A stretch of 64,000 bases of DNA from Pontederia crassipes. Its lineage: Eukaryota; Streptophyta; Magnoliopsida; Commelinales; Pontederiaceae. The stretch lies in NCBI GenBank assembly GCA_030549335.1, contig CM060194.1, forward strand, positions 72,266,077-72,330,076, given 5' to 3'. This document shows positions 1 to 64,000 of the stretch, piece by piece (the stretch's first letter is position 1; the number at the start of each line of letters is the position of its first letter). The position numbers were made by a program, and so were the translations under genes. Below the pieces are notes generated by a model. It did no database searches, was not told the origin of the DNA, and saw nothing but the letters and a program-made list of their open reading frames with translations.

Positions 1-1379
1 ATCCCAGAAAGTAAATCGTGGGCGTTCTCCCAGAATTCTGGCCTTAGGAGATCTGAAATCTGTATTCAAATGAAAGATTAACTAAAAAAAGAGTTGATTT
101 TGCAAATTATTTCATAGGCATAGGTAATAATTGCATATTTTCGGTATATAAAAGATTCTAGCTCTACCACAATAATTGCATGAATTCTACCACAATTATT
201 TAGCCTTCATCATAAATAGCACAACAAGAATATTTTAGTAGTTTCCTTTACAAGGAATCTTTCATGAATCTTCCTTTTGAGTGTCAAGTAGACCACTAAG
301 CCGGTTTTGCATTAAAAATATAGCCCAATTGCACTGAGCAGTCAAATGCAAACATCAATTCCAAGTACTATTTAAGTTTTGGGGGTTACTTGTGTTCCTC
401 CTATTTGAACATGACAGCCAGCCACATGGGTGAGAGTATTGGCGTGAGCGTGACCACCTACAGATGCCTCACCACCTCCGTTCCACTCAATGCCAATGGT
501 AAGTTAACCATATCACATTCACCTTTAAGAACAAGTAACCTCGCTCCATTTGGTAACAACTATTGCAGTGTTGCTGGTGACTAGTGAGCCAGCGACGATA
601 GCTAGATACCTTGTTTGAAGAATCTTGACGCACGTTTTTTTCCAAAAGTAATTAGATTATGATACTCTATAATGTAATATGATTAAATAATCAATTTAAT
701 TAGGAAGTTTCAGCTTAGTTGTCGTTTGATCGATGGGCAATGGTTCTACGTTTATTATTTAACTTTTTTTTTTGCTGATAGTCTAATACAAATATGGTAG
801 TATTTTGTGGTTTTGCATCTCCTCCGGTGATGATCTTGCGGTTGAGAGGGGATTATTACTCTTCCTTTTACCTTTTTATGATGCTCTTCTTTGATGCATT
901 AGATCCCCACCTCAAATTAATATACGGATGCAAGTTAAAAAGGGAAAGAAAATAAGCAAACATTCTCTAATTAATAGATACCAATACACACCAACTTTTT
1001 CAACTTTGAATCAGGTGCTGTTAAAAGATCTATGGTTCTCCCAAAGTGCCAATTCCCAGTCAAGGTGATTAGATACCTAATTTAAAGGAAGAAAAAAAAA
1101 ATCGAGAAAATGACTTGACACCTCATCGCAAAAAACAAAAAAAAAACAAGGAGCAAATCATTATCATTGGCAAGCAAGTTGCATCATGGAGAATGAATGC
1201 CATATAAAGAAATGAAGCACCAAACAATGGTAATGCCACGAATCATGTAGATAACTTTTATTTGTGCTTTTACGTGCGGCTGGTCCCGTTCCCCCTCTCT
1301 GACGCAACGGACGTTCATATTCTTGGCGGCATTTCGACGAACACCCCTGACTCGACCCAACCACCTAGACATGAATGAT
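1..1379. other. A+T-rich flank, no supported gene
   Basis: Mostly A+T-rich non-coding sequence. One patch (418-500) has a splice-acceptor-like CAG just upstream and a GTAAGT donor-like string at about 501, with an open frame between them (reading through ESIGVSVTTYRCLTTSV). It could be an internal exon of a host gene, but I recognise no family and see no partner exon. A second G+C-richer patch (1265-1370) lies against the hAT-type MITE and is open on the minus strand for about 60 codons, also unrecognised. Neither is strong enough to call a gene. Confidence 0.5.
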
Positions 1380-1874
1380 TAGGGATGTTCACGGATCGGA
1401 TTTAACCCGACCCAACCCCGGATCCGTCCCGACCCGTCCGATTTTGATCGGGTCGGGTCACCCCATTTTTAAGGTCGGATCCGATCCGTTGGGTTGGATC
1501 GGGTCGGTGGTCGGGTTATCCGGCCACCATTTTTTCTTTTTTTTTTTAATTTTTTCTTACTTTTATCTATTATTTAACATAAAAATATTATATAATATTT
1601 ATTTAAAAAGCATAAAATAACTTATTTAATATTTAAACATTATTTTACACATTTATAATATTTTATTTTAATATTTTTATACTTTTTATACATAATATAA
1701 GCTAAAAACTAAAAAAATTTAAAAAAATAAAAAAAACTGGGTCTTCGAATCGGATCGGATTGGATTGACTCGGGTCGGAAAATTTCGACCCGTACCTATA
1801 CCCGACCCGACCGTGGTCGAGATCGGATCGGATCGTCGGATTCACGGGTCGACCCGACCTGCTGAACATCCCTA
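1380..1874. mobile_element. hAT-type MITE, 495 bp
   Basis: A short non-autonomous DNA transposon. Its perfect 12-bp terminal inverted repeats are TAGGGATGTTCA (1380-1391) and TGAACATCCCTA (1863-1874). The flanks are an 8-bp target duplication with one mismatch, TGAATGAT (1372-1379) and CGAATGAT (1875-1882). An 8-bp duplication with TAGGG-type ends is characteristic of the hAT superfamily. The subterminal 100 bp on each side are rich in GGGTCGG/CCGACCC and GGATCGGAT motifs, while the core is A+T-rich. It has no coding capacity, and the 81-codon open frame over the left end is incidental. Confidence 0.88.
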
Positions 1875-3759
1875 CGAATGATGCAGCCAGACAGACCTGC
1901 AGCAAATTTATTCATATGGAAGACATCGCAGTGAAAACCGAGACAGAAAGAAAAATATATGGAAACTTTCAACCGGTTCATCTCGTTTTTTACAAAAAAA
2001 GTAAGTTTTAATATCAAATTGGATCGGACGGATTCAACCGGTCCCAACGGCTTCTCAAAGGGCACGTTTTGCACGTTTGGATAGTTGTAGGTAACAAGAT
2101 TTTCCCCAGAAGAAAAAGACTTTTTTGAATTTCATCTTTCAAGACGTTTACTTTCTATGTTTAGTTAAGAGAAATGTTATATCCTTCTAAATGTGATCAG
2201 CCTAATAATCCTTCTTAGAACAGGAAGATGACAAGTGTCACTGACAATTTATTTCTAAAGACTGAGTGTACTTCTGTATCTCTCTCACGTGAAACACTCT
2301 CGTTTTTTCAGATTATATTATCTTCCTCCCTTTCTCTATCTCACCCCACTGTTCTCATTCTTTTTCATCTTTTTTTTTTACCTTCTGATGCCCATGCCAT
2401 TTGCCCTTTGGAATGGAAGTAAATGATGATTTATTTGGAGCACAACAATAAAAATATACTGGATTAAACTTTTGAGAGATTTTTTTATACGCTTTAATTT
2501 TTTTTCTTGTTGTCCTTTTTTCATTGTGATTTGATTTTTGCTTACTGCATGTTTAGATGTAACTACTGATTTTTCCTCTTAAATATTAATACACTCTCTA
2601 GTTACTCTTTATTTTTCAGTAAGGTTGATTTTGTAAAATACATTTATTTTTCAGATACTATTAATTTTTTTGTGTGTCAAACGAGGTTTGAGCCCTAGTT
2701 TCTAAGAATTTTTTGGTAAACAGGTTCCACAGATTTGATTCTAATATTTCTTTTGTTATGTTCTTGAAACATTTTTTCCGTCTGATTTCAATATGGTAAG
2801 TGTACGAGCTATACAATAAGGTTGGGCAGATATATATTCATAGAGTTAATTTTACTTAATGTGAAAATTTGCCATTCATATTTTTTATTTGAATATTTTT
2901 TTAATGAAATTTAACCACTATTTTTTAGCATAATTTACTTACTGTGAAATTTTGTCATTATTTGAACATCAAAGTTTCGACCAAAAAAATTTAATGGCTA
3001 ATGACGATGGTCTTATTTTTTTTTTTATGAGCCTAATGATAAAATAATTATTCTATATGAGCACGATGGAATTGGATTTAATCTTAATAAGCTAACCTAG
3101 GTGAGTTTTGTTATTCTTTTGATGAAAATGTATTTAAGATTTCATATAACAATATATATAGTGATTCAGCTAATTATGAATTTATATCTTTAATTATTTC
3201 ATTTTGTAGTATTTAGTCATTCTTTTTTATTTGTAAAAAAAAATCACCAAAAATAGACGCAATAATGGAAAAGGAAAAAACATCAAATTCAGGCACAGTA
3301 AAAAAACACAATAAAGTAAAAGAGCGTAAGAAAAAAATATTTAAAATGGTCCAATGGAAAAATTGAAGTAGTATAAAGTAAATAAAAAATACAACTTGAT
3401 ATATTAAATGTGACAACATAAAAAATAATATTTAGTTTATTGATCAGTGAGTACTGGGGTGAGAAGAAAAAAGCGAAAGAGAAAAGGGTATATTATGAAA
3501 TAAAAAAAGAATATATTTTAAGTAATATATTGACCTGAAAAAGCATCTCAATCTTGCCATTTGTCGTGGTCACATTCTTGGGAGGATTATTAGACAGATG
3601 AAGTTAAAGGATATAGTATCTAATATTCTAATGCCCGGTCTAGTTGAAAAAAAAAGATAAATTGAAACCGAAAAAGAAGAAAAAAGAAGAGAGAGAAAAT
3701 ATAAAAAAGAAATTTAGTTTAAAATAAATCAGATCTGAATAGTTTGTTTCTGATCAAAA
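1875..3759. other. A+T-rich spacer, nothing recognised
   Basis: Low-complexity A+T-rich sequence with poly-T and poly-A runs and no open frame that resembles a protein family. The short frames at 2228-2422 and 3213-3419 are T/F/L/S-rich and look like chance frames in pyrimidine-rich DNA. I see no RNA gene or terminal-repeat structure. Confidence 0.55.
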
Positions 3760-5848
3760 CTCTGAATCTCCTCCTATAAATATGAGGTCAAATCAAAGTA
3801 ATCTACCTCTTTTTCTTTCTATAAGTCGGCCCTAATTTTTCTCCCATACCTCTCATTCCTCTCTCGCTCTTCCATGCATCGAATGGCTGCCACCCAACAA
3901 GAGAGAGGCCAAAGAATTTGGGCATGAATGACGCACATTTGAATAAAAAAGAACAACATGAGGATGAAGAAGAAGATAAGGAACGTGAAGTTTCAATAAA
4001 ATTTCATAAAGATATGAAACTAGGATAGATTCGTCGTACAATCTTGATTTTAGATTTGAAACGTACTCTAATTGATCCTTAATTACAATACCATGATTTA
4101 TGATGATTATTGATGTCGGCCATCGCCGAAAAGATGATCGGAACGCGTACTGCACGCCACGCAATTTCTGCGAAATAGAATCTTGGCTCGAGTTCTCTAC
4201 AACCCGGTCTGCACGCCGACGCTCCCCGAGCTCTACAACCATACGAACCCAACTTGGATTGAGAATGACCCGGCCCGAGTTCCACGCACGACGAAAATGT
4301 CATGCGCGATGGTTGCCTCGACTCAACAACGACCCAATCCGGCCCATATGTAACTCGAACTTGGTCCAAGTTTAACACAAATTTTCGAGCACGATGTCCT
4401 ATGAACTTGGCCCGAGTTTCACTCTACTCGGCTCGAGTTCTAATGTTGTTTATATGATTTCTATAATCTTTTGATCCCTGATTCATGTGATTAATCCTGA
4501 TCTAAGTCATGATAATGATTATGTGATTTATACCTTTACTAATGATGATGACTTACATGACACATGATTTTATGATCTTATTCCGATGACTTAATTTATA
4601 TTCAATCATATGAATGATGACACCAATTCATATTCATCAATGTTGATCGATTTATTATGATGATGATTAAGATAATTATACACATCTGATTTCTCTCCAT
4701 AATCCTATATTGTAGCTCCGATTAAGTCTTATATAATGATGATTAGGATCGTCATTGGTCCTTTCTTATGATGATCAAATCTTGATCATGATCCTTATGT
4801 TTTAAAAAAGATAAATTAAAAGTTACAAGATAAAAGATGAAAAATATTAAATGAAGAGCCCTTTTTATGATGGATTGGTGACGATCAGGTAAGGCTGACT
4901 ACGATCAGTTATGAGCTGACTTTGTCAGTTATAATGATAATGAACGGGTTGAAGCAGACCTCCCCGTGGGTTGAAATATACCCCACAATAAGTCAAAAAT
5001 GAATAATAAGATGAAGAAGAAGATGAAGCATATTAATAATGAAATCTCTGTATGATGATTAGTGGGTCTTGTCATTCTTATGATAATCTTTTTATGATCT
5101 TTTGATCTATTTTTAATATGATTTAACGAATATGATTCAATTCATGATTATCTGTGTTCGCACAATGATTCATCATAATTCTTTATATGATAATGATCAC
5201 ATAATGATGATAATCGACGTTTGTCATTTTTTATGACTTATTATGATTTATCTTGATATGTGATCTTACGATATCAAGAAGATGACATGATTTATGAAAT
5301 TCTTATGATTTTAATGATTTCCTATTCATATGATATATTACAAGAATTCTTTTATTTATATCATGATGATGTATATTTTCTTTCTATGATGAAGATGTTC
5401 TTACTATTCTTGTCTAGTATTATAATTTTATAATTGGCTTTACTTTACTTTTGCAAAACTCATAGGGAGGTTTCTCCCCTACAACTTCTTAAATGCAAGA
5501 CAAGATCTAATGATGAAGGTGGCTAACGGTGACAGATCAAGCTTATGATGGCAACACATAGGTGTCCCGAGTCTTTCTATTTATGTCTTAATCCTCTTAT
5601 CAGGAGGATGTATTAGATGAGTTTTCTTAGGACTCATACGATGAATATTTCATTAGTCTTTTGCATATTTTATGATAATGTTATCCGCATATTATCACAT
5701 ATTCATGATGTCTTTGTTCCGCATATGATGTTGTTCTTAGTTGACCAGTCAAAGTTTTTTTTATCAATACGATGTATACGTAAGGATGACATGTAGCGTC
5801 TTTGAAGCGTATTCTGTCATGTGACGGAGGCGATTTAGGAGCGTTACA
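3760..5848 (+). mobile_element. LTR-like segment (Ty3/gypsy, plus orientation), left end unresolved
   Basis: The right end (about 5815-5848) reads CATGTGACGGAGGCGATTT, a TAGGAGC step, then GTTACA. This matches the 3' ends of the two long gypsy LTRs elsewhere in the window when those are read on their own (minus) strand. A TATA-like TATAAATA at about 3776-3783 followed by a pyrimidine-rich leader fits an LTR promoter in plus orientation. Inside are repeated CTTGG-CCGAGTT motifs (4180-4440) and a long ATGATGATT-rich tract. No primer-binding site follows 5848 and no second LTR was found, so a solo or truncated LTR is likeliest. The true start may lie up to some hundred bases left of 3760. Confidence 0.5.
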
Positions 5849-7838
<1,990 letters not shown>

Positions 7839-9049
7839 AAATATGTAACGCCCCCAAATCTATCTCCGTCACGTGGCGAAGATCAACCCGGGTATAGATT
7901 TAGGGGCTACGATATGCTATCTTGATATATTAGTTATGCTATGACTTTGACCATCATATTGATCATATCTCAGTCAAGAATCGAGACACGTCAGTGAAAG
8001 AAAGAATAAAAGAAAAAAAATAACTTTAATTGCGAAAGTTTAAAAGTGACTATATCATCTTTAGGAAATAAAATGAAGCTCTACACCATGAATTTATAAA
8101 TGTGGAAGGAAAAGAAATCTAATAAGGAATATAGTAAGCCTTGTAGTTCATGTGCTTTCTTATCATTAGAGTTTTGTCACCACACACCTACTCCACATCG
8201 TCACTGATCTGGTCTTGTGAAAATCTTCTTCTATAAGCTTTACAGCATAGTGGGGAACCACATGATATACAATGCATAACATGAATAGAATAATCAGAAG
8301 TAAATAATCATGTTTAATTTGAATGTGAAAAGGATAACATGACAGTATCATAGATCATAATAAGAGATGAATAAGATGATATCATAAATCATGAGAATCA
8401 AATGATGCTTAATAAACTTGAAATCATGAAATATTTCGAAATCATGACGATAACTTGACTTGATTTCATCATGCTTCTTGATCTTGGTTTATTATTAGAA
8501 TCAGGGTGACTTTAGGTGTTTTTAATTTTTGGGGTATGCCGAGCAAATGATACAGCCTTGTGCAAGTCAATAGGTGATCAAACTATGACCAAAGGAGCGA
8601 CCCTGATCATGAAGCACTTAGCTTGGATTAGCAACCCATTATTAGTCTTCTATCTGATCTTATTAATCACTTTGAGATCTCTTGATTTATTATTCATCAT
8701 GATAGGGGATGAAAAGAATCAATAGTAGAGTAAATCATCTTATGAGTTTATATCATGAATCAAGGGTGGACTATGAACAAATCAGATAGCATTAATTCAG
8801 TCATCATTATGATAGGAATATGCAAGATTCAAATCAGAATCAACAATCATTGGTAAACATGATAAAAAGAAGATAACTGGAAATCGGTCAATCGGTTCTA
8901 GGGAACGGTCGATCGGTAGGCTTTGGGTCGATCGATCGGTCTGCTTGGATCGGTCGACCGATGGGTTTAACAAATCTAACTCGAGGATGGACGGATCGAT
9001 TGATCCGTTCTATTGAACGATTGACCAGTCGGCTGGTAACACTACAAGA

Positions 9050-11060
9050 AAATTGACGATTAGCGACGCCATGTAACGCCTCAAAAGTGTGTGACGCTAT
9101 AAAGACGCCATTAGCGCCTCCATTGCGCTTCTTTAGTGTCACCAGAATCAAACGCCACTTGCCTCTCAATAGCGTCTTCCTAGCTACTCAGAGAGTTGAC
9201 GTTAAAAGTAGCGCAATCGAGACGCTACGTAGACGTTATTATTTCCCGCCAGAAATCGCAAATGCGCGGCAGTACCTAGCGCCGTTATGGCGTCGACAAC
9301 GTTAGATGCGAAACTAGCGTCGCATGTATGAAGACTATAAAGCGACGCTACATGGCGTTTCAATCGAAAGAGACGCTACAATATATATTTAAACACTATA
9401 TTATATATACTATATGTCAATCAATAAATTCATTAAATATTATATTAGTATTAATTACACGATTATCAACATATTATAAATAGCATAATATCAACATATA
9501 GATGTATTAATTACACGATTATATATATATATATATATATGTATTTTTACATGATAAGAGTGTTCCTAAATACATAAATTTTTTCCTATATTATCTATGT
9601 TATCTATACATATAATATATATAATATCTTTATTATGCATATATCTTAATTATACGTCTTCTTAGCTATTCAGCGGGTTGACGTTAACTCTCTAACGTTG
9701 TAATCGAGACGCTACGTAGACGCTATTATTTTGCGCCACTATTCTTAATGCGCGGCAGCACCTAGCGCCGTTTTGTCGTCGATCACTTTAGACGCGACAC
9801 TAGCGTCTCATGTCTGAAGACTGTGAAGCGACGCTATATGACGTCTCAAACAAAGGAGAAGCTAATGAGACACTACTGTATATATTTAAACACTATATTA
9901 TATATACTATATGTCGATCAATAAATTCATTAAATATTATATTAGCATTAAGTACACGATTATAAACATATTATCAATAGCATAATATCAACATATATAT
10001 GTATTAATTACACGATTATATATATATGTATTTTTACATGATAAGAGTGTTCTTAAATATATAATTTTTTACCTATATTATTTATGTTATGTATACATAT
10101 AATATATATAATATCTTAATTATACATATATTATTATTATATACTTAATCATGAAATTACGATGGTTGATTAAGTGAGTGATATGTTAGCATCACACTAG
10201 ACACACAATAGCGTCCACCTAGCGTTTAACGAGCACCGAAGCTATTGTCGACGCTATGATGACATCATGAGCGTCTCTCTAACGTCGCATGTTCGAGACG
10301 TCATATTGTTTTAGACGCTAGTTCGGCGCTACGGAGTCGCTAAATGAATCTAGCGACTCAATGGCGTCTGTATTGCGCCTCCTAAGCTGACTTTTTACCC
10401 CTCGCTCAATCGGGTACATATAGACATATAAATACGCATATATGCTGATACCTATATATAATAAGTGCATATATACATATTATTATAACCTAATCTGACA
10501 CATATAAACAAATACACACACATATATATATATATATATATTCACTTCAAATACGCATACATATACATGTTATCTATATATATATGACTCGCACATGTAT
10601 AGACATATACATACACATTTATATTTATAATACATATAGACGAAACACATTGTTGTAACTTAATCTCTCACACGTAGACATATATATACGTACACATATA
10701 TGACATATGTATATATATACACACAATTGTGTTATATACACATATACATACATATTTATAATTTTGTATACATACATGATAGATTATCGGAAGAAAATAA
10801 AACAACTGGAACCGAGCATAATGCGATGAGAGATTACATTGATAAATAAAATTACATACATACTAAAAAAATTTGAAAAAACTTTTATTGAGCATCTCAA
10901 TGGCGTCGCGATATTGAGACGCTACACAATTGCGACGCCCTGACGACGCGATGGTGTCACTACATTGTCTTAGCGACACATTAGCTTCTCTATAGCGCCG
11001 CGCTAGCCGAATTGTGACAGTTTCGACGCCTACATGGCGTCTACGTACGCTAAAAATTAC
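9050..11060. repeat. CACTA left subterminal repeat region
   Basis: Blocks dense in AGCGTC, GACGCT and GCGACGC in both orientations (9050-9370, 9690-9860, 10200-10400, 10890-11060) alternate with A+T-rich spacers of TATA-type simple sequence. Short motif arrays in both orientations near each end are the known transposase-binding regions of CACTA elements. The same motif set recurs at the right end (27180-27615). Short open frames here (8888-9169 minus, 9087-9305 plus) are repeat translations. Confidence 0.85.
9173..10137 (+). repeat. Tandem duplication, period about 482 bp, inside the CACTA 5' end
   Basis: The unit at 9173-9654 repeats at 9655-10137. Landmarks such as GTTGACGTT, GAGACGCTACGTAGACG, ATGCGCGGCAG and TACATGATAAGAGTGTTC recur at a constant offset of about 482. 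The copies differ by scattered substitutions and short indels, so this is an old duplication. It doubles part of the subterminal motif array. Confidence 0.85.
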
Positions 11061-11099
11061 TTAAATCCCTAACCCCTCTTCTTCATTTTCACTTTTACT

Positions 11100-11640
11100 G
11101 TTTACCATTTACCATCGCCCGACGCCCGACCTCCGACGCGCCCCAATGCCCGACCTCCGGCGCCCGTCGCCCGACGCCCGACCTCCGACGCCCGACTTCT
11201 GACGCCCTCCACTGCCGCCTCCGGCCTTCGCCCGAGGTCCGACGCCCGACGACCGCCCTCCACCGCCGCCTCCGCCCTCTGCATTCGACCGCCCTCCACC
11301 GCCGCCCTCTGCATTCGCCGCCACCTCCTCCTCCTCCGCCCTCCCTGACGGTTCGTCTCCGCCACGGTTCGCCTCCGTCGCGATTCGCCTCCACCGCCGT
11401 CCGTCGCGTCCTCCGCGGCCTCGTCCGTCCTCCACTCTTCGCCTCCGCCGCCCTCCGCCTCCACCGCCGCCCGTCGCGTCCACCGCCGCCTCGTCCGCCC
11501 TCCGCCGCGTCCTCCCTCCACCGCCGCCGACGTCCTCCACCGCCGCCTCGTCAGCCCTCCACCGCCGCTGACGTCCTTCATCGCCGCCACTGCCCACCAC
11601 CTCTACCGCCGTCTCGGCCGCCCTCCGCCCTTCGTCGAAG
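11100..11640. repeat. G+C-rich imperfect minisatellite
   Basis: A sharply bounded C/G-rich block made of CGCCCGACCTCCGACG-like units (11112-11260) passing into CCGCCGCCTC/CCACCGCC units (11260-11640), in otherwise A+T-rich DNA. It sits in the 5' part of the CACTA element, upstream of the transposase. Long open frames on the minus strand (three overlapping, up to 163 codons) are Arg/Gly/Ala low-complexity translations with no domain and run against the gene direction, so I do not call them genes. It may belong to the element's promoter or 5' leader. Confidence 0.8.
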
Positions 11641-12063
11641 GTACTAGCCCGCCACCATGTAAATTAAGTTAATTATTAATGCATGAAGTTAAATTAAGTT
11701 AATTATTCATGTTAAGTTAAGTATTACTTATTCATGTTATTATCATGTTAAATTAAGTAGTACTTAAGTGAATTATCATCTCTTTGGTTCAAGTTAGTAT
11801 TACTTACTAAGTATAATATTAAGTATCATCTCTTAGGAATTAAGTTAAGTATTACTTAAGTTAAGTATTACTTATTCATGTTATGAATTAACTTAAGTAG
11901 TACTTAAGTTAATTATCATCTATTTGGATCAAGTTAATTAGTATTACTTATTAAGTATTACTTAAGTTAAGTTAACTTATGTTAATTGTTAAGTTAACTT
12001 ATGAAGTAATTCATGTACTTAAGTTAAGTATTACTTATTCATGTTATGAATTAAGTTAAGTAT
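11641..12063. repeat. TTAAGT-rich degenerate repeat tract
   Basis: Built of irregular repeats of TTAAGTTAAGTATTACTT, TTATTCATGTTA and AATTATCATCT. It lies between the G+C-rich block and the transposase and has no coding potential. It is probably an intron or leader of the CACTA transposase transcript. Confidence 0.6.
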
Positions 12064-12122
12064 TACTTGAAACATGTGATTTTGGACTTAATTCGTAAGT
12101 TCAAAATCACACGTTTCAAGTA
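12064..12122. repeat. 26-bp inverted repeat (hairpin) upstream of the transposase
   Basis: Arms 12064-12089 and 12097-12122 are inverted copies (24 of 26 positions) around a 7-bp loop AATTCGT. The left arm begins TACTTGAAACATGTGATTTT. It lies 42 bp before the first transposase ATG at 12164. In RNA it would form a stable stem-loop in the leader or at the intron end. Confidence 0.85.
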
Positions 12123-12163
12123 CAAGAAATTTCTTACTTGGCTTAATGTTCTCCGTTACAGAA

Positions 12164-13550
12164 ATGATAAAGCCAGATCGTAGTTGGATTCGTCGTTGGA
12201 AGGATAAACATGGCGTCATAACTGAAGAATATAAGGATGATGTTATGAATTCATTAATGTGGCATATCAAAATGTAGGTGTTGCTTCTTCATATGACGAA
12301 ATCTTATGTCCATGCCGGAAGTGCAAATGTTATCAGTGGAAAGTAATATATGATGTGCAGAAGGATTTATATTACAACGATTTCTTACTTACATACACCA
12401 ATTGGTTCTTTCATGGTGAAGAAAGATGGGCTAAAGAAACAAGTAATGTAGATACCGTTGTGGGCGACTCGAGCAATCCGTACAGGGACATGATACGAGA
12501 TGCAATGTTAGGAGAAAATGTTGGCGAAACATCGATTGAAGAAGACCCGAATCCTTCGGCTTCTAAGTTTTATAATCTTCTCGAAGAGGCAGATGAACCT
12601 TTATGGAATGGATGCGTGAAGAAAACTACACTTTCTGTAGTGGCACAACTAATAAATTTAAAATTAGAATTTAATATGACCGAAAGTTGTTTTAACTGGA
12701 TGCTTGCCATTATTAAGAGTATGCTTCCAGTTTTCGATAAATTATCGGAAAATTTTTACAAGCGTAAATGGTTGATGAGAGATTTAGGGTTGGAATATCA
12801 GAAGATTGATGCATGCTGCAATCATTGCATGTTGTACTACAAGGAAAATAACTCACTTATGAGTTGTTCTATTTGTGACGAGTCTAGATTCAAGCCGAAA
12901 AAGAATACTCAAAATTCAAAAAAAATGTGGCAAATGCAATATTTAGATACTTTCCGATTGTTCCAAGATTACAACGACTATTTCTTTCTGAAAAAATTGC
13001 ATCATTTATGAGGTGGCACAAAGAAGGGGCACGTGAAGATTCAAATTCAATTACACATCCTTCGGATGCAGAGGCATGGAGACAATTTGATGCACTTCAT
13101 CCGGATTTTTTTGCAGAATCACGCAATGTTAGATTAGGACTTTGCACCGATGGCTTCAACCCATTTGGCTCATCGAGTACTGCTTATTCATGTTGGCCTA
13201 TTTTTGTGACACCGTATAATTTGCCTCCAAGCATGTGTATGAGACGAGAGAATATATTACTTATCTATATCATCTCGGGTCCTCGATCTCCTCGTAAAAG
13301 TTTAGATGTTTACTTAAAACCTTTGATTGATGAACTCAAGATGTTGTGGGAGGATGGCGTAGTTACCTATGACAAATCTAAAAAGCAAAATCATTAATGT
13401 GGACCATAAGTGATTTTTCGGCATATAGAATGTTGAATGGTTGGAGTACAAAAGGAAAACTTGCTTGTCCCATATGTGGAAAGAATACGAAATCCTTTTA
13501 TTTAAAAAATTGTAGGAAAGTTTGCTGGTTTGATTGTCATAGGATGTTTC
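12164..13550 (+). pseudogene. CACTA TNP2 transposase, N-terminal part (frameshifted)
   Basis: This is the transposase that would recognise and mobilise the CACTA element's ends. The ATG at 12164 opens a frame containing DRSWIRRWKD, the start of the transposase-associated domain found at the head of plant TNP2 proteins. The frame shifts near 12257 and resumes with the zinc-binding stretch LCPCRKCKCYQWK and FFHGEE. The TNP2 core follows: LGLEYQKIDACCNHCMLYYK at about 12786-12845, another shift near 12925, then RYFPIVPRLQRLF, MRWHKEG, RNVRLGLCTDGFNPFG, YNLPPSMCM and LDVYLKPLIDELKMLWEDGV. A third shift near 13390 leads to MWTISDFSAYRMLNGWSTKG, then CPICGK and WFDCHRMF, where the solo LTR interrupts the codon series. 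Three frameshifts make it a pseudogene. Family assignment is firm. Confidence 0.92.
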
Positions 13551-16500
13551 TGTAATATCCCAAATTTAATTCACATGTAATCACATGGATTAATATTATA
13601 TCATCTTATTGATAAGAAAATTGATATATGTGTTAATGCATGAGTTATGGCTCATAGTGTTTGATCGCTGAAATATAGCGAAAATTTGTTCAAGGCATGA
13701 AAATATGATCTTTGAAAATATTGGAATTAAGAAAATTAAAATTCCGATAATTGTTCCTATATATCAAAGTATTATAGATGTGATTTTTAACAATTTTTAG
13801 AAGGTGTTTTACTTAGGTAAAACATAGGTGCAAAATCGAAAAATCTGTGAAATCGCGATTTTTGCTTTTCGGACAAAAATTTAGATTTCGATTCATTGAT
13901 TATTTATTTTTATAAATATCTTATTTGAATCCAAATGGGGGGTAGTTCCTTATTTACATGTAATGTCTTAAGTAAATAAATAAATAAATGAAAAAGACAA
14001 ATCCAAATGGGGGGTAGTTCTTTATTGTGTTTGGCCGACTTAAGGTCGGTTGAACCCTGCCTTATCTTTCTTTCTCTACGTGTTCTACCACATCTTCTCA
14101 CTTCCTCACCTGCCCTATACGAAAATCCAAGTGAAAGAGGGGACATGTTCTACTAATGAAGCTATTTGAAGGGGAATTAGGGTTTTGCCATATGGTGAGT
14201 TCATACTTCACTTTATTTTGATTTCAATTACATAACTTTATAATTAGAATTTCTCTAAACCTTATCCATCTCATTCACTCTCGGATTTTAGCTAATCATG
14301 GGGCAAAATTCATGTTCTTCATGAGCAAAATTAACCCTAACCATGTTCAATTAGTTCCCAAATTTTTAGCTACATAATTACATACCTTCGGGTGGTCCCA
14401 AAATTATGAACTTTCTTCTGATTGATCCTCTATGAGTCTACTTTCATTGAGATTTGGAATCAAGTTAATAGGATTTCTGTAGATAAAGTTATGCTCTTAT
14501 CTTTATGGTACTATCACTCTGTCCGCCGAAATTGTAACCCAAATTTGTAAATTATGTATTAAATCTAATATGTCGTATAATTCTTTGATAATTTATGGTG
14601 TTATAGAAATTGTCGTTAAGTTTCATTGACAATTGGAATCACTAGAAAATGATATGTGTAGAGAAAGCTATAAATAATTTACCAAGCCTTACTCAGTCTG
14701 TCAGGAGAGAACTTATGGCAGATTATGCTAGTATTGATTAAATTTATTGTGCTCAGTACAAATAGATATAAATTTAAGTAATTTTATGAGTTGCACCTTA
14801 GGATGTCTACTATGTGGGAAAATTAAAAGAATCAAAACATGGAATGTTTATTATTTTATATAAATCATAGAAGTAAGGTTACTCAGTCTGTCAGGATATA
14901 GAAATAACATAAACGTTAGGCTGAATGTTGATTTTCATGATAACAAACCATAATGAAATAGGATATGAAACTTTTACAGATTATTGTCTATGTAATATAA
15001 AAGTAAATAAAATTGGAATGATGTCATTTGATTATGTATACTAGAAGATATGAATTTTTCTTTACTATGTGTACAATCTCTCACAATACTAAGTCAATCC
15101 TTATGTTTAATAGTTAAAAAGAGTAAATGTTTAAGCTTCATATACCATTTCAATTAGTTGTGTTTCATGTGTGATAGACTTCTGTTCAGAGCATAGAAGT
15201 GATGTGTTTCTTATTATTATTGTATAGGAGTAGAAGAGTAAAGTAGTGAAAAAGGAAAGGAAAAATCTTTTGGTAACTCTTATAGGTAAGTTTGTTTCTC
15301 TTACTCTATGTTTTCACCTCTTTGAATTCGGGGTGGCATCGATTATTATATTTATTGAATATGCTTTGGATATACTATGAATTGATTTCGAAAAATACAA
15401 TGATGAAAAGTATATTTGAATGATTGTATAATTGCACATTTGAAAAGCATATGTAATTTGACATGAATGGATTAGTGCAATCTTATTTCGTTTGAAATGG
15501 TGTTTGATATGATCCATCTTCTGATATTTGAGATACAATTGTTATAGATATTAAATTCATATATCGTCAAGTTTATATGAAAATTATGTTTTGAATGATT
15601 GATCAATTGATGATTCATTGGTAAAGCATATGTGAAATTTAATGAACCATCTTATGGGATGTAATCCTATTCCGTTTGAATGAGTTTGATTGATCTTCTG
15701 ATATTCGATATATGATCGTTATGTGATGAATCATGCATCTGCATATGCCTGCATTGCATGTATGATGGTTGGAGTTAAGTGCTACATCGCTGATCACGAT
15801 GAGAGCCACCTTTAGAATCCAATGCATCATTTTGTTCCCCAGATATGTGATGAGATAGACTTTAGCTAAGTGCCATATGGAGCTAAGTGCTACATCGTGG
15901 GGAGTCACGATGGGAGCCACCTCTAGAATCCGTAGGGGCCACCTCTAGAGTCAATATATCGCTATATGATTTGTTCTCCGAAAGGGATGAGGTAGAATGG
16001 AGCTAAGTGCTACATCGCTGATCACGATGGGAGCCACCTCTAGAGTCCACCTACCGACCACTGGCTAGTTGTGATTCGTGCATTCATATAAGAGTGTTGC
16101 ATTTGCATACAAATATTTGATATGATTTATCTGATATTGACTGCAAGTTGAGTGTGATGTTTCTTATTAATATGTTATATACGTAATTATCAAATATATG
16201 AAAATGCCTATTTTGCTATTATGATTATTCATGATTTTCTATGTCACTACGAATTGATTAATTGGTAACACATATGCTATGAGTTATCAACTTACTGAGC
16301 TATTTTGCTCATAATGTTTGTTTCTAATATTTTTCAGATCATAGCTTCTTGGATTGAGCGAGCTCATAATCTTAGCAGGGATAACTCTTTCGATGTAAAG
16401 GTATTGATGGGAGTTGTTATTCTCGTGTCATTTTGTTAGGATGTCGAGAGAGTTGGTCGAATTTATTATTTTTGTCAAAATAAGTTGTAACGAAAATAAA

Positions 16501-16715
16501 TTCATTTTGTAAAATGTAGGACTTAAGGAGTATCAGTTTGCTCTGAAATAATCACACATTTTGTAATTTATTTAATGATATATATTTTTACTCTTATGTT
16601 GTAAAAGGAAGAGTAAATTATATCATGTTTCCGCATTTCTTCATAATTTTATTTGATCGTCCGTAATGAGTCGCGAACTCTAATTTAACTCGCGGGTTAA
16701 ATCGGGGTCATGACA
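13551..16715 (+). mobile_element. Solo LTR, family A copy 1 (3165 bp), inside the transposase
   Basis: The ends are TGTAATATCC and GGGGTCATGACA, with a perfect 5-bp duplication GTTTC (13546-13550 and 16716-16720). TG...CA ends with a 5-bp duplication define an LTR. No PBS, coding region or second LTR is present, so this is a solo LTR left by recombination between the LTRs of an unusually long-LTR element. It is colinear with the copy at 33141-36402. Long TGTAATATCCC-type LTRs are common in Tekay/Del chromoviruses; the lineage is inference, as is the plus orientation, which rests on the TGTAAT start. Open frames inside (13910-14146, 15314-15538, 15639-15920, all minus) are not conserved as proteins. 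Confidence 0.92.
15776..16055 (+). repeat. Subrepeats inside the solo LTR
   Basis: Several diverged copies of a unit containing GCTAAGTGCTACATCG, ATCACGATG and GAGCCACCTCTAGAGTCC lie here (about 15777, 15880 and 16001). Related units sit at 35516-35760 in the second solo LTR, so the subrepeats belong to the LTR family. Confidence 0.75.
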
Positions 16716-16720
16716 GTTTC

Positions 16721-18307
16721 TGCCATTGGAGAATTCGATGCGCATTGATCGAAACTCATTTAAATAGAATACATCTGAGAACACTTTGTGTCCAACTCAT
16801 TTGATAGGAGAATAATTGCTAGAGCAAGTAAACAAGCTTAGTGAAGTCTCATTCAGACTGAAGGTCGGTAGTTATAAGCAAATTGGGTTTGGAAGTGAAC
16901 ATAATTGGGAGAAAAAAGTATTTTTTGGGAGTTGCCTTATTAGTCTTCAAACTTGGTACATCATAACTTGGACGTATAATATTATACATTTACCGACGAT
17001 TACGACCTTCGGAAATTGCGACGGATTTTGCGACGGATGGATATCCGTCGGAAATATCGACGGTCCTAATCGTCGAAAAATTAAATAATAATATAATTAA
17101 TTATATAATTAATTTTTTTTATTTTTGATGGTAAAAAATACATAATTTAATTTTTTTTATTTCCGACGGTCATAACCGTCGGAAAAATTGCGACGGATGG
17201 ATATCCGTCGAAAATATCGACGTTCCTAATCGTCGTAAAATTAAATAATAATATAAATTATTTTCGACGGTCATAACCGTCGAAAAATCCATCGAAAACG
17301 GAACCGTCCAAAAATCCGTCGTAAATTGCGACGGATTTAGAACCGTCAAAAATTATCCGTCGGAAAATCGCGATTTTCTTATAATGGTAATGCATGTGGA
17401 GAAGAACGTATTTGACAACATCTTCAACACTATTATGGATGTTAAAGGAAGAACTAAAGATAGCATACAGGCTCGCGAAAACATGAAATTAATATGCAAC
17501 AAACCAGAGTTAGATATCATTAATCTTCAAAATGGTAAATGCAAAAAGCCAAAAGCTACTTATGTCTTGAGCAATGATCAAAGAAAAGTGATTTTCGAAT
17601 GGGTAAAGCAATTGAAATTTTCCGACGGATATGTATCAATCATATCTCGTTGTTTTAACTTGGACAATGGGAAGATACACGGGATGAAGTGTCATGATTG
17701 TCATATTTTTATGTAAAGGCTGCTTCCAATTGCCTTTAAAGAACTTTGGTCAAAGGCTACCTGGGAGGTTTTAACAGAATTGTCTATGTTCTTTAAAGAG
17801 CTTTGTGCATCCATCGTTCGGAAAGAAGACATGTCTCGGTTAGAGGCTTCTATTGTGATTACCGTGTGCAAGGCTGAGAAGATATTTCCATCTTCTTTCT
17901 TTGATGTGATGGAATATTTGATTGTACATCTTCCATATGAAACAAAAATTGCTGGTCCAGTTCAGTATCGATGGATGTATCCTTTCGAAAGGTGCATGTT
18001 ATATTTGAAAAGGAAGGCGAAGAATAAGGCAAAAATTGAAGGCTCCATATGTGAAGCATATTTCATTGAGGAGGTGTCAAACTTCACTTCAAAATACTTT
18101 GAGCTGCACATACAATCACGACACACCCAAGTTCCAAGAAACGATGATGGTGGTGAAGGAGAAGTTGACATGAATATTCTATCCATCTTCAAGTACCCAT
18201 GTCGACTTATTGGTGCAAGAAGCAAAGTTATCTTGAATGACAAAGATCTCACCGCCGTTGAGAATTATGTTCTTGCAAATTGTAGCAAAGTGACACCGTA
18301 TCTCGAG
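16721..18307 (+). pseudogene. CACTA TNP2 transposase, middle part (interrupted by a MITE)
   Basis: The transposase continues from the duplicated GTTTC with LPLENSMRIDRNSFK, then stops that replace expected residues, LLEQVNKLSEVSF, GFGSEHNWEKK and a frameshifted WELPYW-like stretch, HNLDV. The MITE 16977-17386 falls exactly between V and M of HNLDV-MHVEKNVFDNIFNT. After it come MDVKGRTKDSIQARENMKL and ISRCFNLDNGKIHGMKCHDC, a stop in place of a residue at 17714, LLPIAFKELW, and the DUF4218-type block FPSSFFDVMEYLIVHLPYE, GPVQYRWMYPFERCMLYLKR, EGSICEAYFIEEVSNF. The exon ends near 18307 at a GTAAGG donor. These motifs and their order are those of plant TNP2 proteins. Stops and shifts make it non-functional. 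Confidence 0.9.
16977..17386. mobile_element. CACTA-like MITE, 410 bp, nested in the transposase
   Basis: It interrupts the transposase reading frame between two codons and is flanked by a 3-bp duplication GTA (16974-16976 and 17387-17389). The right end read inward is CATTATAAGAAAATCGCG, a degenerate CACTA-type terminus; the left end (TAATATTATACATTTACCGACG over two words) is less clear. Subterminal TCCGTCG/CGACGG motifs repeat in both orientations, and an internal unit GCGACGGATGGATATCCGTC occurs twice (about 17030 and 17191). A 3-bp duplication plus such ends fits a deletion derivative of a different CACTA family. Confidence 0.75.
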
Positions 18308-18390
18308 TAAGGCAATTTGTTCTAATTTGTTATATAATTTAAAGCTAATTGTTGCTATATGATTGTATTAATTGAAAACTATGAATTCAG

Positions 18391-19312
18391 GAAATTCGAA
18401 GAATTACAACGACAAATCAATCCGTTAGTTTCAAATGATGAGTTATTGAAACTACGAGACGAACATTTTGCCGATTGGTTGAGGTGTGAAGTGAGAAATC
18501 TTTCCGCTTGTTCTTAATTGTTATAAGTTCGTAACTTTTAATAAAATTTTTAGTTATTTTTTTGTAGGTTATTAATGGCTCAGTCATAGAGAACAAATAC
18601 GAGATCTCGGTCATGGCCCGAAGAAACAAGTTCTTAGCTACTGCGACATCATAGTCAATGGATATCGATTCCATACAGAAGAATATAGTCGACAACGTTC
18701 AACTATTAATAACGGCATATGTGTTCTAGGAAGCATGTACGAGGACGACGACTTTGATTACTACGGTGTTATGGAAGACATCCTAGAATTATCTTATTTG
18801 GGAAAATCTAACAAAGTCGTGGTGCTAAAATGTTGTTGGTTCGATCCAGAGAAAAGAGTTTGGATCGATTAAAAGTTTAAATTGATGGATATTAGCCCTC
18901 GATCGAGACTTCAGTCATACGGTCCATTCGTATTGGCGGAACAAGCACAACAAGTGTACTACACTAAGTATCCATCGAAAAGAACTAAGGATGAATGGTG
19001 GGCGTCATACAAGGTGAGGAGTAGACTATTCTTAGCAGAAACAATGGTAGATGAGAACGAAACATCATCCGTACACAACGATGTGCCCATGGATGATTAC
19101 TATCAAGAAGATAGAGTGAATGAGACGATTGATATGGCCGATGGAGTTGAGAATTTTTGTTGGTCGATGACGCTGAGCCAATGGAAGAGTTCAATTCAAA
19201 TGACATCTTGGATGTGAATTTCGATAATTTAATTGATGATGAGTCGAACCAAGATTATAGCGACGATGATGAAGATGATAAAAACGAATCAGAATACGAA
19301 ACAAATGAATGA
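18391..19312 (+). pseudogene. CACTA TNP2 transposase, C-terminal exons (DUF4216 region)
   Basis: After an apparent intron (18308-18390, GTAAGG...TTCAG) the frame reads KFEELQRQINPLVSNDE and DEHFADWLRCEV, ending near 18489 at a GTGAGA donor. After TTTGTAG (18567) a frame-shifted segment gives HGPKKQVLSYCDIIVNGYRF, then DYYGVMEDILELSYLGK, VVVLKCCWFDPEKRVWID, a stop, and YGPFVLAEQAQQVYYTKYP. This is the DUF4216-type C-terminus seen in TNP2 proteins. A further shift near 19155 restores an acidic tail (DYSDDDEDDKNESEYE) ending at TGA 19310-19312. Two shifts and one stop confirm decay. Confidence 0.85.
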
Positions 19313-19406
19313 ATCCCATAGTTATTCTAATGACATAAGCATTTTACTTTTTTTAAAAGTTATATATGGTTACCGATAATAAGAGAAGTTTCTTTTTTTT
19401 TTAGTC

Positions 19407-20940
19407 ATGGTTACTAGGGGTCGAGCATTTGGGTTATCTCGCTCTTACATGCGTTCACTCCAGATGAGTCAGCCATCACAATTACCATGTAATATATTTA
19501 TTATGAGCTGCTTATTTATAGTTGATTATAATAGTTAAATTTCTTTTTTAATAATATCAGTTCCTCCACCGCCGACGGAGCATGTAGCCGGATCGTCACA
19601 TAGTAGGCGATCCATTGGTGGGTCTGCTGAGCGTATCACTACAGGTACGTGACACATTGTAGGCAATAGACAGTAGGAGATATAATTTTTTAAATATTTT
19701 TTTTAAATATCACCTCCGTCGACGGGGAACATAGTCGGTACGTCTCGATCGCACGACCACGATCGTCATGTCACACCAGGTTATTTTTTGTATATTACTT
19801 AATTTTATGTAGGAGCCAAATTTTATGTATTTTCTTGTGATGACAATTGCTACCCCACCGCCACCGCCGAGAATTCCATACGCTTCACCACAATCTAGCG
19901 TTGGCGAGCGACATCTTACGCCATGTGATATATTTATTGTTATTGACATTTCTCAATTAATTATATTAATTATTTTTTAATAATGTCAGTTGCTATGCCG
20001 CTAATAGCACAAGCACCTGACTCAATTCATTCAGACGAGTGGACTGCTACTGAGCATGCGGTACACATCAATCGATGTGAGAACATTATTATACATCTAT
20101 CAATTATCACAATTTTAATTTAGTATGACACTAATGATTTAATATGTATTAGGGCCCGTAGCTGATGTCGGACCTTCACAGTCTACCCCAGCTGTACCGG
20201 ATGATGATTCATCTTCGAGTGATGAAGAGGGGTTACACGATAATGGGATGGTCACTGTGAATAATATTGCTCGACCGTAAGTTAAATAAGTTGTACAAAT
20301 TTTGTTATAGTTTTGGTTATCATTGAAAATTAATTCTTCTTTGTAATTGGCAGGACCATTTTCTTATCCGCTAGTGCCGTGCGGGATGTTAGTGCTCTCG
20401 TTCTTTTCCACTTGTCGGAAGGGGCAAGATCCTGGAAAGATGTCCCAATTCAAGTGCGAGATGGCATCTTTCGAGCCTTTACGGCATGATCTTCTATTTG
20501 GGTTACATAATTCGATTTATATTTATTTTAAAATTATTAAGTTTTAACGTTCTATTTGTAGGAGGCAAATCAATTTCATCTGGATCTTAGTTTAGGGATG
20601 ATCTGGAGAGCTTTTGAGGATGTCGCTGCGAAACACCTCCGAAATTGATTATACAAGTTTCGCAAGGTCGCCACGTCTGCCGGCCTCACTTTGGAGCAGG
20701 GCATACAAAGATGCCCAAGACATATTAGGTGCTCAGTTTGGGAGTCCCTCTGTAGGAAATGGTAAGTATGTATACTTTTACATTATTTTTATGAAAATTA
20801 TAGTTTTTTTAAAGTGTAAGTATTTGATGTTCACAAAGGATGGATGAACGATGACAAAGAAAGTCAGAAAATGCAAGAGTTAACCGTCTTTCGAAGCCCG
20901 AGGTCCACATCCATATAGGGGTATCGATGCGAATTTATAT
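19407..20940 (+). pseudogene. CACTA second gene (Transposase_24/En-Spm type), 5' exons
   Basis: This is a second plus-strand gene starting about 95 bp after the transposase. It is the position of the tnpA-like partner that binds subterminal repeats in En/Spm. The proposed start is ATG 19407 (MVTRGRAFGLSRSYMRS), followed by small Pro/Ser-rich exons separated by short introns with GT donors and AG acceptors (about 19561-19644, 19711-19779, 19988-20077 and 20152-20275). The exon at 20354 reads SASAVRDVSALVLFHLSEGA and RSWKDVPIQVRDGIFRAF. The exon near 20563 reads EANQFHLDLSLGMIWRAFED, then VAAKHLRN-stop-LYKFRKVATSAG, and the next ends with VWESLCRKW. This matches the plant En/Spm transposase domain (PF03004-like). 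The in-frame TGA stands where Trp is expected. The gene resumes at 26220 beyond the LTR element. Small exon boundaries are inference. Confidence 0.75.
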
Positions 20941-20994
20941 ATAAATTCTATTAATCAAACTTTTGACTTATACTTATGTTATCAAATTTGAAAC

Positions 20995-22359
20995 TGATGC
21001 ACGAAAAATCATGTATTAGTTTGGGTCATTTGATTAACACTTTAGAATATTTTTATATTTAGAAAAGAAGAGTTTTGATTTGTTTTCGTATAATTTCATT
21101 TAGATTTGATTTCTACCTAAATCTAGAAATTATTAATGGCAGGATATGAGAAAACATTGAAATGAAGGGAAGAAAATACCTAAAGTATCTCAGAAGACTG
21201 TCACGGTCGTGACAGAAAGATTCAGCACTCAGAAAATTGGCTAAGTTACTGTCATGGCCATGATAGTTTCTGTCATGGCCGTGATAGATAATTTCCAGCA
21301 CAAAAAAATATGGCTAGGTATTTTTCAGCCTTTCATCCTTCTGTCACGGCCGTGAAGAAGCATTGCACGGCCGTGACAGCGGTCTGTTAGTACGTTTTAA
21401 AGTCATTTTTATCCACTTTTTGAATATATTTTTTATTTTTTTTTCCTTGGGGGACGAGAAAATCTATAAAAGGAGGTAGAAGAGGGCTTGAAAAAATATC
21501 CCTGGAGCATACTTTTGAAGCCTAGAAAGAGAAGAAGTGCAAGGACAATAGTGAAGCTCTGTCGGAAACTCGAGAGATGACGCGCTTAACCTATGCCAGT
21601 GTTCTTTGTTTTCTTGTCCCAATCTCTTACATTAGATTTGATGTTATTATTTTCAAATTTATTCCTTCATTAGGGTCATTCTAGTTGAACCCTATTTATG
21701 TTTTGAAGTCTTTCTTAATATTAGTTTGATTTGAATATTTAATAGCATTGTAATTTCATGTTTAATACTTTCTTTGATTTCATGATTTATGATTTGATTG
21801 CTATATGAGAAGAAGTGATTATTTTCATAATAGTTTCTAGGGATTGATCTTATTTATTGCATGTCACAAATAGGGAAATCAAAAGAGATCTAATTCGTGT
21901 AGTTATTAAGGTGACTTGAGAAAGCCCTTAATATTGATTCCGTTTGAATGCATCTTATGATTTAATTAAGTAAATTAAAAATCGAAAGGATTGATTTATT
22001 TTAATTATTCATGAGATAGTAGTTAAAGCCTGAAACGTTGGTTAACTAATTTTGGAAATTTACTTTATTATCGATTCAACTAATTCTAAGTTAAGAAAAT
22101 TCATTACATTCTAGTGGTGATAATTAGGTGCTTTAATCATCAAATTATTATTTCTCCAGGTGATCATTTCCTTTATTTTATTATTTTCTTTTTATTCACC
22201 TCTGAAAATCATATATTTTCTTAATTTCTTAATTAACAAGGTTAAAATAAAATCTAAGTTATTAACCGTCCTCGTGTGAACGATAACTCTACTAATTCAT
22301 TTTATTACTTGAGCGACTAGTGCACTTGCTAACGTATGCTATCAATTCTACACGCATCA
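20995..22359 (+). repeat. 5' LTR of the LARD-like element (1365 bp)
   Basis: It starts TGATGCACGAAAAATCATG and ends TTCTACACGCATCA. Between about 21187 and 21385 are several GTCACGGCCGTGACAG-type palindromic motifs. A TATAAAAGG box lies at 21465-21473, followed by a GAAG-rich leader, which is the likely promoter and start of the transcript. The minus-strand open frame 21113-21301 only translates the palindromic motif array. Confidence 0.93.
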
Positions 22360-22361
22360 AG

Positions 22362-22384
22362 TTTTTGGCGCCATTGTCGGGGAT
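22362..22384 (+). other. Primer-binding site, tRNA-Asp type
   Basis: TTTTTGGCGCCATTGTCGGG lies two bases inside the 5' LTR. The segment from TGGCGCC on complements the 3' end of plant tRNA-Asp with two mismatches, the primer expected for Athila/Tat-like elements. Confidence 0.85.
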
Positions 22385-22533
22385 GGTGTTTAGTAACTTT
22401 TATTTTTATTTTACTTGTTATTTGAGAGCTTTTATTTTTCTGTTAAATTCCACGTGGATTCTTATTAGTTCACATACTTTCATATATTCTTTATTTTGTG
22501 TGAACATGAAATATCTTCAAAAGACAATTCAAA

Positions 22534-23478
22534 ATGACAACAAAATCGAGGACTATGGGAGATTATTATTTGGAAGAACAAAAAAAGATGCTTGAGGATC
22601 ATGAAGCACAAATATCGCAACTTGCAAATAACAGTATCCCACTCATTCCCATGGTACAAGGAAAGTCTACAATTGAAGACATGATGTTAAAGTTTATGAC
22701 AATGGCTGAAGAAAAATTTCAACTTCAAGAAAGAGCCTTTATGAAGTTGCTAGGACAAGTAGAGCAATTAGAGGCAAAGATCCAAACAAAAAATGATGCT
22801 CCTCCATCCACCCACTTAGAGTCATATTCCAACATCAAAGAAAAGTTGTGTCAATTGATTAGAGTCATAGAGAAAAGATTCATCCTACATGATCAACTCA
22901 TTAGCAATCTACAATCACAATTGGCACAGTTGAAGGATCAACAACCAGTTAATTCTCCTTCTCCTCCTCAGTTTCCGAATTTTAATGTTAAGTTTGATAT
23001 CATGCAGGCAAAATTTCATGAATTAGAGAAGAAAGTGGATTTGGCTTCTCAGATTGCTTATGCCTCGGGGGATAATATTTTGGATAAGTCTGTACCTATT
23101 ATATGTCCCTATCACTTGCAATATTTTAATCAAGGAAGAAGACGACCGAGGAAGAATTATTATCAGAAGACATGGACTACGCAATGGAGGGTCAAGGAGA
23201 CAAGTAAATATATTATGGAAGATGGACAAGTGCGAAGAAGAAATCCGCCTCTAGAAAGTCCAACAACCATCCCTTCATTACCTCCAAATCATTCATTAAT
23301 AGAAGGGAAGACACCATCATCACCTCAGACATCACAAAATTTGATGCATTGGAAGCCCAAGGATCAAGCTCCACAAAAAGATTCAAGTACTTCTTTCAAA
23401 GTGGAGGGACAATACTTTGAACATTACATCAGAGGTAAGATGGAAAAATGTCACTTCGAATCCCTTCCAGACAGTTGA
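22534..23478 (+). CDS. Coiled-coil ORF of the LARD-like element, 314 aa
   Basis: The only long uninterrupted frame in the element starts 175 bp after the LTR. The ATG at 22534 (MTTKSRTMGDYYLEEQKKM) is the first in frame. The protein is hydrophilic. Residues of about 15-130 are rich in Glu, Gln and Leu with heptad-like spacing (EEQKKMLEDHEAQISQL; QLQERAFMKLLGQVEQLEAK; HDQLISNLQSQLAQLKDQQ), so a coiled coil is likely. The C-terminal half is Pro/Ser/Arg-rich (NQGRRRPRKNYY; PTTIPSLPPNHS). I see no CCHC knuckle, protease or RT motif. Its place corresponds to gag, but homology to a known Gag is not evident. It may help package the RNA or may be a relic. Coding status is uncertain because the frame is intact but isolated. 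Confidence 0.55.
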   Translation: MTTKSRTMGDYYLEEQKKMLEDHEAQISQLANNSIPLIPMVQGKSTIEDMMLKFMTMAEEKFQLQERAFMKLLGQVEQLEAKIQTKNDAPPSTHLESYSNIKEKLCQLIRVIEKRFILHDQLISNLQSQLAQLKDQQPVNSPSPPQFPNFNVKFDIMQAKFHELEKKVDLASQIAYASGDNILDKSVPIICPYHLQYFNQGRRRPRKNYYQKTWTTQWRVKETSKYIMEDGQVRRRNPPLESPTTIPSLPPNHSLIEGKTPSSPQTSQNLMHWKPKDQAPQKDSSTSFKVEGQYFEHYIRGKMEKCHFESLPDS

Positions 23479-24806
23479 GGTAACCGAAGGGTAAAAGTCA
23501 AGCTAAAGACTATAACTTAGAACTATACTCTTAAACTTTTGTCCTTTTAGTTTTTAGTTTAGCATTACTATTGGATTATTTAATTTAGATTAGTGAGATT
23601 GCTTCGGGAGGACACCGTCATAGCCGTGCCTACATCTCTCACGATCGAGTCTATCTTATTGAGCACCAAGATCGTGACAATTCTGAAAATACAAAAGTCC
23701 AAATCATGCCGGAAGAAGCCTATGAACAGCCCAAACAATGTGACCAAGATATTTTTAATTGCTCAACAGAACCTAGAAATCATCAGGTTGTCTCTACTCC
23801 TTTTAAAATTTATCATTATTATTTCGATTTTCATGTGCACGAGCCTAACACTAGGCAGTGTCAGGTTTAAGCTTGGGGGAGACACTTAGTCTTGTTTCAT
23901 TTGCATGGCATGTCTATTTTGAATATTTTGAATTTATCATCTTATTTTGTTTGGCATGCATCTAATTATGAAAATTTTAAAAAGTTTAAGTGTTATCTCA
24001 TTTCTCCTTGTTTATTATTATATTGTCTTTTAAGTATATTTTCAGAACATCACTTAATCTATTAAATTCAATCATTGTTTCTTTTTATCGGGTATCACCA
24101 GAGTATTGAGATTTGGATTGAAGTTTGTTGCTAAGTATAAAGACTAGCTTTTAAATGATGAATTTCTCTATTATTTACTATGATGTTAGTCTTGATTATA
24201 ATTGCATTTTATTGAAAGCATTAAGTCTTTTTGGAGCTTATAATTATGCTAATTAATTTTAATGTTAAAGTGAATGAAAAGAGGGCTAGTTGAGCCCCAA
24301 CAGTTAATTCAAAAATGCAAATGAAAAGAGAGTTAGTTGAGCTCCAACAATTAAAGTGAAAAGTATAAAGTATCCTCTAGAACCTTGGTGTGTCCGGGTA
24401 ATTAGATCCGTAGGGGATTCTTGCCTGGCGACCTAAGGGCATCTGCTCTGGGATCCGTCGGTCGAAAGCCCGTTATATGGACCACTTTGTGCAATATGAA
24501 GGATTACTAAATTTTTAAGTGAAAAGAAAAAAATCTTAATGCTGAAATATGAAAAGATAATAGTATGGAAATAAGCTCCTTAAAGACTTGTGGTTCAATA
24601 TTGATACTCTTATGAGATTGACTAATATTATTTGTAGATATGCAGGAAAGACATGTTTAAATGCTAAGAATTCTGCAAGGCTGGGTATTGGTTGAGATTA
24701 GATACTCTAGTGATGGTCGTGTAAAAGAATAGTGGGAGAAAAGTATTGATTTTGTGATGGAGCCATGTGTTTTATCTGAAATTTGTTTGAGGACAAGCAA
24801 AATATT
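23479..24806 (+). other. Non-coding interior of the LARD-like element
   Basis: No polyprotein domain is visible in any frame. It contains a purine-rich TTTAAGCTTGGGGGAGACAC (about 23867-23886) resembling a second, internal polypurine tract, and a G+C-richer block (24370-24485) with GGATCCGTCGGTCGAAAGCC-like sequence. The 98-codon frame at 23593-23889 has no recognisable content. Confidence 0.7.
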
Positions 24807-24821
24807 AAGCTTGGAGGTATT
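24807..24821 (+). other. Polypurine tract of the LARD-like element
   Basis: AAGCTTGGAGGTATT sits directly against the 3' LTR start (TGATGC at 24822). The AAGCTTGGGGG-type tract is typical of this retrotransposon group and would prime plus-strand DNA synthesis. Confidence 0.8.
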
Positions 24822-26204
24822 TGATGCACGAAAAATCATGTATTAGTTTGGGTCATTTGATTAACACTTTAGAATATTTTTATGTTTAGAAAAGAAGAGT
24901 TTTGATTTATTTTCATATACTTTCATTTAGATTTGAATTCTACCTAAATCTGGAAATTATTGATGGTAGGATATGAGAAAATGTCAAAATGAAGGGAAGA
25001 AAAGACCTAAAATAGCTCAGAAGACTGTCACGGTCGTGATAGTTCTGGTCATAACCGTGACAGAAAGATTCAACGCTCAGAAAATTGGCTAAGTTACTGT
25101 CACGGCCGTGATAGTTTCTGTCATGGCCGTGACAGATAATTTTCAGCACAAAAAAATGGGTAAGTATTTTTCAGCCTTTCAGCCTTCTGTCACGGCCGTG
25201 AAGGAACATTGCACAGCCGTGACGGTGGTCTGTTAGGCCATTTTAAAGTCATTTTTATCCACTTTTTGAATATATTTTTTATTTTTGTCCTTGGGGGACG
25301 AGAAAACCTATAAAAGGATATAGAAGAGGGCTTGGAAAAACATCCCTGGAGCATACTTTTGAAGCCTAGAAATAGAAGAAGTGCAAGGACAACAGCGAAA
25401 CTCTGTCGGAAACTCGAGAGATGATGCACTTAGCCTATGCCAATGTTCTTCGTTTTCTTTTCCCAATTTCTTACATTAGATTTGATGTTATTATTCTCAA
25501 ATTTATTCCTTCATTAGGGTCATTCTAGTTGAACCCTATTTATGTTTTGAAGTCTTTCTTAATATTAGTTTGATTTGAATCTTTAATAGCATTGTAATTT
25601 CATGTTTAATGCTTTCCTTTGATTCCATGATTTATGATTTGATTGCTATCTGAGAAGAAGTGATTATTTTCATAATAGTTTCTAGGGATTGATCTTATTT
25701 ATTGCATGTCACAATTAGGGAAATCAAAAGAGACCTAATTCGTGTAGTTATTAAGGTGACTTGAGAAAGCCCTTAATATTGATTCCGCTTGAATGCATTT
25801 TATGATTTAATTAAGTAAATTAAAAATCAAAAGAATTGATTTATTTTAATTATTCATAAGATAGTAGTTAAAGTCTGAAACATTGGTTAACTAATTTTGG
25901 AAATTTACTTTATTATCGATTCAACTAATTCTAAGTTAAGAAAATTCATTACATTCTAGTGGTGATAATTAGGTGCTTTAATCATCAAATTATTATTTCT
26001 CCAGGTGATCATTTCCTTTATTTTATTATTTTCTTTTTATTCACCTCTGAAAATCATATATTTTCTTAATTTCTTAATTAACAAGGTTAAAATAAAATCT
26101 AAGTTATTAACCGTCCTCGTGTGAACGATAACTCTACTAATTCATTTTATTACTTGAGCGACTAGTGCACTTGCTAACGTTTGCTATCAATTCTACACAC
26201 ATCA
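24822..26204 (+). repeat. 3' LTR of the LARD-like element (1383 bp)
   Basis: Nearly identical to the 5' LTR along its whole length. The main difference is an extra stretch of about 20 bases around 25037-25058 containing one more CCGTGACAG-type motif. The TATAAAAGG box recurs at 25309-25317. It ends TTCTACACACATCA at 26204. Confidence 0.93.
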
Positions 26205-26219
26205 GAAACTTTATTGTAG

Positions 26220-26908
26220 GAGAAGAAAGAAGGCGGTCCCGTAGACTTTCGTGTAGTCTATGCGGCCACGCATAAGAGCCGGAAGACAAACGACTTAGTC
26301 ACGCCCACTGCTCATATGCTTTTGGTAAGTCTCATGATATGATCACTTGGTTGTTGTCGTTAGTGCACTATTTTTGAAATACACAACGTTTAAATTTTTT
26401 AGGATGAGAATAATGCAAAAATGGCTGAAAAGTATAAAGATGATCTGAGTACTCAGCCACCAGGTAATGTTTCTTCGTTGGTTTAGTCATATTTTTAATT
26501 TACGTGATTCTTGATATATCATTTATATATTATATGATTTTATAATTTTTCTAATTCATAGAGGACCCTACTGTTTGGGAAGAGGTGGTCGGCATGACAT
26601 AAGGGTGATACTTGCGTGGTCTCGGCACAGCCGCTCAGATACCTAGGAGGATCGGAGGATATGCAGGAGGTGCATATGCTCCGAGCTCATCCGCTGCACC
26701 TGATCTGACGCAGCTATCACAACAACTATCACAGCAATTATCAGAGCAGATATCGCAGCAGGTGTCGCAGCAGTTGTCGCAGTAGTTGGGTCCTCTATTG
26801 TAGGCGATTCAGGGATTGATCCCGACGCATAATCCATCCCCGCGAGGCCATGGACGAAGCACGTCTGGGTCGAACATCCGGAATGATAACAATAACTCCC
26901 AAACCTAG
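26220..26908 (+). pseudogene. CACTA second gene (Transposase_24/En-Spm type), 3' exons
   Basis: This continues the second CACTA gene after the LTR element. The exon 26220-26324 (acceptor TTGTAG, donor GTAAGT) reads KKEGGPVDFRVVYAATHKSR and KTNDLVTPTAHMLL. The exon 26403-26463 reads DENNAKMAEKYKDDLSTQPP. The exon from 26562 reads EDPTVWEEVVG, then stops where expected residues should be, then YLRGLGTAAQIPRRIGGY. The order DPTVWEEVVG to RGLG corresponds to the C-terminal signature of the plant En/Spm Transposase_24 family. A Gln/Ser repeat follows (QLSQQLSQQLSEQISQQVSQ, 26711-26785), and the frame ends near TAG 26906-26908. At least four in-frame stops make it non-functional. Confidence 0.8.
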
Positions 26909-27179
26909 GATAGAAAAAAAAACTATGCATTTGTTACTTATAGACTTAAACATACATATAGTTTGTTAGTTCGGTTTAGTAGTTTTCGTATTCTTATGTT
27001 ATATATTATGCCTATAATGGTTTTATATTGCCTGTGATAGTTTTATATTGCCTATGATGCTTTTATATTGCCTGTGATGCTTTTATATTGCCTGTGATGA
27101 ATATCAATGCATTTTGAGATGCATTATAAATTGTATGGCGTGGGAAGGAAAAAATGAGGCTGGGGCGGATAAAATAAAG
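26909..27179. other. 3' spacer of the CACTA element
   Basis: Non-coding, with a short local repeat TTTTATATTGCCTRTGATGC present about four times (27018-27105). It separates the second gene from the right subterminal repeats. Confidence 0.7.
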
Positions 27180-27639
27180 TGCAAATAGCGACACCATAGC
27201 GTCTCATTGGCGTCTAAACTCATGTCGACGCTAATTTAAATATATCACACTTAGAGCCATCTTAGCGTCTCATTGACGACAAATGCACGATCATATTTGC
27301 GTCAATCTAGCGCCTTACTAGCGCCTACATTAGCCACATGTGGGCGCTGAAAGAGCGTCTCGCGTCTACCGCTCCTTGCGCGTCGACTTAGCGACGCGGT
27401 CCTGCTTCGCGCAGTCACAAACATCACGTCTTAATACCGTCGATATAGCATCAATATGTGGCGCTAGTTGTGTCTCAATATCTTTGACTCTAGTGCGACA
27501 CCACTAGCCACCGAGTTCCAGCGTTTCAATTTTGCGACGCTAGTTAGACGCGAAGGAGACGCTCTTCACAACAGAAACGTAATAGCGCCTCCTTAGCGTC
27601 TCCAACCTTGAGTCGCTAATTGTCAATTTTCTTGTAGTA
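27180..27639. repeat. CACTA right subterminal repeats and terminus
   Basis: Dense AGCGTC/GACGCT motifs in both orientations, matching those of the left end, closed by the inverted terminus CAATTTTCTTGTAGTA. These are the expected transposase-binding repeats. Confidence 0.88.
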
Positions 27640-28511
27640 TTTTTTATGACTAGTTTATCGATCGACCGATCGGTGAGTAAGATAGGTACATCGGTCGACC
27701 GATAGGTTCATGCGAATCAATTGTGGGCTCAATTAATCGGTTATTGGCAATGCATACGGGTTGGTCGACCGATCGGCGTCTTGAAGGATTTCATACACGT
27801 TAATTCTCATAAAACCCTAACCTAATTACATCCTAAACTAATTATTATATCCTAAGAGTCAATCAAACAGTAATAGGACAACAAGAATCAAAACACATAT
27901 GCAAATAAATTCAAACAATAAAAAATCTAGAATCAAACAAGGCAAACAAGAACTTGAGGCCTTCTTCTCATTTTCTTCTTTTCATAATCAATTAGGCATG
28001 GACTAAAACTAATCAGAGGTCATGCAAGGTGATTTCAGTTCATCCACCTGGTTTCTATGTTCGTGCTTGAAGATCTATCCCGATCAGATGTGCACTTGTA
28101 CTCTCGCTGTTCGTGTGCTCATGGCTCCTCTGCAAATTGTTCTTCCACAATTCAATTCAGAGTACAGGGGTCGAGAGGAGATGTCAAACATGAGAGAAAC
28201 CTGAGGGTAACAATTATTTGGTCATGACATATGCGTAGGAGAAAGGGGGAGATGTCCTTGTTTTTACCGACTGTGAATCCACATGTGTTGTTGTGCGTGC
28301 ATGGAACAGTGGGGCATGGAGGGCTACATTTGGTCCTGTACGTGAGGAGAGAAAGGGAAGAAGAGAAAGAGAATTGATGTGCTTTTTGTGTGGGGAAAAG
28401 AGGATACAACTGTTTGTGAGGGTAGGAGTTTTTTTATATATAACTAGGGTAATTAAGGTTGTGATTATATGGACTTTTATGCGGACCCATCTTTTTTTTT
28501 TAGTTGTTACA

Positions 28512-28530
28512 TTATAACCTCCTTAGAAAA
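28512..28530 (-). other. Polypurine tract of the gypsy element
   Basis: On the minus strand, TTTCTAAGGAGGTTATAA runs directly into the LTR start TGTAACA. The preceding bases (AAAATTCGAGATTTTCT) resemble the conserved end of chromovirus polyproteins that merges into the PPT. This fixes the element's orientation. Confidence 0.7.
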
Positions 28531-29314
28531 TCTCGAATTTTGCATGGGGATAGAGGACTTACTGAGAATATGCGGGAACTCTTGGTGCATTCCCAACTCG
28601 AGCTTTCATGTTACCTCTTTGTCGTGGTGCACGAGGCTACTTGGACTGTGGGTACATGCTTATTCTTTCGAAGTTGTATCTTGTGTTCCATAATATGAGT
28701 CAGACACTTGACAAAGATGGGGTATGCGGCTAGGTTAGGCCCCTTAGTCCGAACGATGCTAGCATTATCACGCTTGTGCTTCTTGAGCAAGAACGCATGA
28801 AATATATAATGCACTCATTCATAAGAAGTGAATAGTATCAGCCTATATGCAACCTTGTCGACTAAAATTAATATTTAAATGGTCCATCGCAGTAAGGACT
28901 AATTGCTCTTATTTACCTATTCGCATTACTTATTTCATATGGGAAACTTTAAGTAGCATTTGATCACCAATATTAATGATATGTTTTCGTACACCTTCAT
29001 TTGCATAGCTCTTCTACTTTTGACCTTTTCTTAATTCGTTCAACCTTCTTAACATATCCTGTTTATTCATGATTTTCTCTTTGTCTATTTCACCTAATTG
29101 AGTAGGTGAACAACAAGGTAGCCAATATAATTGAACGGTGTCCTAAAATATTTGAATGGTGACCGTTATCATAAGTAAATTCGATCAAATACAAATGATC
29201 ATCCCATCCACCATGATATTCCAATGTACATGCTCTCAGCATGTATTCCAAAGTCTGGATAGTTCTTTTATCTACTAAAATTTCAGTGTATATTATTATA
29301 AGTGTTCGGGTCAA
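28530..29314 (-). pseudogene. Gypsy integrase C-terminus and chromodomain remains
   Basis: On the minus strand, reading down from 29314, comes the integrase core end RTIQTLEYMLRACTLEYHGG, then WDDHLYLIEFTYDNGHHSN, which matches the usual RTIQTLEDMLRAC / LIEFAYNNSYHSS signature of Ty3/gypsy integrase. After several stops follows VAYRL, VHYIFHAFLLKKHKR, then IMEHKIQLRKNKHVPTVQV and EFPHILSKSS. These correspond to the GPY/F-like region and the chromodomain (ILDRK..LRNK.IPLVKV pattern) that closes chromovirus polyproteins. The integrase would insert the element's cDNA and the chromodomain targets heterochromatin. Stops and shifts are frequent, so it is dead. The order and the adjacent PPT confirm minus orientation. 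Confidence 0.82.
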
Positions 29315-32207
29315 TAACTTCCTTAAAAGGAGTGTTAGTGAATACGCTTATCATTATTTTCAATCACATTACTATATCACAACCTAATGAGCAAGCACTT
29401 ATATTTACTCTTCTAAAATTACATTAAAATTTTTCAACATGCTTTGCACTTACTATCATTTCTTTTGTCTTTATATTTTACATATTCCCAATCTATAATA
29501 ATTGCAGTTAGATACGATTAATTAATCACACTATAACGCCATCTTTGACCTTTATATTTATCATTAGTTAAGTTCTTTAATATTTCATTTTTTCTTTTGA
29601 AATCTTTATATTTCCTAATAGTTTAACATTAGAATTTAAAGTACAACTTTAACACAATCCCATAATTTTTGTAAGCCCTACAGATCATTACATCTATGAG
29701 TTGGATCAGAAGATAGTTATTGATCTAGTAATATACATCAGAACTTCAAGAGTTTAGTATCTTATGTCAGTAAATCATTTAGATTTAACATCGTCTAATG
29801 TCGATGTTCTTGTGGTATAGTGTGATGATCGTCGCCTATAGGTATGGTTACTTGGCCTTCGACTTAAATCAGATATCTTGAGGGATTGAACAAAGTCCAA
29901 AAATGGATAATTGCCAAATGAGACAATTATATTCGAAGTCAATCAAGAGTTTATCAATCATTTGAGGGTGAATCATTCATGGCAATTTATGTCATTATAA
30001 TAGGGTGATTTCTTAATCAATGTCATTCATTATCCTTTTATGTCTCAACTCCCTGTACCAATGTCTTATTCGATATGCTTATCATGAGAGTTGCCTTCAA
30101 TCTTAACTTCTTAGTTTACATTGATATGTTTCTTGCAATGTCATATCATATAATTTCATAGGAGGTCAGTGGTTATATGTTACCACAACAAGTTCTTTCC
30201 TTGAGTATCTTGAAGCATTGTGAATCAATGTTAAGATCAAACGATATCTACGATGAGGGGTCGATCACATAGTAAGATCTAATACCTAATGTACAAAACA
30301 ATTTATGGACACTACATAACATATGTCCTCAGTCAAACATCATGAATGCAGATGAACACATAGAATGAATTCAAACAATAATACATGAAAATAAAGCAAG
30401 CAACAAAATAGAAAACAAACAATCATCCATCTTCTTTGCCATCATTTCATTGTTCTTTGCATTAACGATATCTTGTAGCACATGGGAGAGGATCGAAATA
30501 ACTTTAAGATCGAAAAGGGAAAATCAATCCATATATAAAACCTATGATCAAATCATGAGTGGTTCCCTTGATCAAGATAAAAGCTTGAACATTTTTCATC
30601 ATATTGACGTAGAGACATCTTAGAGAATATTCCATGTATCATCTTATATTTTGCATCTTAGAGAACATTCTGTGTATCATCTGATGGCTTGCTTAACTCA
30701 TTATCTAAACATATATATACTTTATTTTCCCTCTTGAACCATCAACCATGATTATATGATTAATTACCCTATATGTTTTGGACATTATTATGAAACTAAT
30801 AAATATATCCATAGTCAAGATAAATCAATTAAAATTTTTAGTTTACTTCATAATCATCCTTCTCATGTACATAACTTACTTCTCTAATAACTTTTTAGGG
30901 GACTTATAAAATTCCTCATACTTTACCTTAAGCCCCCATACTTTTTAAAATTTGCTTGCTTGATGTTTTGATCTTTTAGTACTTAATGGTTGGGACTCAT
31001 ATCTTCCTTAAGCATATCTCGGTTAAGAAACTTTAATCGTTTCAAAATTTCTCACGTTCATTTTAATCCTTTCATGCTTTGCCTATTATTATATAATTCT
31101 TTTATTTTTCTTGTATCAACCATATGAGTCTATCTTGAAAATATATTTACACTACTATGTTATATATACATATGCGTATGAGTATGCTAGATCTAAATGT
31201 TTGATTAAGTCAGACGATCATTTATTTACTGATAATTTCTTCTAACATTTATTGAAATCAATGTGGCCTCTGAACCCCTTGAACTTCTATATTAGCCCAT
31301 TCATACATTATACATGATTCTTGGACAGCTTTCCCTAATACTTAAATTCTTGTTTAACCAATATTACATACCTTGAACATGATTAATAATTCTAATTCCT
31401 ATTTCCAATATAAGGTAATCCAACTAGAAATTCGTATAACTAATTTGAATTTGCTTAGAACCTTTATCAACATAATAAAGGGATCATATGAAGTCTAAGG
31501 CACAAGAAGCATTATGGGTCCCTACTTATTAATATAAACATATAAGATAATTTATTATACCCCTATCTTGGTAAACCAATAAAATCCCATAAGTCATGAT
31601 AGTAAATCATAACTTAGGCATGCTTAGTTTCACACATAAATTCACTTCAACTATTTTGGAATCATCTCACACCTTCGTGTTGTGTGAGTCGAATCCTTTA
31701 ATTACTTTTATAATTCCATCATTTTTTTCTTAAATCTACATCTCTTTGCAACTGATATGCTTATTCATTTTCCTCTTCATACTGCTGCAGTCAGTAGAAG
31801 AAGTCCATGAATAGGACGATCATGAAAAAGATGGAAAACATGAATTATAAGAAACAAAAATCGTTTCTTATATTTTATTCTTTAAATATCTGTAAGACTC
31901 ATTCTTCATGTAGGTGTACTTATCCACATGCTTGTTACTTATTCTTTTCTAATTTGTTCATTACCTTTATGACCCTTTTGTCTAATCACTAATAACATTT
32001 AAGTTGATTCCTACCATACATAATAACCTCCTTAGGAATCAACCACTCATATAAAATATATATCAATACATCAATAAAGAATAACTCAAAGCAAGAAAAA
32101 TCTTACATATACTTTACGGTGGAGGGTGTGATGACTGCTCGACGAAAACACATGAACTTGTATCATACTATCTTATACAATAGGACGTCAAAAGAGTCCT
32201 GACTTTA
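29315..32207 (-). other. Decayed internal region of the gypsy element
   Basis: Here a full element would carry gag, protease, RT and RNase H on the minus strand. I could not recognise any of these motifs. The region is A+T-rich, without a long frame on either strand, and at 2.9 kb is shorter than an intact gag-pol minus its 3' end. Deletions plus heavy mutation are likely. Confidence 0.6.
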
Positions 32208-32224
32208 AGCTCTGAAATTATAAA
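32208..32224 (-). other. Primer-binding site of the gypsy element, initiator-Met type (mutated)
   Basis: On the minus strand, just inside LTR 2, the sequence is TTTATAATTTCAGAGCT. Plant initiator tRNA-Met primer sites read TGGTATCAGAGC. Nine of those twelve positions match, including the full TCAGAGC core. Confidence 0.7.
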
Positions 32225-35200
32225 TGTAACTCCCCCAAATCGACCACCGCCATGTGACGAAGACCAACCTAGAGACGCTACGACATGCTATGACTTTGAC
32301 CATCATGTTGACCATATCTCAGTCAAGAATCGAGACACGTCAGTGGAAGAAAGAATAATAAAAAATAAAGAAAAAAGAATAACTTTAATTGCGGAAGTCT
32401 AAAAGTAGCTATATCATCTTTAGAAAATAAAATAAAGTTCTACACCATGAATTTATGAATGTGGAAGGAAAAGAAATCTAGTAAGCCTTGTGGTTCATGT
32501 GCTTTCTTGTCGCTAGAATTTTGTCACCACACACCTACTCCACTTCATCACTGACCTGGTCCTGTGAAAATCTTCTTTCGTAAGCTTTACAGTATAGTGG
32601 GGAACCATATGATAATGCATAACATGAATAGAATAATCAGAGGTAAATAATCATGCTTAATTTGAACGTGAAAAGAATAGCATGACAGCATCATAGATCA
32701 TAATAAGAGATGAATAAGAGAATATCATAAATCATGAGAATTAAATGATACTTAGCAAACTTGAAATCATGGCATACTTAGAAATCATGTCGATAACTTG
32801 ACTTGACTTAATTATGCTTCTTGATCTTGGTTTATTATTAGAATCAGGATGACTTTAGATGCATTTAATTCTTAGGTATGCCGAGCAAACGATACAGCCT
32901 TGTGCAGGTCAATGGGTGATCAAACCATGACCAAGGGAGCGACCCTTCTCATGAAGCACTTAGCTTGGACTGGCAACCCATCATTAATCTTCTATCTGAA
33001 CTTATTAATCACTTTGAGATCTCTTGATTTGTCATTCATCATGATAGGAGATGAAAAGAATCAATAGTAGAGTAAATCATCTTATGAGTTTATATCATGA
33101 ATCAAGGGTAGACTATGGACAAATCAGATAGCATTAATTTTGTAATATTCTCAAATTTATTCATGAATTAATGCACCTAACTAAAAATTAATTAAGCTAA
33201 TTACTCTATTAAGTATGATATGTAGTTTAATTCATTCATAATAATTTATGAAATAATTGTGATTTTATTAACTTATCCATTAGGATTTAGGAATCATTAT
33301 GTCAATGGCCATATTGTATTTAATATTGTTAACTGCTTGAAGCAATCAATATGATTATTTGCTAGCTAAGCGAATTAGTTATTTAATTATCTTTCAAATA
33401 TATTCATAATAGCATAAGATAATAATATATAATTTGTTTACCTCTCGTCTGTGCTCCCACCAGCTATCAGCTATGGGACTAATACTCTTACCTTTAACTC
33501 ACTGCCACCGTCATACTCCAAGACATGACACCTGGTTAATATATTTAGTTAATTATTTAGTAGTTATCCAAATATTTTCCCCCCACGTGCCTCAAGCTAA
33601 AGCCATAGTCACAAATAATATATATATATCCATTGGATATTATTTGAATATGGAGAGATAAAAAAAAAGAAGGAAAGAAGAACTGAGCCCATGTTAGGCG
33701 TCAGCTGGATGGAAAAAAAATAAGGAGAAAGGATTTAGATGAAAAAGAAGATAGAAAGTTATCAAATTAAGGTACGTATGAGACGCATCTATTTAATTTC
33801 TTTTAATCTTCTCAGCAAGGGACCAAGGGTAGATAGAAGCATCTTCATGATATTGATCGAATTGATAGGAAAAATAATAGAACAATTAATCAGAAACCAA
33901 AAATTAATTGAAGCGCATGTGACGTTTTAGCTTTAAATCTTAGAATAGGATGTTTAGTCATTTAACAAAATATTATATTGTGAATTAAAAAGAAAATTCA
34001 AAATTGGACCGTATGATTCCTTGAAAGTGTAGTCTCCAGAGAATAAAATAATTATCATAAAATTTTATTTATTTGAAAAATTATATACCATCATATGAGC
34101 ATATATGACGCTGTCCGGACAGAACTAGTGAAACATATTGGAAATTATGCAATAAAGCATATACTTATAATTAAACTAAGAAATTCATAAGTATTAGACC
34201 TAGTTTGATTGAGGTCCTAATTCAATTTGTAGCAGTTAAAAGACGTTAAATAGGAAAAGATTTAAATAACATAGTAGCTACATCTATGTATGGTTATTAG
34301 ATTTTTAAACATACCTATCACCACATAATTTTCAGGAAATTATCTTAGATAATATAAATTATGAAACCAAGCACATTAACTCCCTTATGAGTCTATTTCT
34401 TTGAGATTTGGAATTAGGTCAATCAGATTTTTAAAGAAAGAATTATAGCTCATCTTTAGAGTTTCGTCGTCATGTATGCTGAAAGTATTATCCAATTTTG
34501 TAAATCAAGTATTAAATCTAATAGGTGATATAATTATTTGATAATTTACGGTACATCATATACTGATGTTAAGTTTCATATACGATTGGTTCATTTTAAT
34601 AGGTTATGAATAGACAAAGTTATAAATTATTAACTAAGCATTAGTCAGTATGTCCATACGAGATTTAGAGAGGATACTATTTATTAAATTTATTATGTTC
34701 AGTTCATAGTGATATAGACTATAATAATTTTATGATTTAGATGTTAATAAGTCTATTTTTAGAGAAAATCAAAAGTATGAATAACGGAGTTGTTTATGAA
34801 TTTATATAAATCATATAATCAAGGTCAGTCAGTCGACCTAGTCAAACGAAAAATCTAAGTTGGATGTTGATTTTCGTGGGACCGATCATGAGAAAATAAA
34901 GTTTCAAACTTTTATTGGCTAGTCTCGTATTATACTTTCACATAAACTTAGATTCATGATATTTAATTACGCATAATGAAATATGGAGTTTGTTTAAGAA
35001 AGTAATTGTCATGATTATGTGAATCAACAGTTACTTGAACTATATGATCCACGGCATGAATAATATATAACCTTGGTCATCATTGTATCTATGTAATATA
35101 TGTTGGCATCCACATCAAGTGTTGATAAGAATGTACATTACTGTTATAGGGTTAAATGAATGATAGGAAAGGAAATGAGGAAACACCTTGTGTGATCCCT

Positions 35201-37525
35201 TATGTCAAGTAAGTTGATTTCTCCTATTCTATGTATTCACCTCTTTTGAATTCGGTGTGACATTGACTATGATATTATTGAATATATTTTGGATATATTA
35301 TGAATTGATTTTGAGAAATGCAATTATAAAAAGTATATATGAATGATTGTATGATTGCACATTTGAAAAGTATATGTGATATGATTTGAATCAGTTACAA
35401 GAAGTGCAATTTTGTCCGATTTGAAATGGTCTTTGATATGATTCATCTTTTGATATTAAGATGCAATTGTTATATGATGAATCATGCATTTGCATTGCAT
35501 TGTATGATGGTTGAAACTAAGTGTTACATCACTGATTGAAGCCATCTCTAGAATCCAATCCATTATTTTGTTCCCCAATAATGGGATGAGATAGGCTGGA
35601 GCTAAGTGCCATGCGGAGCTAAGTGTCACATCGTGAGTAGTCATGATGGAGGCCACCTCTAGAGTCCACCTATCGTTATATGATTTATTTTCCGAAAGGG
35701 ATGAGGTAGAATGGAGCTAAGTGCATCCCGATGGGAGCCACCTCTAGGGTCCACCTACCGACCACTGGTCAGTTGGTGATCCGTGCATACATATAAGAGT
35801 GTTGCATTGCATATACATGTTTGATATGTTTAAGTAAAAATGAATGTAAATTGAGTGTAATGATTTTGATTGGGATGTTATATATGTATTAGTAAATGTA
35901 TGAAGATATTGACTTTGATATTGTGATTAATGTTTGTGTTTTTTATGTCTCCCCAAATTTATTAGATGGTAACACAGCTTATGAGTTATCAACTTACTGA
36001 GCTATTTTAGCTCACTCTATTGTTTCCAACATTTTTCAAATAATCATGGGAATCATGCGAGTGAGAGTATTTGAAGGGTTCGTGGTAAGATGTAAAGATT
36101 TGAGTCCCTCATATCCTTCTATTAGGATGTCGAGAGGTTTAGTTATGTGTAATGGATAGGTAAAATTTTATGTGTTGTAAGAAGGCAAAGTCATTTTGTG
36201 AAATGTAAAACTTAAGGAAGTTGATTTGCTCTGAAAGGATCATCACATATTGTGTAATTTGTTTAATGCTATAATTTTATTCTTATGTAAAAATAAAAAA
36301 TAAATTCTATCATATTTCTGCATTCTTTCATAATTTTATTTGATCGTCCGTAATGAGTCACGAATTCTGATTTAATTCGTCGGTTAAATTGGGGTCGTGA
36401 CAAATTCAGTTATCATTATGATAGGAATACGCAAGATACAAATTAGGATCAACAATCATTGATAAACATGATAAAAAAAAGATCCTAGAAATTGGTCGAT
36501 CGGTTATGGGGAACGGTTGACCGGTAGGCTTTGGGTCGATCGACCGGTCTGCTCGGATTGGTCGATTGGTGGATTTAACAAATCTAACTCGTGAATGGAC
36601 GGATCGGTCAATCCATTCTATTGAACGATCGATCGGTCGGCTGGTAAAACTAGTATATCGATCAATCGGTCGGTAAGTAAGATAGGTACATCAGTCGATC
36701 GGTAGGTTCATGCGAGTCAACTGTGGGCTCAATTAACCGGTCGATCTATTGATGGCAATGCATACGGGCTGGTTGACCGATCATCGTCCTGAAGGATTTC
36801 ATATACGTTAATTCTCATAAAACCCTAACCTAATTACATCCTAGACTAATTATTACATTCTAGGAGTCAATCAAACAGTAACAGGACAACAAGAATCAAA
36901 ACACATATGCAAATAAATTCAAACAATAAAAAATCAGGGATCAAACAAAGCAAACAAGAACTTGAGGCCTTCTTCTCATTTTTTTCTTTTCATAATCAAT
37001 TAGGGCATGGACTAAAACTAATTAGAAGTCATGCAAGATGATTTCAGTTCACCAATCTGGTTTCTACGTTCATGCTTGAAGATATGTCCCGATCAAAGGT
37101 GCACTTGTACTCCTCGTTGTTCGTGTGCTCGTGACTCCTCTGCAAGTTGTTCTTCCACAATTCGATTCAAAGTACAGGGGGTCGAGAGGAGATGTCGAAC
37201 AGGAGAGAAACTTGAGGGTAACAATTATTCGGTCAGGACATATGCGTAGGAGAAAGGGGGAGATGTTCTTGTCTTTACCGGGTGTGAATCCACGTGTGCT
37301 GCTGTGCGTGCATGGAGCAGTGAGGCATGGAGGGCTGCATTTGGTCCTGTACGTGTGGAGAGAAATAGAGGAAGAGAGAGAGTTGAGGTGCTTTTTGTGT
37401 GGGGAAAAGAAGACGTGTGGCTGTTTGTGAGGGTAGGGGGTTTTTTTTATAACTAGGGTAATTAAGGTTGTGATTATATGGGCTTTTATGTGGGCCCATC
37501 TCTATTTTTTTTTTGAATTGTTACA
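32225..37525 (-). repeat. LTR 2 (5' LTR in element orientation), split by a solo LTR
   Basis: The LTR consists of 32225-33140 and 36408-37525, about 2034 bp, homologous to LTR 1. The duplicated target base set (AATTT left, AATTC right) surrounds the inserted solo LTR; LTR 1 keeps the uninterrupted site ATTAATTCAGTCATC at about 8797. Palindromic CGATCGGT/ACCGATCG clusters lie at 36490-36790. A minus-strand TATA-like TTATAAAAAAAACCCCC (37436-37452) about 75 bp inside the 5' end is a candidate promoter. Open frames at 37031-37430 are out of frame with those in LTR 1 and are not genes. Confidence 0.92.
33141..36402 (+). mobile_element. Solo LTR, family A copy 2 (3262 bp), inside LTR 2
   Basis: The ends are TGTAATATTC and GGGGTCGTGACA. 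The 5-bp duplication AATTT/AATTC (33136-33140 and 36403-36407) has one mismatch, and the pre-insertion sequence in LTR 1 shows AATTC was original. It is colinear with 13551-16715, including the GAGATTTGGAAT and CAACTTACTGAGCTATTTT landmarks and the GAGCCACCTCTAG subrepeats. There is no internal domain or second LTR. It looks somewhat more diverged than copy 1, including a changed first ten bases. Open frames at 33434-33930 and 35456-35656 have no counterpart in copy 1. Confidence 0.9.
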
Positions 37526-38806
37526 AAATATGAGTTTGGAATGTATTAAACTACATAAAAATTTATTATACCATAATAAAAAAATTGAATACTTATGAAT
37601 TAATTATATAAATAAAACTTAATAAATAGAAATGAACTCCAAGGACTCCTATGATTTTTTTAGGGGACCATAGTTCAAATGGATCGATTTCCTTCTATTA
37701 AGAAACCCCAGCCCGTAAATTGTATTTGGTCTAAAAGAAATTTATATTTTTGTTCAATTTTTCTAATAGAATATGTTTCCGGTCATATTTTTCTTACACT
37801 CCTACTTATTCCTATTTATGTTTCACTAGCATTCTTATTCTATTAATTTATATAAGGAGGTTTCAAAACTTTTTCTGACTTAAGGAATTTTGATTGCAAA
37901 ATTAAGTTTGTTATGATATTATTATTATGTAACATTTTTTATATTTTTTAAATATATTTGAAATTCAAAGTAAAAAGATGAAAGAATTGTTTAAACTAAA
38001 CAATGAATCAATTTTATAGAGTTCCTTATTCTTAATTGCATCAAATTTATAGTTTTTAATAAGTAAAAATGGAAGAATTTTTTTAAAAAATTTCCTAGTC
38101 CTAGTCAAATTATTTGGATTTTATTCTTTCTTATATATATTTTTCTCATACTAGCTTCTCTAAAAGGACGATAATGCACATAATAATTTAACTAAAGATG
38201 AGATGAAGTGAGATCCACTTCAACGAGCGGATAAAAAAGTTAAGAAAGAAAAAAGAATTCTGATGAAAAATTTGTGAACTAAGATGTTAATGTTTAAATC
38301 TATCTTATGATAAACTTATATGGATATGTATATAATTTTTAACCTAAAATATAATAATAGAATCTTTTGTCAAATGATTCTTTCATGTATTTCACATTAA
38401 CAATTATTACCATAGACTTGCTTTACTGAATTTAATTCCAAAGTAACGATAAAATGTATGCTTCATGCCAAGGCGTTAACTATTCTCAAGAAAAATTGCT
38501 ATGATCAAGCTGGTGCAAAAGAAACATTGAGATAGATGCATTTGCATACATTTACATAATTGTATAAAAAATGAGAATTTAATCATAATGTTATTTATAG
38601 TTAAACAATATAACTTAAAACATATTCTTATCTTAAAATAAGTTATCAACATAATTTGAAGTTCATGTTTTAAACAAATAAATTATTTTATAACAATTAT
38701 ATTTATTAAATATATCCATTTAAGTATCACAAAATTTTAATAAAATTTAGTTATAAAAATACTAGACTTCTTTTTAATCGTGCAATGCGTGAACGTGTTC
38801 ACTATA

Positions 38807-38823
38807 CATACATACATACATAC

Positions 38824-38866
<43 letters not shown>
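38807..38866. repeat. (CATA)n followed by (TA)n microsatellite
   Basis: About five CATA units (38807-38825) run into about nineteen TA units (38829-38866). Confidence 0.95.
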
Positions 38867-38868
<2 letters not shown>

Positions 38869-40408
38869 TTTGTGATAATTTATTGTTAATTAAATACTGA
38901 AATATTCTTAGTTACTATTCTTTTATATTGGTTCACAACTAAAGTCATTTGAACACAAATTTTATCATATTTTTATAAGTCATACTATTATAAATATAAG
39001 TAAATACGAGTACATGATCAAATATTTAATTTTTTATCATGATTTCATTGTCACTTATTTCATTTACTTTTAACACATTCCGAAATATAGAATATAAATA
39101 TACACAAAATGCCATATCCTATAGAATTTACACAAAAAATATTTATAATAAAAAAATTTATATTCTTAAATATATAAATTCTTATTCCTCCACTTGTAGT
39201 TTGGAACCAAAGGACCCCTAAAAATAAAGGGAAATTCCAAGTCAGCCAATTGAGGAGGAGAAGATTCATTTTGTAAAAAACCATCGATATGAGAAGTTTT
39301 AAATGGTCTATTCAATCTTGATGAAACATGGAATCAATATCATGTTTCTTACGAAATTTAGTGGTTAATTTCTTATCATATCTAACATTAGATGAAGTAA
39401 ATGTCGAGAATAACCATTAGTTAAACGGATAGGTACTGATTAATTAATTTAATCAATGGATTTGATGTTATGTGATAAAATATGTCAATAAAGAAGATTA
39501 CAGATTAATTTAATATTTGAAAGATAAAGAAATGAGAAAAAATAATACAAATTACTATGATGGCTTTAGAGTGTTTCTAATGCCTTAACTATATAGATAA
39601 ATGTTCCTTCTAAACATATATTAGATATGGAGAATAACGGGCAATTGTAATTTTAAAAACTATAAGAACTAGGAAAGTTGAAAAAAAAATGGTCATACTT
39701 CTTGTTACGAATACTATTCTTTCGTCATTTTTTGAAAATTTCACATAATGATTATAAGTTAATATATGTACATAATAGAAAATCAATGAGATAATATAAA
39801 TTATGAAATTATGGAGTTTAATGCTTTCATTGTGTCATTAAATCAAATTAACTTGAATAAAATAAACACTTTAAAAATAGATAAGATGGTGAAATGAGAG
39901 AGCTTCAGAATAAACTATGGAATTTCATAATGTAGAGTGTTATATCATATATATACATATATGAATTAATAAAAAACATTTATGATAGCATATTTTTTAT
40001 TAAATATGATTACAAAAAATTATTAGAGAATATTGCACAATATTTGATAAATATCTCATCTCTACCTTATACTTTAACAAATTAAATGAGATGAGAGGGT
40101 TGGAAACGACGATGAGATAACCAGATATGTAGGTATTAATTAATTACTTTAAAGGAGGTTATAGATTTAATAATGAAGAACTGAAACCAAGAAAAGTAAA
40201 AAAAAAAATGAGCATGGCGTACATACGTGCATGCTGGCACGTACACACTTTACATAAATACCATGTTATTTCTCATATATTAGATGTTTACAATTTCTTC
40301 TTTTTTATTCAAAGCTTATTAATTAAATTAATGTAAGACCATAGTTCCAATCTTAATATTTTTAAAATTGTTTCATCTCATGAACATATATAAGGGACTT
40401 GTGATTGA

Positions 40409-40410
<2 letters not shown>

Positions 40411-40458
<48 letters not shown>
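40411..40458. repeat. (TA)n microsatellite flanked by a direct repeat
   Basis: About 24 TA units. The string ACTTGTGATTGA occurs immediately on both sides (about 40398-40409 and 40458-40469), so the TA array lies between two copies of a short duplicated word. Confidence 0.93.
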
Positions 40459-40459
<1 letters not shown>

Positions 40460-41536
40460 TTGTGATTGAGACGAAAAGGGAAGAATTACTTCCAATTTGC
40501 ACACGTACTTTTCGTTGATTCAGGCAAAACAAGTCATCATGGGTTCAAGTTTTGTCTCGACTTCAAATGCAGCTAACACTTTTTCTCACCATTTAATTTT
40601 TTTCTTGTTATTACTTATTATTTTACCAATAATAAGTTAACTCATTATATATTATAATTCATTAACTCCCAATTAAACAAGGGGAATTTTTTTATTTATG
40701 ATATTTTAAATATAATTTCATATATTTAATCAGGTATACAATTTTATTACTTTATTTATAATTTTTTTAAATATGTAATAATGTGATTTATTAAATTTGA
40801 GCATTATAGTTTGTAATTTGAAACAAATGTATTACTAATTGTATAAGCGCAATTTGTTGAAATAATTATCTTCTTTGTATTAAGCACTATTTTATATTAT
40901 AATATTTAATATTTTTATTAAAATTTAATCAAATGATATTATATCTCAAATTAGAAGTTTATAATCAATTAATTTGAAAGTAAAACCTTTTTATTATATC
41001 TTAGTTGGTGAACCCACTAGTAATCATTCTTGGCTGCCCTAATTTAATTATGTCACATATTTAATTAATACTTGTTGTCTTTACTAAAATGTATGGATAT
41101 ATTTATTGTTTCAACCTGAATTAAGGAGTATTGTCAAAGACCACCTAAGTGACAAAAAATATCATTAAAGAAGAAACTAATATGTAGAATTTGCTTCGTA
41201 CGAAATATATTTTATATATTAATTATTTTATATTATAATGTGTATGCATTGATGCTAATCCTCGTATTTATGTATGTATGTATATATGTATATATGCATG
41301 TAATGGATGAGAGTGGGGGTGTCTTCTAACAAAATAATGAAAAAAAAGATAAATAAGTATGATGACTTTATAATATCATAATATCTCATGCATTGAAACT
41401 ATCCATATAAGAAAATTGCACCACCAATATATAAATCATCAATATATGAACAAATCACAATTGTAACTTTAGAATTCAATGTTTATGACTAAATTTTGAC
41501 ACAATGTTAATAAATTATTGAGTCATAAAAACCTTA

Positions 41537-41539
<3 letters not shown>

Positions 41540-41570
<31 letters not shown>
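41540..41570. repeat. (AT)n microsatellite
   Basis: About fifteen AT units followed by GTATATAGGG. Confidence 0.95.
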
Positions 41571-41577
<7 letters not shown>

Positions 41578-42393
41578 GGGATAAATGAATATGCTGAGCG
41601 CCCCTGTTTAGCACCCTATGAAGCGGAACATCATTCCTACTATCACAGTCACATGGTTGCTAAGCACCCCTCTGGTTCCCAATGGCTAGAGCTTCCCGTC
41701 TCTCCATCTCTCTCCCCTTGATTTCTCTCTCCACTCTCTCGATCGCTCTCCCCCTCTCTCAATTTCTCTCCCCGTGTTCTCTCTCCACCCTCTCTCGAGT
41801 ATCCCTCTCCCTATCTCTCTCCCCCTCTCTCTATCTCTCTCCCCATATATCCCCCTCTCTCTCTCTATCTGAGGCCGTGGCGGCGAGTCGATAGTGCTGT
41901 GAGTCGACGGCGAGGCACGAGAGAGAGAAATGTCGTGGGTTGATCGCTGAAGGGTCAGCCCCTTATCGATCTGAGGCCATGGCAGCGAGGTAATGGTGGC
42001 GGCTAGGCGATGGCCGACGGTGACTCATCGGCGCTGTAAGTCGATTCAGCTTCGAGGGGACGACGAGACGACGGTGAGGCACAAGGGGGAGAGAAACGTG
42101 ATCTCGACAACACATTGTTATAATTAATCAAGGTTTGATCTATTTTAAAACTCGGAAACTTGATCTCGACAACACATGAACATAGTTGAATATAATTAAT
42201 CAGCATAACCATGTTGTGTTAAGAAACGTGGTCGAGCTCCTTGATGCTCGTCAGAAAAAGATAGATGCTAGAGAAGAGGAAGAAAATGAAATTTAGGGCG
42301 CGGGGTCGTGAGGAAGAAGAAGGTAGGAAAATAATATTCTAATAAAAAATGAAATGTATTACAACTACTAGGATACTACAACCCACACTCTAG
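41571..42393. other. Pyrimidine tract and G+C-rich paired repeats, no supported gene
   Basis: An irregular CTCTCTCC tract covers 41695-41870. It is followed by two diverged copies of a G+C-rich unit beginning TCTGAGGCCRTGGC (41869 and 41970), each containing CGAGGCAC and GAGAGAAA. GATCTCGACAACACA occurs twice (about 42102 and 42161). The open frames here (41682-41894 and 42003-42212 minus) are low-complexity. It might be an exon/UTR relic or part of an unrecognised element. Confidence 0.5.
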
Positions 42394-43403
42394 AGATCAA
42401 TTTACACGATTAGTCCCCCAACTTTGAGTCCTTTTCAAAATGGCCCCCCAACTTGAATTTTAACCAGAACGTTCCTCATCTTTTATTTTCTTGCACGATT
42501 AGTCCTCTTGATCGGTGATAGTGGGTTTCTCGATTACTTTGCATATGTAGACGCCATGTGAGTTGTTTCTCTTTCATCCATATCATTCAAATCATCCATA
42601 TCATTTAACACTAACAAATCGAGTAAATTACACTAATCGTCCCCCAACTTTGAGTCGATTTCTAAACGGTCCCCCAACTTTGATATTATGACACAATTCA
42701 TCCACTTGACCGGTAGGAGATAGTCTCCCGATTATCTTACTGACGTGGTGTAATAAAATATAATAAAAAAATAATTTATTGACATGATACAATAAAAAAT
42801 AATATAATATTAATAAAAATATTATAAAAATTAGTAAAAATGATAGGGACGTCGACGAGCTCGCCCCTCGCTAGTGGGTGAGCTTGGAGAGGGGAGGCGG
42901 TGCCCCGTATGCCAGCTCGCCAAAGGGCGAGCTTGGAGAGGGGGCGACATCCCCCTCTCCGCTAGCTCGTCCACGTCCTTAAATTTTTATAATATTTTTT
43001 ATTATGTGATGTCAGCTACTTAAATTTTTTATTATATTTTATTACGTCACGTCAGTAAAATAATCAGGAGATTGCTTCTTACCGGTCAAGTGGATGAATT
43101 GTGCAATAATATCAAAGTTGATGGACTATTTAGAAATTGACTTAAAGTTGGAGGATGATTCGTATAATTTACCAGGTTTGGAACGTTAAATAATGTGGAT
43201 GACTTAAATTATGTGGATGAGAGAGAAACGGCTCACATGTCGATCACGTACGAAAGGCAATCGGGAAATCCACTATCACCGGTCAAGAGGACTAATGGTA
43301 CAAGAAAATAAAAGATGAGGGACGTTCTAGTTACAAATTAAAATTGGGGGACCGGTTTGAAAATGACTCAAAGTTGAGGGGTCATTCGTGTAATTTACCT
43401 GAT
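42394..43403. mobile_element. Foldback (MULE-like) element, about 1.0 kb with arms of about 350 bp or more
   Basis: The left half and the inverted right half match along their length. Paired landmarks are TTTACACGATTAGTCCCCCA with the inverse of GGGTCATTCGTGTAATTTAC, CATCTTTTATTTTCTTGCAC with its inverse at 43301-43322, and ATCCACTTGACCGGTA with its inverse at 43080-43098. The GTAAATTACAC.AAT..TCCCCC motif appears twice per arm (42397 and 42625 on the left), so the arms contain an internal duplication. The centre (42845-42985) is a second, G+C-rich palindrome (GACGAGCTCGCC with GGCGAGCTTGGAGAG units). Long imperfect TIRs without coding sequence fit Mutator-like foldback elements. A clean 9-bp duplication was not found. 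Confidence 0.8.
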
Positions 43404-43763
43404 AAATCGGTGTTACACTAGATTGCCACAAAGAAAGGAAAGAAAACATGACAAGACTCTGCAACTATTCATGTACGACGAACCGATGACTTACGACGAT
43501 GCTGCATACTTCCAACAGCCCCCTCAAGTTGTGGCAGGAAGAACTTGAGCGACACCAACTTGTAGCTTGTATGCACGATGCCGACAAAAGAATCCGCCGA
43601 GTATGAGAAGTGAATAATGAAGAAATATTTCATCGAACATATATAAGTCACTATCGCAGGCAAAGGTGCAGTCATCGGTTGCCAACACGAAGATGGATGA
43701 CTGATCACTAGTGATCAATAGCTTAATTTGCATACACTTATCTTCTTGGAATAATATCATCTT
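43404..43763 (-). other. Possible retrotransposon remnant (weak)
   Basis: On the minus strand a frame of 83 codons (43524-43775) overlaps a string CAACTTGAGGGGGCTGTTGG (43513-43532). It resembles the end-of-RNase-H, polypurine tract and LTR start found in many plant Copia elements. I cannot confirm Copia protein motifs upstream, nor the LTR. Treat as a hint only. Confidence 0.25.
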
Positions 43764-44030
43764 ACACTTGCACATTTGAGTTATATAACATCGTGATTCA
43801 CCTCTTATTTTTTAAATTTCATTTGAATAATTGATGTTACCATAGGATTCATACACTTGCACATTTGAGTTATATAACATCGTGATTCACCTCTTATTTT
43901 TTAAACTTCATTTGAATAATTGATGTTACCATAGGATTCATACACTTGCACATTTGAGTTATATAACATCGTGATTCACCTCTTATTTTTTAAATTTCAT
44001 TTGAATAATTGATGTTACCATAGGATTCAA
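43764..44030 (+). repeat. 89-bp tandem repeat, three copies
   Basis: Units start at 43764, 43853 and 43942 with ACACTTGCACATTTGAG and run through TTGATGTTACCATAGGATTC. The period is exactly 89 bp, and the copies differ by a single visible substitution (AAATTTC/AAACTTC). Near identity implies recent amplification. Confidence 0.97.
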
Positions 44031-45469
44031 GTCAAGTATAAAAGACTAAAATTCTACTAAAAAAGAAGATGAGGACCACTCTTTGCAAGCTGTCATAAGA
44101 AAGAAATCTTTTTGCATAAAGAGGGGACCGGAAGACAGGTGGCATGACAAGGAATGAACGAAAGGTTGTGATGAAGATCAAAGGACTATGATGATGCCAT
44201 ATAAAAGGGAATGTTTAAGAGCAAGGAGAGGTATGTTAGGTCTTCTACTATTTGCTAGAGGTTGCATCTCAAAGGAGAAAAAACCAGAGGAGAAGACGCA
44301 GCAGCAAGAAAGGCACTTCAAGTTTATTCTTCTATTTTTATATTTAAAAATATTTTTTATTATATTCCTCATATGTTTTGTAATGAATTTGACATATATG
44401 AGGAGCTAAATCTTAACTCTCTTTGGATATGGTAGTAGTATAATTTCTATTTATGGATGGATGATAGAACAACATTTTTGTCACTGATATTAGTATGATT
44501 TTTGAATGTTTTTTAAATATATTTTTGTTAATGTGAATATTATATTGAATGATAATTAAGAAGTTGATCTTTCATTATTTTCTTGCTCAGAAATAAGTCA
44601 AGAACATTGATAATTTTTTGTTCAAATTTTATCCATGTTGAAAATGATGCATCCATTAAACTTTTGTTAATGTGAATATCATATTGAAATGACAATCCAG
44701 AGGTTAATTTTAAATTCTCTTATTTAGAAATGAACCAAGATAATTAACACTAGTTTTCTGGATCTAATTTAACTTATTTCAATGATTTTCTAATATCAGT
44801 TGAACCCTTTCTTAATCAACCTAACCAACATTTATATGAAAGTATGATATTTAATTCTAAGTCTAATGTATTGTGAGAGTAGTCTTTATAGGTTGAATCT
44901 GACATGATTATTATTGTTAAATTGTTCTAATCTATCCCTAGCAGAATATCATATGAATCATAAGAGAATCTGTCATTAATTGTCAATATACTTTAACATT
45001 TTCTGTCAAGTAGATAGTTATAATTCTATATCTCTGTTTAGTTTGATTCTGCTTTTGTCTTTTCCCTTTTTCTTAGTTGTTATTTTATCTTTTGTAATTT
45101 ATGATTAATTTATATTAGTTAGTGAATCTTAAGTTTTAAATAACTGTGGATATGACATTCGAATCTACTATTTTGATTTGGGCACTTACAGTTAAGTGAA
45201 GTGAGGAGTATATAGTATACGCCTAAACCTTGTTCAATTTTTAGTTGTCATAATCTACACCTAGATTTTGTTCAGGCTTTAATTATATATAGTCTACGCC
45301 TAGACTTTAATTTCGTTCCAATTCTGAAAGGTCTATGGATAGACTAAAGTCTTTTGCATTTTGTACTTGGGTCCAATAAAATAGTTAATTAATCACTCTC
45401 ATCACGACACCCATCAATGACACTCTTCTTGACCATATTCGCCTAACACTTGCTACAAGTGGATCGGAG
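44031..45469 (+). other. LTR-like remnant, no gene
   Basis: The region contains a TATA-like CATATAAAAG (about 44199), a purine-rich leader (AAAGGAGAAAAAACCAGAGG) and, near 45150, CTGTGGATATGACATTCGAA, which resembles the 3' part of Athila/Tat-type LTRs. Neither LTR end nor duplication could be fixed. The short complementary frames at 44178-44409 are not convincing genes. Confidence 0.35.
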
Positions 45470-45474
45470 AGAAG

Positions 45475-48400
45475 TGATGCATGCATTTCATAACATTTAG
45501 TTTGAGTTGAATTTAGATTTATTTTTATAATTTTTTCATGGCATGCATCAATTTTTGTTTTATTTATTGCAATAATTTTCTTGAGCTCTCCTACTAGCAT
45601 GGTCTGTTAGTTTTGTAGGAAAATCTCTTAATACGATGGAAAATATCTGAGCAAAAAAAGATGAAGAAATCAACCTCAATCGTAACACCGGCATAACGAC
45701 TAGGAAGTCAATTTCACAAGTCGTTATAATCTCTCACAACTCATACAGAAAGGATAGTTGGTCACCAGTCATAATAAAATTTTAACAATCCTACCTGTTA
45801 AAGACATGGACCGTGATGGAGAGCTAACGGAGCTCATAGAAATATACTCGTGCATAAAAAATTAGTTTACGGGCCGTTATAATGTCTTCACGGCACTGAT
45901 AGAACTATCGCGGAGTATAGCCAAAGCATATAACGAGCCGCCACACACCTCTCACGGATATCACATAATGGAAGTCTCAATCGAAGTAGTTTTTAACGGG
46001 TTGTTATATGGATTTCACGACATGTCTTAGAATTCAACAACCTTCATCATCGGTCGTAACATTTTGTTAACGACTCACACAAAATAGGTTGAAACATAAC
46101 ACACTTATGTTACGGTGTACATTGGTACCTTCACGACACACACATAACGGTTGTAAGATTTTGATAGAGATGTTATGGATCGTAAGGAGCTCATAACGAC
46201 CCGTAACATTAGAGGATATAACGACCTTCGCTAATTACATCTGTAAAGAAGCAATCAAAGTTGGATCGAATTCATTACGATCCGTAAGCGAGTTGTAACG
46301 ATCGTAATGGGAAATAACTTACGAGTCGTAAAGAGAATGTCATGATGCCTACAGAAACTAAAAATTGGATTTGCCCGAGTTATAGGCTGTGACATCTATG
46401 TTATGGGCCGTAACAATTATACAGACCTTGAACCAAAGTTGAATTTGGCCGTGAACACTTCATTATAGGCCATTAAGGGCGTTGATTTTTGTTGTTCTTT
46501 GATTTCTTGAATGGATTTTGATTGAATCGAGATTCCAGGGTGATGCTCAACCTTCTAGAAGTTAAAGTGAATTATAAATGTTTGAAATTGAAGATAAATT
46601 ATGTGGTTTTCAAGTCAAGAACAAGTCTAAACGAAAATAATTGTTTAATAACTTTTAGACTCCCAATTTATCAGAACTTATCGAGAACCCTTGGAGTTAT
46701 AAATAGAAGACTTAAGAGACATGAAAATTCGTGTTTGAATCTTGGAAAATTGTGCCTTATTGCTAAGAAGGAGTCCGGAAGCCAGAAGCTCACAGAAGGA
46801 GAAGGATCATACAGCAACTCGTCGATTAGGCTGTGCAATCGTCCAGGGGTTCTGGAGGCCACAAATCATTCTTCTATCATATGTTTAGATGCACTTTTAC
46901 CTAATTCATATAGTTCATTATTTCTGTAATAGAAATTTTATATTCTGTTCAAGAAGAGAAACTATTTGAGCCTTGTTATTAGTTAAGTTAATTAGACTTT
47001 TCGATTTCTTTTTTATTATGCATGTTGAGTTCATTCCTTTTTTATAGGTGATTTAATTTCTGAAGTTAAATTACACACCTGTAAAAGGAGTGATTAGTTT
47101 TAGGAATTCTTTTTCTTTGATAAATGATCTTTTAATTTCAAGTTGAAGCATACATAAAATGTGTTCGATAACTCGTTATTTGTGTCAAATTTCATACTGC
47201 CTATTATTCTGTCTAGATTTGCAGGTGAATAATAGTGTAGGAGATACATATTATTGCATCTTAACTTTTTGTAAAACTAATAATTGACTCGTTGTTTGCT
47301 GTTATTAATTTTATTAGAAGTTAATGTAATTTGATTTACTCGTATTGATAGATCAATACTTTAGGTATTCTTAACTTGTCTTAAGAATCGACACTGATAT
47401 TTCTGTTATGACTTAACTATTTATTGACGATCATACACGTTTATCTTTATATCAATCTTCCATAGTTCCCAAGGTTCAACATCACTTTTCTTTTAATTGT
47501 CAATCATTTTTTACGTAACTTTCATTTTTGTTTTGCAACACAAAACCCTTTCCTTCTCCTAGTAGGTCTTCAGGACAATTGATTTAGATAGTTCGTCGTG
47601 GAGTAAATTTCAGCCATGGTCATCCAACTTAGAAGGTATTCTCAGTAAGGTCATCCAACTTTATTTTGTAATACCAAAGTCATCGAACTTTAAAAATATT
47701 TCATCTGCAGTCATCACGACTAGTTATAGTCAGTAAACTCGTTAACTGCTGACGTGGCACCATGTCAATATTTTCTCTCTCCTTCATGTCAAATTAAAAA
47801 AAAATTCTACGTTAATATTTTTTCTATATGCCATGTCCGAACTTAATTTTGTATTTTCATGGTCATCAAACTTTTCAAAACTTTCAGACAAGATCATTCG
47901 GTCATTATTAAAAACTTAAAATATATAACTAAATAAAAATAAATAAAAAATTAAAGGCACTTAAACTAACTCGGTACATTTTTTGGCACGACCAACTCGG
48001 ATCGAGATGACCAAATTTTTAATGTGTATTAAATATAAAATATTATAATAATTTTTAATTTTTAATTAAGGAAATAAAAATTAAAATAATAATGTATCGA
48101 TTATACTTTTTGCCCTAAAATTTGAAATAATAAAGAATATTGTAATTAGAAAAATAAAAATATTTTTTCATGCGAGATTCCATTAGGGGCCGAACCAAAT
48201 CGTACTGGCTCAACAATTTTCATATTTAATATTATGATAATTAATAATTTTCATATTTAATATTATGATAATTAATAATTTGGCTCAACAATCCGTTGGA
48301 TGACGAGTCATGCCCAACACTCCGCTAGACGACCTTGTATGATTTGGCTTGGCTCCGCTAAAATCTCATGTGAAAAAATATTTTTATTTTTTTATTATAA

Positions 48401-49056
48401 TATTTTTTATTATTTAAATTTTAGAGCAAAAAACATAATCGATATGTTATTATTTTAATTTTAATTTAAAATAAAATTATTAAATAGCATAATATTATAT
48501 ATTTAATACGCATTAAAAATTTAGTCGTCTCAATCTAAGTGGGTCGTGCTAGAAAATGTACCGAGTTAGTGTAAGTACCTTTAGTTTTTATTTAGTTATA
48601 TATTATTTATTTTTTTTATTTTAAGTTTTTAATGATGATCGCGATTGAAAATTTGGAAAGTTGAATGACCTTGTCTGAAAGTTTTGAAAAGTTGGATAAC
48701 TATGTAGATACAAAATTAAGTTTTTTTTGAAAATGTTGACATGACATTTTTAATTTTTAATCTGACGTGGAGGAAAGAAAAATACTGGTGTGGTGCCACG
48801 TAAACATCCACGTCAGTGGTTAACATGTTTACTGATTATAACCGGTCATGATGATCGTGAATAAAATATTTTTAAAGCTCGATGATCTTGACGTTACAAA
48901 ATAAAGTTGGATGACCTTACTGGGAACACCCCCTAAGTTGGATGATCATGGCTGAAATTTATTCATTCCTCATGGGATCAACAACTCTATTTTTCACTTT
49001 ATTACTTCGACTAATACACTTGCTACCTATTATGTTGTTACATATTTTTTGCATCA
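45475..49056 (+). mobile_element. Solo LTR (Athila/Tat-like), interrupted by a foldback
   Basis: The left end is TGATGCATGCATTTCATAAC and the right end TTTTTTGCATCA, the same TGATGC...CATCA style as the LARD-like LTRs. The flanks AGAAG (45470-45474) and AGATG (49057-49061) match at four of five positions. Without the foldback (47601-48965) the LTR is about 2.2 kb. It has a TATAAATA box at 46698-46705 and a cluster of TCGTAAC/GTTACGA-type motifs at 45690-46480. No PBS follows the right end, hence solo. The 135-codon frame at 46522-46929 spans the promoter and leader and is not a recognised protein. Confidence 0.65.
47601..48965. mobile_element. Foldback (MULE-like) element, 1365 bp with arms of about 600 bp
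   Basis: The left end TAAATTTCAGCCATGGTCAT and the right end ATGATCATGGCTGAAATTTA are inverted copies. Matching continues through AGTAAGGTCATCCAACTTTA, TTATAGTCAGTAAAC, ACGTGGCACCA and TAACTCGGTACATTTT to the centre near 48220-48280, where a short direct repeat (TTTTCATATTTAATATTATG) occurs twice. A 9-bp duplication with two mismatches, TTCGTCGTG (47592-47600) and TTCCTCATG (48966-48974), supports a Mutator-type insertion into the solo LTR. It has no coding capacity. Confidence 0.82.
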
Positions 49057-50803
49057 AGATGCAACACGAACTCCATCACCCCACAAGAGAGATTGTAGAC
49101 ATCAGATGAAGTTGCACGCCAAACATCATGATCCATTACCAAATCATTTTACTTCCAACATGTTGTGGTACAAATTAATTGTAAACCTTTATAATTTGTA
49201 CAATAGAAATCAATAAATAAAAAAAAACTGCCCATATATGCAAGTGACACTTTCCATTTGTCGAATGGAAATCAACAAAAAAAATTTTTTTTGAAAAGTT
49301 AGGGTATGTGATTAAGGAATATCCAAAATGTCCTGATACAAGAACTAGAGGAGGTCCGGTGGCAGATCATTCTCCCAAAAAATATTGATCTTGCAGGATC
49401 GGCCAAAATTTGTGAGGTAATCAGTAGCGTGATTAACCTCACGATTACAATGGTTCACTTCCTAGTAATCAAAATCAGAAAGTTGTAATACAATGTCATA
49501 AACATAGTGTTTGGTGCGCCATGGGGTTCTTGATCTTTTAAGGATGCTGTTCACCAAAATGAGTGAGTCGATTCCTAAGTGAATTTGCCTGAAGAACTTC
49601 TGCCGACATCTTGTGATCCCTTCTAACAGCCCGAGCGCCTCCGCCTCCAAAACCGAAGAGATTCTCCTCCTTAGTGCCCTTGCGAGTTAGTGTAAGTACC
49701 TTTAGTTTTTATTTAGTTATATATTATTTATTTTTTTATTTTAAGTTTTTAATGATGATCGCGATTGAAAATTTGGAAAGTTGAATGACCTTATCTGAAA
49801 GTTTTGAAAAGTTGGATAACTATGTAGATACAAAATTAAGTTTTTTTTGAAAATGTTGACATGACATTTTTAATTTTTAATCTGACGTGGAGGAAAGAAA
49901 AATACTGGTGTGGTGCCACGTAAACATCCACGTCAGTGGTTAACATGTTTACTGATTATAACCGGTCATGATGATCGTGAATAAAATATTTTTAAAGCTC
50001 GATGATCTTGACGTTACAAAATAAAGTTGGATGACCTTACTGGGAACACCCCCTAAGTTGGATGATCATGGCTGAAATTTATTCATTCCTCATGGGATCA
50101 ACAACTCTATTTTTCACTTTATTACTTCGACTAATACACTTGCTACCTATTATGTTGTTACATATTTTTTGCATCAAGATGCAACACGAACTCCATCACC
50201 CCACAAGAGAGATTGTAGACATCAGATGAAGTTGCACGCCAAACATCATGATCCATTACCAAATCATTTTACTTCCAACATGTTGTGGTACAAATTAATT
50301 GTAAACCTTTATAATTTGTACAATAGAAATCAATAAATAAAAAAAAACTGCCCATATATGCAAGTGACACTTTCCATTTGTCGAATGGAAATCAACAAAA
50401 AAAATTTTTTTGAAAAGTTAGGGTATGTGATTAAGGAATATCCAAAATGTCCTGATACAAGAACTAGAGGAGGTCCGGTGGCAGATCATTCTCCCAAAAA
50501 ATATTGATCTTGCAGGATCGGCCAAAATTTGTGAGGTAATCAGTAGCGTGATTAACCTCACGATTACAATGGTTCACTTCCTAGTAATCAAAATCAGAAA
50601 GTTGTAATACAATGTCATAAACATAGTGTTTGGTGCGCCATGGGGTTCTTGATCTTTTAAGGATGCTGTTCACCAAAATGAGTGAGTCGATTCCTAAGTG
50701 AATTTGCCTGAAGAACTTCTGCCGACATCTTGTGATCCCTTCTAACAGCCCGAGCGCCTCCGCCTCCAAAACCGAAGAGATTCTCCTCCTTAGTGCCCTT
50801 GCG
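48563..50803 (+). repeat. Nearly perfect tandem duplication, unit about 1.12 kb
   Basis: Unit 1 is 48563-49683 and unit 2 is 49684-50803. By eye they differ by one substitution (TTGTCTG/TTATCTG) and by one base in each of two T runs. Each unit spans part of the foldback's right arm, the end of the solo LTR and the LINE 3' region. The junction near 49683 shows a short shared CGAG/GCGA overlap, consistent with microhomology-mediated duplication. An assembly artefact is possible. Confidence 0.95.
49345..49650 (-). pseudogene. LINE RNase H fragment, duplicated copy (truncated)
   Basis: The second copy of the RNase H 3' part, produced by the tandem duplication. It reads EAEALGLLEGITRCRQKFFR, then DSLILVNSILKRSRTPW, a stop after DFDY, then EVNHCNREVNHATDYLTNFG and a final stop. 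It lacks the N-terminal third present in the copy at 50581-50925 because the duplication junction cuts it at about 49683. Confidence 0.85.
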
Positions 50804-50925
50804 AAGAAAAAAATAACAAGTGAGGATCTGAGCAGGAAACATGCCCCCCCCCCCCCCACCCTAGTAGTAGTAAGGAATGAGTCATCCGAGTTAAGCTTCA
50901 CTCGAAATTGGGGAGGGGCACCCAC
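50464..50925 (-). pseudogene. LINE (L1-type) RNase H domain
   Basis: An RVT_3-type RNase H of the kind found at the C-terminus of many plant L1 LINEs and related host proteins, which would cleave the RNA strand of RNA-DNA hybrids. On the minus strand it reads PPQFRVKLNSDDSF (normally KLNVDGSF, so the first catalytic Asp is preceded by a changed context), GGGACFLLRSS, SSVLEAEALGLLEGI with the catalytic Glu, then GIDSLILVNSILKR with the DS active-site pair, and PWRTKHYVYDIVLQLSDFDY. A TAG at 50581-50583 interrupts before EVNHCNREVNHATDYLTNFG, which holds the His-Asn-Asp part (normally ADYL). The stop makes it a pseudogene. It follows the LINE zf-RVT region located at higher coordinates. Confidence 0.85.
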
Positions 50926-51621
50926 TTGACCCTAATAGGGTGTTGGGGGTATGTGCCTCAGGCATGTGCTGGTCAACATATTCATTATACCCAACAAGGG
51001 CTCTTTCCCAAATCACCTGGAAAGTTGCTCTACTAGAGTTAAATAGGATATCATTCCGCATTTTCCACAACCCCCCATAAGCAAAAGGAGAACAGGAAGA
51101 GAAATTTTAACTTTGAGCCGTTGTCCAAATGTTGGCCCTCAAGGGTCCATGGACCAGAAGACCAGGACTCCTGCAACTCAAAGTCAAAATTAAGCTCATC
51201 TGTCTTTCTGATTTTTCATCATCATTCCGTGAACAAGACAACAACGGCATACAAAATGCTACCCAGTCCCACTGGGGTTTCAATGCCAGTTTCTCTATTC
51301 AAAATTGAATCAAAGTCACCTTGGACTCTTGAGTTCTTTGGTTCCTTGGAACGGGCTTTCTTTCCATGAGACTTTGTTTTCTTTCCAACTTGACCATTTA
51401 CTTCTCCTACAGGTAGGTTGAATTCTCCTAGATTACCTTCTTTCATAAATATTCCCTCGCAAAACATGTCTTTTTTACTTTCCTTTAACAAAGATTTTTT
51501 CTTTCCTGTGATCTAAAAAAGATCATCTCGTAGAGGAGAAAGCAAATGTCCACCCGGAACCGAGAAACATGTCATAACATGTACAGTTAATTTGAAACCA
51601 AGATGAGATCTATAATATTTT
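50926..51621 (-). other. LINE-internal stretch between zf-RVT and RNase H
   Basis: On the minus strand, short coding-like pieces lead into the RNase H (FQVIWERALVGYNEY). A separate frame of 89 codons (51222-51491) is Lys/Gly-rich (KKTKSHGKKARSKEPKNSR) and not part of the usual LINE order. It could be a scrambled ORF1 piece. Not resolved. Confidence 0.4.
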
Positions 51622-52463
51622 TTAAAGGGGAATTTCATATTGAGTTCTTAATAGAATGCAATGCATACAAGGCCAAACTACCCGGAGAATAGTCTTTGGC
51701 GATTCATCAGGGCAGAGGAAGAAGAGATGACTATATGTTTCTGAGTGGATATCACAAAGTTTACATGATGTATTCATGGAGGGATTGAATATGGCAATAC
51801 TATCAAGTGTGGGCAGTTTGTGGTGAGCGAGCTTTCGAAGGAAAATGTGGAGTTTGGGGGGAAGCGGAATGCGCCATATCATCCTCCAATCGAGCCTTCC
51901 AAAGACCTATGGCTAATAAATCTATAAACACTTTTAGCATTTGCAATACCGTATGGGTCAGAAGACCACAACCACATGTCATCACATGTCACAACAGGTA
52001 AATGAATTTTTAAGATCTCCAGGCATAAAGAATCATAAAAAAATCGATTGTATGAGTTCCACTTTCCATGATTGTTTATGTATCGAATCAGAAACCAACA
52101 TAGAATCATATAGCCCAATACGAGAATAAGACATGTTAATGAAAGTAGGTAGCATAGCCAAAGGAATGTTGAAAAGCCAAGGATCATGAAAAATTTTAGT
52201 GTTGTGCCCGTTACCAATTTGGATATGCATGCCCAACCTGATGTCATGCAAGGTCTGTGTTATAGTTTTCAGCACCAGGAGACTGGCTGATTAAGACTGC
52301 TTGAATAAGACCATGGATGAGGCATTGCGTATTTGCACTTAACAATGTTTGTCCAGAGAGAGTTATGCATGTTTAGAAGATTGAGAATATGTTTTGCAAG
52401 TAATGATGGCCTTAACAAATTTTTTAATATACAATGAGATATAGCAAACTCAACTCCTTTCAT
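51622..52463 (-). pseudogene. LINE (L1-type) reverse transcriptase C-terminal region with zf-RVT
   Basis: Reading down from 52463: ILKNLLRPSLLAKHILNLLN, then SLWTNIVKCKYAMPHPW, which corresponds to the ALLAKQ.WRLL...SLW..+LK.KY region after the RT. Next comes IQIGNGHNTKIFHDPWLFN (usual pattern GNG..T.FW.DPW), a frameshift near 52080, LPVVTCDDMWLWSSDPYG and SVYRFIS, another shift, and the zinc-binding zf-RVT domain PPKLHIFLRKLAHHKLPT, then SCKLCDIHSETYSHLFFLCP. These follow the standard order of plant L1 ORF2. The polymerase core with its FADD motif is missing, so the copy is 5'-truncated as is typical of LINEs, and frameshifted. Confidence 0.85.
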
Positions 52464-53267
52464 GTCCTAGAACAAATATTTGAGAAAAGCCGCAATCTAC
52501 AGTAAGGACGCCTGAAAAGTTTTCCTCCATAAGAAGCTCATAGTGCACTGCACTCTATGTTTGCTGATTAGATATCTTCAAATGTGCAATCAGCATGCAG
52601 TCAAAGCATGAGAGTTGGTATATAAGAGAATAAAAAAATCTACTTAATAATTAATTGAGGGAAGCATGATCATAGTTAAAACTGAGATAATTAAGCTGCA
52701 AAAATTTAATTGACTGGATAAACTATGAATGAAAATGTCTTTAGTTTGAGTGATAATATTTTACGTTTTTGTCTTTCTAGATGTCAAGTTCATTAACTTC
52801 TCTTTGTTATAGAAAAGAAAACCTTAATTGAGGTTCTAGTTGATCATGTTATACTCTATCGAATGTAGTGCAATCTTTACGCCTTAATTAATATCTGTCC
52901 GCTTCTAGTAGAATACATGTTACAAATGTTGACACTATAATTCTCTTTTCTTTTTCTTTTGTATTATCACCTCATTATTCAGAAATCATCGCCGATTATA
53001 TAACTTTCATGGTTCCAACACATTCACTATATGTTGAAATATATGAGATTTTCAATTAGAATTTTCTACCTTAAAAAATTTAACTCGAAATCTTATTTAA
53101 ACAAATTGTTTACGAGTTCAACTTTCACCACCATTTGTAACCAACAAAACAAGTAGTTGTAACTAGTAAATCAAGTAGAAGTTGTCCTCATTTATCTGGT
53201 AAAATGTCTAGTTCCTCTTGATCTTGCCTTGCATGGACTCATTTCTTGTTGCTACAATTTGATTTCT
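52464..53267. other. Spacer, nothing recognised
   Basis: A+T-rich and non-coding. I see no element ends, RNA gene or protein motif. Confidence 0.55.
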
Positions 53268-54405
53268 TTTGGCCGTGCTTGGATGAGAATTTTTCGCGAA
53301 AACAAAGTCCAATTTTGCCAAACAACAACATAAGATCTGGTGGGCCCTACCCGAACTCAAGTTTCGGTTAATGCATGCAATTTCGACAAGTTCTCAATGA
53401 AAGTTTTCATCCATGCTGAGAACTTCGAAGTTCTGATTGCAATGCGCGGACTCGCCTCATATGTTCTTTCTTTTTTTTTAGAATATGGTTCATTTTTGCT
53501 TTTATCTAGTACTCTAATAATAATATATATAATACATGTATATATAAATATGTTATATCTATAACTATATTATATTATATATGTATGTATATAATTACTT
53601 CTTTAATTTTTCATTATCACAAAAATAATAAAATAAATTTATTTAGATCTAATGACATATAATTAGTTTATTAACTATTTACTATAATTAACTTAGTATT
53701 AGAGAACAATAAAATTTTAAAAAATCTATTATTAATTAAATCCGATATTAAATAATTATTTCCTTATACTTTAACTAATATTATAGTATAGTAAAATATT
53801 ATTAGTTAATATTATTTATTAAAATTTTTATATTTTTTGAATAATAATTAATTATAATATTATTTAAATATATTATTTCCTATATTATCAAAATAAATTG
53901 ATATCATTCCTCATCCAAGTTGATAATTAATTATATATTGCAAGTTCAATTATGTTTTAATACATTGTAGTTATTATAATGAAATAATATTAGTTATAAA
54001 AATAAATTATTTTAGGTCTAATATTAAATGAGTATTTTATTTGAGTTTAATATTAAATATCATATAATATATAGTTATTGTACATGAGTCTTTATTAATA
54101 AATATAATTTGATATTATTCATTAAATTATTTTATTAACTTAAGTATATTTTTATATAAAATATTTATTCAAATATATCTTTTACATACATTATAATATT
54201 AATTACATATCAATAAAAATAATAAATTATCTTTCTTATGCTTATTTTTTATCCAAACGTCTACAAAAATTTATTGGTGAAACTAATTTTTTAATTTCCC
54301 TTCATTACACTTTTCATCCAAACAACAAATTTAAACTTTTTATTTAATCGATTAGTTCTCGAAAACTAATAAGAACTTAAGTTCTTACATCCAAACACAC
54401 TCTTC
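53268..54405. mobile_element. Possible MITE-like element with GTGYTTGGATG ends
   Basis: The left GTGCTTGGATG (about 53275) and right CATCCAAACAC (about 54390) are inverted copies with one mismatch. They enclose an extremely A+T-rich core of about 1.1 kb in which further TTTGGAT-type inverted words recur (54250 and 54310). GTTTGGA-type ends are common in plant Harbinger/hAT MITEs. No target duplication could be fixed, so this is tentative. Confidence 0.3.
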
Positions 54406-54618
54406 GAGATTCCTAGCCTGAAGCACAGAGATGATTGATAAGTAATAAGATCATAAGAGATCATAAAATTAAAAATCATAAGATGAAATTGACAAACTAA
54501 TTATTAATAAAAATATATGTTTTAAAAAATCGACCAATTTTCACATTCAAATATAATATTAATGAAGAAATGCATTAAATTTTATCTAAAATTATTATTA
54601 TGAATATTTTTATTATTT

Positions 54619-55140
54619 GGGTTATTTCCTTAAACCTCCTTTAAATTATAATAATTTTTTGTGTCTAACATTGATTTATGAACTTACCGTATAACGTCCC
54701 TACACTTTATCGTGATTTTCACTTTACTCCTTTCGTCTAATTGTATTAATTTTTTTTGTTATTTCTATTTTTATGTATGAAAAGACTAAAGTATCCTTCT
54801 ATGAATTGTCATCTAGTATTTTAATATTTTTTAAAATAAAATAATAATATCATGAATAAATATAAAAATTAAAATATTTAAAAAGATGATCTTCGACATT
54901 ACTGACTTATTAATATATTTTATTTTATTTAAACATCAAAAGAAAGAACAACTCGTGAAATGATATTTTAGTCTTTTCATAAATAAAATATAAAAAATAA
55001 TGAAAAAAGTTAACAAAATTATACAGAAGAATTGAAATATAAACCGCGTTAAAATTTAGGAACGACATACGGTAAATTCATAATTTAGGAATAAATACAA
55101 AAAATCACTATATTTTAAGGATGGTTTAAGTAAATAATTC
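54619..55140. mobile_element. Foldback MULE-like MITE, 522 bp, exact 9-bp duplication
   Basis: The left end GGGTTATTTCCTTAAACC and the right end GGTTTAAGTAAATAATTC are inverted copies. Matching continues over arms of roughly 230 bp (for example TATGAACTTACCGTATAACG against the inverse of GACATACGGTAAATTCATAA, and ATGAAAAGACTAAAGTATCC against its inverse at 54970-54990). The flanking 9-bp direct repeat TTATTATTT is exact (54610-54618 and 55141-55149). A 9-bp duplication and long TIRs are the hallmarks of Mutator-like elements. It has no coding capacity. Confidence 0.87.
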
Positions 55141-55149
55141 TTATTATTT

Positions 55150-58100
55150 AAATGAATGTATCACTTATATGAGATTAGAGATCAAAATTTAAATGTGGCT
55201 TAAAATTCTTACAATAGTATCGAGATCTATAGACTAATGTAATATCATGAGTTGAGATTTTGACAATTTGACGTAGGGAACAGTGAATTGACATCTCCAA
55301 TCGTTAATGTCTAAGTCATCAACTGCTTGGTAGGTTTCAAACTTCAGTCAGCTGGTTTTGGGGCTAGATTTATAATTAAAGAGTCCATATTGCTTTAGAA
55401 GCTTTTTTTATTATTACAAATTAAGTAAACAAGGCACAAAAGTATATAGCCGACGCGAGTAACCCTCTCCAGTGTTGTGATCTTAATAAAAAAACCTTTT
55501 TTTTTTTAATTTACGAATCTGGTGTGCCATTGCACAACGCTCAGTGCTGAAGGATTTGCTATTCTACAGGTAGATATCCTGCTTAATTACCTGTTAATGA
55601 CAACTCAAGGCAAACGTGGGGATAACAATATCAGAACCATTATGTATGTATGCATGTATATATTATCATTATTCATTAAGACTCTGAATAAATTAAGATC
55701 CAAATATCTCATGAATCAAAAGGTACATTTATAAATTATAAAAACTGTTGAATTGTTACTTTCATCACATTTCCAGCAATACCTACGAAGTACGAACGCC
55801 ATAACTAGTAGTGTTGCATTGGATGGGCCAGACCCAAGCTGTCCACAAAACTGCGAATACAGGACCCATTCTTCTTCTGTAGCACTGACTTACAGTGCTG
55901 GTGGTACAAACGAAACACTACGTTGCCAAGGTTTTTCTGCATGGATACCCAGACCCACTTTTTCTTGAAAGAGCTGTAGCCCTGGGGATACAGGAGTGCA
56001 GACTTTCTCCGGCAACGACGCCAGGGCGTGGCCAGCAGCTTGCCAGTACCTTCTTAATAACTGAAACTACTAAGGAAGCTTTGCATTAATTGCAACAATT
56101 AATATATGTAGCCCACGCATTGCATATATGTTTTTGTTAGGCATGCATACTTCAACATCCAGCACACCATGGTCAATACATTGTTAATTTTTAGTATAAA
56201 ATTTTTATCACCCGGATTACCATTGCATAGCTATTGGTAATCTTCTTCATGAGGGTGTGATTACTGACTAGGGAGCAAATTTTAAAGAAAGGAACGCGAA
56301 GGTGGTGAGCAAACTCTCGTGTCTGGTGCATGTTTCTTCTTAATTTCTGTAGATCTACGTTCATCTTGATTATTTTACCATTAATAGAAAATACATGTAA
56401 GTAGTAAGTTCTTGGCTTAGAAGTAAGTCATATTTGTCAATCTGAGCAGGTGAAATTACACTTGTCATGAGGTCTTCATAGAATGGAACTGGTTATATGT
56501 AGTTGCATTATTTCTTCATCACAAGCTAGAATTTGAATTTTATCACATATACTTGGTGATAGTCATCATAAGAATAATAATTAATAAGTAGGCAATATGC
56601 GTACAGGAGAAAAAAATTATGATCGTCATCAATGAAAAACTCTTCATTACTTGAATTAATGGCTCTAAGTGATATAAAAAAGTTTCCTAAACCATGAAGA
56701 GGTCAACTTGATACATTGATCTGATTTGGAAAATATTATCGTACTTTTATAAGACTTTGAACTAAAACAATAGCAAGATGCAAATATTATTCCATCAAAG
56801 TTTAGAAGTTGAAACTATGTTTACCATTGCATATTAAGTTATGAATGTTTAGGATATTGGTCTTCTTTTGTTGTTAAATTGATGTAACGTCTGGTGATGC
56901 AACTTGGACATAGTTGATCCGAAAATCAAAATAAAATCCGCAGACCCTTACTGACTTTCCAACATTACATTAAATTAACTGATGCATATAAACAAATAGT
57001 TACGTTGAAGGACCTCCTTATAACGAATGTATGAAGAAGACAATGATGGCTGACTAATACAGAGTTCGAATAGTTTTTTTTTTAATTCGTGGAGATCTTC
57101 AAGGTTTTGATGTGTCTGATTTTGTTTTGCTCTATTCTATTTAGTAGATTAAAAATCGGTAGGAGAATAAAGACTGAAGGAAATAATAAGATAGGCTAGT
57201 AAGAAAATGATGCACATTGCGTACTTTTGAAGATAAATAGTTTCTTTTCAAAATTTATTGAATACTACAATGAGGAAAACAGCTTAGCCAAATTAAATCT
57301 TAAATTAGTGAAATCATTTGATATTACTTATGGACATACTGTACCATTGTCTTGGATGTCACATTGTGATTTTTATTTATTGGTGTTCATGGCATCACCC
57401 CTTTCAATGCTATGCTTAACCAATGAAACTCAAGCTTCATTAATGTAAGCAAATTTTTCTCTATTTCACAAAGTCAGCTCTTGGACATTACTGAAAGAAT
57501 ACTTTGCTTAACCAATAAAAAGAAGCTTCATGAAGCAATTCTATATTTTAATGAAAGTCAGCTCTTAAATTACTCAGAAAACTAAAGTCAGCACCTTGAA
57601 ACTTTGTAATCTCAACTAACTCAAGACAACTAAGCTTTATGGACAAGCTAGGTACTTCAATTGTGCCCGTTAAATTAATTCTTTGAATCTATTAGTTCAC
57701 GGATCGAAATTAGAGACAAACAGAATAAAGACTATTGAACCTTAATCTTCTTTCGTTTATAAACAAACACATGCACGGAATCATCCATAATTAAGATGTA
57801 CATCATTTTTTTCAACGTTAAAAAGTGAGTGATATTTTCTTGTCAAAGTTAAAAGATATGTGAAGAAGTTGTTATGAAGTAATCAGATATGCATTAGATT
57901 ATTACGACACATGTGTTTGATAAATTTAAGTAGTTAGCTTTATAGGGCAAAGCACCAGAACAAAATAGATCACATTGTGGTGGACTTTAATTTTCATATA
58001 AACCCCTACTTCGTTTTGTCAGACATCGTTTCCAATGTACTGTGTTTATACAGCTTTTGCAGATGGCAACTTTCGTCAACCAATAACTTAATTTGCTTTA

Positions 58101-58721
58101 GTTTGGAAGAACCAATCGGAGCTTTGTCTCGGTAGAAAAAGAACAAGGGACTCTTTCATCAACGGGAACATATCAGCAGCCTTATCCCCCGCTGTTTCAA
58201 AGTAATATGATCAATTCAATCACAGGTGTCCGAACTTTAAGAATAATTGAACTTTTTTTATGCAGTTTTGTGCACTATTCTTTTGGAAATAGCAACAATG
58301 CACAGTATTCCTGAACACATTGATCAAAGTCCAAGATGATTGCTTGAGCTCCTAATCTGCTAGTGGCCTTTTACTTTTTTTCTATTTTCCTGTTCTCCTT
58401 TTTCTGTTATGAAACTTGTCCGTTCTTTTCTTTGGCGTGTAAGATCAAAAGCTACGTGCTGCGCGATGCATGACCACATGATGATTGTAGAACTGTACAC
58501 AACGTCATTTGCTAACTTTCGAAGTCGTGTACGTATTCTGCAAATTGAAATTAACCCAAGGCGTTTTCTGTCAACCATATTATACACGACGCGCACCGCC
58601 AATGTCTCCTCATTTCACCTCATTCATGAACAGTTTCGAAGTCGCGACCTATAGCTAAGGACACACATGCATGTGATATCTAATTATATAATGCATGAGA
58701 TTACTGCTAGTCTACATGTGA

Positions 58722-58722
<1 letters not shown>
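55150..58722. other. Gene-poor stretch with one G+C-richer patch
   Basis: Mostly A+T-rich. At 55776-56089 composition becomes balanced and overlapping plus-strand frames of 64-71 codons occur (ALDGPDPSCPQNCEYRTHSS), preceded by a CAG acceptor-like site at 55775. Upstream at about 55568 is CTACAG|GTAGAT, which could be a donor. This may be part of a host gene with two exons, or a non-coding RNA, but I recognise no family. The frames at 57227-57448 and 58360-58654 likewise have no recognisable content. Confidence 0.4.

Positions 58723-58780
<58 letters not shown>
58723..58780. repeat. (TA)n microsatellite, about 29 units
   Basis: An uninterrupted TA dinucleotide tract. Confidence 0.97.
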
Positions 58781-58782
<2 letters not shown>

Positions 58783-59357
58783 ACCCATGGAATTGCCCGA
58801 TGAAGTATAGTTAATCTCTCATGTGGAATCCTCTAATTAACATTCATCAATGATGCTCACGTAGTCACATGAACTCGAGGGGAATAAAAAGCGAAAAGGG
58901 TAATCTTGCAGCAATAGCAATCTGGTGTGTGTGTGAGAGAGAGAGAGTTGAGATCTTGCTTCAAATAAATAAATAAATAAAAATGGAAGTCAGCTCAGCA
59001 CGTCAGCGAGATTGATTACTTCTGATTGCTTATTAATTAATTAATTAAAAGCAAGGACGACCAACCTCCCCCACAGGAAGCAGCTGGCATTAATTTATCT
59101 GGTCAATTCACCAGCATGTCCAACAGCAAGGCTTGATTAGCTCCACGGCCATCGACTGACCATGGAGCCCCGATCGATCGTATCGCGAATTGAAGAAGCT
59201 TTAATCGTCTACTGCCTAATTAAGAGATACTTCCATTCCGCGGGATCAGCGTGCACCTGCTGTATGTGATGTCAGTTCATGAGATGGCAATCAATTTGTT
59301 TTGCATGAATCTTCATCCAGCACGCTGCAACGTTATCAAGTTGTTGGCCTTGAGAGT

Positions 59358-59358
59358 T

Positions 59359-59393
<35 letters not shown>

Positions 59394-59406
59394 CGAGAGC
59401 GAGAGA
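59358..59406. repeat. (GA)n microsatellite
   Basis: A GA tract with a few substitutions (GAAAGA, GCGAGAGC), placed directly upstream of a G+C-rich block. GA tracts are frequent in plant promoters and 5' leaders. Confidence 0.95.
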
Positions 59407-59830
59407 AGGCAAAGCGTGGAGGACAAAAACCAGAAGAGGTGGCAGATAAGCTTTGGGAGTCGAGCAGGCGCCAGGGAACTCGTTCGCGCGATGCGTGCAC
59501 GGTCAAAAGGCTCGTGGCCCGCGCGCGCCCGCCCGCGGCCGCCGTGCGTGTTTGTGCCCTCAAGAGTGCAAGTCGCCTCTTCTTTTTGCTTTTTTGTTTT
59601 TCCTGTTCGAGAGGGGACTCCCAAACTTTGCTTCTACCTTAAACGTACCCCTTTTTTGTCGCCCAATCACTGTACAGGTCATGTTTTGGGATTCAAATGC
59701 CATCACTTCGCTTCTGCCGTCCTTTGCTTTGTTAAAACTTAAAAGCCGCGCAATGTTGACGCAAGAAGGAATCCATGACAAGGCTCCCCATTTGACCACC
59801 ACATGCCTTTGACCAATGCTTATGAACACA
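59407..59830. promoter_or_regulatory. G+C-rich, CpG-rich patch, possible promoter or leader
   Basis: The sharpest G+C rise in the right half of the window (59465-59575, with GCGCGCGCCCGCCCGCGGCC). It follows a GA tract and is followed by pyrimidine-rich sequence. Overlapping frames on both strands (up to 163 codons at 59251-59742) are Arg/Ala-rich, mutually exclusive, and match no family. A promoter or 5' leader of an unannotated gene is possible, but no downstream coding exon is visible within the next 4 kb. Confidence 0.3.
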
Positions 59831-60297
59831 GCTTAAACGTGTTTGGCTTTCTAAGATCTTGTTTGGATGAAAGGATTAACATGGATGCATTAAGTTTAAT
59901 TGGGGTGAGATGGATTTAAAACTCTACATCTTCTTTTAATATATATTATTTTTTAAAAAAATTTAAGTGTGGTTATGTTGATATTCATACGTTCATCATC
60001 TAGTTAAAATTTAATTCATCAAATTAATGATTTTTAAATAGTTAAAAATAATTGTAAATATTTTACTTTTTATTTATTTCAATTAAATTAAAATAAATAA
60101 ATATAATTAAGAGTAATAAAAAAATTATTTACCATAAATTTTCATAACTCATGTATTATAATTTTTGTTCGAACAAAAGGTGAATTAAAATAATCTAATC
60201 TATTCCATTAATTTATATTAAACACTCATCCAACTCAATATCAGCAATCTTTACTGCACCATCCTAACACAATTCTCTATCATTAAGTTGCCAAACA
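59831..60297. other. A+T-rich spacer with TTGTTTGG-type inverted words
   Basis: CTTGTTTGGATG near 59859 faces TTGCCAAACAA near 60289, as in some MITEs, but the inverted match is only about eight bases and no duplication is seen. No gene. Confidence 0.4.
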
Positions 60298-60348
<51 letters not shown>

Positions 60349-60349
60349 T
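60298..60349. repeat. (AAT)n microsatellite, about 17 units
   Basis: An uninterrupted AAT trinucleotide tract. Confidence 0.97.
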
Positions 60350-63300
60350 TCAGTAGCTAATTAGCTAGAGATCGTGGCCACTCTTTAAAATTTTGATGTT
60401 AACAGTGTATAAAAATGTATCTTTCTGAGTTTTATAACTAATCTATCTTCCAAAATTCTAACTTGTGGTTTCTTCTGAGGACATTAATTTTAAAATCACT
60501 GATGATTGACCACTCATTGGTTCGATTTCCATTTCCTTGATAGCTAGATGCATTGAATATAGAGAGCATACTTTGACCACGACTGGTTTCATTAATTATT
60601 TTCTTCTTCTTCTTTTTTCTTGTTCTTGAGGTTGGCTTGCAAAACTATGCAATGCATGACTAGTCTGTGAGATCATGATGCTATAAAGTTAAATGGTAGC
60701 CTCGTAGGGACGTGGGCCGCGTATATTGATAGGGTAGTGCAAGCATGTCGATAAACTCATTTCGTCGTTTTCGTTAAAGCAATAACAGCCGTGTAAGTTG
60801 CCAAAAGCAAATAGGGCAATCGTAGGGATGATAACTTTGAATCTTGGATCCAAAAAGTCTTGAACTTAATTAATTTAGTTTGCAACGTATCTCAAGTAAT
60901 TAATATCCAAATTAACCATGTTTAATGTTAATTACAAAAGTTACTTGGCTCTATTTAGGAGAAGAGGAAAATTTTAAAGATTCATCGATGGCTCAAAAGC
61001 ATAGCATACAAACCAAATTAAAGTCCCCAACCGCGTTGAAAATAATAACTATTTCATTTTTTATAATATACTACGTTACAGGCTTCAGCTTTTTCAAAAA
61101 AAAAAAAAAACCCCAAGTCCGCTGTTCATCAAATTTGCTGACATGAGTTGAGCTATATATCAAATAAATCCCGAAGGCATCGGCATACAAATATCATATA
61201 TAATATACAATAAACAGTCAAAGTTAATGGCTAGCCAAAAAAATATTTGAAACAGTGTAATATCTATTGACTGTCCAAAATATTACTAACTTTTATGGCC
61301 GACCATTTTATTCTATATATGAAATCAAAGCAAAAGTTTATGTTTTCTTTTTTTTCTGTTAAATTAAGCTTAAGCCATTAAAAGAAAATACTATAGATAA
61401 TGTGAGAAAATATTTTATTTGAATATTATTTTTATGACCTACTGTTCATATGAAATCAATTCAAAGCTCTTGTCGATTTTTCTGTTAAACTAAGCTTGGG
61501 CTATTAAAAATAAGCTTAGATTACATGAGAGAATATTTTACTTTAATACAAATTTTACCAATCTCTTCAACTCTCAATTATTTTGAAGTCACGAGATCAT
61601 TATTTATCCAAAAATTCTCTTGGAAAAAAGATATTTTTATTTTTATTTTTTTCGAACTGTTACAAAATTAAGCTAAACTTAAACCATTAAAAATATATTT
61701 TAGATTATGCGAGAAAATATTTGTAATATACATACGTTATATTAAATGTCGAATAACTATGATCTCTTGTTTATTTTTAAATAAAAGAGTGAATTATTTA
61801 TCCATTTCTTATAAATAAAGTTATCTTCATATTTATTTTTTAGATTAAAAAGTTATCTTTATGTTTAAATAATTGATATTGTTTCTTAAATAAGTTCTTA
61901 CTATTCACTGATATAAAATGGTCGAGGATGTAAATATGACAAGATTGCTGATTTTAAAATTAATGTCAGATGATAGTTGATTCAGGACAAACGTGAAGCT
62001 GTATGTAATATATTAAATTGGGCATCGTTAATTATGAATTATCTTTTTGCGCGTAAGAGCTAGATATATAATAATTTCATTGAAAGTTTGAATTAGCAAT
62101 TTTTAATGGAGCTGACTTAATTTCTGAATGAGTTCTCTAACCAATGATAAGAACTATTGACTTTGTGATTAATAAAATATGGTTTAGTATTTTAGTGCCA
62201 CGTTGATAACTCGTATGTCAATCTTCATGAGGTTTACTTTTTTTTTTTCTCGAATTAAACGAATAAAGAAGAGCCAGCTGGTCAATGCATTGATATTGCC
62301 GAATTATACATATTAGTGTTGCCTTTTCGGAGGCAGGAAAAGAAAACAGATGGCAACAATTATTTCTAAAGAACAATAATTTTAGGTTCATAAGGCAATT
62401 TTAACTCATTTAATTACTAAGGTTTGTGATTAAACGTTAACCTTATTGCATCTATCTTTTTATTACTGATAGGTTAAAATGGTAAATTTAAAACTTCAAA
62501 TATGAAATACTTATTTCCAATTTATAATATTTTTAGAATAGGTCATTGAGCCAAGTTTTGTGTTTGGTGTTGTGTGATGGAAATTTGACACAACCAAGCT
62601 TGTATATTTGAATATTTTTATTATAATATGAAAGTAGCATAGACTCATACCATTAATTAGTTTTAAGAATATATATAATTCAAGAGATTATGGCACATCA
62701 CTTTTTTTCAAATTTTAATTTTAATTAACTCTTAAGCTGACAAGTGATTTGAGGGATTAATAAGTTTGGATACATTGGTCGCATTATACATAGTTGTTCC
62801 ATATAGTATCGGCAATGATCTCAATCCATGCCGTGCAACGAGACTTGATTCCATCTCTAACTCTCTTTATTATAGACACCCACCCCACATATGTATCACA
62901 TAATTAAGATTTCATTCCGGCAGTACCTGGACATTATAAACATTAAAACTTCTGTTGTGAAATAGCTTTGATAATTATTTAAAAACTCGTTCAGATAATG
63001 TTGACACGTCACTCTCCATATGTCAACTAAACCTACGCCAGCTTACCTAGGTACCCTAATCATATCAAGACTATTGTCAGGTGAATGTTTGCTTAATAAA
63101 TATAGGCAAAGTCGAGTTTTTTTAATTTGCTTAATAATAATACGAATATCTTCTTTTTCTGAAAGCTAAAAATTGCTTATCAGTTAATTAGATTTTTTTT
63201 TATTAAACTGTAACGTTGAGTTTGAAGTCCACATTATATAGTTCCATCTTTCAAGGAGATTTTGTTTTCTATCTAATAAGTTACTTTAATTCATTACCAT

Positions 63301-63783
63301 CCGAGCTAAGTTTCCTGTTGAGTATATATTAATTATTTTATTTATACTTTTACGTATTTAAATGTTGCCAACTCGCCATTACTGCTGAAATTTAGAAAAT
63401 TAATCAAATAGAATGTTTTTTTTATTCTGCGTTTTAATCTGGACATAAATAATTTACCCCTTAAATTCTTGGACGTTCCTCTTATGGTAGATAGTAGAGA
63501 CATTTATTACACGCAAGCAACCACGAAGTTAGGGCTATTTGTGTTTTATAATTCTCCTTTTGTATTTAAATAAAAGGAAGTTCGTGAGACTAATGCCATT
63601 TAAGATATTAAAAGGATAATTTATGTGGGTATTCATTTATGGTCATAGAACATAAGAGAAGAAAGGGATAACTAAGAATTATGTCTAATTCATCATCATC
63701 GTTACTCCAAACAAATAAACAATGGCATTAATGGAGTCAATGGGTCAAACCAACAAGAGAAACGGGCCCCACGAGCCTTTAAT
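60350..63783. other. A+T-rich intergenic sequence, nothing recognised
   Basis: No open frame, RNA gene or element end that I can support. The 73-codon frame at 60925-61146 ends in a poly-Lys tract from an A run and has no recognisable content. Confidence 0.6.
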
Positions 63784-64000
63784 GGAGAGAGAGAGAGAGA
63801 GAGAGGTTGCAGTCACAGTGCACACAGCGACGAGTTGATGGATTTGAAGTTTGAACATTGGACCGGGTGGCGATGCTGAGAGGACCGGCGTCATGCCAAC
63901 GACTGGGTCTTTACGTGAACGCGCGGCCTCAGCCGGCCATCGGACGCGACCACTAATTCAAAAGGAGTTGAGAACAAATTTTATTTTTATACCGCTCATC
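63784..64000. other. GA microsatellite and G+C-richer window edge
   Basis: A GA tract (63784-63805) leads into a balanced to G+C-rich block (63830-63955, for example ACGCGCGGCCTCAGCCGGCC). It may be the edge of a host gene's promoter or leader that continues beyond the window. No coding frame can be assigned. Confidence 0.35.

What the first reader, a model, noticed from the sequence alone, without database searches (positions are those of the whole stretch)
7839..37530. A complete five-insertion transposon nest with readable duplications
A gypsy element (duplication AAATA) contains a CACTA element in one LTR and a solo LTR (AATTT/AATTC) in the other. The CACTA element in turn contains a solo LTR (GTTTC), a MITE (GTA) and a LARD-like element (GAAAC). 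Five of the six elements are bounded by visible target duplications, so relative age order follows directly. Such a fully resolvable nest is a good calibration case for insertion dating.
Basis: partly seen in the sequence, partly recalled or inferred. Interest (0 to 1): 0.7.

Follow-up and report, generated by a model that had tools for sequence, protein, structure and literature searches.

The report
Ordinary plant nested transposon stack
A stretch of apparent plant DNA holds one old LTR retroelement into which five younger mobile elements jumped, some inside others; the reading is correct, but such nests are commonplace and one of its two datable layers shows signs of a disturbed clock.

Summary
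The nest is real. An LTR retroelement (7844-37525, duplication AAATA) carries a CACTA-type transposon (9040-27639) in one LTR and a solo LTR (33141-36402) in the other. The CACTA-type element carries a second solo LTR of the same family (13551-16715, GTTTC), a miniature element (16977-17386, GTA) and a LARD-like element (20995-26204, GAAAC). The LARD-like LTRs give K 0.050, younger than their host, as expected.

Three claims need trimming. The nest gives only a partial age order. Only two of the six elements can be dated. One of these two has unevenly spread differences (a 298-bp identical run; K 0.065 against 0.020), best explained by gene conversion between its LTRs, so it is a poor calibrator. 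Published work already compared 4,126 nested pairs and named this problem (PMC7251063). The outer element is probably Ty3/gypsy on the minus strand, but no protein domain was detected in the pieces scanned. Ordinary; low interest.

The parts
7844..37525 (-). Outer LTR retroelement, probably Ty3/gypsy, probably minus strand; duplication AAATA at 7839-7843 and 37526-37530
   Evidence: TG...CA LTR ends and AAATA flanks. Orientation is inference: purine-rich tract beside 28512 and a primer-site-like stretch (recalled) beside 32224 on the minus strand; no Pfam domain in the pieces scanned
7844..9039 (-). Left LTR, outer segment
   Evidence: aligned to 32225-33140 and 36408-36647
27649..28511 (-). 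Left LTR, inner segment
   Evidence: aligned to 36648-37525; 859 columns, 81 differences
32225..33140 (-). Right LTR, inner segment
   Evidence: 906 aligned columns, 85 differences
36403..37525 (-). Right LTR, outer segment
   Evidence: begins with the right copy of the solo LTR B target duplication
28512..32224 (-). Internal region of the outer element, 3.7 kb, decayed or deleted
   Evidence: longest minus-strand open piece is 85 codons; 11 of the 35 listed pieces scanned, none above a Pfam cut-off
9040..27639 (+). CACTA-type transposon with degraded transposase; no target duplication visible
   Evidence: terminal repeats agree at 26 of 28 positions (my count on the output); Transposase_21, Transpos_assoc, DUF4218, DUF4216; GACGC-type words, chosen after reading the sequence, 21 and 30 in the two ends against 1 in a stretch of the middle
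13551..16715 (.). Solo LTR A (TSD GTTTC 13546-13550 / 16716-16720)
   Evidence: related to solo LTR B; the Transposase_21 match breaks off at its left edge, at profile position 173 of 213
16977..17386 (.). 410-bp miniature element, CACTA-like by duplication size (TSD GTA 16974-16976 / 17387-17389)
   Evidence: inverted repeats weak at the extreme ends
20995..26204 (+). LARD-like LTR element, 5.2 kb (TSD GAAAC 20990-20994 / 26205-26209); LTRs 20995-22359 and 24822-26204
22534..23475 (+). Open reading frame of 314 codons in the LARD-like element; no family assigned
   Evidence: 0 of 2,000 shuffles of the internal region give a stop-free stretch as long as the 322 codons around it; Pfam only a sub-threshold hit
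22038..22335 (+). 298-bp stretch of the left LARD LTR identical to 25883-26180: probable gene-conversion tract
33141..36402 (.). Solo LTR B (AATTT 33136-33140 / AATTC 36403-36407)
   Evidence: the other LTR has the site uninterrupted, with AATTC, 4 of 60 bases differing; related to solo LTR A

Best explanation
Stepwise nested insertion in what appears to be a plant genome. An LTR retroelement integrated (duplication AAATA). Later a CACTA-type element entered its left LTR, and an LTR element that shrank to a solo LTR (B) entered its right LTR. Inside the CACTA-type element a relative of B also left a solo LTR (A), and a miniature element and a LARD-like retroelement inserted. Solo LTRs form by recombination between the two LTRs of one element (established knowledge; not shown here). 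After its insertion the LARD-like element most likely had the 3' part of its LTRs evened out by gene conversion (inferred). Shown here: containment, duplications, the undisturbed homologous site of B, and divergences. Inferred: mechanisms and absolute ages. At 1.3e-8 per site per year, about 4.1 My for the outer element and 1.9 My for the LARD-like one, or 2.5 My from its first 900 columns alone (the rate as used in PMC7251063, seen in a passage; not calibrated for this species).
For: End-to-end alignment of the outer LTRs in pieces; duplications against chance. The B site with one target copy matches the other LTR at 56 of 60 bases. Transposase_21 runs up to the left edge of solo LTR A and is cut there, with DUF4218 and DUF4216 further on, beyond A and the miniature element. 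CACTA-type terminal repeats, domains and subterminal words. LARD K 0.050 (0.038-0.063) against outer 0.108 (0.092-0.123). Uneven LARD divergence: 0 of 2,000 plain shuffles reach the 298-column run and 0 of 5,000 stratified ones.
Against: No target duplication for the CACTA-type element, and nine extra bases at its 3' junction. No protein domain in the scanned pieces of the outer element. No full-length relative of either solo LTR was seen; the genome search did not complete. The solo LTRs align poorly over their first third (there the left limit of A was set 5 bases and its right limit 1 base too far right). That one frame is open across the single-copy sites of A and the miniature element is weak evidence: 9,803 of 20,000 random joins of the same size have an open frame, and beside the miniature element the left flank has a stop 12 codons before the junction in that frame. 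Uneven divergence could reflect local mutation rate; the stratified cusum control was reached by 5 of 5,000 shuffles, and its strata are partly set by the differences themselves.
Confidence: 0.93

Rival explanations
1. The uneven divergence of the LARD-like LTRs is not gene conversion but a low local mutation rate in an AT-rich stretch.
For: The last 461 columns hold fewer C/G columns (126 of 461) than the first two blocks of 450 (169 and 158); most differences are transitions (49 of 65).
Against: The rate per C/G column is also lower there: 8 of 126 against 32 of 169 and 22 of 158; 0 of 5,000 stratified shuffles reach the 298-column run and 5 of 5,000 the cusum range. The outer LTRs show no significant unevenness in any of three segments.
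Confidence: 0.25
2. The two 3.2-kb 'solo LTRs' are something else, for example non-autonomous units that insert as such.
For: No full-length relative is in hand; their first third is poorly alike.
Against: Length, TG...CA ends, 5-bp duplications and two related copies without an internal region all fit solo LTRs.
Confidence: 0.07
3. The order is an assembly artefact or the product of rearrangement rather than insertion.
For: No reads or second assembly were available; the CACTA-type element has no duplication.
Against: Four of the five inserts, and the outer element, carry a duplication (one with a mismatch); the B site matches the other LTR; the CACTA-type insert is flanked by adjoining halves of an LTR whose other copy is continuous there.
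Confidence: 0.02

Closest known systems
Nested LTR retrotransposons of plants as surveyed by Jedlicka et al. (PMC7251063; abstract, sections 13 and 15 and passages read)
   Same: Nested and host LTR divergence compared; nested element mostly younger; gene conversion between LTRs proposed as the disturbing factor, with converted stretches most often 100-1000 bp
   Different: This is one locus, with DNA transposons and solo LTRs among the layers; here the nested element is the less diverged (in the paper 1042 of 4126 pairs, 25%, were reversed)
Nested plant LTR retrotransposons and their target preferences (PMC6911290; abstract and outline read)
   Same: Nesting common; families with high nesting frequency more often Ty3/gypsy
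   Different: They report LTRs as not commonly targeted by nested LTR elements; here both direct insertions into the outer element lie in LTRs, which make up about half of its own 7.8 kb, and one of the two is a DNA transposon
CACTA (En/Spm) transposons (PMC10741241, passages read)
   Same: CACTA terminus, short inverted repeats, over 10 kb, transposase domains
   Different: 3' end reads TAGTA, no 3-bp duplication visible, coding region broken by insertions and stop codons
LARD elements (PMC6696364 and PMC10741241, passages read)
   Same: LTRs, length over 4 kb, no recognised retroelement protein
   Different: Carries a 314-codon open frame of unknown kind

Membership tests
LTR retrotransposon (outer element) | Two LTRs aligning end to end with TG...CA ends and a 4-6 bp duplication | tested here: met
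Ty3/gypsy superfamily (outer element) | RT-RNaseH-integrase domains in gypsy order | tested here: inconclusive
   11 of 35 listed open pieces scanned, none above a Pfam cut-off. An integrase-like stretch on the minus strand at 29093-29347 is recalled resemblance only
CACTA | Starts with CACTA/CACTG, short terminal inverted repeats | tested here: met
   CACTA at the 5' end; 26 of 28 inverted-repeat positions agree (counted)
CACTA | Ends with TAGTG/CAGTG | tested here: inconclusive
   reads TAGTA, one base off, at a junction with nine extra bases
CACTA | 3-bp target duplication | tested here: inconclusive
   none visible; the 3' junction is damaged (nine extra bases), so loss cannot be told from absence. 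Hence 'CACTA-type'
CACTA | CACTA-type transposase (Transposase_21 / tnp2) | tested here: met
   Transposase_21 E 1.7e-50 and 8.8e-14, DUF4218 4.8e-42, DUF4216 4.4e-9, Transpos_assoc 1.9e-9
Solo LTR (A and B) | TG...CA, 5-bp duplication, no internal region | tested here: met
   B has 4 of 5 bases (one mismatch is tolerated in PMC4290129, passage)
Solo LTR (A and B) | Identity with an LTR of a full-length element | not tested
   genome search did not complete
LARD | LTRs, over 4 kb, no coding capacity | tested here: inconclusive
   5,210 bp with LTRs, but a 314-codon open frame; called LARD-like only
TR-GAG | GAG domain as only coding domain | tested here: not met
   no Pfam gag match up to E 0.1 for 22510-23475; a diverged gag could be missed
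MITE (CACTA-like) | Under 500 bp, terminal inverted repeats, duplication (3 bp for CACTA) | tested here: inconclusive
   410 bp and GTA duplication; the extreme ends are only weakly inverted

The most novel reading that the evidence does not exclude
The LARD-like element is not coding-free but belongs to a lineage of non-autonomous plant LTR elements that keep one uncharacterised protein of about 314 residues, perhaps a fast-evolving structural protein, while borrowing the rest from other elements.
Probability: 0.3. Interest if true: 0.3.

Novelty: new member of a known kind. Interest (0 to 1): 0.12.

Why it matters
As a worked example it shows how duplications and an undisturbed homologous site together prove a nest, and how an element inside it can still give a distorted date. 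It adds one well-resolved locus to thousands already compared in print; it does not change any view of the field.

Tried and rejected
Searching the window's own genome for full-length relatives and for the organism: not completed. Pfam on pieces of the outer element's internal region: nothing above a cut-off; HCV_core (E 0.0022, 18.8 bits, cut-off 23) and DUF4635 (E 0.042, 13.8 bits, cut-off 27) are taken as chance. PDB sequence search of the integrase-like piece: one chance hit at E 1.5. Pfam on the two pieces flanking the miniature element (16816-16974 and 17390-17713): no hit. Rfam on the window: 0 matches at gathering scores. Rsd_AlgQ on the LARD frame (15.5 bits, cut-off 35) rejected as chance. 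Open frames across the single-copy sites first looked like strong support; a control showed that 9,803 of 20,000 random joins also have one, so they are no longer used as support. Considered and rejected: that the duplications are chance, and that the nested element is older than its host (0 of 5,000 bootstraps). The split of the LARD LTRs at column 900 was chosen after seeing the data; the run and cusum tests do not depend on it.

Full report
Observation. The window is AT-rich; plant origin is inferred from the element types, and no tool named the organism. Self-comparison gives the expected collinear pairs: 7936-8797 with 32285-33139 (89.1%), 8794-9044 with 36403-36652 (86.9%), 27649-28511 with 36649-37525 (88.6%), 20995-22359 with 24822-26204 (93.4%), and the two solo LTRs with each other at 14431-16715 and 34386-36402 in three pieces of 70-80%.

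Global alignment of the outer LTRs was done in three pieces, leaving the inserts where they are. Together they run from the first base (TGTAAC) to the last (TTACA) of both LTRs: 2,005 aligned columns, 197 differences, K2P 0.108, 95% bootstrap 0.092-0.123 (a first version with slightly wider segments gave 2,010 columns and 0.107). The LTRs therefore align end to end, with gaps (16 in all). The nine bases at 27640-27648 were left out before the count; they lie at the 3' junction of the CACTA-type element and have no clear counterpart.

Junctions. AAATA flanks the outer element, GTTTC solo LTR A, GTA the miniature element and GAAAC the LARD-like element, all exact; AATTT/AATTC flanks solo LTR B with one change, and the CACTA-type element has none. 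In the undisturbed copy of the B site, in the left LTR, the word is AATTC, so the left copy beside B is probably the changed one; 56 of 60 bases around the site agree. The Transposase_21 domain runs through two open pieces (12888-13394, profile 3-117; 13382-13549, profile 123-173 of 213) and breaks off at the left edge of solo LTR A; DUF4218 and DUF4216 follow beyond A and the miniature element, while the pieces on either side of the miniature element have no Pfam match. With one copy of the duplication, the flanks of A and of the miniature element each leave one open frame, but 9,803 of 20,000 random joins do so too, so this is not counted. The LARD-like element lies just upstream of what looks like a 3' splice site (by eye).

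The elements. CACTA-type: 18.6 kb, of which about 8.8 kb are inserts; terminal inverted repeats agree at 26 of 28 positions; GACGC-type words, chosen after reading the sequence, number 21 in 321 bp and 30 in 470 bp at the ends and 26 in 911 bp further in, against 1 in 1,301 bp of the transposase stretch. LARD-like: 5,210 bp, LTRs of about 1.37 kb, and a 314-codon frame within a stop-free stretch of 322 codons, a length that 0 of 2,000 shuffles reach and no family explains. Outer element: LTRs of about 2.05 kb around an internal region of 3.7 kb. On the minus strand a purine-rich tract stands before one LTR and a stretch recalled as similar to a methionine-tRNA primer site after the other, so I read it as a minus-strand element, probably Ty3/gypsy; no domain confirms this in 11 of the 35 open pieces listed.

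Ages. The LARD-like LTRs give K 0.050 (0.038-0.063), lower than the outer element in all 5,000 bootstrap draws. But their differences are unevenly spread: per 100 columns (the last block 61) 4, 11, 5, 12, 6, 7, 5, 3, 3, 4, 3, 0, 0, 2, with an identical run of 298 bp (22038-22335 and 25883-26180) that no shuffle reproduced, plain (0 of 2,000) or stratified by C/G context (0 of 5,000; cusum 5 of 5,000; the strata are partly set by the differences themselves). The first 900 columns give K 0.065, the last 461 give 0.020; the split was chosen after seeing the data. The outer LTRs show no significant pattern of this kind in any of three segments. Gene conversion between the two LARD LTRs is the most likely cause; a low local mutation rate remains possible. 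Even the first 900 columns stay below the outer element (1 of 5,000 draws reversed), so the order survives, but the date shifts from 1.9 to about 2.5 My at the rate used in PMC7251063.

What the nest does and does not order. Outer element before the CACTA-type element; that before each of solo LTR A, the miniature element and the LARD-like element; outer element before solo LTR B. Nothing orders A, the miniature element and the LARD-like element among themselves, or B against the CACTA branch. Solo LTRs, the miniature element and the CACTA-type element cannot be dated from one copy.

Comparison with what is known. Nesting is an everyday feature of plant genomes. PMC7251063 (abstract, sections 13 and 15 and passages read) compared 4,126 nested/host pairs, found 1,042 with the divergence order reversed, and proposes gene conversion, predicted in 25% of LTR pairs, as a cause. 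PMC6911290 (abstract and outline) studied 1,491 nested pairs. PMC4290129 (passages) treats nested insertions, solo LTRs and CACTA elements on a wheat chromosome.

Verdict. Observation confirmed, interpretation partly supported, ordinary. The only open point of mild interest is the unexplained open frame in the LARD-like element.

Noticed in passing
13551-16715 and 33141-36402: The two solo LTRs, one in the CACTA-type element and one in the outer LTR, belong to the same family (70-80% in three pieces over roughly the last two thirds).
   Followed up: partly
48562-50804: A head-to-tail duplication of about 1.12 kb, 99.7% identical, hence probably recent; a diverged inverted relative (72%) lies at 47601-47973.
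   Followed up: no
50584-52259: Minus-strand pieces with RVT_3 and zf-RVT matches: probably remains of a LINE-like element, overlapping the end of the duplication.
   Followed up: no
42444-43350: A fold-back of about 0.9 kb with arms 81-85% complementary, probably a miniature inverted-repeat element.
   Followed up: no
43760-44029: Three tandem copies of an 89-bp unit, 98-99% alike.
   Followed up: no
9173-10141: A diverged tandem duplication (83.5%) in the 5' part of the CACTA-type element, more diverged than the outer LTRs and so perhaps older than this insertion.
   Followed up: no
22534-23475: An open frame of 314 codons without a recognised domain inside the LARD-like element.
   Followed up: partly
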